Assembly: GCF_900240245.1 (NCBI RefSeq)
Contig: NZ_OESQ01000001.1
Location: forward strand, 2,724,280-2,783,903
Source: Lachnoclostridium edouardi
GTDB taxonomy: Bacteria > Bacillota > Clostridia > Lachnospirales > Lachnospiraceae
Length of the DNA: 59,624 nt
Direction: 5' to 3'
Shown here in pieces: positions 1-59,624 of this stretch. Under the pieces are notes generated by a model. It searched no databases and was not told the DNA's origin. It saw nothing but the letters and a program-made list of their open reading frames with translations. Position numbers and translations under genes: made by a program. The first letter of the stretch is position 1; every line of letters starts with the position of its first letter.

Positions 1-72
1 GAATATGATCAGATGACACTGAAAGAGTATATTGACCCGTTTACGGGTGAGCCAGTAAAAGCAAACAAATAA
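1..72 (+). pseudogene. 3' tail of an unidentified open frame
   Basis: The 23 codons before TAA at 70-72 form a plausible protein tail ending DPFTGEPVKANK. The same tail at 50322-50393 extends upstream for another 28 codons with no start before a stop at 50235-50237. I do not recognise the family. It is part of the 211 bp repeat, so it may be a remnant that travels with it. Confidence 0.4.
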
Positions 73-75
73 AAT

Positions 76-205
76 AAGCCCTTTAGGGCTTAGTAGGTAA
101 ATGATGTTGCGCTTGGCGAACCTATTTCGGTGAGTCTTTAGACTCCAGTGCCGGTAACAGACCCTTATAGGGTCAAAGCAAGCCACCGGCTTAGCCGGTG
201 GTCTT
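76..205 (+). ncRNA. Candidate structured RNA, copy 1 (nuclease-associated omega/HEARO-like?)
   Basis: The sequence has a chain of strong hairpins: AAGCCC/GGGCTT (76-91), GAGTC/GACTC (132-145), ACCCT/AGGGT (161-173) and CCACCGGC/GCCGGTGG (183-201). A conserved-looking GGCGAACC segment lies in the middle. The layout resembles RNAs linked to IscB (HEARO) or TnpB transposon nucleases. That comparison is from memory and no nuclease gene adjoins either copy. It could instead be an attachment region or a MITE-like unit. Confidence 0.35.
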
Positions 206-211
206 GACTAT

Positions 212-386
212 CATAGAATGAGGAATATATGACGAATCACTGGCTGAGGTAAAGTATTCATTGAAGATTGAACCATAGGAAGCAGAAAGACCGATTGATA
301 AGCGTAAAAAAATGGCAAATAAAATCAAGGGTTTCAGGTTACAAGGAAGTATATTTTCAATTTGGCGGTATAGCCCCGTTCAAGGG
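212..386. other. Gap between the repeat and the recombinase gene
   Basis: No convincing gene is present. A short frame starts MANKIKG at 312, which matches how many siphophage tape-measure proteins begin, but the similarity stops after about seven residues. A hairpin at about 364-392 (TATAGCCC/GGGCTAT, then a T-run on the plus strand) overlaps the end of the minus-strand recombinase. The left end of the outer element should lie in this stretch. Confidence 0.4.
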
Positions 387-1940
387 CTATGCCGTCTTTT
401 CCTGTTTATTGGCTTCTTTCTGTTCTGTCTGCGGGTCAGTCGGCAAATAAATTTCTCCCACAAAGTTAAAGACAATATCTACTTTCTGAAAACGCTTGCC
501 GTCTATCTTCTCCGGCGCATGGACAACGATTTTTTTAATAAATTCATTAACGATAGTGGGCGTTAATTCGGTTATTCCCACATATTTGCGGATAATGGCG
601 GCAAAGCTGTCAAAGTCACTTTTATTCTGTTCGTAGGTATCGACTTCCTGTTGTTCTGCCTTTACCTTTTCTGTAAGTTCTTTCTGCTCTGCTTCATATT
701 CTGCGGACAGCTTCAAAAACCGCTCATGGCTGATTGTGCCGTTGATGTCGTCCTCATAAATCCGCTTGAAAATCCGGTCAAGTTCTGCAATCCGTTTTCT
801 TGCCTGCCCGACCTCACGCCGCTTGCGCTTCATGTCCTTTTCCGCTTCATCAAACCGCTGTTTCTGTATCAGTTCCATAAAAGCAGTAATGTCCTCATAG
901 AACAGGGCAGTTACGGCAAATATCCGGTTAAGAACGATTTTCCGCAGGACTTCTTCTCTGATGAAGTGTGCTGTACAATCTCCTGTATTGCTTTTATATC
1001 TTGCACAGCGGTAGTTGTCTTGTGAACCGTCAAAGCTCTTGCAGGTGGCAAAGTGCAGTTTACTTCCACAATCCGCACAGAATACCAAGCCGGAAAACAT
1101 TCCCTGCCGCTCTGCCTTTGTGGGGCGGCGTTTATTTGCCCTTAATTCCTGTACCCGTTCAAAGACAGCTTCTTCAACGATTGCTTCATGTGTATTGCGG
1201 AAAATCGCCTGCTGTTCCTTTGTTGTGGGAATACGCTTTTTCAGCTTGTGGGATTTGGAATAGCTTTTGAAGTTTACCGTATGCCCACAGTAGTCCATGC
1301 GTTCCAAAACTGTTACAATCGTGCTTTCATTCCAACTGTACGGATTATCGGGAAGTGGTTTCCCTTTCTGCTTTGCATAATAGGCGCGTGTTGTCAGCAC
1401 TTTATCCGCTTTCAGAGTTTTCGCTATCCGCATAGGTCCGTTTCCAGCAACGCATAAATCAAAAATCCTCTTTACCACAACGGCGGCTTCTTCATCTACA
1501 ATCCATTTCTTTCTGTCGTTTGGGTCTACCTTATAGCCGTAAGGCGGCTTAGTCAGATGTTCCCCTGCCATGCCCTGCGCTTTCTTGATTGCCCGTACCT
1601 TTTTACTGGTATCTTTGGCGTAGAAATCGTTAAACAGATTTCGGAAAGGGGTAAAATCATTGTCGCCCTTTGCACTGTCTACACCGTCATTGATTGCGAT
1701 ATAGCGCACATCTCTTTCAACGAAAAAGATTTCCGTATAGTAGCCGACTTTTAGATAGTCACGCCCCAAGCGGGACATATCCTTGACAATGACTGTCGCC
1801 ACATTTCCGGCTTCAATCTCTGCAATCATGCGGTTAAAATTCGGGCGGTCAAAGGTCACACCGGAAACGCCGTCATCAATGAAAAATACCGGATTGGTAA
1901 AGCCATTATCCGAAGCGTATTTTGACAGAACTGCTTTCTG
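387..1940 (-). pseudogene. tnpX: Large serine recombinase, 3' portion (interrupted gene)
   Basis: This is the main part of a Tn4451 TnpX-type site-specific recombinase that would excise and integrate the outer element. The visible frame begins inside the resolvase domain (DDGVSGVTFDRPNFNRM, then VIVKDMSRLGRDYL). It continues through the Recombinase domain, a zinc ribbon (CADCGSKLHF...CARY) and a coiled coil near the C terminus. The catalytic-serine segment is absent here. It lies at 15261-15359 on the same strand, and joining 15261 to 1940 gives one frame of 550 codons reading SNSIVNQ-KAVLSKYA. The GTG at 1859 is only an internal valine and not a true start. As it stands the gene cannot make an active enzyme. 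Confidence 0.9.
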
Positions 1941-1970
1941 GAAAGAGATTTGTCAAGGGTGTTTTCTCCA
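1939..1970. other. Attachment site at the left end of the inner 13.3 kb element
   Basis: The recombinase frame stops matching its family at TG (1939-1940). Element DNA then runs 15 bases to AGGGTG (1956-1961), followed by TTTTCTCCA. The right end mirrors this exactly: CACCCT (15238-15243), 15 bases, then TG (15259-15260). Joined, the two ends give a symmetric 50 bp attP. Confidence 0.85.
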
Positions 1971-2117
1971 CGATATATCACCCTATATCAAAAAGCCAAA
2001 TAAACATGCCAAAATATCGCTCAATATTACATCGTTCGCAAACATAATAATTGAGAAACCGACAAATTTCTGCTATACTTACTCTTATAACTGATTTTAT
2101 TTGGACGGAGGATTTTT

Positions 2118-2333
2118 ATGAAAGTCAGCTATAAGAAACTTTGGAAGCTATTGATAGACAAAGATATGAAAAAAAGAGATTTAGAAAGATGTGCTGGAAT
2201 TAGTCATTATACCATCAACAAATTAAATCATGGTGAAAATGTTACAACCGATATTCTTGGGAAGATTTGCAAGGCATTAGGGTGTACAATGAACGATATT
2301 ATGGAATTTATTGATGACGATTCTGCACAGTAA
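2118..2333 (+). CDS. Small XRE-family HTH regulator
   Basis: This 71-residue Cro/CI-type DNA-binding protein has a helix-turn-helix spanning about residues 15-50 (KRDLERCAGISHYTINKLN) and ends in an acidic tail (DDDSAQ). GGAGG lies eight bases before the ATG. Very similar short regulators sit beside type I restriction-modification or methylase genes in clostridial mobile elements. Here it overlaps the start of an hsdS fragment, so it probably survives from such a locus whose methylase gene is gone. Its target is unknown. Confidence 0.8.
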   Translation: MKVSYKKLWKLLIDKDMKKRDLERCAGISHYTINKLNHGENVTTDILGKICKALGCTMNDIMEFIDDDSAQ

Positions 2334-2724
2334 AAGCCTATTTTGTAAAAGCATTATGTGTGTGCGAAATGGCAGTAAAAGTCTTGTCGGAAAAACTGCT
2401 TTGATTCCAATTGATATGCCCAAGACAACATGGGGGGCATTTATGATGATTGTCCGGAGCAAACTAAATGACACATATATTTTTCACTATTTGAACAGTC
2501 AGATGTTCTTTTCTCAAGTCTTCAAAGATACGGGAACGGCAACGATCAACCAGATAACCAAAGGAATCCTGAACGAATGCAGGTTGCCGCTTCCACCCGT
2601 AGAGGAAAGAAAGAAAATCTCAAAAATGCTTTCTACCTTTGATGCCAAAATCTATAATGCTGAACGAACCTTATATGCACTGATGGAAACAAGGAAAGCC
2701 CTTCTGCAACAACTATTCATATAA
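2311..2724 (+). pseudogene. hsdS: HsdS specificity subunit, C-terminal fragment
   Basis: The frame from about 2340 matches the C-terminal half of a type I restriction-modification specificity subunit. It contains a second target-recognition domain piece (FIFHYLNSQ-like, then ATINQITKGILNECRLPLPP) and the conserved helix beginning EERKKISKML. The N-terminal recognition domain is missing, and no hsdM or hsdR is in the window. The ATG at 2311 lies in unrelated sequence. The last residues (LLQQLFI) are repeated by a second hsdS fragment running in from the opposite strand. Confidence 0.75.
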
Positions 2725-2875
2725 AAAGCTGTTGCAGTAATGCCTTGCGATGAACTTGCAATAGTTCAAGTTCTCTCATGCTCTGATCAATTCTGGCTGT
2801 AATTGCGTCGAAGGTTTCAATCAGTTTCTTTTGTGAGATCAAATCAGGGTATGAGAGCCGATGCCCTGATTTCAT
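2717..2875 (-). pseudogene. hsdS: Inverted HsdS C-terminal fragment
   Basis: On the minus strand the frame reads YPDLISQKKLIETFDAIT and then RKALLQQLFI-stop, which is the terminal helix of another HsdS. It converges tail to tail with the plus-strand fragment and overlaps it by eight bases. Tail-to-tail hsdS pieces are typical of invertible, phase-variable type I systems, but both copies here are too short to function. Confidence 0.6.
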
Positions 2876-3046
2876 AAGTCAATGAAGCTGAATTGGTTTT
2901 CATAAAGGTCAATATCGGCTGAATTTCCTGATTTTTAAGGGGCATGAATCTCCATGAAAAAACATGGTGCTCCATGCCGGTTTGGTACAGTAATGGTACA
3001 GTGATTTGGGTGCGCAATGAATGAAAACCCTGTGCAACAAATAATA
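2876..3046. other. Gap between hsdS remnants and lysR
   Basis: I see no gene here. The stretch contains GGTACAGTAATGGTACAG, a short direct repeat, and leads into a hairpin before the lysR gene. Confidence 0.4.
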
Positions 3047-3052
3047 GAGGCC

Positions 3053-3084
3053 GCTGCCTGCAATTTGCAGACAGCGGCCTTTTA
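3053..3084 (+). terminator. Hairpin terminator
   Basis: GGCCGCTG...CAGCGGCC with an inner TGCAA/TTGCA stem is followed by a T-rich run on the plus strand. It separates the hsdS remnants from the convergent lysR gene. Confidence 0.65.
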
Positions 3085-3100
3085 TATGTGGCAAAACCCT

Positions 3101-3985
3101 TTACTGCATCATTATATCATCCACATAACTCATCGCAAAATCCCGGAATTTCTTTGCAGCAGGTGATATGAGCATATCCGCCGGTGTTGCTATGCCGATT
3201 TCTACCATCTGCGGTGGATTTAATTCCATAAGGCAAACTTTTTTCCCGTCACTGCGTTCTTTGGATTCAATATAGTTGCTCAGACTCACACCCAGGCCAG
3301 CTTCGACCATTCTGTAGCTGGCATATGTGTCCTCTGTTTCGAACCTGACGTTGGGTTGTATACGGTTTCTTCTGAACATGCGGGCATTATCTGTATCCTG
3401 TCCTCTGAATGTCTCAATATATGATTCTGTTTCAAACATTTTTACAGGAAAGGAACCCAGTTTTACTATCTGACTTTCTGCCGAAACGATTGCAACCAGC
3501 GGATCATTAAATAAGTGATGCCAAGACACATCGCCGTCTCTTTTGCTGACAATGCAAAAATCCATTTCCTGCGCAGCAATCAATTTATACAATTCTGTGC
3601 TTTTGCCGGTAATAATCTTTACCTCGATTCCCGGATACTCATTGTTGAAAGCGGCAATGACATGAGAAAACCACCTGTAGTAAATGCTGTAGGCTGTTCC
3701 TACCATAACTGTGCCGGTTTGCGTTCCTAATACGTCCGACTTTATCTGTTTATATTTTTCATTAACTGCGATGAACTCTCTGTAAATAGGTATCATCATT
3801 TCACATTCTTTTGTGGCACGCACACCCTCTCGGCTGCGTATCAGCAAAGAGAATCCAGCATCGGTCTCCATAGAAGCCACCATGCGGCTGAGACCGGAAG
3901 GCGTATAGCCCAGTTTGTCAGCGGCAGCGGAAAAACTCCCACACTTCAATATTTCAAATAAAGCTTTGCATTTTTCTGTGTCCAT
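3101..3985 (-). CDS. LysR-family transcriptional regulator
   Basis: This full-length LysR protein of 294 residues has an N-terminal winged HTH (residues about 1-60, GSFSAAADKLGYTPSGLSRMV) followed by a periplasmic-binding-like effector domain from about residue 90. It is divergent from the drug/metabolite transporter gene at 4095 across a 109 bp gap, the usual arrangement in which a LysR protein controls the transporter beside it and itself. The inducer cannot be told from sequence. It lies inside the 13.3 kb inner element, so it is cargo. Confidence 0.88.
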   Translation of the reverse strand: MDTEKCKALFEILKCGSFSAAADKLGYTPSGLSRMVASMETDAGFSLLIRSREGVRATKECEMMIPIYREFIAVNEKYKQIKSDVLGTQTGTVMVGTAYSIYYRWFSHVIAAFNNEYPGIEVKIITGKSTELYKLIAAQEMDFCIVSKRDGDVSWHHLFNDPLVAIVSAESQIVKLGSFPVKMFETESYIETFRGQDTDNARMFRRNRIQPNVRFETEDTYASYRMVEAGLGVSLSNYIESKERSDGKKVCLMELNPPQMVEIGIATPADMLISPAAKKFRDFAMSYVDDIMMQ

Positions 3986-4094
3986 CGGCGACCTCTTTGA
4001 GTTTTTTTCAAAATAAAAGTGATTTTATTTCGCTTTACTCAAAGTATATATCAATTTTATAATAAAGACAATAGGCGAAAGGATTGATCATGCC

Positions 4095-4940
4095 ATGTCA
4101 GAAAAAAACGCAAAAGTTTTGTTAGCTTCTGTGATATTAGCAAGAAGTTCATCTTATGTTCTACAAAAAATCGGTCTTACAAATATTGATGTGTTCAATC
4201 TTATGGGCATCCGCTTTCTCTTGGCTTTTATTATCATGCTTTTGATTTTTAACAAGAAACTGCGCTATGCCGACAAATCCAGTGTGATTTCCGGTCTTAT
4301 CGTTGGAACCATCTATTTTGTTGTTATGTCGTTCGAGGTATTCAGTCTTAAGACTTGTGAGTCTTCAACTACCGCCTTTCTTGAAAACACTGCTATAGTA
4401 ATGGTGCCGCTTTTTGAAGCTCTCTTGCTAAAGAAAATGCCTCTGCCAAGGACAATAATCGGCTTTCTAATGGCCATAACTGGCGTTGCACTGATGACGT
4501 TGCGTGGAGCATCTATCTATTTCTCTGTTGGACATATTCTGGCGATAGGTGCTGCCGCTACTTATGCGGTGGCAATCATCATTACTGACCGTGTTTCTAA
4601 AAAAGCAAACGCTCTTGTTATTGGCATCGTCCAGCTTGGAACAATGGGAAGTTTATCTGTTATATCTTCTTTTTTGTTTGAAACTCCACACTTGCCGTCC
4701 GAGCCTATGTCTTGGTTTGCCATCGTTTTGCTGGCTCTTGTTTGTAGCTGTTTCGGTTTTACATTACAACCGGTTGCCCAGAAGTACACGTCTGCAGAAA
4801 CTACAGGTCTCTACTGTGCTTTCGGTCCATTAGGTGCTGGGGTTCTCGGATGGATTTGCCTTGGTGAAGCCCTCAGCATCTTGGCGCTGATTGGAGCCGT
4901 TTTAATTCTTCTAAGCATTGTTCTAGTGCAGAAGGGCTAA
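4095..4940 (+). CDS. EamA/DMT-superfamily transporter
   Basis: This integral membrane protein of 281 residues has about ten hydrophobic helices arranged as two EamA repeats (roughly residues 5-135 and 145-280). Such carriers export amino acids, nucleobases or drugs, but the substrate is not predictable here. The chosen start (ATG TCA GAA) has AAAGGA upstream. It pairs with the divergent LysR gene, which probably regulates it. The last four bases overlap the end of the minus-strand SLOG remnant. Confidence 0.88.
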   Translation: MSEKNAKVLLASVILARSSSYVLQKIGLTNIDVFNLMGIRFLLAFIIMLLIFNKKLRYADKSSVISGLIVGTIYFVVMSFEVFSLKTCESSTTAFLENTAIVMVPLFEALLLKKMPLPRTIIGFLMAITGVALMTLRGASIYFSVGHILAIGAAATYAVAIIITDRVSKKANALVIGIVQLGTMGSLSVISSFLFETPHLPSEPMSWFAIVLLALVCSCFGFTLQPVAQKYTSAETTGLYCAFGPLGAGVLGWICLGEALSILALIGAVLILLSIVLVQKG

Positions 4941-5278
4941 AAGGTGCTATGCGGATTTGACGCAGCAAGGTTTTCAATTCTTATGAGCCCCTTTCTTTCT
5001 CTGGCTTGAGCGTATTCCAATAAGTTTCGTGCGTTGCTTGCAGGATGCCAGACGTAGTCAATCAGAAAATCACTGCTGTCAACCATGTATTTGTTCGCAC
5101 GGACGATTGCCAGTTTTCGGGGGACTTTCTCCATGTCAGGAGGATAAAACGTATCATCATACCCATCGGGGGCGTTGACACTTCGCTTAGATGGGTGATA
5201 GGGCAAAAGGATAGATAGAGTTATGTTCGGATATTGGTATTCTTCCGTGTGACACGCTCTGCAAAATCTGAAAGTTTC
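4937..5278 (-). pseudogene. SLOG/DUF1273-family protein, C-terminal remnant
   Basis: The frame ends with a segment typical of the SLOG-fold DUF1273 (YpsA-like) family: YHPSKR, GYDDTFYPPDMEKVPRK, ANKYMVDSSDFLI, WHPASNARNLLEYA. It can be read upstream to a stop at about 5279 without a suitable start, and the N-terminal half expected for a protein of about 180 residues is missing. It ends against the upstream region of the tyrosine recombinase, so a rearrangement probably removed the front. Confidence 0.7.
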
Positions 5279-5374
5279 TCAGCTTTCCATGGCTCATCGA
5301 AGCCCGGAAACCGGAGTTTCGGGCGCTTCTCAAGACCGTTACTTGAGGATGGAAATGCACATCTTCGTCCTCCA

Positions 5375-5400
5375 CGTGATAATAATCGTGGAGGTGGTCA
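5375..5400. promoter_or_regulatory. Hairpin before the tyrosine recombinase
   Basis: CCTCCACG...CGTGGAGG forms a perfect 8 bp stem whose right arm contains the GGAGG ribosome binding site of the gene at 5403. Folding would hide that site, so translational control is possible. Confidence 0.5.
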
Positions 5401-5402
5401 AC

Positions 5403-6350
5403 ATGACTAACAATACACAATTCAAGACGCTATTGAACACTTGGCTAAATCAAAAGAAGCCGATGATCACACCGTCAACCCATGCCAGTTTTACGCTGAT
5501 AGCCGAAAATCACTTAATACCTCACTTCGGTAAGCGGAAGATCGGCAGCATTACCGAGCCGGACATTCAGAGCTACATATCGTATCTTTACGAGTACGGG
5601 CGGCTGGATAAGTCCGGCGGTCTCACTGTGAAGACCATACGAGATGTGATTCTCGTGCTGCGGCTTGCTATGGAATATGCCTACAAGGAAAGAGCGATAC
5701 CACTGCTCAACTGGGACCTGATAGAATACCCCAAAGAGTTGGGAATAAAAAAGGTCGTTTCTCTGTCCAAGGATCAAGAGCAAGCTCTAATTCAGTGTAT
5801 ATACATCAACCTGAACCGGAAGACCGCCGGCATACTCATTGCACTGTTTACCGGTGTGCGGATTGGTGAACTCTGCGGCTTACAGATGAAGGACATTTCG
5901 TTGACAGATAAAACCATCAGCATCAACAAAACCGTTCAGCGCATCTATGACAAGAAAAAGGGAGAGTCCTATCTGCACATAGGGCCGCCGAAGACCAAGA
6001 CATCAGCTCGAACAATTCCCGTACCGTCTTTGCTCATGAACATTATCAAGAAGTTTTATACGGAAAATCCCAACCATTACTTCTTGACTGGCAAAACAAA
6101 GCCGACAGAGCCTCGAACTTACAGGCAGTTCTTTTCCCGTTTTTTGAAACGAAATGGGCTGCAAAAGGTAAAGTTCCACGAGATACGGCATACATTTGCC
6201 GTAAGAGCCATTGAAATACCAGAGTTTGATGTGAAATCTCTCTCTGAAATTCTCGGACATAAAAATGTGTCTTTTACTCTCAATGTATATGGCAGTGCCA
6301 ACTTGCAGCAAAAGGTAAAGTGTATGAATTTGTTAAATGATCTTTTATAA
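5403..6350 (+). CDS. Tyrosine recombinase/integrase
   Basis: This 315-residue phage-type integrase has an N-terminal SAM-like DNA-binding domain (about residues 1-100) and a catalytic domain with the expected residues: Arg in TGVRIGELCGL, the box HEIRHTF, His in LGHKNVSFT, and the nucleophile in NVYGS. The start is placed at the ATG preceded by GTGGAGGTGG rather than an upstream in-frame ATG that overlaps the hairpin. It may act on DNA in this element or, as in some gut Firmicutes, invert hsdS sequences, since hsdS remnants lie 2.5 kb away. That link is inference. Confidence 0.9.
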   Translation: MTNNTQFKTLLNTWLNQKKPMITPSTHASFTLIAENHLIPHFGKRKIGSITEPDIQSYISYLYEYGRLDKSGGLTVKTIRDVILVLRLAMEYAYKERAIPLLNWDLIEYPKELGIKKVVSLSKDQEQALIQCIYINLNRKTAGILIALFTGVRIGELCGLQMKDISLTDKTISINKTVQRIYDKKKGESYLHIGPPKTKTSARTIPVPSLLMNIIKKFYTENPNHYFLTGKTKPTEPRTYRQFFSRFLKRNGLQKVKFHEIRHTFAVRAIEIPEFDVKSLSEILGHKNVSFTLNVYGSANLQQKVKCMNLLNDLL

Positions 6351-6379
6351 GGTCATCTTGGGTGAGCAGGAACGGTGGG

Positions 6380-8074
6380 TTACCGTTCCTGCTCACTCTT
6401 TTTCTTTTGAAGAGTCTGCTGCTCCTTCTGCGCCTGTCGCATCATTCTCCGTACCGCCTGTCGCTCCATATCCTCATGAAGCATACGGGAAACCGCCTTT
6501 TTGCTGTCAAACATCAGCAGCGGGCTGTACTTCTCGCCGTAGACCTGCTGTGCCCGGCTCTCCGCTTCCTGCTCCTTACCGGGGCGGATAGCCTGCCTTG
6601 CTTCATACAGCTGCACCGGATCAACGCTCTGTGCCTGCTCCCGAAGTCCGGCATACTCGTTCAGGGCAGCGTCCAACTCGGCAGAATATTTCTGTTCCTG
6701 TTCTTCCAACCGTTTTAGGCTCTGTTCCATAGCTACAATGTCTTTGGGAAATTTATCGGCGGCATCTTCCTCGGTATATGCCAGCGATGCCAGAAGCAGA
6801 TTTTTCTCCGAACGCAGTTCCTCCAAATCCTCCGTCAGAGCCGCAATCTTAGCCGCCAGTTCCCGGTGCCGGAATACATGAACCGCAGAGAGTGCCTTTT
6901 TTTCGGAAAGCAGACTGCGGCGCTCCTTCGTCTTATCCCGAATGTCCTTTGCAAGCTGATTGTACTGTGCGAGGGCAGGGCGCAGTGTATTCAGCGAAGT
7001 GTTCAGGCGTTCCTTGCCTTTGCGGAGATACCCCAGCTGATAGCAGAACAGCAGTAGATTTTTACGCAGATTCTCCATGGCCTCAACAAGCGCCGGTAGG
7101 GTGCTTTTAACTGCCTGCGCCAGCTTTTTGACCTGTCCTCTCAGCTCCCGGAGCAGGACATTGTCGGCCTTGATCTGCCGGTTCAGTTCGCACCGGTCAG
7201 AGATAATGCCCTTTTTCTCCATGGCTCTGGCAACCACCCCCTCATGGACCGTAGGCCGCTCCAGCAGGCCACGTTCGGCATGGCTGCGGTGGTCGATGCG
7301 TTCTTCGTGCCCGGTGCGCTCCAGATAGTGGTTTGCCACATCCGCCCATGCAGCCCGCCACAAAACAAGCTGCTCGTCGCTGTTCCAGCGTTCTGTGATG
7401 GGATTTTGCCTGCCATATTTGGTGCTTTTAGGATATTTGGATACCCGTTCATAGCCCTGCGCCTGCGCTGCGGACGGGGCCATATACACCTTCTTTTTTC
7501 CCACTTTGTACTGGTACTGTTTCTCCCAGCCGTCGGCCTGTGCCTGTTTGAACTCAGCGGCGGTAAAGCCCCGTTCTTCGCCGTCTTTGACGCAGAGATA
7601 TTCTTTCTCGGTCTTGTACTGCCATTTTCCCTTTTCATCCAGCGGGCGCACCGTCAGCAGGATATGGGCATGGGGATTGTGTCCGGGAGGATACGGGTCA
7701 TGGATAGCAGCATCCGCGCACATTCCGTCTGCCACAAACTGCTCCTTGATGAAATCTTGCAGAAGCTGGATTTGTTTCTCCCGGCTCAGTTCTATGGGAA
7801 GCGCCGCCACAAATTCACGTGCGAGGCGGCTGTCCTTTGCAGTTTCGGTTTCCTCCACGGCATTCCACAGGGTTTCCCGATCCTGCCACTCTGCGGGGGC
7901 GGTGGCTGGCAGAAAAACCTGCCGCCACCCAAGGCCCTGTTTGCGGGTGTAGTCGTGCTGCACCCCGTCATACTCGTTGTGCATCCGGGAACAGCTCAGA
8001 TAGGCCGCAGCAGCTACGGCGGAGCGTCCGGCTCCACGGCTGACTATCTTAGCCTCCAAATGATAAATCGCCAT
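6380..8074 (-). CDS. mobL: MobA/MobL-family relaxase
   Basis: This 564-residue mobilisation relaxase of the MobQ type nicks its oriT and leads the single strand to the recipient during conjugation. The N terminus (MAIYHLEAKIVSRGAGRSAVAAAAY) holds the catalytic-tyrosine region, and the metal-binding triad is seen in PGHNPHAHILLTVRPL near residue 135. The C-terminal 250 residues are a long coiled coil rich in K, E and R. The gene reads away from a candidate oriT at 8408-8460. No mating-pore genes are present, so the element must borrow a conjugation machine from elsewhere. Confidence 0.93.
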   Translation of the reverse strand: MAIYHLEAKIVSRGAGRSAVAAAAYLSCSRMHNEYDGVQHDYTRKQGLGWRQVFLPATAPAEWQDRETLWNAVEETETAKDSRLAREFVAALPIELSREKQIQLLQDFIKEQFVADGMCADAAIHDPYPPGHNPHAHILLTVRPLDEKGKWQYKTEKEYLCVKDGEERGFTAAEFKQAQADGWEKQYQYKVGKKKVYMAPSAAQAQGYERVSKYPKSTKYGRQNPITERWNSDEQLVLWRAAWADVANHYLERTGHEERIDHRSHAERGLLERPTVHEGVVARAMEKKGIISDRCELNRQIKADNVLLRELRGQVKKLAQAVKSTLPALVEAMENLRKNLLLFCYQLGYLRKGKERLNTSLNTLRPALAQYNQLAKDIRDKTKERRSLLSEKKALSAVHVFRHRELAAKIAALTEDLEELRSEKNLLLASLAYTEEDAADKFPKDIVAMEQSLKRLEEQEQKYSAELDAALNEYAGLREQAQSVDPVQLYEARQAIRPGKEQEAESRAQQVYGEKYSPLLMFDSKKAVSRMLHEDMERQAVRRMMRQAQKEQQTLQKKKSEQER

Positions 8075-8096
8075 AAATCACCTTGTCCTTTCTGAA

Positions 8097-8296
8097 AGGG
8101 GTGCCCGAAACAGGGCACCCTTGTTTTCGCTCAGTGCGTCGTGAAATACGACGCACCACCAGCAGGGGCGGAACGATTCGTTCCACCCCTGTATCTGTGT
8201 CAAGCTGCCGGTGGCAGGTTGACGCAGGCAGGCGGCGGGATGGGGTGGCAATATACCACCCCATGAACAGGGGCTTCCAAAACGGAAACCCCTGCG
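8097..8296. repeat. Train of six short hairpins upstream of mobL
   Basis: Six consecutive perfect or near-perfect hairpins of different sequence occur in 200 bp: GGGTGCCC (8099-8120), TGCGTCGT (8135-8155), GGGGcGGAACGA (8165-8189), GTCAAgCTGCC (8199-8223), ATGGGGTGG (8240-8263) and CAGGGGcTTCC (8269-8294). No plausible protein is encoded. They lie between the relaxase start and the nic region. Confidence 0.8.
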
Positions 8297-8407
8297 TCGA
8301 CTGCATGGGCAAGGCTGGCAGTTTGGCAGAAATGCAGCCTTGTCCAGCGGCTCCCGCAGGAGTCGCAATCCCCCTCGGAGAGCGCACGTGCCCGACCAAC
8401 GGGAGGG

Positions 8408-8460
8408 CTACCACCGCCTGCTTTAGCAGGTGGTGAGTAAGTGCGCCCTTCGGGAAAAAG
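8408..8460 (+). other. oriT: oriT with MobQ-type nic region
   Basis: An imperfect inverted repeat (CCACCGCCTGC...GCAGGTGG, 8411-8433) is followed by TAAGTGCGCCCTT at 8438-8450. That core matches the RSF1010/R1162-type nic site, in which cleavage falls near GCGCCC. It lies between mobL and the DUF3847 gene, a usual location for oriT. Confidence 0.8.
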
Positions 8461-8493
8461 AAAAAGCGACCGATAGCCGGTCGCTCATAAAAA

Positions 8494-8700
8494 TCATCGG
8501 ATTGGTTTGAATACTTCGCATAAAAAATCCTCCAACTGTTCCAAAGTCATCTGTGTTGTCTGCGGTAATGCTTTCTCTAAAATCGCACCTTCCTGAATCA
8601 GCCGCCGTGTCCGTGCTTTTCGCTCTTTCTGTCGGTCACGCATCTGTGCTTCTTCCAATCTATGCTTCGCCTGCAAAAGCTTCTTTTCATTTTCTGTCAT
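8494..8700 (-). CDS. DUF3847-type small mobilisation-associated protein
   Basis: This 68-residue, highly charged protein (MTENEKKLLQAKHRLEEAQ, later TLEQLEDFLCEVF) resembles DUF3847 proteins found beside relaxase genes in clostridial mobilisable elements, so it may be a relaxosome accessory protein. The start at 8700 has GAAAGGA upstream. A longer in-frame extension to 8769 lacks a good ribosome binding site. It is on the far side of oriT from mobL and on the same strand. Confidence 0.7.
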   Translation of the reverse strand: MTENEKKLLQAKHRLEEAQMRDRQKERKARTRRLIQEGAILEKALPQTTQMTLEQLEDFLCEVFKPIR

Positions 8701-8791
8701 AGGTTTATTCCTTTCTGCCGTATCCGGCTGAAAACGCAAAGAAGGCGGCTCATGAGATTTTATTCTCACAAGTCGCCTTCATCGTCATTTA

Positions 8792-10819
8792 TTATGCTGT
8801 TTTCTCTTTGTTTTTATTTGTTGCCCTGAGTTCCTGCTGTCTTTTCTGATTTGCTTTTTTCATGCAGGACTCACAGCAATATTTCGCATTCTTTCTGTTT
8901 GTGATAAAAACAGTTCCACAGTTTTCACAAGTACATTTTCGTTCTCTTTTTTTCGCCGCTTCCTGCCGGTAATACTTCGCACGGCAGTTCTGGTCACAAA
9001 ACATAGCATTGGACATTTTGGATTCAAATGTTTTTCCGCAGCACTTACAAATTAATTGAAACGGCTCTCCAATGATATGTTCTCCAGCTTTGATTTTCTG
9101 ATAGCGCTCCCGACTCTTTATCCGGTGTCTCCGAAGCTGTTCCTGCCGTTTTATTTCTTCTTCCGTCAATTCTGGCTCAGGCAAATCAAAGCGTCCGATA
9201 AATTTCAAATAAATCTCAATCTCCTGCACCCGATCTCCATCAATCTTCTCCGGTGCATGAACAAGAACCTTGTCAACAAATTCATTGATCATTGGTGTAG
9301 TCAGTTCTGAAAAATCAGTATACTTTTTCGCAAGTGAAAGAAACTCCTCCATCCGAACGGTATCTTCTTCAAAAGCAGATAGCTGCTGTTCTGCACTTTC
9401 GACAGAAGAAAGAAGCTGTTTCTGCTCCGTTTCATATTCTTCCAGCAGGCTGTCAAATCTTTCTTCGGAGATGCGTCCGACTGCAAAGGATTCATAAAGC
9501 TTTTTTATAATGACATCCAATTCCTTTGCCCGCTTGCGCTCTCTGCTCAGCGTTCTTTTGATTTCTTTTGCCTCCTCTTTTTGTCTGAGCTTCGATGCCG
9601 CACGAACTTTTTCCATAAATTCCTGTTGATTGGAAATAGCAAATGTGCTGACCGCCTGAATGGTTTCCAAAATCAGTGTCCGTATTGATTTTGTTGAAAT
9701 ATAATGGCTGCAACAAACATCTTTATGCTTTCTGGATTCCAGTTTATAAGCGGAACACTCGTAAGAATCATAAGGATAATTTCCATTTTCCAAATCGCCT
9801 TTGAATCGGTGGTTATACATCTTCGCCCCACAATCAGCACAGAATACAAGTCCTGTCAGAGGATTGGCTTCCCCAAGAGTATCTTTGCGTCTTGGAGTTT
9901 TCCGCAATTTCTGTACCAGTTCCCATGTTTCCTTGTCAATAATCGCTTCATGGGTATTTTCAACAATCAACCATTCTTCCTGCGGATTAGGGACACTGCT
10001 CTTGTCCTTATAGGATTCTTTATGGGAACGGAAATTTACGGTATGACCGATATACTCCGGTTTAGATAAAATCTTCCCGACAATATGACCGCTCCAGTTA
10101 TAAGGGCTTGAAAAATCTTCCTTGCTTTTCCAGAAACCAATTCCTTTTTTGCCCAAATAAACAGCAGGTGTTTCCACCTTGTCCTCATACAAAATTCGTG
10201 CAATCTCATAAGGACCAATGCCTTCCACATTCATGCGGAATATCCTGCGGACAACCGCAGCAGCTTCTTCATCGATCAGCCAGTGATACTTGTCTGCCGG
10301 ATCTTTTTTATATCCATAAATGGCAATGTTGGTGGTTGGCTTTCCGGACTCGCCTTTGATGCGGATTGCTGTTTTTTGCTTGCGGCTTAGATCACGCAAA
10401 TACCACTCGTTCATAATGTTAAGAAATGGGGCAAACTCATTGCTATTCTGGTCATTACTGTCTACACTGTTAGAAATTGCCACAAAATGGACTCCATGCT
10501 CACGAAACATAATTTCCGTATAAAATCCAGTTTGCAAATAATCTCTGCCGATTCGGCTCATGTCCTTTACTATCACATGAGCCACTTTTCCGGCTTCAAT
10601 ATCGGCAATCAGACGCTTCCATGCCGGGCGGTTAAAATTTCCACCGGAATAACCGTCGTCGGTATAATGGACAATATTAACGTAGCCCTGTTGCTCAGCG
10701 TAGCCTTCCAGATATTTCTTTTGATTGATGATTGAATTGCTGTCCCCAGCCAACTCATCATCACGGGACAGTCTTTCATATAAAGCTGTGATTTTTCCTT
10801 CAGTCTGTTTTACGCTCAT
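8792..10819 (-). CDS. tnpX: Large serine recombinase with two C-terminal zinc ribbons
   Basis: This complete 675-residue recombinase is the likely enzyme for integrating and excising the 13.3 kb element. The resolvase domain (residues about 10-165) shows the catalytic serine in ALYERLSRDDE, then GDSNSIINQKK and VIVKDMSRIGRDYLQ. The Recombinase domain follows at about 190-290, then a zinc ribbon (CADCGAKMYNH) and a coiled coil. Beyond the usual end of the family (about 550 residues) it carries two more C-x2-C...C-x3-C modules, CKCCGKTFES...FCDQNC and CENCGTVFIT...CCESC. It overlaps tnpW by four bases (ATGA). Confidence 0.93.
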   Translation of the reverse strand: MSVKQTEGKITALYERLSRDDELAGDSNSIINQKKYLEGYAEQQGYVNIVHYTDDGYSGGNFNRPAWKRLIADIEAGKVAHVIVKDMSRIGRDYLQTGFYTEIMFREHGVHFVAISNSVDSNDQNSNEFAPFLNIMNEWYLRDLSRKQKTAIRIKGESGKPTTNIAIYGYKKDPADKYHWLIDEEAAAVVRRIFRMNVEGIGPYEIARILYEDKVETPAVYLGKKGIGFWKSKEDFSSPYNWSGHIVGKILSKPEYIGHTVNFRSHKESYKDKSSVPNPQEEWLIVENTHEAIIDKETWELVQKLRKTPRRKDTLGEANPLTGLVFCADCGAKMYNHRFKGDLENGNYPYDSYECSAYKLESRKHKDVCCSHYISTKSIRTLILETIQAVSTFAISNQQEFMEKVRAASKLRQKEEAKEIKRTLSRERKRAKELDVIIKKLYESFAVGRISEERFDSLLEEYETEQKQLLSSVESAEQQLSAFEEDTVRMEEFLSLAKKYTDFSELTTPMINEFVDKVLVHAPEKIDGDRVQEIEIYLKFIGRFDLPEPELTEEEIKRQEQLRRHRIKSRERYQKIKAGEHIIGEPFQLICKCCGKTFESKMSNAMFCDQNCRAKYYRQEAAKKRERKCTCENCGTVFITNRKNAKYCCESCMKKANQKRQQELRATNKNKEKTA

Positions 10820-11031
10820 GATGCGCTCCTTTCAGACTGTCGGCTCATTTGTGGTGAATCTATTATACTACAAGTTCCGCCAGTTGTAACCGTTTCATTG
10901 TGAATCATCCGTAAAATTTTATCCTCCATTGTTTCTTTCTCTGTATCGCTGAATACTACTTTAACTTTATAGGTGGTGCCGCCAATGCGGCGAGTCATAT
11001 AAGAAAAATTATTGTTCTCGTTTTTTGCCAT
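10816..11031 (-). CDS. tnpW: TnpW-family transposon protein
   Basis: This 71-residue protein contains the TnpW signature (MTRRIGGTTYKVKVVFSD...ETMEDKILRMI). Such proteins accompany Tn4451-type recombinases and their function is unknown. Its stop overlaps the start of the recombinase gene, so the two are translationally coupled. GGAGG precedes the ATG at 11031. A part of its 3' end (ATTCACCACAAATGAGCCG, 19 bases on the minus strand) recurs inverted at about 15191-15209. Confidence 0.8.
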   Translation of the reverse strand: MAKNENNNFSYMTRRIGGTTYKVKVVFSDTEKETMEDKILRMIHNETVTTGGTCSIIDSPQMSRQSERSAS

Positions 11032-11072
11032 AGGCAGTTACCTCCGTGTTGAAATGTTCATTGTTTTTTCGT

Positions 11073-11101
11073 ATAATAGGTTTAGTTCCGGCATGATGTA
11101 A
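11073..11101 (-). promoter_or_regulatory. Promoter of tnpW-recombinase operon
   Basis: Read on the minus strand, TTACAT, a 17 bp spacer, and TATTAT lie about 40 bp before the tnpW start, a reasonable sigma-A promoter. Confidence 0.5.
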
Positions 11102-11163
11102 CCATTTGCATGGTTAAAATTGAACAAAAGGTATTAACACCCTGCCAATACAGAAATGCCCTC

Positions 11164-11192
11164 AAAAAAGCCTTGCGGCACAAGGCTTTCCG
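11164..11192 (-). terminator. Terminator of the cysteine-rich protein gene
   Basis: AAAGCCTTG/CAAGGCTTT stem followed on the minus strand by a TTTTTT run, just downstream of the gene ending at 11205. Confidence 0.8.
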
Positions 11193-11204
11193 AGGGCAAA
11201 AGCG

Positions 11205-11573
11205 TTACATCTGTTGTTGTTTTTCTCGGTACTTACGCACCCTTGCTGCGGTCTGCTTACGGCGAGCTTCTTCGGCGCAGTGCTGTGAGCAGTACACCCG
11301 TTTTCCGTCAGTTGGGAACGGCTTGCCGCATTGTTTGCAATGAGTGGTCGGTATTTGCGTGAATACGGCTTCCAACCCTGCATCTTCCGGCAGGACAGAC
11401 TTGCGGAAATATCTGCATAGTGCGCTGTTGGTAAAGCAGATACCCAACATTGGACAGTCACAGTCCAATGGCAGGCAGCCGTACTCTTTGTCGTAGTTGG
11501 CACAGAGAGAAGTAACCAGCTTCTTAATCCGTTGCTTCTCCCTGCCTGTCAGCTCACGAGAATTGTTTGACAT
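11205..11573 (-). CDS. Cysteine-rich VLP-domain protein
   Basis: This 122-residue protein has a cysteine cluster (CANYDKEYGCLPLDCDCPML...CFTNSALC) typical of the 'cysteine-rich VLP' family of Gram-positive mobile elements. A C-terminal zinc ribbon (CKQCGKPF...YCSQHC) is followed by a basic tail. The start at 11573 is preceded by AAAGGAGG. The role is unknown, and nucleic-acid binding is a guess from the basic, metal-binding tail. The same kind of tail occurs in the recombinase at 8792 and the protein at 12730. Confidence 0.75.
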   Translation of the reverse strand: MSNNSRELTGREKQRIKKLVTSLCANYDKEYGCLPLDCDCPMLGICFTNSALCRYFRKSVLPEDAGLEAVFTQIPTTHCKQCGKPFPTDGKRVYCSQHCAEEARRKQTAARVRKYREKQQQM

Positions 11574-11732
11574 AGTCGGTTTCCTCCTTTCATTCAGTGT
11601 CGAAAGTAATCTATTAACAGACAAAATAGATTACCTCCTCACTTATAGGAGAAATACAGGGTACTTAGCGGAACTGTTTTTACGAAGAATCCAAGAAATT
11701 TTCAAAAATATTTTTGAAGGGAGGTGTCTGCG

Positions 11733-12680
11733 GTGTTCGACGATCCCGAACGATATGAACATGACGGCTTTTATGAAGAAGATACTGACTATGAAGATGA
11801 ATATGAAACGGACGATTCCGATTACATAGTCGATGACGAAGAAGATGAAAATACCCTTTGGGACGATGAGGAAGAAGCCGCTGACGATCTTCCCGAAAAG
11901 AAGCGAAGGAAGCGGAAGAAACAAGTTGTTCTTGCTGACAATGATATGGATACCGAAGAAACCGAATTATCCGAACAAGCCATGTGGCAAATCGCAAAAG
12001 AAGAACAGCTCATCGAAGAACTGGAAGTCGACGCCGAGGAACATCCCTTTGAGGATGGTACTGACGAGGAAGAACCGGAGCGTAAGAAGCTCAAACGAGA
12101 ACTGCGGGCAGAAGCCCTTGCACGATTGGAGGATTCCGCCAGAACACAACGGGAGTTTGAAAATGTGATTGCATGGTGGGACAGGCTGGACGCTAATCAG
12201 GAACGCAGGGAACGCTATCACGAACTCAGCCGCAGCGGTGACGATGTCCCGCTTGACTATGGTGCATCTGCCAATGAATTCTTTTTCCCGAATACGCTGA
12301 ACGATGTACTGGAAAAGCAGCTCCGAAAGGGAGATTTCATTGATGCCATTTTCTACTGTCCTTACGACATCCATGAACTTGTAACGGAAGAATACCTATC
12401 CAAAATCCTCTGGGAATTGAATGAGGAACACAAGGAGTTGCTCTTTCTCTGCGCTGTCCGGCTGTTTAGCTCAACAAGGATCGCTAAAATACGGAATCAA
12501 AGCGACCGGAACATCCGCAAGGTGCGTGGTACAATGCTCAAAAAGATACGAAAAAAGCTGCTTCCTGCACTGTTGGATAAGGCAGAAAGGCAGCAGCCAA
12601 TGACCTTATTGGAAAAAGATTTTTTAGAAGAAAATATGACGGAGATTGATTCTGAAGAAAAGAAATCGTATAATTGGTAA
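11733..12680 (+). CDS. Acidic protein with sigma-like C-terminal region
   Basis: This protein of about 315 residues has a first third that is extremely acidic (many D/E runs, with a basic patch KKRRKRKK near residue 60). Its C-terminal half ends in a segment resembling sigma-70 region 4 (LNEEHKELLFLCAVRLFSSTRIAKIRNQSDRNIRKVRG). Similar HTH-tailed proteins precede the next gene in related elements, where a regulatory role is assumed. The second GTG (11733) is preferred because GGGAGG lies eight bases before it, while the first GTG touches that site. The exact function is unknown. Confidence 0.6.
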   Translation: MFDDPERYEHDGFYEEDTDYEDEYETDDSDYIVDDEEDENTLWDDEEEAADDLPEKKRRKRKKQVVLADNDMDTEETELSEQAMWQIAKEEQLIEELEVDAEEHPFEDGTDEEEPERKKLKRELRAEALARLEDSARTQREFENVIAWWDRLDANQERRERYHELSRSGDDVPLDYGASANEFFFPNTLNDVLEKQLRKGDFIDAIFYCPYDIHELVTEEYLSKILWELNEEHKELLFLCAVRLFSSTRIAKIRNQSDRNIRKVRGTMLKKIRKKLLPALLDKAERQQPMTLLEKDFLEENMTEIDSEEKKSYNW

Positions 12681-12729
12681 TATAAATTGAAGTTATTTGG
12701 ATTACAATACATGACGGAGGGTTTTGTAT

Positions 12730-13635
12730 ATGAAGAACCTTTTTGAACGCACCAGTTCTAACTGGGTGCGGTATAGTGAATATGAATGGAGGGCGGCAGA
12801 GGACGGAACTCTGTATCTCACGCCCACCAAGACGGCGCAACCGAGTATTTATGACCCACTGGCAGAGTATCAGAAAATTGTATTGGATGCCATCAATATA
12901 GGACGCATGGGTATGAGCAAAAAGCCGGATGCCGAAATTCAGAAGGCTATCCAGCAATTTGCGGTGAAATACGGCTTGTTTGGACTGATGACTGCGCTAC
13001 CTACCACTCCTAACTTTATGGAATACGAGGCGGTGTACCTGCCGAAAAACCACTTTATCAAAGAAGAAACCATGTCCACTAAAAAATATCTGGCACTGTT
13101 CTTTCCATTCGACAAATTGGATGTGATCAAGCGTGGTATCGAATCCATGTGGAACATCCAGAATGACCGTGTTATGATGGCACTGGCTTTGACCATGACA
13201 GACAAGCCGATGGCTGTCAACATGAGCTTTCAGCGGGAATATGCGGAGCGATATGAATGGATGAAACAGCAGTTCATTGACTGGGCGTTTACCTATATCA
13301 ACAGTTTTCTTTATTATGAGGATTATGATACACTGAACGATGAAACCCGGCAGATGATGCAGCAGAGCATGGCAGCTTTTGGCGGCATCGCTCCAACCTA
13401 TCATATAGCTCTTTTGGATAAGACGACCATCGTTTGGGATTTTCATTCCCTGCTGCTGGGCGTACAGATGATGTTCAGTTTTATGCTGACAGACAGCGAA
13501 AACCCGATTAAGCTTTGCAGGCATTGTACCAAAGCTTTTGTCGCAAGCAGACCAAGTGCTGTATTTTGCAGCCCTCAGTGCAAGAATAAGCATAATGTTT
13601 ACAAAAGCAGAGCGAGAAACAAAAGTGAAGAATAG
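12730..13635 (+). CDS. Element protein with C-terminal zinc ribbon (DUF6076-like?)
   Basis: This 301-residue protein of unknown function is probably soluble. The main body has no motif I can name. The C terminus is a zinc ribbon (CRHCTKAF...FCSPQC) with a basic tail, as in other proteins of this element. The ATG at 12730 is chosen over an in-frame TTG because GGAGGG lies about eight bases before it. It follows the acidic sigma-like gene by about 50 bp and precedes rhuM, so the three are likely one operon. Assignment to DUF6076 is tentative. Confidence 0.6.
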   Translation: MKNLFERTSSNWVRYSEYEWRAAEDGTLYLTPTKTAQPSIYDPLAEYQKIVLDAINIGRMGMSKKPDAEIQKAIQQFAVKYGLFGLMTALPTTPNFMEYEAVYLPKNHFIKEETMSTKKYLALFFPFDKLDVIKRGIESMWNIQNDRVMMALALTMTDKPMAVNMSFQREYAERYEWMKQQFIDWAFTYINSFLYYEDYDTLNDETRQMMQQSMAAFGGIAPTYHIALLDKTTIVWDFHSLLLGVQMMFSFMLTDSENPIKLCRHCTKAFVASRPSAVFCSPQCKNKHNVYKSRARNKSEE

Positions 13636-13648
13636 GAAGGGAATGGAT

Positions 13649-14683
13649 ATGAACGAAGAATATGGGCTAACTCCTTATGAAACAAGGGAAATACTGTTTT
13701 ATAAAACCGATAATGGTGAAGTTCGGGTTGAAATCCTTTTATATCAGGAAAACTTGTGGCTGACGCAGGCAAAGATGGCAGAATTATTTGAAGTGCAAAA
13801 GGCGGCTATTTCAAAACATTTGAAAAATATTTTTGCATCTGGCGAATTGCAGGAAGAAGCAGTTGTTTCCAAAATGGAAACAACTGCGGCAGACGGCAAG
13901 CGGTACAATACAAGCTATTACAATCTGGATGCCATTATTGCTGTCGGATACCGTGTTAATTCTAAAAAGGCTACGATGTTCCGCATTTGGGCAAATCGAG
14001 TATTAAAAGAATTTATTATTAAAGGCTATGTGATGGACGATGCACGACTGCGAGAACCAGAAAACCTCTTTGGTAAGGACTATTTTGAGGAACAGTTGGA
14101 GCGTATTCGTGATATTCGCTCCAGCGAGCGCCGTTTTTATCAAAAAATCACGGACATTTACTCCCAGTGCAGTGCTGACTATGATGTGAACAGTCCTATT
14201 ACAAAAGAGTTTTTTGCCACAGTACAGAATAAGCTTCATTACGCTGTCACTCATCATACGGCGGCTGAGATTGTTTATGGACGAGCCGATAGCACAAAAC
14301 CAAACATGGGCTTGACAACTTGGAAAAATGCTCCGCAGGGGCGTATTCGCAAGTCGGATGTTTCAATCGCCAAAAACTACTTAAACGAAGAAGAAATGAT
14401 AAATCTGAACGAGATCGTGACAATGTATCTGGACTATGCCGAAAGACAGGCACGGCGGGGAAATATCATGTATATGCAGGATTGGGTTAATCGTTTGGAT
14501 GCGTTCCTCCAGTTCAACGAAGAAGATATTTTACATGACAAAGGCAAAGTGACCGCTGCCATCGCAAAGGCGTTTGCAGAAAGTGAATTTGAAAAATTCC
14601 GTGTTTTGCAGGACAGGACATATCAGAGTGATTTTGACCGTCTTGTGGCAAATATCGAAGAAAACAGTAAACAAACAAAATAA
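13649..14683 (+). CDS. rhuM: RhuM-family protein
   Basis: This 344-residue protein belongs to the virulence-associated RhuM family, common in mobile elements and often suspected of toxin or defence roles. Recognisable parts are the N-terminal winged-helix-like segment (LTQAKMAELFEVQKAAISKHLKN), NTSYYNLDAIIAVGYRVNS, and FRIWANRVLKEFIIKGYVMDD. The C-terminal half resembles a Fic/Doc-like helical fold in this family. AGGAAGG lies eight bases before the chosen ATG. Its molecular activity has not been settled. Confidence 0.85.
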   Translation: MNEEYGLTPYETREILFYKTDNGEVRVEILLYQENLWLTQAKMAELFEVQKAAISKHLKNIFASGELQEEAVVSKMETTAADGKRYNTSYYNLDAIIAVGYRVNSKKATMFRIWANRVLKEFIIKGYVMDDARLREPENLFGKDYFEEQLERIRDIRSSERRFYQKITDIYSQCSADYDVNSPITKEFFATVQNKLHYAVTHHTAAEIVYGRADSTKPNMGLTTWKNAPQGRIRKSDVSIAKNYLNEEEMINLNEIVTMYLDYAERQARRGNIMYMQDWVNRLDAFLQFNEEDILHDKGKVTAAIAKAFAESEFEKFRVLQDRTYQSDFDRLVANIEENSKQTK

Positions 14684-14690
14684 ATCAGGA

Positions 14691-14736
14691 AACCCCACGC
14701 TTCCGATTTTATTGTCAGAAGTGTGGGGCTTTTGTA
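14691..14736 (+). terminator. Terminator after rhuM
   Basis: CCCCAC...TTC and GAA...GTGGGG arms followed by TTTT, ending the 11733-14683 gene group and separating it from convergent tnpV. Confidence 0.8.
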
Positions 14737-14742
14737 TCAGGT

Positions 14743-15117
14743 TTACAGATCATATACCAATTCGTGCAGAACGATTTCTTCCGCACGGTTACGGATACTG
14801 TTCATACGGCGCACCCATTCTATTTGATCAGCCGCTTTGAGCGCTTCAGTTACGCCTTCCTGCTTTGCCATAGCGGAAACGATGTTTTCAATGCGCTCGT
14901 TGCAGGCTTGATCGATTTCAGCTAAATGCTTGAACAGCGTTCCCTCCAGCACATAGTTGTTGTAGAGGATTTTACGGTACTCTTTCAGATAGCTGCGGCG
15001 CATACGCCCGTATTTGCCTATCTGATATTCGCCGTTATCCGGCAAAGTAATGTTGGGAATGAAATAATCTCCCACTTGACGGTATGTACCGCCCATTTCT
15101 TCAAAGATAGTTTTCAT
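14743..15117 (-). CDS. tnpV: TnpV-family transposon protein
   Basis: This 124-residue protein is recognisable as TnpV of Tn4451-type elements: FEEMGGTYRQVGDYFIPNITLP, YLKEYRKILYNNY and WVRRMNSIRNRAEEIVLHEL. The function is unknown. The start at 15117 has AAAAGGAGC upstream. It is the last gene before the right end of the inner element. Confidence 0.85.
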   Translation of the reverse strand: MKTIFEEMGGTYRQVGDYFIPNITLPDNGEYQIGKYGRMRRSYLKEYRKILYNNYVLEGTLFKHLAEIDQACNERIENIVSAMAKQEGVTEALKAADQIEWVRRMNSIRNRAEEIVLHELVYDL

Positions 15118-15190
15118 AAAATTCAGCTCCTTTTGTGTTGATTTCCAGCGGTTATAAGGCTTTTTGACTCCTTTCTTACAACTGCTTTTC

Positions 15191-15215
15191 AATTCACCAC
15201 AAATGAGCCGCAGTC
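15191..15215 (+). repeat. Inverted copy of the tnpW 3' end
   Basis: ATTCACCACAAATGAGCCG plus a near match GCAGTC repeats, in inverted orientation, the 3' end of tnpW at about 10832-10857. The two copies are 4.3 kb apart inside the inner element. Confidence 0.7.
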
Positions 15216-15228
15216 ATATGTATTAGAT

Positions 15229-15260
15229 GGCAGAAACCACCCTTTACATATTAACTCTTG
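15229..15260. other. Attachment site at the right end of the inner element
   Basis: TGGCAGAAACCACCCT (arm ending 15243), 15 bases, then TG (15259-15260), mirroring the left end at 1939-1970. Directly after TG the recombinase coding sequence resumes (ATTAACAATG on the plus strand). Confidence 0.85.
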
Positions 15261-15359
15261 ATTAACAATGCTGTTGCTGTCGCCGTCTAATGCGTCCTCT
15301 TGACTTAAACGGGCATATAATGCGGTTATCTGTTCGGGCTTATATGTATTTGCTGTCAT
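15261..15359 (-). pseudogene. tnpX: Large serine recombinase, 5' portion (interrupted gene)
   Basis: This is the start of the outer recombinase. It begins MTANTYKPEQITALYARLSQ, where the serine of ARLS is the catalytic nucleophile, and runs through GDSNSIVNQ. At 15260 the frame enters foreign DNA and stops after about 22 further codons. The other 1,554 bases of the gene are at 387-1940 in the same direction and in phase. The start lies three bases from the end of the tnpW-like gene, as in the inner element's own pair. Confidence 0.9.
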
Positions 15360-15361
15360 GT

Positions 15362-15619
15362 TCATTCCTCCTGTAATGAACGCCCGACAGACAGGTTGCT
15401 ATCTTCATTATAGCGGACTTTTTTTCCTTTGTCAGCAGGCGTTTTAAGATTTTCTGATTTTATGAGCCGCTTCATCTTTTCAAAAAGCGGTTCAGAGCCG
15501 CCACAAGAGGTAGACACTTCATAGAATGTACCGCCGATTTTATAAATCACCGTTTCATCTGCCGGATTACCCTGTTTCTGCCTATTATCTGTTATTTCCT
15601 GTTCCTGTTTCCGTTCCAT
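15362..15619 (-). CDS. TnpW-like protein of the outer element
   Basis: This 85-residue protein has a core (ETVIYKIGGTFYEVSTSC then PLFEKMKRLI) that parallels TnpW. It sits directly before the interrupted recombinase, exactly where tnpW sits in the inner element. Start 15619 is preceded by GGAAAGGA, and a longer in-frame extension has no ribosome binding site. The function is unknown. Confidence 0.65.
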   Translation of the reverse strand: MERKQEQEITDNRQKQGNPADETVIYKIGGTFYEVSTSCGGSEPLFEKMKRLIKSENLKTPADKGKKVRYNEDSNLSVGRSLQEE

Positions 15620-15869
15620 TCCTTTCCCGTCCTTTCTTTGATTTGTAATGTGATAAGTTTCGTAGCAAGCATAGGAAAAGAGTACCCTTTTCCGAAAATG
15701 CGTTGCATTTTGCTTGTTGGGAAGTGTCCCAAACCCTCTTAATTTTCCTCTCACTACCTACAACACCGGACAGAGCGATTTTGCCGAAGTTTTGAGTAAA
15801 ATTTTTCAAAAAGTTTTTCTTATCTCTTACTACGGGAAAGTTTCAAAAATGCCAAATGTGAGTAAAAGA

Positions 15870-15898
15870 AAAGCGCCGCAGATTGCGACGCTTTCCTC
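15870..15898 (-). terminator. Terminator of hxlR
   Basis: AAAGCGcCGCA/TGCGaCGCTTT hairpin followed on the minus strand by TTTTCTTTT, immediately after the hxlR stop. Confidence 0.75.
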
Positions 15899-15900
15899 TC

Positions 15901-16224
15901 TTATAGTTGCTTTTTGTAGCTAATTCCCCATTCTTCCATAGCTTTGATAATAGGGCGCATGGATTGTCCTAAATCACTCAGAGCATATTCAACGCGGGGC
16001 GGAACTTCCGGGTAAACAGTCCGGGTAATAAGACCGTCTGCTTCCATAGAGCGCAGGCTGTCGGTCAGAACCTTTTGACTGATACCATCTATTGTTTTTT
16101 TCATTTCATTAAATCGCCATGGGCGTTGCAAGAGATTTCTTAAAATCAGTAACTTCCATTTACTTCCGATAAGCTGTACCGTTGTAGCCACCGGACATTC
16201 TGGTAATTCTTCTTTTGTAAGCAT
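15901..16224 (-). CDS. HxlR-family transcriptional regulator
   Basis: This 107-residue single-domain winged-helix regulator has CPVATTVQLIGSKWKLLILR with the family's leading cysteine, LQRPWRFNEMKK, ISQKVLTDSLRSMEADGLI and YALSDLGQSM. HxlR proteins often sense electrophiles, quinones or redox change through that cysteine. It is divergent from the ACGX-peptide/radical SAM operon across a 200 bp gap and is the obvious candidate to control it, together with the nitroreductase and flavin reductase genes. Confidence 0.9.
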   Translation of the reverse strand: MLTKEELPECPVATTVQLIGSKWKLLILRNLLQRPWRFNEMKKTIDGISQKVLTDSLRSMEADGLITRTVYPEVPPRVEYALSDLGQSMRPIIKAMEEWGISYKKQL

Positions 16225-16347
16225 GATATAACTCCCTTCAAAAGTTCCTAAAAGAATGTTGCACTCAAATTATAATCTAACATTCAAATTCATTCAATAG
16301 GTAGGTTATAAAAAGGTAACTAGGTAATAGAATTGTGCGTACTTTTT

Positions 16348-16376
16348 TTAGTGTAAAGCGTATCGTACAATATAAT
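16348..16376 (+). promoter_or_regulatory. Promoter of the ACGX-peptide operon
   Basis: TTAGTG, a 17 bp spacer and a perfect TATAAT (16371-16376) lie about 48 bp before the peptide start. GTGCGTAC and GTATCGTAC around it are possible regulator half-sites. Confidence 0.6.
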
Positions 16377-16423
16377 CAAGGAACAGGAAATGTTCCAAAA
16401 TACAAAATGGAGGTATGAAAAAA

Positions 16424-16609
16424 ATGGCACTTTCAAATTTATCTGGTTGGAATGAAAAAGAGGTTGCTGCCGCTTGTGGTACAGCTTGTGGGGCTTCAGA
16501 CAAGCCGGAAGAAAAACCTGCCGCTTGTGGTTCTGCCTGCGGAGCAGGCGATAAGCCGGAGGAAAAACCTACTGCTTGTGGTTCCGCTTGTGGGGCTTCG
16601 GATAAATAA
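16424..16609 (+). CDS. ACGX-repeat RiPP precursor peptide
   Basis: This 61-residue peptide has an 18-residue leader-like start (MALSNLSGWNEKEVAAACG) followed by three units of the form ACGxACGAxDKPEEKP, giving six ACG tripeptides. It directly precedes a radical SAM/SPASM enzyme. NCBI/TIGRFAM annotation has an 'ACGX-repeat peptide' paired with a 'radical SAM/SPASM, ACGX system' enzyme, so this is probably a ribosomally made peptide modified at or near its cysteines. The ATG at 16424 is ten bases from GGAGG, while an ATG at 16415 is too close. Product and function are unknown. Confidence 0.85.
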   Translation: MALSNLSGWNEKEVAAACGTACGASDKPEEKPAACGSACGAGDKPEEKPTACGSACGASDK

Positions 16610-16628
16610 GATATTTCATTTTCAACAA

Positions 16629-16665
16629 TCTCCGGTAAGTCTGTCTGCTTTGCCGGAGATATTTT
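16629..16665 (+). terminator. Attenuator hairpin between peptide and radical SAM gene
   Basis: ATCTCCGG/CCGGAGAT stem followed by ATTTTC. The T-run is weak, so partial read-through is likely. That would give much more peptide than enzyme mRNA, as is common in RiPP operons. Confidence 0.6.
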
Positions 16666-16714
16666 CAAATCAATCCGATACTATCGGTTTTTATATAGAG
16701 AGCGAGGAAACAAG

Positions 16715-17749
16715 ATGAAACAATATTTTGCTTTTCAATGGCACATTACAGACGAGTGCGACCAACGCTGTAAGCATTGCTATATTTTTTCGGAAGATAA
16801 TTGCAAAAAATTAGACGCAATGAGTTGGGAGCAAATGCAGGAAACCTTGTATAACTGCCTTGATTTTTGTGAAGTTTACGGACGCTTACCCTATTTCTAT
16901 ATTACGGGCGGCGACCCTATTTTGCACCCGGATTTTTGGCGATTGCTTGCCTTAATAAAAGAACATGAAATACCATTTACAATTTTAGGAAATCCGTTTC
17001 ATTTGACAGATGAAATTTGCAGGAAATTAAAATCCTATGGTTGTCAGAAATATCAGCTTTCCCTTGACGGTATGAAAGAAACACATGACTGGTTTCGCAA
17101 ATCAGGTTCTTTCGACTGTACGCTTGAGAAAATCAACTGTATAAAAAAAGCTGGTATTCGTTCTGTCATTATGACTACTGTATCTGGTACAAACATTAAG
17201 GAAATTCCCAATATTATTGATACAGTCGTTGCAGCGAAAGCAGATGTATTCGTTTTTGCCCGCTACTGTCCAACAAGTGAAGAAAAAGATACTGGGATTG
17301 CTCCGCAAGAGTACAGGGAACTACTGGATATTTGCTATCAGAAATTCCAAAAATACGAAGCGGCGGGCTGCTCCACTTATTTCAACAAAAAAGACCACCT
17401 TTGGACGCTTTATGAATACGAAAAAGGAATTTTCAAAATTCCGGAAAACATACAAGACGGTATGATATACGGCGGTTGTAACTGCGGTAACTGTCACATG
17501 ACGATTTTACCGACAGGAGATGTATATGCCTGTCGTCGGGTACAAAACAGCAAAGTCGGGAATGTGTTGAATGACCGTCTTGCGGATATTTGGATTTGTC
17601 AAATGGAACAATACCGAGATTACACAAAATTTGAGAAATGCTCCAAATGTGAATTACTGGCATTTTGCCGGGGCTGCCCTGCGGTAGCAAGCGGCAGGGA
17701 CGGAAATTTCTACGGGGCAGACCCGCAATGTTGGAAAGAGGTAATTTGA
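16715..17749 (+). CDS. Radical SAM/SPASM maturase, ACGX system
   Basis: This 344-residue peptide-modifying enzyme has the N-terminal radical SAM site CDQRCKHC (C-x3-C-x2-C, residues about 14-21), which binds the [4Fe-4S] cluster and S-adenosylmethionine, and TGGDP as the SAM-contacting motif. The C-terminal SPASM region has many cysteines (CNCGNC...CRRV...CSKCELLAFCRGCP...CW) for auxiliary clusters. It most likely acts on the neighbouring cysteine-rich peptide. The nitroreductase gene starts two bases after its stop, showing tight coupling. The modification type (for example a thioether) is not deducible. Confidence 0.9.
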   Translation: MKQYFAFQWHITDECDQRCKHCYIFSEDNCKKLDAMSWEQMQETLYNCLDFCEVYGRLPYFYITGGDPILHPDFWRLLALIKEHEIPFTILGNPFHLTDEICRKLKSYGCQKYQLSLDGMKETHDWFRKSGSFDCTLEKINCIKKAGIRSVIMTTVSGTNIKEIPNIIDTVVAAKADVFVFARYCPTSEEKDTGIAPQEYRELLDICYQKFQKYEAAGCSTYFNKKDHLWTLYEYEKGIFKIPENIQDGMIYGGCNCGNCHMTILPTGDVYACRRVQNSKVGNVLNDRLADIWICQMEQYRDYTKFEKCSKCELLAFCRGCPAVASGRDGNFYGADPQCWKEVI

Positions 17750-17751
17750 TT

Positions 17752-18339
17752 ATGAATGAAACAATTAAGACAATTTTACATCGTAGGACAATCAGACGCT
17801 TTGACACAAAGCAGATTGAAGAAGCAGTTTTACAACAGATTTTACAGGCGGGGCTTTGTGCTCCAAGTGCCGGAGGACGGCAAGGCGTTATCTTTGCCGT
17901 ATGTCAAAACAAAGAAATCAATGAACGGTTAGGAAAAATCAAACGGGCAAATTCCAATCCCCGTATGGCAACGGCGACAAGCTATGTATCAAAAGAGCAG
18001 CCAAGCATCGCAGATGATGTAAACCTAAAAAATGCCTTTTATAATGCACCAACGGTCATTACAATGTTTGCACCGAAAAATTTTCTTTTTGCGGTAGAAG
18101 ATTGTGCAGTTGCGGCTGAAAATATGATGTTAGCTGCCGACTCATTAGGTATTGGCTCTTGTTATATCGGGCAGGGGTGGACAGCCTTTGCAGATACTTA
18201 CGGACAGGAAATTTTGCGTAAGTGGGAAATTCGTACAGATTATTATGCTGTTATGCAGCTTTTACTGGGCTACCCTAAGCCGGAAGATAACCACCCGACA
18301 GCAAAGCCGCGAAAGCATGACAGAATATTAAGATTTTAA
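17752..18339 (+). CDS. Nitroreductase-family oxidoreductase
   Basis: This 195-residue FMN-binding oxidoreductase has RRTIRRFDTKQIEE near the N terminus, LCAPSAGGRQ (flavin contact), DCAVAAENMMLAADSLGIGSCYIG, and LLGYPKP near the end. It probably uses NAD(P)H to reduce nitro, quinone or dehydro-amino-acid groups. As the gene directly after the radical SAM enzyme it could tailor the peptide or detoxify an electrophile sensed by HxlR. The start (ATG AAT GAA) is two bases beyond the previous stop. Confidence 0.85.
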   Translation: MNETIKTILHRRTIRRFDTKQIEEAVLQQILQAGLCAPSAGGRQGVIFAVCQNKEINERLGKIKRANSNPRMATATSYVSKEQPSIADDVNLKNAFYNAPTVITMFAPKNFLFAVEDCAVAAENMMLAADSLGIGSCYIGQGWTAFADTYGQEILRKWEIRTDYYAVMQLLLGYPKPEDNHPTAKPRKHDRILRF

Positions 18340-18368
18340 TTTTTGAAGAAAGCAGGGATAATATAGGG

Positions 18369-18896
18369 ATGAAAGAAGTTGCAACAAAAGATATAGAATT
18401 AAATCCATTTATAACATTTGGGGAAAACTGGGCGGCTTTAGCGGCTGGAAATGTAGAGGACGGTTATAATGCTATGACGATTGCGTGGGGGCACTTCGGT
18501 ACATTGTGGGAAAGGGATAGTCACTCAAACCGTTTACCCACTGTAATTTGTTATGTCAGACCAAGCAGGTACACGAAAAAATTTCTTGATAAAGAGCCTT
18601 ATTTCACGATTTCCTGTTTTGACGGAACTCATAAAAAGGCGTTGGGATATTTAGGAAGTCATTCGGGGCGTGACGGCGATAAAATAAAAGCCACCGGATT
18701 AACACCGAAATTTGCAGACAAGACTGTATATTTCTCCGAAGCGCACACCATATATATTTGCCGGAAATTGTACCAAGCTCCATTGATAGAAAACGGATTT
18801 GTAGACCAAGAACTGATTGATTTTAATTATCCATCAAAGGATTTCCACGAGATGTATGTTGGTGAAATTGTAAAAGTGTTGAGTATAAAGGATTAA
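18369..18896 (+). CDS. Flavin reductase-like (split-barrel) protein
   Basis: This 175-residue protein has the flavin-reductase-like FMN-binding split-barrel fold: NAMTIAWGHFGTLW, CYVRPSRYTKKFLDKEPYFTISCF, and KALGYLGSHSGRDGDK. Such proteins bind FMN and supply reduced flavin or act on small substrates. It follows the nitroreductase by 29 bp and is probably the last gene of the HxlR-controlled operon. Confidence 0.85.
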   Translation: MKEVATKDIELNPFITFGENWAALAAGNVEDGYNAMTIAWGHFGTLWERDSHSNRLPTVICYVRPSRYTKKFLDKEPYFTISCFDGTHKKALGYLGSHSGRDGDKIKATGLTPKFADKTVYFSEAHTIYICRKLYQAPLIENGFVDQELIDFNYPSKDFHEMYVGEIVKVLSIKD

Positions 18897-19045
18897 ATTT
18901 TAACAACTAAAAATATTAAAAATAAGTCTGCCGGACGACGGCAAAGAAAAAAAGCCGTCGTTCAACAGACATACTCCTATGCTCTTAATGCGGCGGCTTA
19001 GATTAAGCCGCTGTTTTATTATGGCGGCGTTGGGAGGTAGCCGTC
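18897..19045. other. Hairpin-rich gap before the sigma-like gene
   Basis: The gap holds the inverted repeat GACGACGGC...GCCGTCGTT (18934-18963) inside outer arms GTCTG...CAGAC, then GCGGCTTA...TAAGCCGC (18993-19012). These could be the terminator of the preceding operon and leader structures of the following Tn916-type regulators. Confidence 0.6.
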
Positions 19046-19153
19046 ATGTTGATTACAGTTATCACGAATAGCAGATTATCAAAAAAATCCTGTTTTCTGC
19101 AACGGCATATTCCGGTCATAGAGATGAACTCACAAATCATCATAATTACTTAA
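19046..19153 (+). CDS. Possible 35-residue leader peptide
   Basis: A 35-codon frame starting ATG TTG ATT ACA has a good GGGAGG site eight bases upstream and ends just before a hairpin and the sigma-like gene. The peptide (MLITVITNSRLSKK..., ending IIIIT) has no recognised family. It could be a translated attenuator leader. Evidence is only the ribosome binding site and position. Confidence 0.4.
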   Translation: MLITVITNSRLSKKSCFLQRHIPVIEMNSQIIIIT

Positions 19154-19168
19154 ATAACTCATATTACC

Positions 19169-19206
19169 AAACGCCTATGTGGTTTTACGCTGCATGGGCG
19201 TTTGTT
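19169..19206 (+). terminator. Hairpin before the sigma-like gene
   Basis: AAACGCC/GGCGTTT arms with an inner TGCAT-rich loop, followed by TTTGTTG. It may attenuate transcription into the next gene. Confidence 0.55.
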
Positions 19207-19242
19207 GTAATAGCCCCCTACTGGGAAGAAAGGGGGTGAGTT

Positions 19243-19692
19243 ATGATGAAATATTCTGAACAATTCATGGAACATATCGAGTACACCTTTGCGGCGTTCT
19301 GTAAAGTCGTTCTCCGCAACGCAGCACTCAGTGCATATCGCGATTTTGGACGGAAAGAAAAGCACGAAGTATCACTTGACTATCTGATTTCGGAAACGTC
19401 TTTTGAACCGTTTGTAACCGATAACTATTTTGAGCAATATGCTTATGAGAAGCCGACTATTTTTGTCGTGCAAGGGAAAGAAATTGTCGTTATAAGTAAA
19501 CGGTTAGCCGACGCATTGGCTAATCTGTCAGAACAAAGGCGTACTGTTCTGCTGATGAATTTCTTCCTTGGTTACAGCGAAAGAAAAATCGGGAATGAAT
19601 ACGGAAGAAGCAGAAGTACAGTCAACTACTGGAAACTGGCGGCATTGAAGCAGTTAAGAAGAGAACTGGAGGAAACAAAACATGAGGAATAA
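19243..19692 (+). CDS. Tn916-type sigma-like HTH regulator
   Basis: This 149-residue protein is related to the ORF7-like sigma-70-family regulators of Tn916 and Tn1549 elements. The C-terminal region-4 HTH is clear (LSEQRRTVLLMNFFLGYSERKIGNEYGRSRSTVNYWKLAALKQL). The N-terminal half (AFCKVVLRNAALSAYRDFGRKEKHEVSLDYL) matches that family too. It activates transfer or excision genes in known elements. Its stop overlaps the next gene by 11 bases, as in Tn916-like modules. Confidence 0.88.
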   Translation: MMKYSEQFMEHIEYTFAAFCKVVLRNAALSAYRDFGRKEKHEVSLDYLISETSFEPFVTDNYFEQYAYEKPTIFVVQGKEIVVISKRLADALANLSEQRRTVLLMNFFLGYSERKIGNEYGRSRSTVNYWKLAALKQLRRELEETKHEE

Positions 19693-19885
19693 GAAACTGA
19701 TACCTTTTGAAACCATTGAAAAAGCTGTTGCCGGCGAGCCGGAAGCCATAGACGCGGTATTACGGCATTACACAGCGCGGATTAAATATCTGTCTACCTA
19801 TCGCGGGCATATTAACGACGATATTCAAGACCGTCTGAAAGCACAGCTTATCAAAGCTATCCTGCAATTCCGTTTTGACAGGTAA
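19682..19885 (+). CDS. Tn916 Orf8-like HTH protein
   Basis: This 67-residue helix-turn-helix protein (IPFETIEKAVAGEPEAIDAVL, HYTARIKYLS, DRLKAQLIKAILQFRFD) is of the Orf8/HTH_16 type that always follows the sigma-like gene in Tn916-related elements. It overlaps that gene, so the two are translated together. The excisionase and tyrosine integrase genes that normally come next are absent. Confidence 0.85.
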   Translation: MRNKKLIPFETIEKAVAGEPEAIDAVLRHYTARIKYLSTYRGHINDDIQDRLKAQLIKAILQFRFDR

Positions 19886-19898
19886 TAGCAAAGTCAGA

Positions 19899-19946
19899 AA
19901 AAGCCGTCAAGGATAAAATGCACGCTTGCGCGTCCTTGACGGCTTT
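19899..19946 (+). terminator. Terminator after the Orf8-like gene
   Basis: AAAGCCGTCAAGGA/TCCTTGACGGCTTT, a 14 bp stem with an inner GCGC-rich loop, directly behind the gene. Confidence 0.75.
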
Positions 19947-20042
19947 CCCTGTCTTTGCTGTCGGGCAGCCAAGAGAGCGCAATCGGATAAACCGCTTACG
20001 CTCTCTATCCAGTATAGAATGTTATGCGATAGAATATGCTTC

Positions 20043-20134
20043 TCACTTGATTTAAGCGGCATTACAGCGGAGATAAGGGCAGGGGTAAGGGTTTTATACT
20101 CCAACCCTTAAAAATGAGGTTCTACTGCGTAACA
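20043..20134. repeat. Diverged direct repeat, copy 1
   Basis: This segment shares CTTGATTTA-GCGGC and the block TTTTATACT...ACCCT-AAAAATGA-GTTCTA-TGCGTAAC with 20461-20553. The end block also pairs with GTTACGCAGTAGAGGGTA at 20439-20456, so the second copy can form a long stem. Confidence 0.7.
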
Positions 20135-20315
20135 TAACAAACGATATTTTTATATTGCCGTTTCCGTTCCATTCCTTTCCATTCCGGCGGCTCTGCCGCT
20201 TTGCCACCAAAGGAGAGGGATTAGGGAAAGGATAGGAAGGGAATGGATATTTAATTAAATCCGTATTTGGTATTTCTTTAGTTATTTATATCTTTATTTA
20301 ATTGCGTTGGATTTT
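20135..20315. other. Non-coding stretch between repeats
   Basis: No gene seen. It is AT-rich near 20250-20310 and contains AGGATAGGAAGGGAATGGATATTTAATTAAAT, which carries a good ribosome-binding-like site without a lasting frame. Confidence 0.35.
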
Positions 20316-20375
20316 CCAATGTCGGATAAACCGATGTCGGAAAATCCAATATCGGATAATCCAACACCGGAAGTT
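20316..20375 (+). repeat. Four tandem 15 bp repeats
   Basis: Four imperfect 15-mers beginning CCAATGTCGGATAAA are arranged head to tail with no gaps. Because 15 is a multiple of three, they also read as peptide units PMSDK, PMSEN, PISDN, PTPEV in an open frame ending at a stop near 20414. They may be iterons or the repeated tail of a broken gene. I cannot decide which. Confidence 0.65.
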
Positions 20376-20438
20376 ATGCGGTATTCAAAACTGTCTAATC
20401 CACCTGCTTTATAAAACTGCTGATTTTAGGATAGGTAT

Positions 20439-20553
20439 GTTACGCAGTAGAGGGTAAAAAACGCTTGATTTATGCGGCTTGCAGAACATGAAAAACGCTT
20501 AGACGATATTTTATACTTCTACCCTCAAAAATGACGTTCTATTGCGTAACAAA
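20439..20553. repeat. Inverted-repeat-bounded unit containing repeat copy 2
   Basis: GTTACGCAGTAGAGGGTA on the left faces TACCCT...TCTATTGCGTAAC on the right, bounding about 115 bp. Apart from an 11 bp insertion in the right arm the arms are nearly complementary. It resembles a small MITE or a regulatory stem. Copy 1 at 20043-20134 has only the right-hand part. Confidence 0.6.
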
Positions 20554-20741
20554 GTGAAGATAGAAAAACAGAGAGCCGACCACTATTGAAAGTGATTAAC
20601 TCTCTGTTTCTGTTTGCACCCTGTCTGTCAGCGTTAGTGATAAGTTGTTGTGAATACTTCCTTATCAGCGTAAAACTAAGTAATAATAACATTTCTCCTT
20701 TATAATGAACAATAGGACAATTAAATGAGGTGGAAAAATGT

Positions 20742-20912
20742 ATGAATGGCAAAAACAAATTCAATAAAAATTATGATAGATTTGAAAAATATTCTGTAGT
20801 TCTGACGGGCGCTCAGTTTGAGCCCCCGTTAAGAAATAATATCAGAGCGCAGGGAAGCCAACATGCAGAAAGATATTATATGTCACTAACAACCCTTATT
20901 AATCGTAGATGA
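20742..20912 (+). CDS. Small protein of unknown function
   Basis: This 56-residue frame starts at ATG AAT GGC and is polar and basic (NKFNKNYDRFEKYSV, ending LTTLINRR). A GAGGTGG site lies about 19 bases upstream, and an in-frame ATG at 20739-20741 region or TTG at 20730 could also serve. I recognise no family. It lies in the tail of the outer element and may be a fragment. Confidence 0.3.
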   Translation: MNGKNKFNKNYDRFEKYSVVLTGAQFEPPLRNNIRAQGSQHAERYYMSLTTLINRR

Positions 20913-20957
20913 GGTATTGGAAATGGGGAAAGGGATTATATAGACAAAAAAACACTT

Positions 20958-21095
20958 ATGCGTCTGAAATCACTGAAAACCATTGTGAAACCACTGAAAA
21001 CCATTGTGGAACTGCATATCGGTACTTTAATGAAGAAAGGTTTACCATATAAGGAAGTTTATCAGGGAGTAAGGCAGTTTGTAGAAGCTTTATAA
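20958..21095 (+). CDS. Small lysine-rich frame, possible fragment
   Basis: This 45-codon frame starts MRLKSLKTIVKPLKTIVEL, which shows an internal repeat LKTIV, and ends QGVRQFVEAL. There is no clear ribosome binding site and no known family. It is probably the end of a broken gene. Confidence 0.25.
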   Translation: MRLKSLKTIVKPLKTIVELHIGTLMKKGLPYKEVYQGVRQFVEAL

Positions 21096-21194
21096 TGAAA
21101 AGAGAATTTGTATTTCATTGCTTGATAAATATAACCATGCTATAATGTCATTGTTACCGCCCCGATACTGGCAACAGGAAGGGGGTGTTCCGGA

Positions 21195-21281
21195 TTGGAT
21201 GCGGCTTTATCTTTTATTATCGCTGTTGCGGCAGGTGTTGCCTGCCACCTCATCTGCAAATGGTTAGACGGCGATAAATAG
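21195..21281 (+). CDS. 28-residue membrane peptide (type I toxin-like)
   Basis: Frame TTG GAT GCG GCT encodes MDAALSFIIAVAAGVACHLI followed by CKWLDGDK. It has one hydrophobic helix and a charged KWLD end, the layout of the short membrane peptides widely seen near clostridial mobile DNA and of Fst/TxpA-type toxins. GGGGGTG lies upstream. A strong hairpin follows 50 bp downstream. Whether an antisense RNA exists cannot be told. Confidence 0.5.
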   Translation: MDAALSFIIAVAAGVACHLICKWLDGDK

Positions 21282-21330
21282 TCGGTAACTGGCCTGTGGG
21301 CCTAAGCCTTCCCACAAAAAATAGGAATAG

Positions 21331-21363
21331 AAAATCCCCAGAGCTGCAATCTCTGGGGATTTT
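21331..21363. terminator. Bidirectional terminator
   Basis: AAAATCCCCAGAG/CTCTGGGGATTTT, a 13 bp perfect stem with A-run and T-run on either side, between convergent small genes. Confidence 0.85.
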
Positions 21364-21441
21364 CATATGTGTCCGAACTGGACAGCTTTATCTTTTTGCC
21401 TACTGGCATTATAGCATATGCAGATTTTAAATGCAATATTC

Positions 21442-21630
21442 TTATGGTTTTTTATCCCGGCACAGCTTATCCAGAGTTCCCCCCAAAGCATCGGCCAATT
21501 TGATAGCAGTATGGACCCTACAACGGTTAAAACGCTCAATATCTTCAAGAGTACGCTGCGGAACTCCCGACAGCTCTGAAAGGGCGCGAATAGATAGGTG
21601 CTGTTGATTGCATATTAATTTTACGTTCAT
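21442..21630 (-). CDS. Small XRE-family HTH protein
   Basis: This 62-residue Cro/CI-type regulator reads LSIRALSELSGVPQRTLEDIERFNRCRVHTAIKLADALGGTLDKL, a whole HTH domain with little else. TAAGGAGGC stands before the ATG. It lies between two short hydrophobic peptide genes and near an endolysin, so it may be a prophage or toxin-module regulator. Confidence 0.8.
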   Translation of the reverse strand: MNVKLICNQQHLSIRALSELSGVPQRTLEDIERFNRCRVHTAIKLADALGGTLDKLCRDKKP

Positions 21631-21792
21631 AAAGCCTCCTTAGGTAAAAAGAAGTATTAAACCAGTGACAATAATGACAAACCAAATCACTGAAATTATA
21701 AGGGAAATTACATTTTGAGTAGCTTTCTTCATATTGTATGGAAAATGGAGATATGTTATATTTTAGGTGGGGAGGTTTTGCCTCCCCGGTCT

Positions 21793-21906
21793 TTATTGGA
21801 TACTTTCTATAATTATTTTTATGACGGCTAAGAGAGTTCCGATTTCTAAAGCGAGCTGGGTAAGTGCTGCTATTACTTTTCTCAGCTCTTTTATTTTACT
21901 CTCCAC
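21793..21906 (-). CDS. 37-residue amphipathic/hydrophobic peptide
   Basis: A GTG-started frame encodes a basic N terminus (MESKIKELRKV) followed by a hydrophobic stretch (IAALTQLALEIGTLLAVIKI) and ends ESIQ. GGAAGG lies about ten bases upstream, and a GGGGAGG/CCTCCCC hairpin follows the stop (21769-21787). It could be a small membrane or holin-like peptide. No family is recognised. Confidence 0.4.
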   Translation of the reverse strand: MESKIKELRKVIAALTQLALEIGTLLAVIKIIIESIQ

Positions 21907-22005
21907 CTTCGTTTACTTCCTTCCATGCTTGAATTATACCACGATATAACATGGAAAAAACAAGTGTTTTTGCGCATTTTTAAAAATAAATAATGCTATT
22001 AGTTT

Positions 22006-22035
22006 AAACGCCCTTAGCATAAAGGCGTTTTTTTA
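22006..22035 (+). terminator. Hairpin with T-run before the endolysin gene
   Basis: AAACGCC/GGCGTTT followed by seven or more T. It lies 25 bp upstream of the endolysin start and so either ends an upstream transcript or attenuates the endolysin message. Confidence 0.7.
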
Positions 22036-22060
22036 ATTTAAAAAAGAAGGAGAAAAAATA

Positions 22061-22924
22061 ATGGATAATACAGTAAAAAAACTGATAGACCAGGCTAAAC
22101 AATGGACAGGCTATCTGGAGAAGAAAAGCAATGCCCAGTTAGACCATTTTACTGCCAATGCAGGCAGCAGCAACTACACCTGCTTTGCCAGGGATTATAA
22201 AGTACATACAGGACTTAACCTGCAGGCCCAGCCTTGGTGCGCTATGTACGTGTCAGAGGTATTTGTACAGTCTTTTGGAGTAAACACTGCCTGCAAGCTA
22301 TTAGGCGGCGCCTTGTATCACTACTGTCCAACAGGGGTAAATCAGTTTAAAAAGGCAGGCAGATGGAGCACACAGCCGGAACCGGGGGCAGTAATCTTTT
22401 TCACAAATGGCGTTAGGGCTTACCACACTGGAATTGTAACAGAGGTGACGGCCACAAAAGTAAAAACAATAGAAGGAAATACATCTGGAGCCAGCGGCGT
22501 TGTGGAAAACGGCGGAGGGGTATGCGAGAAATCTTATGATAAGAAATACACAAGAATTTTAGGTTATGGCCTGCCGGACTGGGGCCTGGTTAAGAAAGAA
22601 AATAAATCAGGATGGCAGCAGGAAGAGGGAGGATGGCGTTTTTATTTAGGAGACACAGGACAGCCCGTAAGAAACGACTGGTATCAGGACGGGGGAAAAT
22701 GGTACTGGTTTGACGGAGCCGGAATGATGGTGAAAGATGTGTGGTATGAATATAAAGGCCACTGGTATTATTTAGGCAGTGACGGAGCAATGAAGAAAGG
22801 GCAGGTCACTGTAGACGGAAAATGGTATGTTTTAGACAATGAAGGCCGCATGATTACAGAACCAGTGACATTGACTCCAGATAAAAACGGTGCCCTGGAG
22901 TGGCCTGGACTGATAAACATGTAA
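22061..22924 (+). CDS. CHAP-type endolysin with cell-wall-binding repeats
   Basis: This 287-residue peptidoglycan hydrolase has an N-terminal CHAP/NlpC-P60-like domain (residues about 1-175) with the nucleophile in QPWCAMYVSEVF and the histidine in YHTGIVTEV. The C-terminal part has aromatic choline/glucan-binding-type repeats (GWQQEEGGWRFYLGDTG, WYQDGGKWYWFDGAGMM, WYEYKGHWYYLGSDGAM). There is no signal peptide, as expected for a phage endolysin released through a holin. It is the best sign that this part of the window was a prophage. GAAGGAG precedes the start. Confidence 0.85.
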   Translation: MDNTVKKLIDQAKQWTGYLEKKSNAQLDHFTANAGSSNYTCFARDYKVHTGLNLQAQPWCAMYVSEVFVQSFGVNTACKLLGGALYHYCPTGVNQFKKAGRWSTQPEPGAVIFFTNGVRAYHTGIVTEVTATKVKTIEGNTSGASGVVENGGGVCEKSYDKKYTRILGYGLPDWGLVKKENKSGWQQEEGGWRFYLGDTGQPVRNDWYQDGGKWYWFDGAGMMVKDVWYEYKGHWYYLGSDGAMKKGQVTVDGKWYVLDNEGRMITEPVTLTPDKNGALEWPGLINM

Positions 22925-23139
22925 ATATAGTATTTTCATAAGCCAGCCGGATTCGCTGCTCTTTTGCACAGATCATATTATGGCTTTTTCTGCTTTATTT
23001 ACAGAAACAGAGCAGGAGTTTTTATACAGCCCTTTGGAATAGCGCCAGCATTGAAAGAAATCCGGCTGCTTTTTATTATTGGCTGAGGTTAAAGGATAAG
23101 CTGGCGCCGCAGACGGAGGATTTTAAAAGCCATGAGGCC
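22925..23139. other. Gap after the endolysin gene
   Basis: No supportable gene is seen. A few short frames have neither ribosome binding sites nor recognisable sequence. Confidence 0.4.
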
Positions 23140-23518
23140 GATGTCTGCAGGCAGAAGGCTCTCTGGGTTTTCCGGGACTGTATTCTTTCTGAAAACGTCT
23201 TTGTATTGGGGGGCATTTCCAAAATATCAGGTTCCACCTGATGTTTTCCCTGAAAAGAAATATTGTTCCAGGTTACCTGTCCAATATAAAATTTGTTTGT
23301 CAGAATGTAGTGAACAGCAGGGCGGTCAAAAGGATTGCCTTTTTTCGTGTAAAAGCCATTTCATTTGCTTTTCGGGCTATTGCAGTCATACCCAGCTGGC
23401 AGGAGCCGTACTGGGAATATAAAAATCCGACAATATTATATTCTGACTGATAAACGTTTTTGAGTATCAGGGGAAATTTGCGAACACAGATATCAGAAGA
23501 CTCCTTTATATTATGCAT
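23140..23518 (-). pseudogene. Serine recombinase remnant with frameshift
   Basis: On the minus strand, GMTAIARKANEMAFTRKK reads in one frame. After the A-run the next frame continues KGNPFDRPAVHYILTNKFYIGQVTW, the usual run through the Recombinase domain (IARxLNExG...TRKG...V..IL.N..Y.G). A one-base loss in the A-run near 23320 explains the shift. The resolvase domain is absent. It lies beside an endolysin, so it may be the integrase end of a decayed prophage. Confidence 0.65.
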
Positions 23519-23538
23519 GATGATTCGCTGTAGTCTCC

Positions 23539-24213
23539 TTACTCTACTTTATAAGGGTCCTCAATTAACAGGAAGCGGTTTCTGTTGGTTTTCAGAAGCC
23601 CTTCTTTCTGCATTTTACTGATTTCATTAGACAAGGCGCTGCGGTCCACGCCCAGGTAATCAGCCAGCTGCTGTCTGTTAAAGGGGATGGAAAAATCATA
23701 GCTGCCCTGCCTTGCCGCCTGAAAGGAAAGATAGGAAAGAAGTTTTCCTTTAATAGATTTAGGGGAGGTATGGAAAATGCGGCGGGAAAGGTTTAAGTTT
23801 TTCTGAGCTGAAATAGTCAGCAGATTTCGTATAATTTTGCTGTGATGAGGGCATGTGCTTGAGCAGGTATCTAAAAGCCGCCCAGTATTTAAAAATAAAA
23901 TAGTAGTTTCCTCAGCCGCCAGAACGCTGACCATCAGCGGTTCCCCTGGAACGCAGGAATAGGTTTCCGCAAAAACCTGACCAGGTCCTACACTGTCTAA
24001 CACACTTCTATTTCCCCAAAAATCATTATTTTCAATATAAACGCTGCCTGAAATCACCATTCCCATTGATTGAGTTATATCGCCGGCGTGGTAAATCACC
24101 TGACCTTTGGAATAATGTCTTTCTTCAGCGGACAGACATTCCAGCATAGACTGAACCTGGTCAGGGGAGGTGCCTCTAAATAAAATTGTTTGAGCTAAAA
24201 AATTATAATCCAT
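23539..24213 (-). CDS. Crp/Fnr-family regulator (HcpR-like)
   Basis: This 224-residue protein has an N-terminal cyclic-nucleotide-binding-like domain (residues about 15-130: YSKGQVIYHAGDITQSMGMVISGSV) and a C-terminal HTH (FNRQQLADYLGVDRSALSNEISKMQKEGLL). It lacks the N-terminal cysteine cluster of Fnr. It is divergent from the ferredoxin-hcp genes. Crp/Fnr proteins of the HcpR group control hcp under nitrosative stress in anaerobes, which fits. Overlapping palindromes in the 96 bp gap are probable operators. Confidence 0.85.
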   Translation of the reverse strand: MDYNFLAQTILFRGTSPDQVQSMLECLSAEERHYSKGQVIYHAGDITQSMGMVISGSVYIENNDFWGNRSVLDSVGPGQVFAETYSCVPGEPLMVSVLAAEETTILFLNTGRLLDTCSSTCPHHSKIIRNLLTISAQKNLNLSRRIFHTSPKSIKGKLLSYLSFQAARQGSYDFSIPFNRQQLADYLGVDRSALSNEISKMQKEGLLKTNRNRFLLIEDPYKVE

Positions 24214-24224
24214 TTTCTCTCCTT

Positions 24225-24250
24225 TGTTGTGAAAACAACATACATGTTGT
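24225..24250. promoter_or_regulatory. Overlapping palindromes, likely Crp/Fnr operator
   Basis: TGTTGT-GAAA-ACAACA (24225-24240) overlaps ACAACAT-AC-ATGTTGT (24235-24250). Both are perfect inverted repeats in the gap between the divergent regulator and ferredoxin genes. Confidence 0.7.
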
Positions 24251-24309
24251 GATGATTGTATTATATTATGTTCAGAAAGTCAAGAATATAAACCACAGGA
24301 GGAAAATAT

Positions 24310-25029
24310 ATGATTCGTAGAATTATTCATATTGATGAGGAAAAATGTAATGGCTGCGGTCTTTGCGCAGCTGCTTGTCACGAGGGAGCAATAGGAATGG
24401 TGGACGGAAAAGCCAGACTGATGAGAGATGATTACTGCGACGGGTTAGGCGATTGTCTTCCTGCCTGTCCTACAGGGGCAATTACATTTGTAGAAAGAGA
24501 GGCTGCGACTTACGACGAGGCTGCTGTTATGGAAAATAAAAAGAAAAAAATGCAGACCGAGGGAGCTGTACTCCATGGCGGATGTCCGGGAAGCAGAGCC
24601 AGAGAATTAAACAGAAATGACCACAAACCTGTATCTGACCATGGTCATTTTCAGGGAAAAATAGAGTCAGAGCTTCGCCAGTGGCCTGTTCAGATTAAAC
24701 TGGCTCCTATAAACGCTGCTTATTTTAACGGGGCTAATTTGTTAATTGCCGCAGACTGTACTGCATTTGCCTACGGAAACTTTCATCAGGATTTTATGAG
24801 AGGAAAAATTACCTTAATTGGCTGTCCAAAGCTGGACTCTGTAGATTATAGTGAAAAATTAACAGAAATTATCAGGCAGAATGATATTAAAAGCGTGACG
24901 GTTCTCCGCATGGAGGTGCCTTGCTGCGGAGGAATTCAAAATGCAGTTGTTACAGCATTAAAAAACAGCGGTAAATTTATTCCATGGCAGGTAGTAACTA
25001 TTTCTACAGACGGCCGGATTTTAGATTAA
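24310..25029 (+). CDS. 4Fe-4S ferredoxin partner of Hcp
   Basis: This 239-residue iron-sulfur protein has two clusters bound at the N terminus (CNGCGLCAAAC and CLPACPTG). A longer C-terminal domain has further cysteines (ADCTAFAYGNFHQDF, IGCPKLDS, VPCCGGIQN). In clostridia this type precedes hcp and probably passes electrons to it. It is 220 bp upstream of hcp, the gap being filled by a repeat element. AGGAGG precedes the ATG. Confidence 0.88.
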   Translation: MIRRIIHIDEEKCNGCGLCAAACHEGAIGMVDGKARLMRDDYCDGLGDCLPACPTGAITFVEREAATYDEAAVMENKKKKMQTEGAVLHGGCPGSRARELNRNDHKPVSDHGHFQGKIESELRQWPVQIKLAPINAAYFNGANLLIAADCTAFAYGNFHQDFMRGKITLIGCPKLDSVDYSEKLTEIIRQNDIKSVTVLRMEVPCCGGIQNAVVTALKNSGKFIPWQVVTISTDGRILD

Positions 25030-25047
25030 TAGCAGACAGATATAATT

Positions 25048-25240
25048 AAAAATAGTTGAGCACGGCGTGGGAAACTATTTGCTACCCAAACGAAGCGATA
25101 GCGGAGTTCGGGTTTCCCGTAGTTTTTTATGGAACGAGGGACGAGTGAAATAAAAAAACAGTAACACTCGTGAACTGTTTTTTATGTATCGCACGTAAGT
25201 GCCTAAAACACAGGCACTAAGTGCTCATAACAATAAAAAA
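25048..25240 (+). repeat. Structured intergenic element, copy A (upstream of hcp)
   Basis: The element begins AAAAATAGTTGAGC and can form four stems: AAATAGTT/AACTATTT, a hairpin within CCCAAACG...CGGGTTT, TTTCCC.../GGAA, and AAAAACAGT/ACTGTTTTTT. A 3' arm GCACGTAAGTGCCTAAAACA follows. The last 60 bases are almost identical in copy C at 48433-48630. It ends 13 bases before the hcp start, so it is in the hcp leader. Confidence 0.85.
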
Positions 25241-25253
25241 GGAGATTGGCTCA

Positions 25254-26849
25254 ATGGATCAGAAAATGTTTTGCTTTCAGTGTGAACAGACGGCAGGCTG
25301 CAGCGGATGTACAGGAAAGGCAGGAGTGTGCGGAAAATCTGCAGACACTGCAAATCTGCAGGATCAGCTGACAAGCGCCTTAATTGGCCTTGCTAAAGCC
25401 ACCTATAATAATGTGAAAACAGAAAAAACAGATAAATTGATTTTAGAAGGATTATTTACAACAGTAACAAATGTAAGCTTTAATGACGAAACTTTAAAAC
25501 TCCTTATTGACCGGATAAATCAGGAAAAGAGGGAAATTGCCCCAGGCTGCGTCAGCTGTCCTTCCCCTTGCGCCAATGGCGATCAGTACAGCATGGACCA
25601 GATTTGGAGCGCTGACGAGGATATTCGTTCACTGAAATCCTTAATTCTTTTTGGAATCAGAGGAATGGCCGCATATGCTTATCATGCTATGGTTTTAGGA
25701 TATACAGATCCAGAAGTAAACCAGTTTTTCTATAAAGCTTTATTTGCTTTAGGGGAAAACTGGGGAATGGATCAGCTTTTGCCTGTTGTTATGGAAACAG
25801 GAGCAGTTAATTTAAAATGTATGGAGCTGTTAGATAAGGCGAATACAGAGACATTTGGCACTCCGGCGCCTGTGCAGGTGCCGTTGACTGTAGAAAAAGG
25901 CCCGTTTATTGTAATTACAGGCCATGACTTATACGATCTGAAGCTTTTGCTGGAGCAGACAGAGGGAAAAGGCATTAATATTTACACTCACGGGGAGATG
26001 CTGCCGGCTCACGCTTATCCGCAGCTGAAAAAATATTCTCATCTGAAAGGAAACTTTGGAACAGCATGGCAGAACCAGCAAAAGGAATTTGCCAATCTTC
26101 CGGCGCCTATTTTGTTTACAACCAACTGTCTTATGCCTGTAAAAGAAAGCTATAAGGACAGAGTATTTACAACAGAAGTAGTGTCATATCCGGAACTGGT
26201 TCATATCGGGGAAAATAAAGACTTTACTCCGGTTATTGAAAAAGCCCTGGAATTGGGAGGATATAAGCAGGATACAGTATTTACAGGTATTAACGGTGGA
26301 AATACAGTAACTACAGGCTTTGGCCACGGAACAGTATTAAGCGTTGCCGGTCAGGTTGTGGAGGCTGTAAAGGCAGGAGCTATCCGCCACTTCTTCCTGG
26401 TGGGAGGCTGCGACGGAGCCAGACCAGGAAGAAATTACTATACAGAATTTGTAAAACAGACTCCGGCGGACACGGTGATTTTAACGCTGGCCTGCGGAAA
26501 ATACAGGTTTAACGACTTGGATTTAGGACAAATAGAAGGACTGCCCAGATTAATGGATATGGGACAGTGCAACGACGCTTACAGCGCCATCAAAGTAGCA
26601 ATAGCATTGACGGAAGCCTTCCAGTGCGATGTAAATGAGCTGCCTCTGTCTATGGTACTGTCCTGGTATGAGCAGAAGGCAGTGTGCATTTTACTGACTT
26701 TACTTCATCTGGGAATTAAAAATATTCGTTTAGGCCCGACCCTGCCGGCCTTTGTTTCTCCTAATGTGTTAAACTTCCTGGTAGAAAACTATGGAATCAG
26801 CCCTATTACTACTCCTAAGGAGGATTTAAAGGCAATACTGGGAGAATAA
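25254..26849 (+). CDS. hcp: Hydroxylamine reductase (hybrid-cluster protein)
   Basis: This 531-residue hybrid-cluster protein reduces hydroxylamine, or more likely nitric oxide, in nitrosative-stress defence. N-terminal cysteines (CFQCEQTAGCSGCTGKAGVCG) bind the cubane cluster. Ligands for the hybrid cluster are in ITGHDLYDL, FTTNCLMP, GGCDGARPGRNYYTEF and LACGKYRFND. The start at 25254 is preceded by GGAGATTGG, and an upstream in-frame ATG falls inside the repeat element. The ferredoxin gene upstream and the Crp/Fnr gene form the regulon. Confidence 0.95.
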   Translation: MDQKMFCFQCEQTAGCSGCTGKAGVCGKSADTANLQDQLTSALIGLAKATYNNVKTEKTDKLILEGLFTTVTNVSFNDETLKLLIDRINQEKREIAPGCVSCPSPCANGDQYSMDQIWSADEDIRSLKSLILFGIRGMAAYAYHAMVLGYTDPEVNQFFYKALFALGENWGMDQLLPVVMETGAVNLKCMELLDKANTETFGTPAPVQVPLTVEKGPFIVITGHDLYDLKLLLEQTEGKGINIYTHGEMLPAHAYPQLKKYSHLKGNFGTAWQNQQKEFANLPAPILFTTNCLMPVKESYKDRVFTTEVVSYPELVHIGENKDFTPVIEKALELGGYKQDTVFTGINGGNTVTTGFGHGTVLSVAGQVVEAVKAGAIRHFFLVGGCDGARPGRNYYTEFVKQTPADTVILTLACGKYRFNDLDLGQIEGLPRLMDMGQCNDAYSAIKVAIALTEAFQCDVNELPLSMVLSWYEQKAVCILLTLLHLGIKNIRLGPTLPAFVSPNVLNFLVENYGISPITTPKEDLKAILGE

Positions 26850-26871
26850 TACCCTGGGTTTTTGCTTTATT

Positions 26872-28203
26872 TTAAGTGTAGTGATATTTGTTTCTTTGTC
26901 CTATAAAAAATGAAATAGTGACTGTTAAAGCCATAATTTCAGCCGCTACAACTGCCAGCCATATACCGTTTAATCCTAAAATGGCTGGCAGAATCAGTAC
27001 GGCGCCGATCTGGAATACCAGGGTTCTTAAAAATGCAATGGCTGCAGATATAAGGCCGTTGTTTAAAGCTGTAAAAAAGGCGGAGCCCCAAATATTAAAG
27101 CCGCACATTAAGAAAAAGATGGCGTAAAGGCGGAAACCTTTATATGTCATAGTAAACAGCTCCTGGTCGTAGCCTACAAATATATAAGTAAGAGGCATAG
27201 AAAGAATCTCGGCAGACAATGTAAGAATCCCCCCTGATATGCCTATAAGCACAAGACTTTTTTTAAACAGGCTTTTCAGCTCCTTGTGGTTTCCAGCTCC
27301 ATAGTGGTAGCTGATTACAGGGCCGCTGCCCAGGGAATATCCAATGAAAATAGCTGCAAAAACAAAGTTGGCGTACATAATAACCCCGTAGGCGGCTATG
27401 CCGTTTTCACCTGCTATTTTTATCAGCTGGTAGTTGTATAAAACATTTACCAGAGAAGAAGAAATATTCGTCATTAGCTCAGAAGAGCCGTTAAAGCAGG
27501 TCTGGAGAAATACGCGGTGATTATATTTGGTTTTTGTAAATTGAAGAAGGCTTTTATTTTTCCTGGAAAAATAAATAACAGGAATCAGCCCTCCAGCCAT
27601 TTGTCCCATTGCCGTAGCAATGGCGGCCCCGGCGATGCCCCAGTGAAATACTGCGATAAACAAGTAGTCAAACACAATGTTGGTGACTCCTGAAAGCACA
27701 GATATTTTCAGGCTGAGATCCGGTTTTTCCGCTGCAATAAAAAAGCTTTGGAATATATTCTGAAGAATGAAAAAGGTTTGAGCGGAAATTAAAATACGTC
27801 CGTAAATCACGCAGTAATCTACTAAATTTCCCTCAGCTCCTAAAGCCACAGATATAGGCCGGATAAAAATTAAGCCGATGACCGTTAAAATTAAGCTGAT
27901 AATAACAGCCACGTAAATCAGCATAGTAAAGTACTGGTTTGCCAGATGTTTTTTACCTTCTCCTAAGGTTTTGGCCACAATGGCGCTTCCGCCTGTGCCG
28001 ATCATAAAGCCTACAGTTCCCATTCCCATTAAAAGAGGCATAGTAAGATTTACAGCTGCAAAGGGAGTCGTCCCCGCGTAGTTGGACACAAAAAATCCGT
28101 CCACAATGCTGTATAAGGAAGTACATATCATCATAATTACAGAGGGCAGTACAAATCGTAAAAGACGTCTGTAAGTAAAATGGTCTGATAATTGAATTCT
28201 CAT
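26872..28203 (-). CDS. MATE-family efflux transporter
   Basis: This 443-residue protein has twelve predicted hydrophobic helices and the two-fold MATE layout (LRFVLPSVIMMICTSLYSIVDGFFVSNYAG near the start, GTGGSAIVAKTLGEG). MATE proteins export drugs or metabolites using Na+ or H+. It is convergent with hcp (22 bp apart) and has its own strong promoter. Confidence 0.92.
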   Translation of the reverse strand: MRIQLSDHFTYRRLLRFVLPSVIMMICTSLYSIVDGFFVSNYAGTTPFAAVNLTMPLLMGMGTVGFMIGTGGSAIVAKTLGEGKKHLANQYFTMLIYVAVIISLILTVIGLIFIRPISVALGAEGNLVDYCVIYGRILISAQTFFILQNIFQSFFIAAEKPDLSLKISVLSGVTNIVFDYLFIAVFHWGIAGAAIATAMGQMAGGLIPVIYFSRKNKSLLQFTKTKYNHRVFLQTCFNGSSELMTNISSSLVNVLYNYQLIKIAGENGIAAYGVIMYANFVFAAIFIGYSLGSGPVISYHYGAGNHKELKSLFKKSLVLIGISGGILTLSAEILSMPLTYIFVGYDQELFTMTYKGFRLYAIFFLMCGFNIWGSAFFTALNNGLISAAIAFLRTLVFQIGAVLILPAILGLNGIWLAVVAAEIMALTVTISFFIGQRNKYHYT

Positions 28204-28249
28204 AAAATAACTCCTTAATTAATAATTTGCTGCAGGCCGATTACAGGGC

Positions 28250-28279
28250 ATTATAGTCTGTAACCGTACTGATTGTCAA
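28250..28279 (-). promoter_or_regulatory. Promoter of the MATE gene
   Basis: On the minus strand: perfect TTGACA, 18 bp spacer, perfect TATAAT, about 47 bp before the start codon. Confidence 0.75.
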
Positions 28280-28324
28280 CTTATTTCTGCTAGTAAAAAA
28301 ATATTATAAGTTATATGGAAATCC

Positions 28325-28353
28325 TTGACAGAAGAAACTGTATCTGATAAAGT
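28325..28353 (+). promoter_or_regulatory. Promoter of the CcdA-thioredoxin gene
   Basis: Perfect TTGACA at 28325-28330, 17 bp spacer, TAAAGT. The two divergent promoters leave about 45 bp between their -35 boxes. Confidence 0.65.
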
Positions 28354-28402
28354 TACAGTTATGAAATTAGTTTGAAAACCATTGGAAAAAGGAGATGAAT
28401 AT

Positions 28403-29734
28403 ATGGGATTTTCATTAGATATCAGCGTGCCGGCTATTACAGTATTTTTTCAGGGATTAATCAGCTTTTTTTCTCCCTGTGTGCTTCCTTTGATTCCGCT
28501 GTATATTGGATATTTGTCAGGGGGAACAGGCACAAAGGGGGAGGACGGAAGAATTTATTATAAACGCAGCAAGGTGATGCTTCACACAATCTGCTTTGTG
28601 GCAGGCGTCAGCTTTGCATTTTTCCTTTTAGGTCTGGGATTTTCAGCTATGGGCAGCTTTTTCAAGGATAATCAGCTGATGTTTGCCAGAATCGGCGGTA
28701 TTTTAGTAATTATGTTTGGGCTTTATCAGCTAGGTCTTTTTGGAACCAGCTCTGTGCTGGGAAAGGAAAGAAGACTGCCCTTTCATTTAGACGTGCTGGC
28801 TATGTCGCCTGTTACGGCGCTGATTATGGGCTTTACCTTTAGCTTTGCCTGGACTCCATGTGTAGGGCCGGCTCTTGCCAGCGTGCTGTTAATGGCCGCT
28901 TCTGCAGCTACAAAAACCACAGGTTTTATGCTGATTGGCGTATATACGGCCGGCTTTGTGCTTCCGTTTTTGGCAGTAGGCTTATTTACTACATCCTTGC
29001 TGGAATTTTTCAAAAGCCATATGAACGTAGTAAAGTATACAGTTAAAATCGGCGGTATTCTCATGGTATTTATGGGAGTTTTAATGTTTACCGGCAAGAT
29101 GAACGCAGTGACAGGATATTTGTCCAGGATTTCCCCTCAGTCTGTAGAATCAGAGCAGCCTGGAGAAAGCACAGAAGCAGAGACAAAGGAATCTGAATCT
29201 GCTGTAAAAGAAACTAAGGAAGCAGAGGCGGAAACAGCAGAGACAGAAGAGACTGAGATAGAAGAGACTGAGGCAGAGGAGCTTGTACTGCCTCCTGCAA
29301 TAGACTTTACACTAAAAGATCAGTTTGGCAATATCCATACATTGTCTGATTATAAAGGAAAAACTGTTTTCTTAAATTTCTGGGCTACATGGTGCCCTCC
29401 GTGCAGAAGAGAGATGCCGGATATTCAGAATATTTATGAAACATATGATACAGAGGGGGAGGACGGCTTAATTGTTTTAGGAATCGCCGCGCCTAATATG
29501 GGAAGTGAAGGCTCAGAGGAAGAGATTACACAGTTCCTTGAGGAAAACGGATATACTTATCCTGTTGTGATGGATACTACAGGAGAAATATTTTCCGCTT
29601 ATGGCATCACATCATTCCCCACCACATTTATGATAGACAGAGACGGAAATGTATTTGGATATGCCAGCGGTCAGCTGAGCCAGTCTATGATGGAAAGTAT
29701 TATTCAACAGACTATGGACGGAAAAAGACAGTAA
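28403..29734 (+). CDS. CcdA membrane domain fused to TlpA-like thioredoxin
   Basis: This 443-residue fusion carries reducing power across the membrane. The first 235 residues form a six-helix CcdA/DsbD-like domain with its redox cysteines in FFSPCVLPLIP and AWTPCVGPAL. A linker of about 55 residues, almost all E, T, K, A and S, follows. The end is a thioredoxin domain with the active site WATWCPPCRREMP and the cis-proline loop TSFPTTFMID. The start at 28403 has AAGGAGATG upstream. It probably reduces extracytoplasmic disulfides. An Rrf2 gene follows 32 bp later. Confidence 0.92.
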   Translation: MGFSLDISVPAITVFFQGLISFFSPCVLPLIPLYIGYLSGGTGTKGEDGRIYYKRSKVMLHTICFVAGVSFAFFLLGLGFSAMGSFFKDNQLMFARIGGILVIMFGLYQLGLFGTSSVLGKERRLPFHLDVLAMSPVTALIMGFTFSFAWTPCVGPALASVLLMAASAATKTTGFMLIGVYTAGFVLPFLAVGLFTTSLLEFFKSHMNVVKYTVKIGGILMVFMGVLMFTGKMNAVTGYLSRISPQSVESEQPGESTEAETKESESAVKETKEAEAETAETEETEIEETEAEELVLPPAIDFTLKDQFGNIHTLSDYKGKTVFLNFWATWCPPCRREMPDIQNIYETYDTEGEDGLIVLGIAAPNMGSEGSEEEITQFLEENGYTYPVVMDTTGEIFSAYGITSFPTTFMIDRDGNVFGYASGQLSQSMMESIIQQTMDGKRQ

Positions 29735-29766
29735 AACCAGGTTGAAAAACAGGAGATGGAAGATAA

Positions 29767-30183
29767 ATGACAAGTGAATTTACAGTTGCAGTTCACGGGC
29801 TGGTTTTTCTGGCTCACAAAAAAACAGTATTTTCCAGTCAAGCCTTGGCAAAAAATGTATGTACAAATCCAGCCAGGATTCGTAAAGTCATGTCTAAACT
29901 GAAAAATGCACATTTAGTGGAGACAAAGGAAGGGGCTGAGGGAGGATACTGGTTTTCAGGGGATACAAGGAAAATTACTCTTAAAATGGTGGCGGACAGC
30001 CTGCAGGTATCCTTTGTTAATTCGTCCTGGAAAAGCGGGGGAGATTGTGAGGACTGTTTGATTGCTTCTGGAATGGCAGATGTGATGACAGACCTGTACA
30101 GCCAGCTGGACCAGGGCTGCAGAGATCAGCTGGACAAAATTACTATCGCCCAAATTGAAGAAAGGATTTTTAAAAAGGTTTAG
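29767..30183 (+). CDS. Rrf2-family regulator
   Basis: This 138-residue winged-helix regulator has the Rrf2 layout (AVHGLVFLAHKK, SSQALAKNVCTNPARIRKVMSKLKNAHLVETKEGAEGGYWFS). Two cysteines (GGDCEDCLIASG) sit where Rrf2 proteins such as IscR or NsrR bind an iron-sulfur cluster, though the third ligand is not obvious. It follows the thioredoxin fusion and may adjust that gene to redox state. Confidence 0.85.
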   Translation: MTSEFTVAVHGLVFLAHKKTVFSSQALAKNVCTNPARIRKVMSKLKNAHLVETKEGAEGGYWFSGDTRKITLKMVADSLQVSFVNSSWKSGGDCEDCLIASGMADVMTDLYSQLDQGCRDQLDKITIAQIEERIFKKV

Positions 30184-30192
30184 GACAGGCAT

Positions 30193-30903
30193 ATGAAAAA
30201 AGTAAATTATAAGTCTTTGCCGGAAAAAACTGCAGATGTGCTTTCTGATATGCTTTACAGGGAGAATTACAGGGTAGGGATGAAGCTGCCTAATGAGCTG
30301 GAATTAGCGGAGCGTTTGGAGGTCAGCAGAAATACTGTCAGAAAGGCAGTTCATATTTTAGAAGAAAGACAGCTGTTAGAGGTGAGAAGGGGCTCCGGAA
30401 CCTTTGTATCCGCCAGGCTGGGAATGAGCGACGATCCCTTAGGATTTTCCGCTGTCTGCGATAAGAACAAACTTGTACGCGATCTTTTAGATATTCGTCT
30501 GATGATTGAGCCCAGAATCGCTTCTCTGGCTGCAGAATACGCTTCAGGCAGTGAAATTGAACATCTGCGGAGCATTTGCCGTGAAATGGAAATTTTAATG
30601 GACAAAGGGGATAAGTATTACGAAAAAGATATGGAATTTCATATTTTCATTGCAGGATGCAGCAAAAATCTGGTGGTGCACAATCTGCTGCCTTATATTC
30701 ACCAGGCCATTATTCTGCAGGAAAATGTGGACAGCCGGAGAATGGGGAAAAAAACTATGGACGCGCACTGGAGAATATTTAAGGCTATTGAGGGGCGCCA
30801 CTGCAGCGAGGCGGAGGAAGCTATGAGAGCCCATTTAATTCAAAACAGAGAGAGAATATTAAGAGTTCAGGAAGAAACAGAGAAAAAGAACAAATTTGTA
30901 TAA
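30193..30903 (+). CDS. GntR/FadR-family regulator
   Basis: This 236-residue protein has an N-terminal winged HTH (LPNELELAERLEVSRNTVRKAVHILEERQLLEVRRGSGTFVS) and a C-terminal FCD ligand domain (LLDIRLMIEPRIASLAAEYAS, FHIFIAGCSKN, AHWRIFKAIEGRH). FCD regulators respond to carboxylic acids. It lies ten bases after the Rrf2 gene but precedes the GlpA-like operon, which it probably controls. The ligand is unknown. Confidence 0.88.
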   Translation: MKKVNYKSLPEKTADVLSDMLYRENYRVGMKLPNELELAERLEVSRNTVRKAVHILEERQLLEVRRGSGTFVSARLGMSDDPLGFSAVCDKNKLVRDLLDIRLMIEPRIASLAAEYASGSEIEHLRSICREMEILMDKGDKYYEKDMEFHIFIAGCSKNLVVHNLLPYIHQAIILQENVDSRRMGKKTMDAHWRIFKAIEGRHCSEAEEAMRAHLIQNRERILRVQEETEKKNKFV

Positions 30904-30963
30904 AATTATAAAAAACTCAGGGAAGCAGTTCCTTTTGTGCACATCATATTGAAGAGAAGAAAA

Positions 30964-31000
30964 TGCCATGGTAAAAAATAACTATGGCGGAAGGTTCCGC
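30964..31000. promoter_or_regulatory. Nested palindromes upstream of the GlpA-like operon
   Basis: GCCATGG...CTATGGC (30965-30988) overlaps a perfect GCGGAA-GG-TTCCGC (30987-31000). They are candidates for a GntR operator. Confidence 0.5.
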
Positions 31001-31046
31001 AAGGGGCACACTTTTTTAACTTACACAAAAAAGGAGAGAATTTTAG

Positions 31047-32501
31047 ATGAAACAATATGATGTGGCAGTAATAGGAGCAGGCGTGGTAGGATGTGCAGTG
31101 GCCAGGGAGCTGAGCAGATATTGTCTGAAAACTGCAGTTTTAGAAAAAGAACTGGATGTGGCCTGCGGCAACTCCAGCAGAAATACAGGAATGCTTCACG
31201 CAGGATTTACTTATAAGCCGGGGACCTTAAAGGCTGAGTGCGCAGTGGAGGGAAACCAGGAATTTGATCAGGTGGCAGAGGAATTAAATATTCCTTTTAA
31301 AAGAACAGGAAAACTGGTAGTTGGATTTGACGACCACGACAGAGAAAATATTTTAAAATTTAAAGGCATTGGAGAAACAAATGGGGTAAAAGGCCTGAAA
31401 ATGATTGACAAAGAAGAGATGAACCGCATCGACCCCAGCGCAGGCGGGGAATTTGCTATGTACGTGCCTTCCTCAGGTATTTTAGATCCTATGCAGTATA
31501 CCATTGCCCTGGCGGAAAATGCCTGTGAAAACGGGGTGGAGTTTTTATTTAGCCATAAAGTAGAAAATATTGTAAGAAAAGACCAGGCTTATGTAATTGA
31601 AACAGAAAAAGAAGAGGTACAGGCTAAGTGGGTGATTAACTGCGCAGGCATGTTTGCCCCGGAGATTTCACAAATGTTAGGGTATCCTTATTATGAGACA
31701 AAGGGCTTTAAGGGAGAGTACTTTATTTTAGACAAAAAAGCAGGAAAGCATATTAGAATTCCCATTTATCCTGCTCCTAACGACAAGGGCGGATTCGCCA
31801 CCCACGCGACGCCCACTGTGGACGGAAACGTGTTGGTAGGACCTGACTCTTATGTGACAGAGGACAGAGAAGATTATAAGGCTACAAAAGAACATTTAGA
31901 CGGACTGATTGCAGACGGACAGAAAATGTTCAAGCATATGAAAAGAGAATATTTTATCAGGAATTTTGCCGGAATCAGGTGGAAACGGTATAATCCTGAA
32001 ACAGGAGAAATTTTAGATTTTCTTTTAGAGGCTGACCAGAAAAATCCTAACACAGTAAACCTGGTAGGTATAGAATCTCCTGGAGTAACCTGCGCTTTGC
32101 CTTTAGCCAGAAGGGCGGTAAAGCTTTTGGTTGAAAAAGAGAATCCAAAGAGAAATCCAGACTTTAATCCGGTGAGAAAGGGCATACCAAGATTTTCAGA
32201 AATGACTTTGGAGGAGCAGAAGGCTGCTGTCAGGGAAAATCCAGATTACGGTGAAATTGTATGCCGCTGTGAAACAGTGACAAGGGGAGAGATTTTAAAG
32301 GCAATTCACAATCCGTTAGGGGTACATACAGTAACAGGAATTAAAAACAGAACCAGAGCCACCATGGGCAGATGCCAGGGCGGATACTGTGAAACCAGAA
32401 TAACAAAAATGATTGAGGAAGAGTTAGGCATTTCTCCGGAGGATGTAAGATTTTCCAAAGAAGGCGGTTATATGTTTACAGGGAAGGTGAGGGAAGACTA
32501 A
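31047..32501 (+). CDS. GlpA-like FAD-dependent dehydrogenase
   Basis: This 484-residue oxidoreductase has an N-terminal FAD site (VAVIGAGVVGCAVARELSRY) and a DAO/glycerol-3-phosphate-dehydrogenase body (RNTGMLHAGFTYKPGTLKAE). A C-terminal BFD-type [2Fe-2S] domain reads CRCETVTRGEI...MGRCQGGYC. It is the first gene of a three-gene operon with an NAD(P)/FAD oxidoreductase and a DUF1667 protein, the GlpABC-like set of Firmicutes. The substrate could be glycerol 3-phosphate or another 2-hydroxy acid. AAAGGAGAG precedes the ATG. Confidence 0.88.
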   Translation: MKQYDVAVIGAGVVGCAVARELSRYCLKTAVLEKELDVACGNSSRNTGMLHAGFTYKPGTLKAECAVEGNQEFDQVAEELNIPFKRTGKLVVGFDDHDRENILKFKGIGETNGVKGLKMIDKEEMNRIDPSAGGEFAMYVPSSGILDPMQYTIALAENACENGVEFLFSHKVENIVRKDQAYVIETEKEEVQAKWVINCAGMFAPEISQMLGYPYYETKGFKGEYFILDKKAGKHIRIPIYPAPNDKGGFATHATPTVDGNVLVGPDSYVTEDREDYKATKEHLDGLIADGQKMFKHMKREYFIRNFAGIRWKRYNPETGEILDFLLEADQKNPNTVNLVGIESPGVTCALPLARRAVKLLVEKENPKRNPDFNPVRKGIPRFSEMTLEEQKAAVRENPDYGEIVCRCETVTRGEILKAIHNPLGVHTVTGIKNRTRATMGRCQGGYCETRITKMIEEELGISPEDVRFSKEGGYMFTGKVRED

Positions 32502-33769
32502 TGAGACATACAGATGTTGTGATTATTGGAGGCGGCCCGGCAGGCTTAGCAGCAGCAGTAAAATTGTGGGAGCAGGGGATTAGAGATATTCTGATTTTAG
32601 AGAGAGAACATCACCTGGGAGGGATTTTAAGACAATGTATTCACGACGGATTTGGCCTTACCAGATTTGGAGAAACATTAAGCGGCCCAGAATACGCCCA
32701 GCGTTTTATAGATCAGGTGGAAAAATATAAAATCCCTTACATAACAGATGTAACAGTAATCGGTTTAGATAAAGAAAAAAAGGTGACGGCTGCCCATAAA
32801 GAGGGAATTCTGGAAATTCAGGCTAAGGCAGTAGTTTTAGCAATGGGCTGCAGAGAAAGAACAAGAGGAGCCATCAGCATACCAGGAGAGAGACCGGCGG
32901 GAGTGTACACGGCAGGTGTGGCTCAGGCATATATGAACCTGCAGAATATAATGGTGGGAAAAGAAGTTATAATTTTAGGTTCCGGCGATATTGGAATGAT
33001 TATGGCCAGAAGAATGACATTAGAGGGAGCTCATGTGAAAGGCGTTTTTGAGGTTCAGCCATATGCCAGCGGCCTTCCCAGAAACGTAGAGCAGTGTTTA
33101 AACGATTATGGAATTCCCCTTAAATTAAGCCATACAGTTACAGACATTAAAGGCAGAGACAGGCTGGAATCAGTGGTGATTTCCCAGGTAGATGAGAAAA
33201 TGCAGCCGGTGCTGGGAACAGAAGAAGAATACCCATGCGATACTTTGATTTTGTCCGTAGGACTGATTCCGGAAAACGAGCTGTCCTTGATGGCAGGGGT
33301 AAAGCTGGATGAAAGGACAAAGGGGCCTGAGGTAAATGAGAAACATGAAACGACTGTGCCGGGAATTTTTGCAGCGGGAAATGTGCTTCAGGTTCACGAT
33401 TTAGTAGACTTTGTGTCCATGGAAGCTGAGGAGCTGGCAGATTCTGTGGCAGAATATATAAAGAAGGATGAAAAAGCAGAGACAGAGCATACACAAGGGG
33501 AAGAGGCTGAAGAATATATGGCGGACGTGGTGACAGATGGAAATGTCAGCCATACAGTACCTCAGAAAATCAGTGGGAAAAAGGATATCCGTCTATGTAT
33601 GAGAGTCCGCAGACCTATGAAGAACTGTGCAATACAGCTGATTCAGGGCGGAAAAGTAATACAGGAGAAAAAAATGAAAAAAGCAATTCCCGCTGAAATG
33701 ATTCAGATTCCGGTAAAAGCAGGGATTCTGAAGGAAAAGGAAAATCTGGAGGTAAAAGTAATATGGTAA
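32501..33769 (+). CDS. NAD(P)/FAD-dependent oxidoreductase
   Basis: This 422-residue pyridine-nucleotide-disulfide-type oxidoreductase has an FAD site (VVIIGGGPAGLAAAVKLWEQG), an NAD site (VIILGSGDIGMIMARRM) and a second FAD motif (TTVPGIFAAGNVLQVHDLVD). The C-terminal 90 residues are extra. It overlaps the GlpA-like gene by one base and the DUF1667 gene by seven. It probably transfers electrons from the GlpA-like subunit to NAD(P) or a carrier. Confidence 0.88.
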   Translation: MRHTDVVIIGGGPAGLAAAVKLWEQGIRDILILEREHHLGGILRQCIHDGFGLTRFGETLSGPEYAQRFIDQVEKYKIPYITDVTVIGLDKEKKVTAAHKEGILEIQAKAVVLAMGCRERTRGAISIPGERPAGVYTAGVAQAYMNLQNIMVGKEVIILGSGDIGMIMARRMTLEGAHVKGVFEVQPYASGLPRNVEQCLNDYGIPLKLSHTVTDIKGRDRLESVVISQVDEKMQPVLGTEEEYPCDTLILSVGLIPENELSLMAGVKLDERTKGPEVNEKHETTVPGIFAAGNVLQVHDLVDFVSMEAEELADSVAEYIKKDEKAETEHTQGEEAEEYMADVVTDGNVSHTVPQKISGKKDIRLCMRVRRPMKNCAIQLIQGGKVIQEKKMKKAIPAEMIQIPVKAGILKEKENLEVKVIW

Positions 33770-34125
33770 GAGAATTTACATGTATTATGTGCCCTATGGG
33801 ATGTGATATAATAGCAGAGTACGAGGGAAAAGAAATCTTGTCAATTACAGGTCAGACATGTAAAAGAGGAGAAGAGTATGTAAGACAGGAAATGACCAGT
33901 CCCATGAGAAATATTGCTTCTTCAGTTTTAGTGGAAAACGGGGAACTGCCTTTAACCAGCGTCCGCCTGACAAAGGCGATTCCCAGGGACATGATTTTTC
34001 AGGTTATGGAGGAAATCAAAAAGCAAAAATTGCAGGCCCCTGTGGCCGCAGGCCAGGTGATTATTCAAAATGTGCTGGATCTGGGAAGCGATGTAATTGC
34101 CACAAAAAATGTAAAAGCAATGTGA
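33763..34125 (+). CDS. DUF1667 protein
   Basis: This 120-residue protein carries an N-terminal cysteine motif (CIMCPMGCD, then TCKRGEEY), probably an iron-sulfur site. DUF1667 proteins always accompany GlpA-like and FAD oxidoreductases in clostridia and likely form their third subunit, although the function is not proven. Confidence 0.85.
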   Translation: MVREFTCIMCPMGCDIIAEYEGKEILSITGQTCKRGEEYVRQEMTSPMRNIASSVLVENGELPLTSVRLTKAIPRDMIFQVMEEIKKQKLQAPVAAGQVIIQNVLDLGSDVIATKNVKAM

Positions 34126-34148
34126 CAGCTTTATAAGGGGGAATTTAC

Positions 34149-36065
34149 ATGGCTAATATTGGGCTGCTGCTGCCTAAATACACTATACTGGAATATGCAA
34201 AAGAGGTACTGCAGGAAAGCGGTGAAAATGTAAAGGTATTAAAGGTTATAGACGACGCCAACGCAGCGCTGGAGGCCGGAAAAGCCATTCAGGAAGGGGC
34301 GGAGGTAATAATCGCCAGAGGTTTTCAGGCTTATTGTATAAAAAAAGAAGTGAATGTTCCTGTTATAGATATGACCTTAACCACACAAGAAATTGGCATG
34401 ATGATCTTAAAAGCCAAAAAGCAGCTGAAAAAGGAATGCCCGGTGATTGCCATTATTGGATGGGAGAACATGTTTGGCAATGTGGACCATTTGGAAGAAC
34501 TGTTTCACATCCGTCTGCATATGTATTATTTAAAGGGCATGGACGAGCCTTACGGAAAGGTGGAGCAGGCCATAGAAGAAGGGGCGGACCTGATTATAGG
34601 CGGAGTTCGTGTAAATCAGATTACATTTGAAAAAAGGTTTCCCTCTTTGTTTATAGAAAGTAAGCAGGATTCTGTAAGAGAGGCGCTAAAGGTAGCAAAA
34701 AGCGTAGCCAATGTAATTGATCTGGAAAAGCGGAACAACGCTCAGTTAGAAACTGTGTTCGACACCTCCTTTAACGGGATTATGAAAATCAATTCTTACA
34801 GGGAAATTGTGGCTGTAAATAAAATGATGGAGGATATTCTGGGGAAAAAGGCAAAGGAGGTAATCAGCTTTCCTGTGGAAAAGGTATTAAAAGGCATCAG
34901 TACAGGAGAAATTGACAGGCTGATTGCCGGAGAGCAGGGGATGTACTCCAGTTCCATTTTAGTAAATAATCAGTTTCTTATGTTGGTAGGCGCTCCTATT
35001 CAGCCGGATGAAAGTATAAACGGTGCCATTATTACGTGTCACAGAGTCAAAGGGCCAGGAAAAACAGATGAGGAGCAAAGGCAGCAGCTGTTTATGAACG
35101 GATATGTAGCCAGGCATAATTATGAAGATATTATGAGAACCTCTCCGGCAATGAAGCGCTGCATAGAATTGTCCAGGGCTTATGCCCCCTCGTCGGCTCC
35201 GATTTTAATACGGGGAGAAGTAGGGACGGAAAAAGAAATTCTGGCAGAGGCCATTCACAATAACAGCGTGGCAAAAGACGGCCCATTTATTACATTTAAT
35301 TGCAGCGCTATTCCAAAAGAAAAGCAAAGACGGTTTTTGTTTGGAGACGAGACGGCGGATAAGGACAAAGAGGACCAGGAAAGAGGGGCATTTGAAAAGG
35401 GCCTTTACGGAACGATTCTGCTCCAGGAAATCGAAAACATATCCTTGGAATGTCAATATCTTTTATATAAAGCTATTTATGAAAAAATGTTTTTGTATCA
35501 CGATGTGTGGGTAAAGAGAAGAATGCCGGTTCGGATTATTGCCACCACCTCCCTGGAGCTTTTGAATTTAACAGAGCAGGGAAGGTTCAGGGAGGACCTG
35601 TATTATCTTTTAAGTACCTTAAAGCTGGAGGTGCCTTCGGTGAGAAACGAGATGGATTACATGAAGGCTACAGCAAAGCGTTTTATACAGAAATATATGG
35701 AAAAGTACTCCAGATATATGGAAATAACAGAGGAGGCATACCAGGTTTTAGAGGAGCATCCCTGGAAGGGAAATATGATTCAGCTGGAGGCTTTTTGTGA
35801 AAAAATTATTTTGCTGGCTCAAAAGAAAAGGGTGGACGCAGGATTTGTGAGAACACTTATATATGACACATACCCTGGCGTCCAGGTGATAAACGGGGAG
35901 GAACGCCTTGTTATTTATAATAATCCGGAGGCAGTAAAAATAGGAGAATTAATGGAGGAGTGTAAGGGAAACAGAACATTGGTGGCAGAAAAAATGGGCA
36001 TCAGCACTACTACCTTGTGGAGAAGAATTAAAAAATATGGGATTGCCCAGAAGTACGGATTTTAA
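34149..36065 (+). CDS. PrpR-type regulator with degenerate AAA+ domain
   Basis: This 638-residue protein has a PrpR_N sensor (residues about 5-180, IIARGFQAYCIKK) and a PAS domain at about 200-300. A sigma-54-activator-like AAA+ region and a Fis-type HTH (CKGNRTLVAEKMGISTTTLWRRIKKYGI) follow. The AAA+ part is unusual. Walker A reads GEVGTEKE instead of GETGTGKE, the GAFTGA loop is replaced by GAFEKG, Walker B has lost its Asp (TILLQEIE) and the DLYYRL arginine is Leu. It is therefore unlikely to open sigma-54 promoters and may act as an ordinary repressor or activator. It follows the DUF1667 gene by 23 bp. Confidence 0.85.
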   Translation: MANIGLLLPKYTILEYAKEVLQESGENVKVLKVIDDANAALEAGKAIQEGAEVIIARGFQAYCIKKEVNVPVIDMTLTTQEIGMMILKAKKQLKKECPVIAIIGWENMFGNVDHLEELFHIRLHMYYLKGMDEPYGKVEQAIEEGADLIIGGVRVNQITFEKRFPSLFIESKQDSVREALKVAKSVANVIDLEKRNNAQLETVFDTSFNGIMKINSYREIVAVNKMMEDILGKKAKEVISFPVEKVLKGISTGEIDRLIAGEQGMYSSSILVNNQFLMLVGAPIQPDESINGAIITCHRVKGPGKTDEEQRQQLFMNGYVARHNYEDIMRTSPAMKRCIELSRAYAPSSAPILIRGEVGTEKEILAEAIHNNSVAKDGPFITFNCSAIPKEKQRRFLFGDETADKDKEDQERGAFEKGLYGTILLQEIENISLECQYLLYKAIYEKMFLYHDVWVKRRMPVRIIATTSLELLNLTEQGRFREDLYYLLSTLKLEVPSVRNEMDYMKATAKRFIQKYMEKYSRYMEITEEAYQVLEEHPWKGNMIQLEAFCEKIILLAQKKRVDAGFVRTLIYDTYPGVQVINGEERLVIYNNPEAVKIGELMEECKGNRTLVAEKMGISTTTLWRRIKKYGIAQKYGF

Positions 36066-36929
36066 TTACATATTTAAAATCTGTTTTGCCAGGAGAATTT
36101 CCTGATCAAACAGGCGGACAAGAAGGCTGCAGGCTTCATCGTATGCAGCCTTATCTTTGTTTTTTAGGGCAGCTTTGTAAAACCCGCTTTTCACAGCCTG
36201 CCATTGGCTGTAATATGATCTGGAGTAAAATAGGCCGGCGTTATCCGGCTCTATTTGTCTGGCCTTCAGAAATTGTTTATACATATAACGTCCTGTCATC
36301 AACCCGTCTATATACTTAGCTGGCAAAACCTTGGTATCTTCAGAACCGCCGATCCATATTTTCGCCTGACAAAGAAAGTGGTCCAGGGTTTTTTTGTGGG
36401 TCTTTAATACCTCCAGGGCCTGATCTGATAAATCTGTTGTTTCTTCTAAAAATGCAGGGGATGCCTTTATTTTTTTCACAGGAATCAGGGCATAAGAAAG
36501 AGAGACCAGCAGGTGAGCAGAATATTTCTGGCCGTATAAGCCATAAGTGGGATCAAAACAGGTTTGCTGTTCCCCATCTCCTTTTTCGGCAATAAAATAA
36601 TGAGGACCGTGATGCAGTTTATAAAGGGGATTCCATGGAATGTGGTAAGCGTCCATGCCTGCAATGATATAGCAGCCGTTTTGAGTATTTTCAAAGCCAT
36701 TTTCCTTATCTGACATTAAAATACACGGGGATTCTAATTTCATTCCCATAGCTTCCAGGGTATCCGGCATTCTGCAGGTCAAAAACACCTGGCAAATAAG
36801 ATCATATCTTAAATTTCCTTCAGACCAAAGGGTAGAAAAAGCTTTGGTATAATCTAATCCAAAGGCGTTAGCCAGCGTAACTATGCAGTCGTGATAACAG
36901 TTAAGACCTTGAAAATGAATCAGCTCCAA
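36066..36929 (-). CDS. BtrH-like (BtrH_N) acyltransferase candidate
   Basis: This 287-residue protein has an N-terminal segment (FQGLNCYHDCIVTLANAFGLDY) that resembles the BtrH_N domain with its conserved cysteine. In butirosin biosynthesis BtrH moves an acyl group from a carrier protein to the antibiotic. Here the gene is the last of three with a carrier protein and an adenylating ligase, so an acyl transfer role is plausible. The start is TTG at 36929, served by AAGGAG in the end of the ligase gene four bases away. The family match is by motif memory only. Confidence 0.6.
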   Translation of the reverse strand: MELIHFQGLNCYHDCIVTLANAFGLDYTKAFSTLWSEGNLRYDLICQVFLTCRMPDTLEAMGMKLESPCILMSDKENGFENTQNGCYIIAGMDAYHIPWNPLYKLHHGPHYFIAEKGDGEQQTCFDPTYGLYGQKYSAHLLVSLSYALIPVKKIKASPAFLEETTDLSDQALEVLKTHKKTLDHFLCQAKIWIGGSEDTKVLPAKYIDGLMTGRYMYKQFLKARQIEPDNAGLFYSRSYYSQWQAVKSGFYKAALKNKDKAAYDEACSLLVRLFDQEILLAKQILNM

Positions 36930-36933
36930 TGCA

Positions 36934-38421
36934 TTACTCCTTCTTAATACGTTGATTTTTACCTGTAGACGTTTTCTTTAAAGATTCCTTCAGATTAATG
37001 ATTTTTGGGCATTTATAATCTGCCAGGTGGCCGGAACACCAGTCCTGAATCATTTCAGGCGCAACATCAGGCCCTGACGGAACAATATCAGCACATACAA
37101 TTTCTATTTCACTTCCCGGCTCAGGAACTTTACTGTAAACAAAACAGTCCTTTATTAAGGGGCAGCTTAACAGCCTGGTTTCCACCTCCTCCGGATATAC
37201 GTTAAATCCCCGAACAAGAATCATATTCTTTTTTCTCCCGCAGATATAAAGATAGCCGTCATTGTCAAAGTATCCAATATCTCCGGTGTGCAGCCAGCCC
37301 TCCAGAAGAATTTCCTCAGTAGCTTTTTTATTTTCATAATATCCCAGCATAATATTGGGACCTTGAGCCACGATTTCTCCAGACTGATTTGGCTGATCTG
37401 TCCGCCCCTTTTCCGTTTCTATCATCACCTTTACTCCAGGAAGGGGAATCCCTACAGAATCCAGTTTATCCGGGGGCAGCCCCTGGTAAGGCTGCGCAAT
37501 AAGAGGGGAGGCTTCAGTCATCCCGTAACCTGACCAAAATCTGACCTCAGGAAATGCACGGCTGAGCCGTTTTAATGTACCCCAGGGGGCCTTACTTCCT
37601 CCAAATCCCAAATATCTTAATGCAGAAAGGTCATAGGGAATGGTACGGCCTAAGGTGCGTTCCATAAGAATTGCAACTAAGGTCCCGCCGTCATAATGGC
37701 TGATTTTATGTTTTTGTACAGCCTGATAAAAGGTGTTTAAGGTAAAATTTTCCGCCATAGGAATCATAGGAAATCCCTGAAGGATGCAGGAGAATGTTAC
37801 CAGCAGACCGTAAATTCCAAAAAGAGGGGTGCCTAAAGCGTAACGGGGGTCAGGGTCCTGAAATTTTTCATATCCCATATGTTTGATATAAGCGCGAACT
37901 GTAAAAGCCACATTATTTTCAGACAGCTGAACAAGTTTTATGCGGCCTGTAGTTCCTGAAGATGACAGAAGCAGCATTGGCGTATCAGGCGGTGGGGATT
38001 CTACTTCAGGAGCGGGATGAGAAAGCGCAGGCAAATGATCTGCAGTAAGTACAGCCGGCTCAGTTTGACAGTAAGAGGCTGCTGCGTCGCAAAGCGGCCG
38101 CAGCTGACTGGAGGTTATAATTAAGGTGACAGGCATCTGCCTCAGCAAATCGGAAAGCTCATCTGCACTAAGGCGGTGATTGATTGGGAAAGCTGTCCAT
38201 CCCGCCTGGAGGACTGCAAATAAAGCGGCCAGAAAATCAGCCCCGTCATTGAGGAAAATTACGGCAATAGGCCGCCTGTTTTTTGTTTCGTTTTCCTTTG
38301 GAAATAAGGCTTGTATTTGCGCGGCCTGCCCGGCTAATTGACTATAAGAAATCCACTGTTCATCTTGAAGAATGGCAGGAGTATTCTGATCTTTTCTTTT
38401 CTGTAAAGCCTCCCTGATCAT
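36934..38421 (-). CDS. AMP-forming acyl/aminoacyl ligase
   Basis: This 495-residue ANL-superfamily enzyme would activate a carboxylic acid with ATP and load it onto a carrier. Core motifs are SSSGTTGRIKL (P-loop), WSGYGMTEASPLI, GWLHTGDIGYFDNDGYLYICGRKKN, GFNVYPEEVE, and the catalytic lysine in KTSTGKNQR. The adjacent carrier-protein gene overlaps it by four bases (ATGA), so the loaded partner is probably that protein rather than CoA. The acid used cannot be predicted. Confidence 0.88.
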   Translation of the reverse strand: MIREALQKRKDQNTPAILQDEQWISYSQLAGQAAQIQALFPKENETKNRRPIAVIFLNDGADFLAALFAVLQAGWTAFPINHRLSADELSDLLRQMPVTLIITSSQLRPLCDAAASYCQTEPAVLTADHLPALSHPAPEVESPPPDTPMLLLSSSGTTGRIKLVQLSENNVAFTVRAYIKHMGYEKFQDPDPRYALGTPLFGIYGLLVTFSCILQGFPMIPMAENFTLNTFYQAVQKHKISHYDGGTLVAILMERTLGRTIPYDLSALRYLGFGGSKAPWGTLKRLSRAFPEVRFWSGYGMTEASPLIAQPYQGLPPDKLDSVGIPLPGVKVMIETEKGRTDQPNQSGEIVAQGPNIMLGYYENKKATEEILLEGWLHTGDIGYFDNDGYLYICGRKKNMILVRGFNVYPEEVETRLLSCPLIKDCFVYSKVPEPGSEIEIVCADIVPSGPDVAPEMIQDWCSGHLADYKCPKIINLKESLKKTSTGKNQRIKKE

Positions 38422-38672
38422 AGATGTTCCTCTCTGGCTTTCAATTCTATTTTCTGATTCACCAAATCTATAATACGCCCTACTACCAGGCAGTCCTCCA
38501 TTTCCAACAGCTGAATTGTAATGCCAAAATGGTCTTCCAAAGTTAATAAAAGGCTGACATAGGACAAAGAATCCATGTGAAGATCTTTATAAAGGTCAGT
38601 TGTCTCCGTTATAGAGACAGGCAGCGGAGTTTCCTGGCGTATAAGATGAATAATTTCATTTTGTACAGACAT
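38418..38672 (-). CDS. Acyl/peptidyl carrier protein
   Basis: This 84-residue carrier protein has the phosphopantetheine serine in LHMDSLSYV and the usual four-helix pattern. It is translationally coupled to the ligase gene. AAAGGAGCAG stands before the ATG. It is the first gene of the three-gene minus-strand cluster and is distinct from the fatty-acid ACP by context. Confidence 0.88.
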   Translation of the reverse strand: MSVQNEIIHLIRQETPLPVSITETTDLYKDLHMDSLSYVSLLLTLEDHFGITIQLLEMEDCLVVGRIIDLVNQKIELKAREEHL

Positions 38673-38710
38673 GAGGCTGCTCCTTTCTATATGATTATTG
38701 CGGCGTATGT

Positions 38711-38760
38711 AAACAGGGGATTTTTAAAGTGGCAAAAGCTGTGCTGCAGATCCCCTGTTT
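38711..38760. terminator. Hairpin between the collagen-like gene and the ACP cluster
   Basis: AAACAGGGGAT/ATCCCCTGTTT arms with a 28-base loop, with T-rich flanks on the plus strand. It lies just past the collagen-like stop and may act in both directions. Confidence 0.6.
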
Positions 38761-39962
38761 TATTTTAAGCTATATTGATCTACAAAAATGCCTCCGCTGA
38801 TAGACGCGGTCATATATTGCTCTGTTGTTGTCCCTTCTGCAGTCATGCCGGTAATTATGGTGATTAATGTGCCTGCGGAAATTGGGATGGACGCTCCTGT
38901 TAAGTTAGTTCTCCGAACTGTGTATTTAGGAATTTCGGCTCCGCTTACATAAGGCGGAAAATATACAATGCTTTCTGGAATAACAGTAAATGTTAAGCTG
39001 TTTTCAGCTCCTGTGGCCAGACACATAAAAGGCCGGAGAATAACGCCGGGATCCAGATTTAAGGATTGCCGGTTGGCAAATACTCCATAAAAATTCTGCA
39101 CAGTGCCGTTAAAAGGCATTACAAAGGAGGCCGGGTAAGATTTATTTTCCGTGATAGTAATAACTCCTGAAGCCCACTCTCCAGGATCTAAATACATTTC
39201 GTAACCGTTTTCACTGCCAAAGCCTACATAGATAATTCGGTTGGGAGCTCCTGTGTTATCAGTGCTTAACTCAGCTCCTGAAGAGTTTCTGTTGGACAAG
39301 GAAAAGGGGATCGTGGCGGCGGTAGGTCCTCTATCTCCCTGAGGTCCCACAGCTCCTGTTTCACCTTTTAGTCCGGTAGCTCCGGTGGCGCCTTGCGGCC
39401 CGGCAGCCCCTGTTTCACCTTTTAGCCCGGTAGCTCCGGTAGGGCCTTGCGGCCCGACGGCTCCCTGGGCCCCCTGAGGTCCCATAGGTCCGGTAGCCCC
39501 CTGAGGTCCTGCTGGTCCCCGTTCTCCCTGCAGTCCGGCAAGTCCTTGTATCCCTTGAAGCCCTTGAGACCCGGTAGCTCCTGCCAGTCCTTGCAGTCCC
39601 TGTATGCCCTGAGGCCCTGAAATTCCCCTGGCGCCCTGAGGTCCTGGTATACCTGGAGTTCCTGCGATTCCCTGGGGTCCCATAGGCCCCATAGGTCCTG
39701 GTATTCCTTGAGGTCCTGCAGGTCCCTGTTCTCCCTGAGGTCCCATAGGCCCAGGTATGCCCTGAGGCCCTGTAGGTCCCGGTATGCCCTGTTCTCCGGC
39801 AGGTCCTGGAATTCCTCCCCAGCACTGGGGACAGCGGCATTGAGGACAGCATCCGCGTTGAGGCAAACGGCAGGTATTCATAGGGCAAGTCGGCTGGTAT
39901 ATTGGCTGATACGTGGGCTGATAGGGATGATAACAGCCGTCAGGCCAATAGTTATATGACAT
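38760..39962 (-). CDS. Collagen-like (BclA-type) spore-surface protein
   Basis: This 400-residue protein has an N-terminal Y/P/Q- and Cys-rich segment (residues 1-50, [13 protein letters not shown] then [10 protein letters not shown]). About 58 G-x-y triplets ([13 protein letters not shown] style, residues about 50-220) form a collagen triple helix, and a C-terminal trimerising domain of about 180 residues follows. The layout matches exosporium filament proteins of spore formers. The start is 39962 with GGAGGT upstream. A possible sigma-K promoter lies about 60 bp upstream, supporting expression in the mother cell. Confidence 0.85.
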
Positions 39963-40018
39963 GAGATTACCTCCTGTTCTGGAAATAAACATACTAAAAA
40001 TCCTTGTATATTCCTATA

Positions 40019-40046
40019 TAAGATATGTACATCCAGACAAAAATGT
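40019..40046 (-). promoter_or_regulatory. Possible sigma-K promoter
   Basis: On the minus strand, AC, 17 bases, then CATATCTTA fits the sigma-K pattern AC-N16/17-CATANNNTA upstream of the collagen-like gene. Confidence 0.45.
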
Positions 40047-40286
40047 GACTGAGTATAAATTTCACCAGAAATATATACAAGATATATTTTGGCTGATTTT
40101 TGCGGGGGGAGGAAAAAATGATAGTGAAATAATTGAAATAAAAAGTGAATGAAATATTTCAAATAATGAAATAAAAGCGGAAAAGTAGAAAATCACTAAT
40201 AAATTCTATATTTTATGTCAATAGATATCCAAATTGCACAAATATATAATAAGATTAAAAATAATTACTGAAAAGGAGGACGGTTT

Positions 40287-40706
40287 ATGATGTACGCAGC
40301 TTTTTCTCTTCCCAAGGTTCCGATTATTTATTCTACCAGCCATATGCTTGTGCCTAAAATTATGGGGGTAGTTATTGCAGCCCTGCTGGCGCTGATTTTA
40401 ATAACTGAGACGGCTGCCAAAAAAAGGAGAGGAGAAAAACTAAAACCTGAAAGAAAAAAGTTTTTTCTGCCAGGTTATGATAAGAAAAAGTTTTGGGGCG
40501 TTGTAGTTTTATCTGCAGTTTATGTAGTTCTTTTAAAAGTAATTCGCTTTGTACCGGCCAGTATGATCTGCATCTTTTTGTACGGAGTTTTATTTGAGGG
40601 AAAACGAGAAAAAATATCTCTGGCAGTGTCCGGCATATCAGCAGTTGGTTTTACAGTTGTAGTCTGGTTTGTATTTGGGTACATGTTTAATATTACTTTG
40701 CCTTAG
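40287..40706 (+). CDS. tctB: Tripartite tricarboxylate transporter, TctB subunit
   Basis: This 139-residue membrane protein has about four hydrophobic helices (PKIMGVVIAALLALILITE, FWGVVVLSAVYVVLLKV, ASMICIFLYGVLF, GFTVVVWFVFGYMF). It is the small poorly conserved membrane subunit of a TTT-type secondary carrier. It stands directly before tctA with tctC following. AAGGAGGA precedes the start. Confidence 0.85.
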   Translation: MMYAAFSLPKVPIIYSTSHMLVPKIMGVVIAALLALILITETAAKKRRGEKLKPERKKFFLPGYDKKKFWGVVVLSAVYVVLLKVIRFVPASMICIFLYGVLFEGKREKISLAVSGISAVGFTVVVWFVFGYMFNITLP

Positions 40707-40722
40707 AGAGGGGGGAAAAGCG

Positions 40723-42183
40723 ATGTTTGAAATAGGAATTTTTCAGGTTTTAGTCTGTATTTTCGGCGTTGTAATGGGAATTATTTTCGGCGCGCTGCCA
40801 GGTATGACGTCTACAATGGCGGTGGCGATTTTCCTGCCGTTAACTTATGCCTATGACATGGGCACTGCCTTATATCTTTTGCTGGGATTATATGTAGGAG
40901 GAATCTCTGGCGGGTTAATTCCGGCGGTTCTGATTAACATTCCCGGCACGCCTTCCTCTATTACAACATGTTTTGACGGATACCCAATGGCTAAAAGAGG
41001 GGAGGGAGAAAAAGCGCTGAAAATCGGTATTGTTTCATCCTTATTTGGAGGGATATTCAGCTTAATTGTGCTTTGGCTGTTTACGCCTGTATTGTCCTCT
41101 ATTGCCATTAAATTTTCCGCAGTAGAAAAATTTCTCCTGATTGTATTTGCCTTAACTGTAATTGCGGCCCTGTCTAAGGGCAATATGCTCAGGGGAATTT
41201 TTGCAGGATGTCTTGGGGTGATGGTGTCTTTGGTGGGAGTATTTTCAGACAACAACATGGTGCGCATGGTGCCTGGACCTTTTACTATTTCTCTGAGAAA
41301 CGGATTTTCCCTGCTGCCGGTGATTATCGGTCTTTTTGCTATTTCTCAGATTTTAGAGGAGGCTGAAATGGGGATGAAAAAGGCAAATTACAGCTTGTCA
41401 GACGAAAAAGGCAGCAGATTTTCCCTGTCCCTATTTAAAGGCCAGTTTATAAATTTAATCCGCTCCGCAGGTATAGGAACATTTATGGGAATCCTGCCTG
41501 GAGTGGGAGGAAGCGCGGCTTCTATTTTGGCTTATTCCCAGGCCAAAAGCTTTTCAAAGCACCCGGAAAAGATGGGCACAGGGGCAGTAGAAGGTTTAGT
41601 GGCCAGCGAAACCTCCAACAACGGTCTCACAGGCGGAGCTTTAATTCCCTTGCTTTCACTGGGAATTCCAGGAGATTCAACAACTGCAGTTTTAATTGGG
41701 GCTTTTATGCTTCAGGGAGTGGCGGTAGGACCTTTATTTATTAAACAAAATCCTGTTACGTGGAATACAGTGCTGGTAGCTTTGCTGCTGTCTAATATAA
41801 TCATGTTCCTGATTATGTTTTTTGCTATTAAATATATATCTAAAATTATATATATACCTAAAACCAGACTGTACCCTGTAATTATTTTAATGTGCGTAGT
41901 AGGCGCTTATGCGGCTAACAACGGAATTATGTTTGACATCTGGGCTATGTTTATATTTGGAGCAGTAGGTTACATATTTAATAAAATCAATATTCCAAAC
42001 GCGCCGTTTTTAATTGGATTTATTTTAGGAAAAGACTTTGAAAGATATTTTATTGATTCCCTGAAAGGCTCTGACGGCAACCTGGCAATTTTCTTTACAA
42101 GGGGTCCCCTTGCCTGGGCCTTGTGGCTGATGATATTGGCCTCAGTGGTATATGCGGTGTTAGACAATAAAAAAAATAGTTGA
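40723..42183 (+). CDS. tctA: Tripartite tricarboxylate transporter, TctA subunit
   Basis: This 486-residue protein has about twelve helices and the TctA signatures GALPGMTSTMAVAIFLPLTYAYD, INIPGTPSSITTCFDGYPMA, GILPGVGGSAASILAYSQAK and LSLGIPGDSTTAVLIGAF. It is the main channel subunit that imports a di- or tricarboxylate brought by TctC. The context with galactarate dehydratase suggests an aldarate. Start 40723 has GAGGGGGG upstream. The last three codons and stop overlap the beginning of repeat element B. Confidence 0.92.
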   Translation: MFEIGIFQVLVCIFGVVMGIIFGALPGMTSTMAVAIFLPLTYAYDMGTALYLLLGLYVGGISGGLIPAVLINIPGTPSSITTCFDGYPMAKRGEGEKALKIGIVSSLFGGIFSLIVLWLFTPVLSSIAIKFSAVEKFLLIVFALTVIAALSKGNMLRGIFAGCLGVMVSLVGVFSDNNMVRMVPGPFTISLRNGFSLLPVIIGLFAISQILEEAEMGMKKANYSLSDEKGSRFSLSLFKGQFINLIRSAGIGTFMGILPGVGGSAASILAYSQAKSFSKHPEKMGTGAVEGLVASETSNNGLTGGALIPLLSLGIPGDSTTAVLIGAFMLQGVAVGPLFIKQNPVTWNTVLVALLLSNIIMFLIMFFAIKYISKIIYIPKTRLYPVIILMCVVGAYAANNGIMFDIWAMFIFGAVGYIFNKINIPNAPFLIGFILGKDFERYFIDSLKGSDGNLAIFFTRGPLAWALWLMILASVVYAVLDNKKNS

Positions 42184-42275
42184 GCCCTGTGTGCGAAACT
42201 ATTTGCTGCCTAAAGTCAGTGTTGGCAGAGTTTGGGGTTCCCATAAATTTTATGGAACAAGAAACAAGTGAAATC
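42171..42275 (+). repeat. Structured intergenic element, copy B (upstream of tctC)
   Basis: The element begins AAAAAATAGTTGAGC and keeps AAATAGTT/AACTATTT, a central CCTAAAGT...TTTGGGG stem, and GTTCCC...GGAAC. It then ends early, lacking the long 3' arm of copies A and C. Its first bases supply the tctA stop codon (TGA in AGTTGAGC). Confidence 0.8.
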
Positions 42276-42298
42276 AAAATAATGGAAGGAGATTTTTT

Positions 42299-43345
42299 AT
42301 GAAAAAAACAGTAAAACGTATGGCGGCTTTAGCAATGGCAGGACTTATGGCATTTTCTGCGGCAGGCTGCAGCAAATCCTCTAACAATTCTATTGAGGGG
42401 CAGAGAGTCAGATTTATAATAGGGGCGGGTTCCACCAGCGGGGATACTTACCTGGCGGCTAATGTGGCTGTAAATTATTTAAATAATAAATTAGATTTAA
42501 AAGGGAAAATTGATCCAATTGGACAGGCCAACGCTCTCCAGGAAATTACTACAGCTAAATTTAAAGATAATAATACTATGATGATTTTCCATGATAATAC
42601 GTGGCTTAGCGTTGTACTGGGAGTTTACGGGGAGGAATATGCTCTTGAAAACATGATTGTAGGTCCAAGGATTGCGGAAAGTAAAGGTTCCTGCTTTGTG
42701 GTCAGCAAAAAAGCGCCGTATTCAACATTGACAGAGCTGGCTGACTGGATGGCAGAAAATCCTAATGAAATTGTAAAGGTGGCCTGCGAGTCAGGCGGAA
42801 GCTCTCACTTAGCATTTATCGGGGTATATCATTGGCTGAAGGAGGAATTTGGAGAAGATGTGGCAGGCCGCCTAAAGGTATTTGTGGCCGGCTCTACAGA
42901 AACAAAGTATCAGGCCCTGTGGGACGGAAACTGCCAAATGATTTTCGTGGACCTTTCTACAGCAGAACAGTATACGAAGGAGGAGGTAGAGGACCAGATT
43001 GCTGTAAAGGTGGCAGGCCTTCTGACCGGAGAAAGAATAGAGGGAAAGGATTACCCTACCTTTGCAGAGCAGGGGATAAAAATGGGAGATGAGCCGTTTG
43101 ATTTTACAAAAGAATACAGTATTTTTTTCACAAAAGACACACCGGAGGAAATCATAAATCAAGTAAGTCAAGCAATGGAAGAAATAGGGAAAGATGAAAA
43201 TTACATAAAAGAATTAAGGGATCAAGGCTATGAGGTAAATGTTATTTCAGCAGAGGAAAATAAAGCTCACATGTACGAAAAACGAGAAGTGTTTAAAGAG
43301 GTATTAAAGGACGCCCCGTCCTTGGACACATTAACAGCACAGTAA
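42299..43345 (+). CDS. tctC: Tripartite tricarboxylate transporter, TctC binding lipoprotein
   Basis: This 348-residue solute-binding protein has a lipoprotein signal (MKKTVKRMAALAMAGLMAFS then AAGC, the cysteine being residue about 24). The body has the two-lobe TctC pattern (VRFIIGAGSTSGDTYLAANV, AEQGIKMGDEP, DTPEEIINQVSQAMEEIG). It captures the substrate and delivers it to TctAB. It is separated from tctA by repeat element B. Confidence 0.9.
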   Translation: MKKTVKRMAALAMAGLMAFSAAGCSKSSNNSIEGQRVRFIIGAGSTSGDTYLAANVAVNYLNNKLDLKGKIDPIGQANALQEITTAKFKDNNTMMIFHDNTWLSVVLGVYGEEYALENMIVGPRIAESKGSCFVVSKKAPYSTLTELADWMAENPNEIVKVACESGGSSHLAFIGVYHWLKEEFGEDVAGRLKVFVAGSTETKYQALWDGNCQMIFVDLSTAEQYTKEEVEDQIAVKVAGLLTGERIEGKDYPTFAEQGIKMGDEPFDFTKEYSIFFTKDTPEEIINQVSQAMEEIGKDENYIKELRDQGYEVNVISAEENKAHMYEKREVFKEVLKDAPSLDTLTAQ

Positions 43346-43370
43346 ATAATTTTGAATTAGGAGAGCAGGT

Positions 43371-44159
43371 ATGGATTTGTATTACAATCAGGTAAAGGCA
43401 AAGCTGAAAAGAAAAGAACAGGTGTCGGCGGCATGGCTGCACATGGCCAGCAATGTGTCCGCAGAAATTATGGCTAACGCAGGATTTGACGCGGTAGTAA
43501 TTGATGTGGAGCATTCGCCGGTAGATTATCAGACAATATTGTCTATGTGTCAGGCAGTAAAGGGGACGGGAACAGTTCCGTTTGCCAGGGCGCCGTGGAA
43601 TGATTTAATTGCTCTAAAGCGGATCAGCGACTGCGGCGTTATGGGAATTTCTGTGCCTTATGTAAATACAAGGAAGGAAGCAGAGGAGGCGGTGGCCAGA
43701 TGCAAATATCCGGTGCAGGGGGTAAGAGGAATTGCAGGAAGCCCGAGAGCGGCAGGATACGGCATGAATCTGGGACAGTACTTAAACAGGGCCAATGAGG
43801 AAAATCTGGTGATGATAGCTATTGAAACTGTGGAGGGAATTAAAAATCTGCCTGAAATTATGAAGGTGGAGGGCCTGGACGGAATATTTATCGGTCCTAT
43901 GGATTTATCGGCCTCTATGGGTATGACAGGCCAGATAGGAAGTCCTGAGGTACAGGCTAAAATAAAGGAAATTGAGGATATTGTAATTCCTTCCGAAAAA
44001 TTTTTGGCAACAGTGGCAAATGATGCCCAGCAGGCGAAAACCTTATATGATAAGGGATATAATATGCTGGTAATGATGTCGGACGCCATAGACCTAGCCA
44101 AGGCCGCCCAAAGAACAGTAAATGCATTTAAGGAATATATAAACGCAAAAATGAATTAA
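43371..44159 (+). CDS. HpcH/HpaI-family aldolase (GarL-like)
   Basis: This 262-residue class II pyruvate aldolase has DAVVIDVEHSPVDYQT, FARAPWNDL, VMGISVPYVNTRKEAEEAV with the metal site reached through MIAIETVEGIKNLPEI, and GIFIGPMDLSASMG. With galactarate dehydratase next to it, the likely reaction is cleavage of 5-dehydro-4-deoxy-D-glucarate to pyruvate and tartronate semialdehyde, as done by GarL. The substrate is inferred from context. Confidence 0.88.
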   Translation: MDLYYNQVKAKLKRKEQVSAAWLHMASNVSAEIMANAGFDAVVIDVEHSPVDYQTILSMCQAVKGTGTVPFARAPWNDLIALKRISDCGVMGISVPYVNTRKEAEEAVARCKYPVQGVRGIAGSPRAAGYGMNLGQYLNRANEENLVMIAIETVEGIKNLPEIMKVEGLDGIFIGPMDLSASMGMTGQIGSPEVQAKIKEIEDIVIPSEKFLATVANDAQQAKTLYDKGYNMLVMMSDAIDLAKAAQRTVNAFKEYINAKMN

Positions 44160-44173
44160 AGGGGAGATTACCT

Positions 44174-45694
44174 ATGGGAGAGAGAAGGAAATATGTGAAA
44201 ATAAATAGCATAGATAATGTGGTCATTGCAGTAGATGACATCCCCAAAGGAACAGAAATTATGCCTGGATTAATTACAGCAGACAACATTCCCCAGGCCC
44301 ATAAGATAGCCTTGCAGGACATTCCAAAAGGCGGAAAGGTGGTCCGTTATGGAGTTACTTTAGGCTATGCTGTCAATCCTATTAAAAAAGGAGGCTGGAT
44401 TAATGAATTTATGCTGAAGCTTCCTGTGTCTCCCAGCCTGGATCAAATGGAATTCGGAACAAATCTGGAAACGCAGCTGCCAAAGGCGCCTGCAAAAACT
44501 TTTTGGGGCTACAAAAATCCCAAAGGGGGATTTGCCGGCACCAGAAACATTCTGGGAATCAGCACTACAGTTCAATGTGTAACAGGAGTTTTAAATGTGG
44601 CTGTAGAAAAAATTAAGAAAGAAATTCTGCCTAAATATCCTTATGTAGACGACGTAGTGGCGATCAACCATGCTTATGGCTGCGGCGTGGCCATTAATGC
44701 TCCAGAAGCTAAGGTACCAGTACGAATCCTTAGAAACATGGCGTGGCATCCTAATTTTGGAGGAGAACTGATGGTAGTAGCCTTAGGCTGCGAGAAGCTG
44801 ACAGTAGAAAAGCTTATAGATCAGGAATACATTACCCCGGAAAATGTAATTGTACTTCAGGAAATAAATGGATTTGAAAATATGGTTTCAGCAATTACAG
44901 AAATGGCTGAAAGAAAGCTGAAAAAATTAAATATGAGGAGAAGGGAGGAGCTGCCTTTATCTCAGCTGTTTGTAGGAATGCAGTGCGGAGGCAGCGACGC
45001 TTTTTCAGGGGTTTCAGCAAATCCGGCGGCAGGGTATGCGGCGGATTTGCTGGTGGAAGCAGGGGCTACAGTAATGTTTTCTGAGGTGACAGAGGTGAGA
45101 GACGGAGTTTATCTACTGGCGGCCAGATGCGCGGACAAGCAGGTGGGAAAACGGCTGGCAGAGGAAATGGGCTGGTATGACAATTATTTGGAAAAGGGAG
45201 AGGTAGACAGAAGCGCCAACCCGTCCCCGGGAAATAAAAAAGGAGGTCTGGCCAACATTGTGGAAAAGGCCATGGGCTCTATTGCCAAATCAGGAACCTC
45301 CCCTATTGTGGAAGTTTTGTCCCCGGGAGAAATGCCTGAAAAACATGGGCTGATTTATGGGGCAACACCTGCCAGCGATATTGTGTGCGGCCCTTGCCAG
45401 CTGGCCAGCGGCATTGGTCTCCAGGTATTTATGACAGGCAGAGGAACCCCTTACGGTCTGGCGGCGGCGCCTGTAATTAAAGTCTGCTCCAGAAATGAAA
45501 TGCAGGAAAAATGGCCTGATTTAATTGATATTAACGCCGGACCCGCCGCCACAGGAGAAGCAGAAATTCAAGACATTGGTCTGGCTTTATTTCAGGAAAT
45601 TATGGATGTGGCAAGCGGCAGAAAGAAAAGCCTGGCAGAACAACATAAAATTTACAACGATTTTTGTATCTTTAACCCTGCGCCTATTACATAA
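44174..45694 (+). CDS. garD: Galactarate/altronate dehydratase family (GarD-like)
   Basis: This 506-residue UxaA-family dehydratase has an N-terminal SAF-like domain (residues about 1-95) and the body motifs NILGISTTVQCV, INHAYGCGVAI, MQCGGSDAFSGVSANPAAG and GNKKGGLANIVEKA. The C-terminal segment has DIVCGPCQLASGIGLQVFMTG. It would dehydrate galactarate (or a related aldarate or altronate). It follows the aldolase by 14 bp and the TctBAC transporter genes. Galactarate is the best fit because the two SAF/UxaA parts are in one chain. Confidence 0.85.
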   Translation: MGERRKYVKINSIDNVVIAVDDIPKGTEIMPGLITADNIPQAHKIALQDIPKGGKVVRYGVTLGYAVNPIKKGGWINEFMLKLPVSPSLDQMEFGTNLETQLPKAPAKTFWGYKNPKGGFAGTRNILGISTTVQCVTGVLNVAVEKIKKEILPKYPYVDDVVAINHAYGCGVAINAPEAKVPVRILRNMAWHPNFGGELMVVALGCEKLTVEKLIDQEYITPENVIVLQEINGFENMVSAITEMAERKLKKLNMRRREELPLSQLFVGMQCGGSDAFSGVSANPAAGYAADLLVEAGATVMFSEVTEVRDGVYLLAARCADKQVGKRLAEEMGWYDNYLEKGEVDRSANPSPGNKKGGLANIVEKAMGSIAKSGTSPIVEVLSPGEMPEKHGLIYGATPASDIVCGPCQLASGIGLQVFMTGRGTPYGLAAAPVIKVCSRNEMQEKWPDLIDINAGPAATGEAEIQDIGLALFQEIMDVASGRKKSLAEQHKIYNDFCIFNPAPIT

Positions 45695-45790
45695 TTAAAC
45701 TTATGGCGTACTTCAGGCTGTTTATTAAAAGAGCCGGGATTTTCCAAAATAGCTCTTGAAAAATTCTTTATTTTATGATTTAACTATAAT

Positions 45791-45837
45791 AAAAGATGTT
45801 CAATGAACTTTCATTGGGACATCTTTTATTTTGCCAT
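45791..45837 (+). terminator. Hairpin terminator after garD
   Basis: AAAAGATGT/ACATCTTTT with an inner CAATGAA/TTCATTG stem and a following TTTATTT. Confidence 0.75.
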
Positions 45838-45890
45838 TTGCAGAATAAAAGGCAGTGAAGTAAAAATAGTGAAACAAAGGAGAATGAAAA

Positions 45891-46397
45891 ATGTTAGCAG
45901 TTTGTTTATTATTTGTAGGTATTGTTTTAATACAAAACGGCGTGTGCAGCCTGTCCGGGGTAGATAAAAAATCTGCAGCAGTAATGAATATTTTTACAGG
46001 AGGCTTGTCGTTATTTATTAACGGGGTAAATCTGGCGCAGGGAAATTATTATGCGGCAGGCACAGGGCTGCTGTTTGGTTTTACATATTTATTTGTAGCT
46101 GCAAATGGAATATTTAACTTAAATCCAGTTCCGTTTGCATGGTTTTCTATTTTCGTGGCAGTCAATGCAGTGATCTTCGGAACATTTGAAGGCTTTTTAG
46201 GAATACCGGAATGGGGCATACAGCCTGATATCCGCTGGGCAGGAATCTGGTACTTGTGGGCAATTTTGTGGGCAACTGCTTTTATAGAAGACATTTTGGG
46301 GAAAAAGCTGGGAAAAGCAGTGCCGGTTCTCCAGGTAGCAGAGGGAATCATTACCGCCTGGGTGCCTGGAGTATTAATGTTAGTAGGAAAATGGTAA
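45891..46397 (+). CDS. AmiS/UreI-family channel
   Basis: This 168-residue integral membrane protein has six predicted helices matching AmiS/UreI, which conduct urea or short amides (MLAVCLLFVGIVLIQNGVC, AGTGLLFGFTYLFVAANGIF, WAILWATAFIEDILGKKLGK). No urease or amidase gene is nearby. ACAAAGGAG precedes the ATG. Its terminator has been duplicated by an IS insertion. Confidence 0.85.
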   Translation: MLAVCLLFVGIVLIQNGVCSLSGVDKKSAAVMNIFTGGLSLFINGVNLAQGNYYAAGTGLLFGFTYLFVAANGIFNLNPVPFAWFSIFVAVNAVIFGTFEGFLGIPEWGIQPDIRWAGIWYLWAILWATAFIEDILGKKLGKAVPVLQVAEGIITAWVPGVLMLVGKW

Positions 46398-46410
46398 TAA
46401 AAAGAGGCCT

Positions 46411-46454
46411 TATATTGGGAAATGAAAGCTTTCCAAATATAGGATTTTATATTA
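46411..46454 (+). repeat. 44 bp direct repeat (target duplication), left copy; also a terminator
   Basis: The 44 bases starting TATATTGGGAAATGAAAGCT are identical to 48384-48427. They contain the hairpin TATTTGGAAAG/CTTTCCAAATA-type stem following the AmiS gene. They border an IS1634-family element exactly. Confidence 0.92.
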
Positions 46455-48383
46455 CCTGACTTTGGTATCAGAGATTAAAAAATAGTGCAAACTTTAAGGT
46501 TTAGAAGGACTGCTAGCGGCAGTCCTTCTGTGTTTGTTATTATAGTTTATAATTAAAAATGGTGTTTATTTGAGTTTCAGATAGAAAGTAATTCGTTAAA
46601 GGAAGATGAAATTTATCAGCTAGGTCATTTATAAAAGTACAATCCCTTGTGGTGTTTATATATTTATGTTCGCCTTTTGTTACCCTGAAATCTTTAATGA
46701 ATCTAAATATATCTGAAGTTGAATATTTTTCATCCAGTATCTTAAATTGAAAAATCCTCTCTAAGAGAACTGTTAAATAGCAAATCAAAAAGTGGCCTTT
46801 AATCGTATTTTCTTTTTGAAGAAATACCGGCCGTGCATCCAGGTCTGATTTCATAATCTTAAAGGATTCTTCAATTCTCCACAGATTATGGTAAGTACAG
46901 TAAATATCCTGATCTGTCATCTGGGTTTCGGATGTGACCAGAAGATTGTATCCGGCAAGTTCGAGGTCCTTATCGATGGCAGCCTGATTAATCCTTGTTT
47001 TTGCTTTATTTCCTGTTTTATCTGTGAAATCCACATATTTTCCTGCTTCTCCAAAGTCATTCCTTTTGGCTTGTGACAGGGTAAGTGCTTTTGCTTTTTC
47101 TACAAGGCGGTTTATTTCATATCTTTTTTTTGCAGCAAGGGAAGGATTGTAGGTAACCAGGCGTTTCTCTGTAAGCATAATGGTCTGTTTTTTTCCGTTA
47201 TACTCTATGGAATAAGGAAAAGTATCAATACAGCTTTTATAGCGGTATAAAAGTTTTCCGCTTTTATCTTTGACATCTTTGTAATCCTGTTCTAATAATA
47301 CCCAGGTTTTTTCTGTCGAAGGCAAGGTTTTTACAGATTTTGAAAACAGATAACCATCTCCATTCTGTTTTGAAAACGCAATGTTTTGTGCACAATTAAG
47401 TCCTTTGTCTGCGACATGGATGGTTTTTCCCATGATATTGTTCCTATTTTTAAGTCCATCAATCACATCACGTAGAATGGGTTTTTCTGACTCATTTCCC
47501 GGATACATCTTCATACCGACCGGAATCTGGTTCCGATCCAAAAGGAGCCCAAGACCGATGATGGGTTCCTTTTTGTTTTCTTTGCTCGGTCCTTTTTTTC
47601 TGAAATCATCCTCCCTGTCTATTTCAAAATAGAAATTCGTACAATCAAAGTAAGAGTTTGAAGTATCCAGTCCATAAACAGCCGCAGTTTGTACAGTAAA
47701 GATCTCGATAAACTTTTCATAGTTTTCTCCCAAAAAGGCAAGACCATCAAGAAGCTGATCATAGGAATAATGCGACGAATGGTACAGATTGGGAAGCACA
47801 TCGTGGAATGTCCTGTTTTTACTGCATGGGCATACACCTCTTGCGTAGACTAATGTAGAAATCAATTCATAAAGATCGAACTGAAAATCATATGTAAGAT
47901 GAAAATAATTCACATACTTTTGGATTTTTAATTTCTCAAGGATTGCTTTCAGTGGAAAGTATCCAAGATAAAGAGTTGGAGAAATGTCAGAAATTTTGCG
48001 GACACCTTCTTCTTTTCGTTGCTGGTTTAAGAGAGCTACTTCTTGTTGGTAAAAAGAGATTGGATCTTCCATGCCGTTCTTTTTCAGTGTTTCTACAGAG
48101 CCAAGGGATTTGTAGCATTTGTGAGCTGCCCCCTTTTTTTCCTGATTATAAAAACTGTCATAAATCGCAAGATAAGTTCTGCCTTTTAAAGTTGTCTTTT
48201 TTAAAAAATATGCCATAGAATCCCTCCTCAAAAAGATAGCACCACTAACACTATTAGTATATCGCAAAAAAAGAATTTTGAAAAGTTTTTTTGCAATAAA
48301 AAAAGCCTTATTTAAAGGCATTTGTGAGGCTTCAGAGCAGAAAATACTCCTAAAGATTTCTAGTGCTAACTTCTAAAGACGGG
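46455..48383 (-). mobile_element. IS1634-family insertion sequence
   Basis: The unit is 1,929 bp between the two 44 bp repeats. Its ends are imperfectly inverted: CCTGACTTTGG at 46455 versus CCCGTCTTTAG read inward from 48383. It holds one transposase gene. A hairpin AGAAGGACTGC/GCAGTCCTTCT (46503-46528) lies past the transposase stop. IS1634 from Mycoplasma mycoides is known for long, variable target duplications, matching the 44 bp repeat here. Confidence 0.88.
46540..48216 (-). CDS. IS1634-family transposase
   Basis: This 558-residue DDE transposase of the IS4-related IS1634 family carries the motif YFDCTNFYFEI with the first acidic residue, then GLLLDRNQIPVGMKMYPGNE, IHVADKG, and the YREK-like YHNLWRIEESFKIMKSDLDARPVFL. 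It ends SETQINTIFNYKL. The start at 48216 (MAYFLKKTTLKGRTYLAIYD) has GAGGAGGG upstream. A longer in-frame start at 48321 lies among IS end sequences. The gene appears intact. Confidence 0.9.
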   Translation of the reverse strand: MAYFLKKTTLKGRTYLAIYDSFYNQEKKGAAHKCYKSLGSVETLKKNGMEDPISFYQQEVALLNQQRKEEGVRKISDISPTLYLGYFPLKAILEKLKIQKYVNYFHLTYDFQFDLYELISTLVYARGVCPCSKNRTFHDVLPNLYHSSHYSYDQLLDGLAFLGENYEKFIEIFTVQTAAVYGLDTSNSYFDCTNFYFEIDREDDFRKKGPSKENKKEPIIGLGLLLDRNQIPVGMKMYPGNESEKPILRDVIDGLKNRNNIMGKTIHVADKGLNCAQNIAFSKQNGDGYLFSKSVKTLPSTEKTWVLLEQDYKDVKDKSGKLLYRYKSCIDTFPYSIEYNGKKQTIMLTEKRLVTYNPSLAAKKRYEINRLVEKAKALTLSQAKRNDFGEAGKYVDFTDKTGNKAKTRINQAAIDKDLELAGYNLLVTSETQMTDQDIYCTYHNLWRIEESFKIMKSDLDARPVFLQKENTIKGHFLICYLTVLLERIFQFKILDEKYSTSDIFRFIKDFRVTKGEHKYINTTRDCTFINDLADKFHLPLTNYFLSETQINTIFNYKL

Positions 48384-48427
48384 TATATTGGGAAATGAAA
48401 GCTTTCCAAATATAGGATTTTATATTA
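48384..48427 (+). repeat. 44 bp direct repeat (target duplication), right copy
   Basis: Exact copy of 46411-46454, beginning at the right end of the IS1634-family element. It continues into TAATGAAAAATAG, the original downstream sequence leading into repeat element C. Confidence 0.92.
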
Positions 48428-48432
48428 TAATG

Positions 48433-48690
48433 AAAAATAGTAAAATGCAAAGCGCGAAACTATTTGCTGCCCAAAGTTCGCCATAGCGAAGTTTGGGGTT
48501 CCCGTCCGTTTTTATGGAACGAGGAACCAGTGAAGTAAAAAATAGTAATGCCCGTGAAGGACCGGGCAAACTATTTTTCATGTATCGCACGTAAGTGCCT
48601 AAAACACAGGCACTAAGTGCTCATAACAATAAAAAATAGTTGAGCGTTGCGGATAATGTAATTTGCCCTCAAATTACATTGAAAGGTTTA
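48433..48690 (+). repeat. Structured intergenic element, copy C, with a second partial unit (upstream of guaA)
   Basis: This copy shows all stems: AAATAGT/ACTATTT, CCCAAAGTTCGC/GCGAAGTTTGGG (a near-perfect 12 bp stem), GTTCC/GGAAC, and AAAAATAGT...GCCCG/CGGGC...ACTATTTTT. The 3' arm matches copy A almost base for base. At 48631 a new AAAAAATAGTTGAGC starts a second unit that diverges and carries ATGTAATTTG/CAAATTACAT. It ends 40 bp before guaA. Confidence 0.85.
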
Positions 48691-48730
48691 ATGAGAAACT
48701 AATTTTCAAAAGAAAACAGGAGAAAGCGCC

Positions 48731-50023
48731 ATGAAACAAGATATGATTGTAATTCTGGACTTGGGAAGTACAGAAAATACGGTGATTGCCCGTGAAATTC
48801 GTGATATGGGAGTTTACAGTGAAATTCATCCCCATGATATTACAGTAGACCAGCTGAACAGTTTGGAAAACGTAAAGGGAATTATTTTAAACGGCGGGGA
48901 AAACAGAATAGTGGACGGAGCAGCAGTTGATATTGATCCGGCTATTTATCAGTGCGGATATCCTATAATGGCCATAGATCATCCAAGTGCTCAGTGCAGT
49001 CAAATACTGGATAAGCTGCCGGGGGCAGAAGTATTAAAAGAATTTGTATTCGGCCAGTGCAAGGCAGAGCCCAACTGGAATATGAAAAATTTTATTGAAG
49101 ATCAGGTGGAGCTTATTAAACGCCAGGTAGGAGACAGAAAAGTACTGTTAGCATTGTCTGGCGGAGTAGATTCTTCTGTGGTAGCGGCCCTGCTGTTAAA
49201 AGCAATCGGAAATCAGTTAGTGTGCGTTCACGTAAACCACGGTTTAATGAGAAAAAATGAGTCAGAAAGCGTTGTAGAAGTTTTCCAGAATCAGCTTCAC
49301 GCTAACTTAATTTATGTAGATGCAGTAGAGCGTTTCCTGGGCAAGCTGGAAAATGTAGCTGATCCAGAAGAAAAGAGAAAGATTATTGGCGGTGAGTTTA
49401 TCCGTGTCTTTGAGGAGGAGGCCAGAAAGTTAGACGGCATTGACTTCTTAGGCCAGGGCACCATTTACCCTGATATTATTGAAAGCGGAACAAAAACAGC
49501 GAAAATGGTAAAATCCCACCACAATGTAGGCGGATTGCCTGAAGATTTACAATTTGAGCTGGTAGAGCCGTTAAAGCAGCTGTTTAAAGACGAAGTGCGG
49601 GCCTGCGGCGTAGAGCTGGGACTGCCTCACAATATGGTTTACCGTCAGCCTTTCCCAGGTCCAGGACTTGGAGTGCGCTGCCTGGGCGCTATTACAAGAG
49701 ACCGTTTGGAGGCTGTAAGAGAATCTGACGCAATTCTCAGAGAAGAATTCGCCAAAGCCGGACTTGACAAAAAGGTATGGCAGTATTTCACTGTAGTGCC
49801 GGATTTCAAATCTGTAGGCGTGAAAAATAACGCCAGATGTTTTGAATATATGGTTATCATCCGCGCAGTGAACACAATTGACGCTATGTGCGCAACAATC
49901 GAGAGAGTGGACTGGGATGTTCTGCAGACTGTAACAGACAGAATACTGAAGGAAGTAGAAAACGTTAACAGAGTGTGTTACGATATGTCGCCAAAGCCGC
50001 CTGCAACGATTGAGTTTGAATAG
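48731..50023 (+). CDS. guaA: GMP synthase with degenerate glutaminase domain
   Basis: This 430-residue protein is shorter than the usual 510-525. The ATP-pyrophosphatase half is whole (LLALSGGVDSSVVAALLLKA) and so is the dimerisation domain (QPFPGPGLGVRCLG, ending SPKPPATIEFE), so it can make GMP from XMP and ammonia. The N-terminal class I amidotransferase is short. Where the family has the nucleophile (GICYG) it reads AIDHPSAQ, and the His-x-Glu segment (FHPEV) before VLLALSGG is absent. It should need free ammonia or a separate glutaminase. AAACAGGAG precedes the start. Confidence 0.9.
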   Translation: MKQDMIVILDLGSTENTVIAREIRDMGVYSEIHPHDITVDQLNSLENVKGIILNGGENRIVDGAAVDIDPAIYQCGYPIMAIDHPSAQCSQILDKLPGAEVLKEFVFGQCKAEPNWNMKNFIEDQVELIKRQVGDRKVLLALSGGVDSSVVAALLLKAIGNQLVCVHVNHGLMRKNESESVVEVFQNQLHANLIYVDAVERFLGKLENVADPEEKRKIIGGEFIRVFEEEARKLDGIDFLGQGTIYPDIIESGTKTAKMVKSHHNVGGLPEDLQFELVEPLKQLFKDEVRACGVELGLPHNMVYRQPFPGPGLGVRCLGAITRDRLEAVRESDAILREEFAKAGLDKKVWQYFTVVPDFKSVGVKNNARCFEYMVIIRAVNTIDAMCATIERVDWDVLQTVTDRILKEVENVNRVCYDMSPKPPATIEFE

Positions 50024-50031
50024 TAAACAGG

Positions 50032-50072
50032 GAGCCGGGAAGCCGCTTAAACAGCGGACTTCCCGGCTCTTA
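50032..50072 (+). terminator. Terminator after guaA
   Basis: GAGCCGGGAAG/CTTCCCGGCTC with an inner CCGCT/AGCGG stem, eight bases past the guaA stop. Confidence 0.8.
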
Positions 50073-50079
50073 GTGTGTG

Positions 50080-50237
50080 GTGTGATACCTTTTTGATACC
50101 TATATAGAGAATTGTATTATTTTGCTATAACATAAAAGAGAGCCACAGAGTGACTCTCTCAGTGCAGTCCGAAAACATACACCTTTTCCAATGTCTATAT
50201 TATACACGATAGCCTTGAAATATGCAACTAAAATTAG
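50080..50237. other. Gap before the second repeat copy
   Basis: No gene seen. The stretch has TGATACCTTTTTGATACC (a short direct repeat) and GAGAGcCA/TGaCTCTC (50139-50160), features of former integration sites, but no clear attachment site could be fixed. Confidence 0.35.
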
Positions 50238-50393
50238 AATATTTTCAGTAATCTAGATACGGTAGGGAAAAATGCAAAGAAAATACAGGAATATATAGCA
50301 AATCAGTTACAAGAAGATTTGGAATATGATCAGATGACACTGAAAGAGTATATTGACCCGTTTACGGGTGAGCCAGTAAAAGCAAACAAATAA
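50238..50393 (+). pseudogene. Open frame remnant ending in the 211 bp repeat
   Basis: A 51-residue tail reads NIFSNLDTVGKNAKKIQEYI, then ANQLQEDLEYDQM and ends EPVKANK. There is no start codon after the in-frame stop at 50235-50237. It looks like a helical C terminus of a larger protein. The family is not recognised. The last 24 codons including the stop are the same as at 1-72. Confidence 0.45.
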
Positions 50394-50532
50394 AATAAGC
50401 CCTTTAGGGCTTAGTAGGTAAATGATGTTGCGCTTGGCGAACCTATTTCGGTGAGTCTTTAGACTCCAGTGCCGGTAACAGACCCTTATAGGGTCAAAGC
50501 AAGCCACCGGCTTAGCCGATGGTCTTGACTAT
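50322..50532 (+). repeat. 211 bp direct repeat, copy 2
   Basis: Matches 1-211 except A50519 for G198. That change breaks one base pair of the last hairpin stem (CCACCGGC/GCCGATGG). Sequence on both sides beyond the repeat differs from copy 1 on the right side, and copy 1's left side is outside the window. Confidence 0.95.
50397..50526 (+). ncRNA. Candidate structured RNA, copy 2
   Basis: Same four-hairpin series as 76-205. Between guaA and the phosphoketolase gene there is no nuclease or transposase gene that could explain it. Confidence 0.35.
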
Positions 50533-50843
50533 TGTGAAAGTCCGGCGGAGCAGCTGTGAATCAGCCGTGAATTTTATGTAAAAATATTGTTAAAAAATGC
50601 ACATAAAAATGAAGGAAAAGTAAGAGTATAACTAAGAGATTCTAATTTAAACAGAGGTAAAAAAAATATATGTTATCATTATTTCCTATTCAGGTCAATA
50701 AATTCAAGAAAAATAGGAATATTAATCGTAATAGGTAACTTTTTAAATAAAAATGATGGACTGAGGAAATTGTGCAATGCATTTGATATCGTTAAAATTA
50801 AGACGAACTTGAGGATAAGACAAAAAAGAAAAGGAGAGACGAC
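50533..50843. other. AT-rich upstream region of the phosphoketolase gene
   Basis: About 310 bp without a gene. Strongly AT-rich. The promoter of the phosphoketolase gene must be here, but no box pair with good spacing stood out. GGAGAGACG before the ATG is the ribosome binding site. Confidence 0.45.
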
Positions 50844-53228
50844 ATGTTGGAAACAAAGGTTGAACAACAGGGAATCACCGACGACTATTTGAAAAAGATG
50901 GATGCCTATTGGCGTGCAGTGAATTATCTGGGCGCAGCACAGCTGTATCTTTTAGATAATCCACTTCTCCGTGAGCCTTTAACAATGGATCACGTAAAGA
51001 AAAAAATTGTAGGCCATTGGGGTACTGTTCCAGGACAGAACTTTATTTATGTACATTTAAACAGAGTTATTAAGAAATATGATCAGGATATGATCCTGAT
51101 TTCCGGTCCAGGCCACGGCGGAAACTTTTTTGTTGCCAATACATATTTAGAGGGAACATACAGCGAAGTATATCCAAATATTGGAGAAGATATGGAAGGC
51201 TTGAAGAAGCTGTGCAAGCAGTTCTCATTCCCAGGAGGCATTTCCAGCCACGTAGCGCCTGAAACTCCAGGCTCTATTAACGAGGGAGGCGAGCTGGGAT
51301 ATTCTATGGCCCATGCATTTGGAGCTGTATTTGACAACCCGGATTTAGTTGCAGCCTGCGTAGTAGGAGACGGAGAGGCCGAGACAGGACCTTTAGCAAC
51401 CTCCTGGCAGTGCAATAAGTTCCTGAATCCGGAAAATGACGGCGCTGTGCTTCCTATTCTTCATTTAAATGGCTATAAAATCAGCAACCCTACAATTTTA
51501 GCCCGTATTTCCCATGAGGAGCTGGAGCATTTCTTTGACGGCTGCGGCTGGAAGCCATATTTTGTAGAAGGCAGCGAGCCTATGGATATGCACAGAAAAA
51601 TGGCGGAAGCATTAGATCAGGCAATGGATGAAATTAAGGCCATTCAGAAAAATGCACGGGAAAACCATGACACAACAAGACCTAAGTGGCCTATGATTGT
51701 GCTGCGCACTCCAAAGGGCTGGACAGGACCAAAGGTAGTGGACGGAAATCAGATTGAAGATTCCTTCCGTGCTCATCAGGTGCCGATTACAATGGAAAAA
51801 CCAGAGCATCTGGAGCTTTTAAAGAACTGGCTTATGAGCTACCGCCCAGAGGAATTGTTTGATGAAAACGGCAAATTAATTCCTGAGCTGAAAGAGTTAG
51901 CTCCAAAGGGCGACAGAAGAATCGGTTCTAATCCTCACGCCAACGGCGGAAAGATTTTAAGAGATCTGCGCCTGCCAGATTTTAAGGATTATGCAGTAGA
52001 CGTACCTGCTCCGGGAGCTGTAGAAGCACAGGATATGATCGAACTGGGCGGCTTTGTACGCGACATTTTCAAAATGAATGAGGAGGCTAAAAACTTCCGT
52101 ATTTTTGGACCTGACGAGACTATGTCCAACCGTCTTGGAAAGGTATTTGAAGTAACAAACCGTGACTGGAATAATGAAACCTTTGACACTGACGAATTTT
52201 TAGCTTCTGACGGACGTGTTATGGATTCTATGCTCAGCGAGCATATGTGCGAGGGATGGCTGGAAGGATATCTGCTTACAGGACGCCACGGCTTCTTTGC
52301 CAGCTATGAAGCATTTATCAGAGTAGTAGACTCTATGTGCGCTCAGCACGCAAAATGGCTGAAGGTTTGCAATCAGCTTCCATGGAGACAGTCTATTGCC
52401 TCCCTGAACCTGATTCTGTCCTCCAATGTTTGGCAGCAGGATCACAACGGATTTACTCATCAGGACCCAGGCTTCTTAGACCATATTGCCAACAAAAAGG
52501 CAGACGTAGTACGCCTCTATCTGCCGCCAGACAGCAACTGCCTTCTGTCAGTATTTGACCACTGTATCAGAAGCAGAGATTATGTTAACGTAATTATTTC
52601 CTCCAAACATCCAAGACAGCAGTGGCTGACCATGGAGCAGGCTGTAAAGCACTGTACTCAGGGAATTGGTATCTGGGAGTGGGCAAGCAACGACCAGGGC
52701 GGAGAGCCGGACGTAGTTATGGCCTGCTGCGGCGATACACCTACCTTAGAGACCTTAGCTGCAGTAACAATTCTCAGAGAAGCTATGCCTGAATTAAAGA
52801 TCAGAGTTGTAAACGTAGTGGATCTGATGAAGCTGGAGCCTCAGTCAAAGCATCCTCACGGTTTAAGCGATGTAGAGTACGACGCTTTATTTACAAAAGA
52901 TAAACCAATTATTTTTGCTTTCCACGGCTATCACACATTAATCCATGAGCTGACATACCGCCGCGCAAACAGAAATATTCACGTTTACGGCTACAAAGAA
53001 GAGGGAACCATTACAACTCCATTTGATATGAGAGTTCAGAACGAAATTGACCGTTTCCATCTGGTAAAGAATGTAATCCGCTTCCTTCCTCAGCTGGGCA
53101 ATAAAGGCTCCTATCTGGTGCAGAAAATGAACGATAAACTGGTTGAGCACAAACAGTATATCCACGAATATGGCATTGATCTCCCAGAGATCCGCGACTG
53201 GCAGTGGAAAACGCCAGAAGAGAAATAA
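50844..53228 (+). CDS. xfp: Xylulose-5-phosphate/fructose-6-phosphate phosphoketolase
   Basis: This 794-residue thiamine-diphosphate enzyme cleaves xylulose 5-phosphate (and often fructose 6-phosphate) with phosphate to acetyl phosphate and a shorter sugar phosphate. Signatures are [40 protein letters not shown], the ThDP motif [39 protein letters not shown] and [15 protein letters not shown]. Length and ends fit the family. It points to pentose fermentation through acetyl phosphate. It stands alone with a terminator behind it. Confidence 0.96.
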
Positions 53229-53253
53229 ACAGGCGCTAAATGCTCATAACAAT
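53229..53253 (+). repeat. Fragment D of the structured intergenic element
   Basis: ACAGGCGCTAAATGCTCATA followed by ACAAT is the extreme 3' end of the element seen at 25205-25233 and 48605-48630, with two changes. It starts at the phosphoketolase stop codon. Confidence 0.75.
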
Positions 53254-53254
53254 A

Positions 53255-53304
53255 GAAAAAACAGAGAGTTTATCACTTTCAAAGTGACAGGCTCTCTGTT
53301 TTTT
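53255..53304. terminator. Bidirectional terminator between xfp and fic
   Basis: AAAAAACAGAGAG/CTCTCTGTTTTTT arms with an inner CACTTTC/GAAAGTG-type stem, between two convergent genes. Confidence 0.85.
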
Positions 53305-53315
53305 ATCTGAACGGC

Positions 53316-53927
53316 TTACAGCCCGGCCAGCTCCTCAGTTTTGTAGACGTAATACCCTTCATAATAATAACTGTGGTCAATGCCCTTCATATAAATTTCC
53401 CGGTCATAAATATTATGGGTCAGAGCATTTTTAAGAAGAAATTTGATTTCAATATCCTTAACTGGACTGCGCTCCATAGCAAGTAAATAATCCTCTTTAT
53501 CAACCTTGCTCCAATCCACTACATAGCCAATCTCTTTCTTTAAAATTAAATCAAGCCATATCCTTGTGCTTCTTCCATTGCCTTCTCTAAATGGATGGGC
53601 GACATTCATTTCTACATATTTTTCAACGATTTCATCAAAAGTTGATTGAGGCATTTTATCGATGCTGTGTAAAGCCGCTTCCAGATACATAAGTGGGGCA
53701 AATCTGAAATTTCCTTTTGAAATATTGACCTTGCGAAGTTCACCGGCAGAATCATAAATTTCATCAAAAAGATATTTATGAATCATGGCCAGGCTTTTAT
53801 ATGTTCCAGGTTCCAGTTTCTCTAAAAATCCAGTTTCAAACATTGCAATGGCTTTTTGCTTACTGATTTTTTCCTCTGCTCTCGCCAATTCTGTTGAATC
53901 TGTTATACCTAATTTATTTTCAAGCAT
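53316..53927 (-). CDS. fic: Fic-family protein, class III (self-inhibited)
   Basis: This 203-residue Fic enzyme would transfer AMP to a target protein. The catalytic loop HPFREGNGRSTRIW has the histidine and both arginines, and the flap and early helices match (YDSAGELRKVNISKGNFRFAP). Near the C terminus SYYYEG fits the class III inhibitory motif (S/T)xxxE(G/N) known from Neisseria NmFic, so it should be restrained by its own helix. No separate antitoxin gene is needed or seen. It may target DNA gyrase-like or other proteins, which cannot be told. Confidence 0.9.
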   Translation of the reverse strand: MLENKLGITDSTELARAEEKISKQKAIAMFETGFLEKLEPGTYKSLAMIHKYLFDEIYDSAGELRKVNISKGNFRFAPLMYLEAALHSIDKMPQSTFDEIVEKYVEMNVAHPFREGNGRSTRIWLDLILKKEIGYVVDWSKVDKEDYLLAMERSPVKDIEIKFLLKNALTHNIYDREIYMKGIDHSYYYEGYYVYKTEELAGL

Positions 53928-54014
53928 ATCCTTACCTCATATTCCATACAATCTGCCTTTTATTATAACTTCATTTTAATAAGTATACCACATGATCAGT
54001 AATTCTAATGCATT

Positions 54015-55061
54015 TTACAACAGCCTTTTCCGGAATTTTGCCGGCGTTGTTTGGTGGCGCTCTGAAAATATTTTATAAAAATATCCTTTATTGTGGTAGC
54101 CTACTGCCTCTGTAATCTGATCTATAGTTAAATCTGTGTTTTTCAGCAGAAATTCAGCCTTTTCCAGCCTCATATTTTGAAGGTATTCTGTATATGTCAT
54201 GCCTGTTTTAGCTTTTAACAGGCGGTTAAAATAATCGTCCTGGAAGTGGAAATGACGGACCATTTTCTGAATGGAAATATTATTTAAATGTCCCTCCATA
54301 TAGCTGGTTATTTCTTCAAAAAGAGGCCAGTCCTTTTCCCGGCGCACCTCTCTGGAAAGCAAAAAATCGTATTCAGAGCTTAGGAGTGAGAATACCCGAA
54401 GAAGCAGGCCAAAACAAATATAAAAGGAACCCTGGTCATATTGGGCCAGTTCCTGCAGCAGAGTGGAAATCACAGCGTCCATTTTTTCATCTCCATTTTG
54501 CCTGGGAGTGAAATGGAGATATTGCTGCAGGCCATTGTGCTTTAAAAGAGAGGAGCGGAGGAAGGATACGATGCGCTCAGTGGCGGCGTGACATCCCATA
54601 ATATCGTTAATAGCGGCGTTGGAAATTCCAAAAAATAAAATAGTAGAGGGGGTGTCGCTGAAATAATCCTGGTGAAGGCAGTTTTTATCAATCAGGCACA
54701 GATCCCCTTTGTGAAAGATTACGTCTCTGCCGGAAATTTTCTGGCGGAAGCTGCCGTGGACCACATAAGCCAGCTCTAAATATTCGTGGGTGTGCAGCTG
54801 TGTTCTGGCGCCGGGCTTTAAGGTGCAGGAGCAGGAAAAAGGCTGTTTCCAGGGCAGCATAGTAGCCTGAAACCTGCCTTTGGGAAGAAAGATCCAGCAC
54901 AAGGCAAAAATCCGTTCATTGCCCTCCATAGGATAGGACTTTACATCCTCCAGAAGGGGCGAATATTCCTGGCACATAATGCGGGAAGCCACAGGGTCTG
55001 TTTCATCTATTATATTAGATTTAATACAACAAAGCTGATGGCATAAAAGTTTTAAGTTCAT
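54015..55061 (-). CDS. AraC-family regulator with cupin sensor
   Basis: This 348-residue protein has a central cupin (LKPGARTQLHTHEYLELAYVVHGSF...DLCLIDKNCLHQDYF) and a C-terminal double HTH (ISIQKMVRHFHFQDDYFNRLLKAKTGMTYTEYLQNMRLEKAEFLLKNTDLTIDQITEAVGYHNKGYFYKIF). It resembles sugar-responsive AraC regulators, but no sugar gene is beside it. Its start overlaps the stop of the OLD-type gene (ATGA), so it is the second gene of that operon. Confidence 0.9.
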   Translation of the reverse strand: MNLKLLCHQLCCIKSNIIDETDPVASRIMCQEYSPLLEDVKSYPMEGNERIFALCWIFLPKGRFQATMLPWKQPFSCSCTLKPGARTQLHTHEYLELAYVVHGSFRQKISGRDVIFHKGDLCLIDKNCLHQDYFSDTPSTILFFGISNAAINDIMGCHAATERIVSFLRSSLLKHNGLQQYLHFTPRQNGDEKMDAVISTLLQELAQYDQGSFYICFGLLLRVFSLLSSEYDFLLSREVRREKDWPLFEEITSYMEGHLNNISIQKMVRHFHFQDDYFNRLLKAKTGMTYTEYLQNMRLEKAEFLLKNTDLTIDQITEAVGYHNKGYFYKIFSERHQTTPAKFRKRLL

Positions 55062-56932
55062 ATAGGGTTATTCTCCTGAGATTCATATTTTCTGCTGTCA
55101 AAGTAAGGAAACCTGTTAATGGCATCTAAAATGTCCTTAAAATCTTCTCTGGGAGCCGCCTGAATATAAGCCTTTAATAATTCCTGTTCTTTGTCCTTAA
55201 ATGGTCCGTAAAAAATATCATATAAGTTGTGGCCTCTCATATAAATCCGTATTTCCTCCATGTGATCTTTCATATCCTCAGGGGAGGAAAAATCTCTGCC
55301 CAGAATCTGAATTAAATGCTGCCCGCTGCGAAGGCGGTGAAGGTATTCCTTCCATTTTTCATATAAAGTATTGTAAAAAGATGCCTCGCTTTCCACGATT
55401 CCCAGAGAAGCCATAACCTTAGGGTTTAAAAAATAGTTTTCAAAAGAATAGTATTTTAAAATCAGCACGTTCTGCCTGGTAACTCTGGGCAGCCGGTCAA
55501 TATCCTCCAGACTGCGCTCATCATAATATCTGCACAGCTGGGAGGCCAATTCCTCCGGATTCTTGCCGTCCCCGTCGCGTATCATAAGAAATTGATCTCT
55601 GATATAAACCTGGTTCATATATTTTAAGTTGGCGTATGTTTTAATATTTGTGCAGCTGTTAGTAGTAATAATGGAAATTCGTGAAAGGCTGCCGCGGCTG
55701 TCGTACAGCTCAGAGTAATACTGCTCTAAAAGTAAAGGCAGGCGGCACTTGTCCTGTTTTCCCTCTACAATAAAAACAAAGCTGACATTTAAAAGATCAT
55801 TGGCCCCATAACCTAAATCATCTAAAATCCGCCCCATATCTGTTTTAGGAGGAACTACAGAATAACGCTCTTCGTCTAAAACTACCTGTTTAATCTGACG
55901 GACTGTAAAATTAAATAAAAGATCAGGAGAATGGGTTTTAAAAATCACCTGATTTTTCTTGGAAAGGCGGTATAAAAGCTCGCTGCAGGATTTTTGAAGC
56001 TGTGGGTGAAGATAGATTTCAGGGTCCTCCACCACAATGATGCTGGGGATTCTCCCCTGGTCGCTAATATATGTTTCCAAAAGAGAAAGCATATAAATAC
56101 TTCTCATGCCTTTTCCCATAAGCTCCACCGGCTTTACGCTGCCTCTCTGCGTATTATAGGCGCCAGCCTCCACAGAAAACATCTGGTCAGTGTCGCAGCG
56201 CAGGGTGTAAAGAATTTTTTCGTAGCCGCCGTTTTTGAAAAAGTTTTCATTTACTTTTCTGGAAAAATCATTTAAATTCAGCTGGTAAATTTTATATTCT
56301 AAAAGGCGGGCAGTTTCAACAGCTGTTAAATCCTCAGGCTGCTTTTGATTAATCAGGCCAATACACTGGAAACAGTGGTTGCAGGCCTTAGACTGCTGAA
56401 AAACACAGGCGCTGGAGCGGAGAAGCCTAAGCTGCTTATCCTCCTGAAACATTAAAAGATCGTTTTGCAGCTGATTTAACTCCCTTTCCGCGTTAATCCT
56501 GTAAATACGGGGAAGAACGGCAGGTATGTAGGGATTGTTCTTTTTATATGTATCCTCATAGCGCACAGCTCCGTTTTTATTTACATGTAAGGTAAAGGAA
56601 AGAAGGCCCCGGGAAAAAGAAGGCAGGCGCTGAAGAAAGGTTTTCAGCCACACCTCATATCGTTTATATTGGCTGACCATGCCCATGGAAAAAAACAGCT
56701 GCAAATCTTCTTCTGCAATGGAAAAGGCAGCCTCAATACGGATGGCCTGCTGTTTTTCATTAAAATCAGACTCCTGAAACTGATAACAGCCGCACAAAGC
56801 GCAGACTGCGTCTAACACTGAGGTCTTTCCAGTATTATTTTTTCCTATTAATATGAGGGCCTTGTCAATATCAGTAATCTCCATGTCCCTGATAGATTTA
56901 AAATTATGTATGCGAAGATAAGTAAGCTGCAT
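55058..56932 (-). CDS. OLD-family ATPase with TOPRIM nuclease domain
   Basis: This 624-residue protein has an ABC/SMC-like ATPase with Walker A in LIGKNNTGKTSVLDAVCAL and Walker B in IIVVEDPEIYLHPQ. A cysteine pair-rich insertion reads CVFQQSKACNHCFQC. The following TOPRIM domain has its conserved acids in FVFIVEGKQDKC and MIRDGDGKNPEE. OLD proteins are ATP-controlled nucleases often used against phages. GGAGG-type sequence (GGAAGCAAT) before the ATG is weak. It is coupled to an AraC gene, an unusual partner. Confidence 0.85.
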   Translation of the reverse strand: MQLTYLRIHNFKSIRDMEITDIDKALILIGKNNTGKTSVLDAVCALCGCYQFQESDFNEKQQAIRIEAAFSIAEEDLQLFFSMGMVSQYKRYEVWLKTFLQRLPSFSRGLLSFTLHVNKNGAVRYEDTYKKNNPYIPAVLPRIYRINAERELNQLQNDLLMFQEDKQLRLLRSSACVFQQSKACNHCFQCIGLINQKQPEDLTAVETARLLEYKIYQLNLNDFSRKVNENFFKNGGYEKILYTLRCDTDQMFSVEAGAYNTQRGSVKPVELMGKGMRSIYMLSLLETYISDQGRIPSIIVVEDPEIYLHPQLQKSCSELLYRLSKKNQVIFKTHSPDLLFNFTVRQIKQVVLDEERYSVVPPKTDMGRILDDLGYGANDLLNVSFVFIVEGKQDKCRLPLLLEQYYSELYDSRGSLSRISIITTNSCTNIKTYANLKYMNQVYIRDQFLMIRDGDGKNPEELASQLCRYYDERSLEDIDRLPRVTRQNVLILKYYSFENYFLNPKVMASLGIVESEASFYNTLYEKWKEYLHRLRSGQHLIQILGRDFSSPEDMKDHMEEIRIYMRGHNLYDIFYGPFKDKEQELLKAYIQAAPREDFKDILDAINRFPYFDSRKYESQENNPI

Positions 56933-57018
56933 ATTGCTTCCTCCAAACTTTCTAAATCCCCTGGTTTGTTTTATTCATTCTAAAGTACAGTTTACAAGGG
57001 ACTACACAGAGTAGGTAT

Positions 57019-57044
57019 CTGACGGGAGGGGTTCCACCCGTCAG
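57019..57044. terminator. Hairpin at the end of the recombinase gene
   Basis: CTGACGGG/CCCGTCAG overlaps the recombinase stop. It marks the left limit of another mobile element that continues past the right edge of the window. Confidence 0.6.
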
Positions 57045-57807
57045 ATTTTCCATGTGATATTCAAGCTGTCGCTTGTGGCGGCTATGGTGGTAATCATCAA
57101 ATCCATCACCCGCCGCTTGTCGTCAAAGGATACATTCTCCCAAGTGTCGAGGTAGCCGGAAATCTGGCTGACCTGTTCCGGGCTAATGGCTTCCACCGTC
57201 AGTTCCGCTATCCTCGCCAGAAGTTCCTGCTTGCGCCCGTCCAGTTCTGCTATCTTCACATTCACATAGGAGAGCAGGACATTGTTTGCACCCGTCAGAC
57301 TGTCCGCCAGCTTTTCAATCTCGCTGTCCACATGGGCAAGCTCCACTTGCAGTGCTGCAATTTTCGGGTTTGCCTTTGCCGCTTTCTTTCTGCCTGTCAG
57401 CGTCTTGTAGCTTGCCAGTTTCTTTACCATCTGCTGATAAACAACCGCTTCCAGTTCCGAAGTAATGATTTTCCCGCACCCGGCACAGCTTTTATTGTCC
57501 AGCCGTTTTGTGCAGCGGAGATATTGCTTTCCCACAGGATTGTTAATGCTCATAAGCGCATACCCGCAATTCCCGCATTTGATTTTTCCCGCGAGCCATG
57601 TATGGGTAGCTTTTCGGGCAGACTGGATTTTCATGTTGTTCATCAGCTTCTTACGGCAGGTCAGCCAGATGTCGGAGGGAACAATGCCCTCATGGGGAGC
57701 CAGTACCAGCATTTGGTCTTTCAAGTCGTTCTTTTTGCTGGGCTTCACATCCCGCCCTTGATACAGATAGCAGCCGTTCATGCCTGTAAAATCGGCAGCG
57801 TCATTGA
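57041..57807 (-). pseudogene. Large serine recombinase, 3' portion split by an IS3 element
   Basis: The frame from 57807 (NDAADFTGMNGCYLYQGRDV) runs through the zinc ribbon (CGNCGYALMS...CTKR...CAGC), a coiled coil and the C terminus SLNITWKI. It belongs with 59259-59624: joining them across the IS with one copy of TCAATGA (minus strand) restores GTVIVNDAADF in frame. Split as it is, the recombinase is inactive. Confidence 0.85.
57801..57807. repeat. IS3 target duplication, left copy
   Basis: TCATTGA, repeated at 59259-59265. The IS3 family mostly makes 3-4 bp duplications, so part of the 7 bp match may be chance. Confidence 0.6.
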
Positions 57808-57836
57808 TGAAGTGACCCCCAAAAGTTGCACAAGAG

Positions 57837-58685
57837 TTATGCGGCAAAGCCGTTTTGAATTCTGTATTGGACAGGACTTAATCCATTCAATTTTTCTTTG
57901 ATTCGGTTGTAGTTATAGTATTCAAGATAAGCGACCAGTTCCTGGCAGAACTCGTCTAATGATTGGAACGTCCGCAGGTATAGCAATTCCGATTTTAACA
58001 GTCCGAAAAAGTTTTCCATAACCGCATTGTCCAGACAGTTTCCCTTTCTGGACATACTTTGCCGAATGCCTTTTTCTAACAGTCTTTTTTGATACCTAAC
58101 GTTCTGATATTGCCAGCCCTGATCCGAATGAAGGATCAGCCCGCTGCTGTCCGGGAGCCGGGAGAACGCTTTATCCAGCATCTCATCCACCTGGCGGTAA
58201 TTAGCCCGTTCACTGATGGCATAGCTGATGATCTCACCATTATACAGGTCAAGCACAGGAGAGAGATAAAGTTTGCTTCCAAACAGGGAAAACTCAGTCA
58301 CATCAGTTACCCATTTCTGATTCGGCCTTTCCGCATGGAAATCTCTAGCCAGTAGATTTGGTGCAATCTTGCCGACTTCTCCACGGTAAGAACGATACTT
58401 TTTCATTCGTACCATATATTTCAGGCCTGATTCCTTCATCAGCTTTTGTACCGTCTTGTGGTTCAGACAAAAGCCCCTGTTGCGTAATTCCATACCAATC
58501 CGCCGATACCCGTACCGGCCTTGATTCTCCTGATAAATTGCTATGATTTCCGCCCTTTCTTTTGCGTATTTATCCACAGCATTGGCTTTCCGGGAATAGT
58601 AGTAGTATGTACTTCGGGGAATGCCGGCCAGTTTAAGTAATGCTGCCAGAGGATAATCACGCCTTAATTCTGTAACAGCAGCCAC
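57837..58685 (-). CDS. IS3-family transposase OrfB
   Basis: This 282-residue catalytic half has an HTH_21 region (SRKANAVDKYAKERAEIIAIYQENQGRYGYRRIG) and an rve integrase core with the DDE acids in WVTDVTEFSLFGSKLYLSPVLDL, LILHSDQGWQYQ and MSRKGNCLDNAVMENFFGLLKSE. It lies in the -1 frame relative to orfA, nine bases past its stop. An A-run (GGGAAAAACCC) near the end of orfA may allow frameshifting into an OrfAB fusion. Confidence 0.92.
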   Translation of the reverse strand: MAAVTELRRDYPLAALLKLAGIPRSTYYYYSRKANAVDKYAKERAEIIAIYQENQGRYGYRRIGMELRNRGFCLNHKTVQKLMKESGLKYMVRMKKYRSYRGEVGKIAPNLLARDFHAERPNQKWVTDVTEFSLFGSKLYLSPVLDLYNGEIISYAISERANYRQVDEMLDKAFSRLPDSSGLILHSDQGWQYQNVRYQKRLLEKGIRQSMSRKGNCLDNAVMENFFGLLKSELLYLRTFQSLDEFCQELVAYLEYYNYNRIKEKLNGLSPVQYRIQNGFAA

Positions 58686-58693
58686 AACATCGC

Positions 58694-59203
58694 TTATTCG
58701 GGTTTTTCCCGCTTCTGAATTAAGGCGTTTAATTTTTTTAGGTAATCATTCTCCATTCTTAACCGGTAATTTTCTTCTGACAGCCGCTTGTTTTCCTGTT
58801 GCAGCTCCGACTGTTCCTGCTTCTTTTGTCGCTTTTCGCTGCCTTTTGTCGCCTGCTTTTTCATAAGTCCCTGTGCACCTTCCTTTTGGAATTTCTTCTC
58901 CCACCGGCACACTGTTACAACATCAAGGAAAAAGTGCATAGCTGTCTGTGTACAGGATAAGTGATGTTCCTGCTTGTATTGTAACACTTTTAGGCGAAAC
59001 TCGCCATCAAAGCCTTTTTGTCGGCCAACCAGATTTCTGCTTAGAAGTCCTTTTGTACCATGCAGCTTATACAAGTTTACCCATTTTTCAATTGGCGTAC
59101 AGGATACGCAAAATTTCTCGGATGCCTCTTTGCGTGTATGCCCTTCCAGTACATACTGAACAACCGCTAATTTTAATTCCTCACTGAACAATTCTTTTCC
59201 CAT
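58694..59203 (-). CDS. IS3-family transposase OrfA
   Basis: This 169-residue DNA-binding half has two helix-turn-helix units (LAVVQYVLEGHTRKEASEKFCVSCTPIEKWVNLYKLHG and VLQYKQEHHLSCTQTAMHFF) and a C-terminal leucine-zipper-like coil (LQQENKRLSEENYRLRMENDYLKKLNAL). The start is taken at 59203 (MGKELFSEEL). An ATG four codons earlier abuts the ribosome-binding-like AAAGGG. The reading frame upstream is fused by chance to the recombinase remnant. Confidence 0.88.
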   Translation of the reverse strand: MGKELFSEELKLAVVQYVLEGHTRKEASEKFCVSCTPIEKWVNLYKLHGTKGLLSRNLVGRQKGFDGEFRLKVLQYKQEHHLSCTQTAMHFFLDVVTVCRWEKKFQKEGAQGLMKKQATKGSEKRQKKQEQSELQQENKRLSEENYRLRMENDYLKKLNALIQKREKPE

Positions 59204-59258
59204 AGATTTCTGCATCCCTTTCGTTGACTTTCTTGTCCAACTTTTGGGGTGCAGTTCA

Positions 59259-59265
59259 TCATTGA
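59259..59265. repeat. IS3 target duplication, right copy
   Basis: TCATTGA, same as 57801-57807, directly beyond the right end of the IS. Confidence 0.6.
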
Positions 59266-59624
59266 CAATGACTGTCCCTTGACTTTTGAAAAATTCGTAC
59301 ACATCAAGGTCTGCCTGCACATAGACGGGATTGCGTAACATCTGCGCCAGCGTGGGGCGTATCAGTTCTTTACCGTTGAATAAAATCCCCTGTTCGGCAA
59401 AGTACCGGGTAATGTCCCCGTAGGAGGTTGTGGGCTGGGCGTACATCTCAAACATGAGCCGGATATTTGCCGCTTCGTCCGGGTTTACCACCAGCTTCTT
59501 TGTGTTGATGCCGTCCATTTTGATAGGTTCGGTGTGGAAGCCGTAGGGAGCCTTGCCGCCCATTTTGAAGCCCCGCTGACTGCGGGAATAGTAAGCGTCC
59601 GTCACCCGCTTCTGTATCGTTTCC
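59259..59624 (-). pseudogene. Large serine recombinase, middle portion, cut by window edge
   Basis: The frame runs in from the right edge (ETIQKRVTDAYYSRSQRG) and reads the Recombinase domain: GKAPYGFHTEPI, NPDEAANIRLMFEMYA, LIRPTLAQMLRNPVYVQADL, up to SQGTVIVND, where the IS3 element begins. The resolvase domain with the catalytic serine should lie beyond the window. It differs clearly from the two tnpX-type genes at the left end. Confidence 0.85.

Follow-up and report, generated by a model that had tools for sequence, protein, structure and literature searches.

Integrative mobilizable elements (IMEs) residing in genes of conjugative elements are already known. In streptococci, serine-recombinase IMEs disrupt the conserved genes traG, snf2, and maff2 of ICEs at a fixed internal site, and restoration of the interrupted gene upon excision has been proposed (Coluzzi et al. 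2017, PMC5357655; Guedon et al. 2017, PMC5704250). These targets are genes of Tn5252-superfamily ICEs, with traG encoding the coupling protein. Tn4451/Tn4453 and Tn6104–Tn6106 are characterized by TnpX, TnpV, and MobA/L; Tn6104 shows a 2-bp direct repeat, is nested in a conjugative transposon, and has been demonstrated to excise (Brouwer et al. 2011, PMC3158075). The IME_Rho_tet elements of gut Bacillota also possess a serine recombinase and terminal inverted repeats and are often inserted in genes of other elements, with MAFF2 genes accounting for 116 of 256 resolved cases (45%); recombinases may occur among the remaining targets (PMC12904643, 2026). In addition, DUF4368/TndX-like large serine recombinases (LSRs) form a multi-targeting clade that enters many target gene clusters, and the published Pfam enrichment of target genes excluded this clade (Durrant et al. 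2022, PMC10083194). In the accessible text of the open-licence literature searched, no report was found of a mobile-element family whose target is recombinase genes. Here, we describe one group of mobile elements that appears to use the recombinases of other elements as its landing site.

Results

The window denotes the entire 59,624-nucleotide stretch of the Lachnoclostridium edouardi genome analyzed in this study. Reading of the junctions revealed that a 550-codon DUF4368-type LSR gene (the outer LSR) is split by a 13,320-bp element at 1941–15260. The 5′ part of the outer LSR (15261–15359, minus strand) comprises 33 codons, including an ALYARLS motif that presumably represents the catalytic serine site, and AGGAGG lies upstream of its start ATG at 15359. 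The 3′ part (387–1940, minus strand), which begins with the Q codon and includes the stop, encodes the remainder of the Resolvase domain together with the Recombinase, zinc ribbon, and DUF4368 domains. The break point is the Q codon of SNSIVN-QK, after codon 33, and the insertion leaves the catalytic-serine segment detached from the remainder of the protein. A TG core is present at both the left (1939–1940) and right (15259–15260) junctions; with one TG counted, the element length is 15260 − 1940 = 13,320 bp. Fusion of the flanks at the TG generates a single open 550-codon frame, MTANTYKPEQITALYARLSQEDALDGDSNSIVN continuing into QKAVLSKYASDNGF, with no base gained or lost, which confirms the exact split and in-frame rejoining proposed in the sequence-only reading.

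That reading had named two findings that would speak against it: the lack of an uninterrupted homolog, and halves derived from different recombinase subfamilies; the window shows neither. P0001, a 550-aa protein whose cluster contains 3,243 member sequences, reads straight across the junction with 97% identity to the joined outer LSR at 100% coverage. When the two outer LSR pieces are searched separately, each matches P0001 with 100% identity (33 residues for one, 134 for the other), indicating that they are halves of one gene. A continuous SNSIxNQ motif is found in 110 of the best 120 of 7,936 matching proteins. The joined frame is thus a normal gene, in agreement with the proposal that the element takes the recombinase gene of another element as its attB. 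At the DNA level, the exact joined 32-mer of the empty site was absent from viral contigs, no exact DNA copy was present in the 25 genomes examined, and the empty-site DNA matched one uninterrupted place in the plasmid collection at 72.5% identity. Anaerotruncus colihominis carries the same target gene as the window (93.8% and 92.8% DNA identity on its two sides), where the identical TG is the break point for another relative of about 24.7 kb; in strain DSM 17241 this copy occupies about 2,340,310–2,365,015. This coincidence, together with the use of the same codon in many other recombinase genes, indicates that the split in the window reflects more than chance.

The exact junctions would in principle permit precise restoration of the gene, and gene-interrupting elements are known in spore formers (PMC5595907). 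These points could fit a regulated developmental or stress switch, comparable to the active lysogeny of comK or to the gerE element, in which timed restoration of the recombinase benefits the host. Here, however, the interrupted gene encodes another element's recombinase and is used by different elements in different hosts, and the data gathered contain no pointer to a host programme; we therefore regard such a switch as very unlikely.

The element inserted into the outer LSR is an IME (1941–15260) with its own LSR, MobQ relaxase, and TnpV. The inner LSR (8792–10819, minus strand; 675 aa) has no internal stop, contains the four expected domains (Resolvase, Recombinase, zinc ribbon, and DUF4368), and sits near the middle of the element, away from the ends. 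The MobQ-family relaxase (6380–8074, minus strand) scores 246.9 bits for NF041496 against a cut-off of 200 and contains a MobA_MobL domain. TnpV, a hallmark of Tn4451-like elements, is detected as PF14198 (159.9 bits). The core dinucleotide of this family is TG or CA, in contrast to GA in Tn4451, and the LSR fits TnpX at the level of the domain family. The left attP arm GAAAGAGATTTGTCAAGGG (1941–1959, plus strand) is kept among the relatives, and the right arm CACCCTTTACATATTAACTCT (15238–15258, plus strand) is likewise conserved and repeats the left arm imperfectly in inverted orientation. Other features are a small Cro/C1-type regulator with an HTH_26 domain adjoining the left end (2118–2333, plus strand), a type I restriction specificity fragment (Methylase_S; 2311–2724, plus strand), a DUF3847 protein (8494–8769, minus strand), a Cys_rich_VLP small protein (11205–11624, minus strand), a RhuM-family protein whose best PADLOC match is the candidate defence family PDC-S05 (13538–14683, plus strand), and a further annotated feature at 14743–15192 (minus strand). 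No type IV secretion protein was found among the scanned proteins of 1941–15260, a set that covered part of the small ORFs. The phage and plasmid collections yielded no long match to the inner element. Three unannotated phage records showed short matches at 14750–15263, the plasmid collection contained one uninterrupted LSR at 72% (Pusillibacter) and one short match of 1–207, and the TnpV scan of viral contigs confirmed nothing.

The element also encodes a tyrosine recombinase (5289–6350, plus strand), an open frame of 353 aa with a Phage_integrase domain, which could be imagined to have moved the element. The presence of this gene and the mid-element place of the inner LSR both count against the inner LSR as the acting enzyme. 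Against the tyrosine recombinase as the mover, the junctions share only 2 bp, the target is rebuilt without added bases, and the element ends match those of relatives carrying an LSR of the same family as the inner LSR. At over 88% DNA identity, only L063 shares the stretch 5291–8719 containing the tyrosine recombinase gene, while the blocks shared with L004, L057, L058, and L059 start at 6367–6415, past the gene. Its action as the mover is accordingly extremely unlikely.

Loci of relatives (L-numbers) were picked for a related LSR, so that the presence of this enzyme in all of them is by construction. The carriers are mostly Clostridia, many of them gut bacteria. The right-end set consists of 59 of the 89 fetched loci plus the window (60 rows), with matches reaching position 480 of 518 or beyond; L038, L073, and L085, which have shorter right-end matches, and loci with no match were left out. 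In this set, 39 of the 60 right ends lie at the target LSR codon: 36 adjoin an LSR 5′ half whose last residues are SNSIxN or a variant (SLSIRT and SGSIQH among them), and three adjoin an LSR 3′ half in the opposite orientation. Twenty-six copies including the window have both ends at the target codon (22 TG and 4 CA cores; L032 is counted despite its unlike halves), with the left end placed exactly at the start of the target 3′ half. The sequence-only reading had asked whether other copies always occupy the same codon of tnpX-type genes; for most copies the answer is yes with respect to the codon, but tnpX-type genes are not the sole targets. With relatives at this one codon in many recombinase genes of different kinds, such genes appear to serve as the landing site of one element group.

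A survey with the right-end pattern across 392 + 394 genomes, in which sites were taken by pattern irrespective of LSR presence, yielded 17 sites in 15 genomes. Thirteen are at the LSR codon (11 in the same orientation and two inverted), one is in a tyrosine integrase, and three are in neither. Among previously unseen sites, 7 of 11 are at the LSR codon, a tally that drew on L131 as well. One genome (G754) has three inserted copies in three different LSR genes; the left ends of two were located, and the target half of the third was absent from the fetched region of about 40 kb. The targets are more diverse than the inserters: 23 target fragments longer than 60 aa form 15 clusters at 70% with a median pairwise identity of 43%, versus a median identity of 78% among the inserter LSRs (n = 25). 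The near-identical elements L012–L016, whose recombinases cluster at 95% identity, occupy five LSR genes with unlike 5′ parts.

The core is identical at both ends in 18 of 19 rows; the right junction of the 19th, L059, was read by hand. All four both-ended copies with a CA core are inverted, including L021, which occupies the same target type as the TG-core copies L010 and L024, yet in the opposite orientation. This inversion is predicted by the central-dinucleotide (polarity) rule for serine integrases (PMC3783163). The family thus displays the behavior of a large serine integrase, with a 2-bp core, conservative exchange, and an orientation set by the core. The exception is L048, which is inverted with a TG core and whose second target half was not present in a further region of about 40 kb.

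Nineteen of the 60 right ends have no LSR flank, indicating that target specificity is strong but not absolute. Two copies are inserted in tyrosine-integrase genes and some lie elsewhere; for L007, L057, L066, and L072, which belong to the non-LSR group, the right end was extrapolated over 36–38 bases and may be misplaced. The non-LSR sites of L001, L018, and L076 look attB-like next to the TG by eye. In L032, the halves derive from two different recombinases, showing that later rearrangement occurs.

These 19 ends and the three attB-like sites, along with the membership of DUF4368/TndX-like LSRs in a multi-targeting clade (Durrant et al., PMC10083194), would be compatible with a low-specificity LSR that prefers an AT-rich pattern around the TG and enters recombinase genes as common genes of element-rich genomes, with no true attB. 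The abundance of LSR genes alone, however, would not fix the codon, and one codon of one motif is used in 39 of the 60 rows and 7 of the 11 new survey sites. Moreover, the near-identical elements select the identical codon in different LSR genes. Low specificity is consequently an unlikely explanation.

The inserters' own recombinase gene contains the same S-N-S-I-x-N-Q-K motif, and the inserters must therefore avoid or tolerate self-insertion. A base-by-base comparison revealed TA at +9/+10 in all 42 distinct own-type sites, which were selected with a text pattern matching the inserters' own N terminus, versus one of 17 target sites, the sole TA-bearing target being the rearranged copy L032. 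Ancestry alone could explain this difference, since the own-type sites represent one clade. Self-avoidance based on a site matrix was rejected: the own-type sites, among those listed, mostly score 25–40, with 34 as the leave-one-out median of the targets, making the two inseparable.

Discussion

The locus is very probably the product of an IME inserted by its own LSR into an attB within a recombinase gene. In the proposed mechanism, the inner DUF4368-type LSR (8792–10819) would have recombined an imperfectly palindromic attP, CACCCTTTACATATTAACTCT-TG-GAAAGAGATTTGTCAAGGG, with an attB supplied by another element's serine recombinase gene, namely the DNA for its conserved S-N-S-I-x-N-Q-K stretch. 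At the 2-bp core, conservative exchange would break the target after codon 33, directly ahead of the Q codon, with no base lost. The split LSR has probably lost its activity and, since the catalytic-serine segment is severed, excision of the outer element by this enzyme should be impossible while the insert remains. Excision of the inner element, perhaps aided by TnpV as a directionality factor, would rebuild the gene and make the interruption reversible, and a helper element may mobilize the inner element.

This arrangement differs from the described systems in several respects. In contrast to the streptococcal IMEs, whose targets are other ICE genes (PMC5357655, PMC5704250), the present family targets the recombinase gene itself, includes very different recombinases among its targets, and resides mostly in clostridial hosts. 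Tn6104–Tn6106, compared by description, are inserted in Tn6103 ORFs 1743 and 1776, which are described as part of the conjugation module and are not stated to be recombinase genes in the accessible text (PMC3158075). IME_Rho_tet bears tetracycline resistance (PMC12904643), whereas an NCBIfam scan of 20 window proteins in the region up to 19,692 detected no resistance family above the cut-off. Unlike those of the multi-targeting LSRs of Durrant et al. (PMC10083194), most targets here belong to a single class of sites, the SNSIxNQ codon in genes for LSRs.

As the S-N-S-I-x-N-Q-K DNA is conserved among such recombinases, every LSR-borne element could offer a landing site in any host. We tentatively suggest, as a possibility short of an even chance, that this clade is specialized on other elements' recombinases as a near-universal attB, disarming and pinning the host element, with TA as a possible self/non-self mark. 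If so, insertion would fix the host element in the chromosome, leaving its conjugation machinery usable in trans by the inserter, and excision would re-arm the recombinase. How a recombinase that recognizes a motif in its own gene avoids self-insertion is a question raised by this system. The attP/attB pairs, in which TG and CA cores occur naturally, report the orientation of insertion and would be useful for the study of serine integrases. Recombinase genes would become a target class in conflicts among mobile elements, the split recombinase genes of Clostridia would be naturally accounted for, and split LSR genes in annotations may represent interrupted elements rather than dead ones.

Interruption of a large serine recombinase gene

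The inner element (1941–15260; 13,320 bp), whose own large serine recombinase (LSR) gene lies at 8792–10819, interrupts a single LSR gene of the outer element. TG is present at both junctions (1939–1940 and 15259–15260), and joining the flanks there restores an open frame of 550 codons, as the sequence-only reading had proposed. An uninterrupted homolog, P0001, shares 97% identity along its full length and continues through the junction as SNSIVNQKAVLSK. Searched separately, the two halves match this protein with 100% identity (33 and 134 residues, respectively) and thus belong to one recombinase. Since P0001 is continuous across the junction and is matched by each half, the joined protein is the normal form. 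The 33-residue 5′ part carries the ALYARLS motif, presumably the site of the catalytic serine, and its frame runs for a further 23 codons inside the element before a stop. The first start codon of the 3′ part's own occurs only at codon 61 (GTG, 1859). It follows from the sequence that the target recombinase lacks its N-terminal catalytic segment as long as the insert is present.

In Anaerotruncus colihominis, a different relative of the inner element splits the same target gene, again at this TG. The right flank is common to both genomes (91–93%) at 15261–15857 and 19075–20679; in the unshared stretch between them, 15858–19074, the outer element seems to carry exchangeable cargo. At 16425–17749 lies a maturase gene of the radical-SAM 'ACGX system' (TIGR04340, 611 bits). 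Its neighbours are a small ORF, in which ACGX-like repeats were recognized by reading, an HxlR regulator, and a nitroreductase-like gene, and the group probably represents peptide-modification cargo.

Relatives at the same codon

Species genomes were scanned with the inner recombinase, and the best 80 of 523 loci encoding a relative were considered (best-segment identities 57–81%). The right end, which had to match as far as position 480 of 518 or beyond, was present in 59 of the 89 loci fetched, giving 60 rows with the window. In 36 rows, the flank outside the right end is an LSR gene's 5′ part that breaks off ahead of the Q codon, at S-N-S-I-x-N or a closely similar sequence; in three (L021, L027, and L048), the 3′ part lies there instead. 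Two further rows fall elsewhere in an LSR-type gene (L080, 70 bits; L079, a weak 26 bits), and 19 have no LSR flank outside the right end. Whether other copies share this codon, as the sequence-only reading asked, is thus answered yes for most (39 of 60 right ends). L079 and L080 are more distant relatives (62–63% LSR identity), seemingly inserted at a different codon within the C-terminal region of LSR-type genes, although weakly so for L079; more than one lineage may therefore target recombinases.

The left end, TG-nnnn-GAGATTTGTCAAGG, is located at the Q codon, the start of the LSR's 3′ part. Both ends were found at the LSR codon in 26 copies including the window, with the core TG in 22 and CA in four. 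The halves flanking 25 of these (all but L027) were searched separately against a set of 191 proteins. One complete protein matches both halves at 97% or more in five copies (the window, L013, L014, L019, and L022), and the halves of L009 match one protein at 97% and 87%. L032, whose left end lies in L118, is chimeric, its two flanks being halves of different recombinases, which suggests that it arose by recombination between two inserted copies. Apart from these copies and L059, no close complete relative of the halves was present in this set.

In a survey less dependent on the loci collected initially, the right-end pattern was sought in 392 genomes from one order and 394 from a second, each set drawn from a larger group. 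It occurs in 6 and 9 genomes, respectively, at 17 sites, six already collected and 11 new. The LSR codon accounts for thirteen sites, of which two are inverted and 11 are oriented as usual; one site is in a tyrosine integrase, and three are in neither. Seven of the new sites are at the LSR codon. In genome G754, each of three copies occupies a different LSR gene. Two near-identical copies there (L148 4487 and L150 15487) have their own LSR frameshifted at an A-run directly after the SNSIVNQ codon, by mutation or assembly error.

Diversity of targets and the inserters' own sites

Of the 25 target 3′ fragments computed, 23 exceed 60 aa; these fall into 15 clusters at 70% identity and seven at 50%, with a median pairwise identity of 43%. 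The 25 inserter LSRs compared have a median of 78% among pairs with a BLAST match. Targets match these inserter LSRs at 36–61% at best, and thus none of the compared fragments came from a close relative of the inserters' own recombinase. L012 to L016, near-identical elements whose recombinases cluster at 95%, occupy five LSR genes with different 5′ parts in Faecalibacterium, Agathobaculum, Hominifimenecus, and Brotaphodocola.

SNSIxNQK is likewise encoded by the inserters' own recombinase gene, which in three of 25 genomes is matched at 93% by 30 bp of the window's empty site, the gene identity being read from coordinates. A site matrix did not separate own sites from target sites. TA at +9/+10 occurs in 42 of 42 own-type sites versus 1 of 17 targets; shared ancestry of the own-type sites would explain this equally well.

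Not every target is a tnpX-type gene: L001 and L132 interrupt genes for tyrosine integrases (Arm-DNA-bind_4, Phage_int_SAM_3), again directly before a Q codon. In L076, the target gene has no Pfam match and adjoins, by reading, a secretion-type ATPase gene. Type IV coupling protein matches (PF02534), some partial, lie within 30 kb outside an element end, by distances calculated by hand, in at least nine of 23 genomes (G002, G003, G004, G010, G011, G013, G015, G024, and G754), a proximity that is not proof of one element. A partial match 0.2–0.3 kb outside the right end in G010 and G011 would fit three-level nesting, with an inner-type element in an LSR element in a coupling gene.

Core dinucleotide and integration

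The CA-core elements with both ends found (L021, L027, a second copy in G018, the genome of L027, and one in G194) are inverted, and L021 shares its target type with the TG-core L010 and L024. In serine integrases, the central dinucleotide sets orientation, as stated where Bxb1 and phiC31 work is cited in PMC3783163; inversion of the CA-core copies is what this rule predicts. L048 is an exception, inverted despite a TG core, with TGG replacing the Q codon; its second target half was not found in the approximately 40 kb fetched. An imperfectly palindromic attP, a 2-bp core that sets orientation, and intact target bases fit integration by attP × attB joining through the element's own serine recombinase.

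Gene content

The inner element encodes this recombinase as a complete 675-aa DUF4368 protein, a MobQ relaxase scoring above the NCBIfam cut-off, DUF3847 and Cys_rich_VLP proteins, a tyrosine recombinase, an HsdS fragment, a RhuM protein, a LysR-type regulator, an EamA-like transporter, and, at the right end, TnpV. The TnpV of Tn4451 was postulated from homology to be Xis-like, in the section concerned of PMC3158075; the Tn4451 recombinase needs no Xis-like factor, according to the relevant passage of an IME review (PMC5704250). No resistance family scored above the cut-off among 20 window proteins scanned with NCBIfam (region up to 19,692). The element looks like a mosaic: a Clostridium porci element (L006) matches 11955–15260 at 97.6% identity, and a Gemmiger element (L063) matches 5291–8719 at 93%.

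The RhuM protein (13538–14683) strongly matches the candidate defence family PDC-S05. Elsewhere in the window, at 53316–56932, a Fic protein matches PDC-S04, and an OLD/GajA-like ATPase lies two genes further. A second LSR-type gene (57041–59605) is seemingly broken by an IS3-like insertion (~57808–59258; names read from ORFs), whose flanks both match one contiguous stretch of L152 (92–93%) without the insert.

Relation to published elements

IMEs interrupting conserved ICE genes, with restoration proposed on excision, are described in passages of PMC5357655 and PMC5704250, and such insertions also in passages of PMC7168690 and PMC12904643. Full-text literature searches found no report of recombinase genes as a common target. 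We hypothesize that the interruption may serve the parasite, with the helper element pinned while being used in trans.
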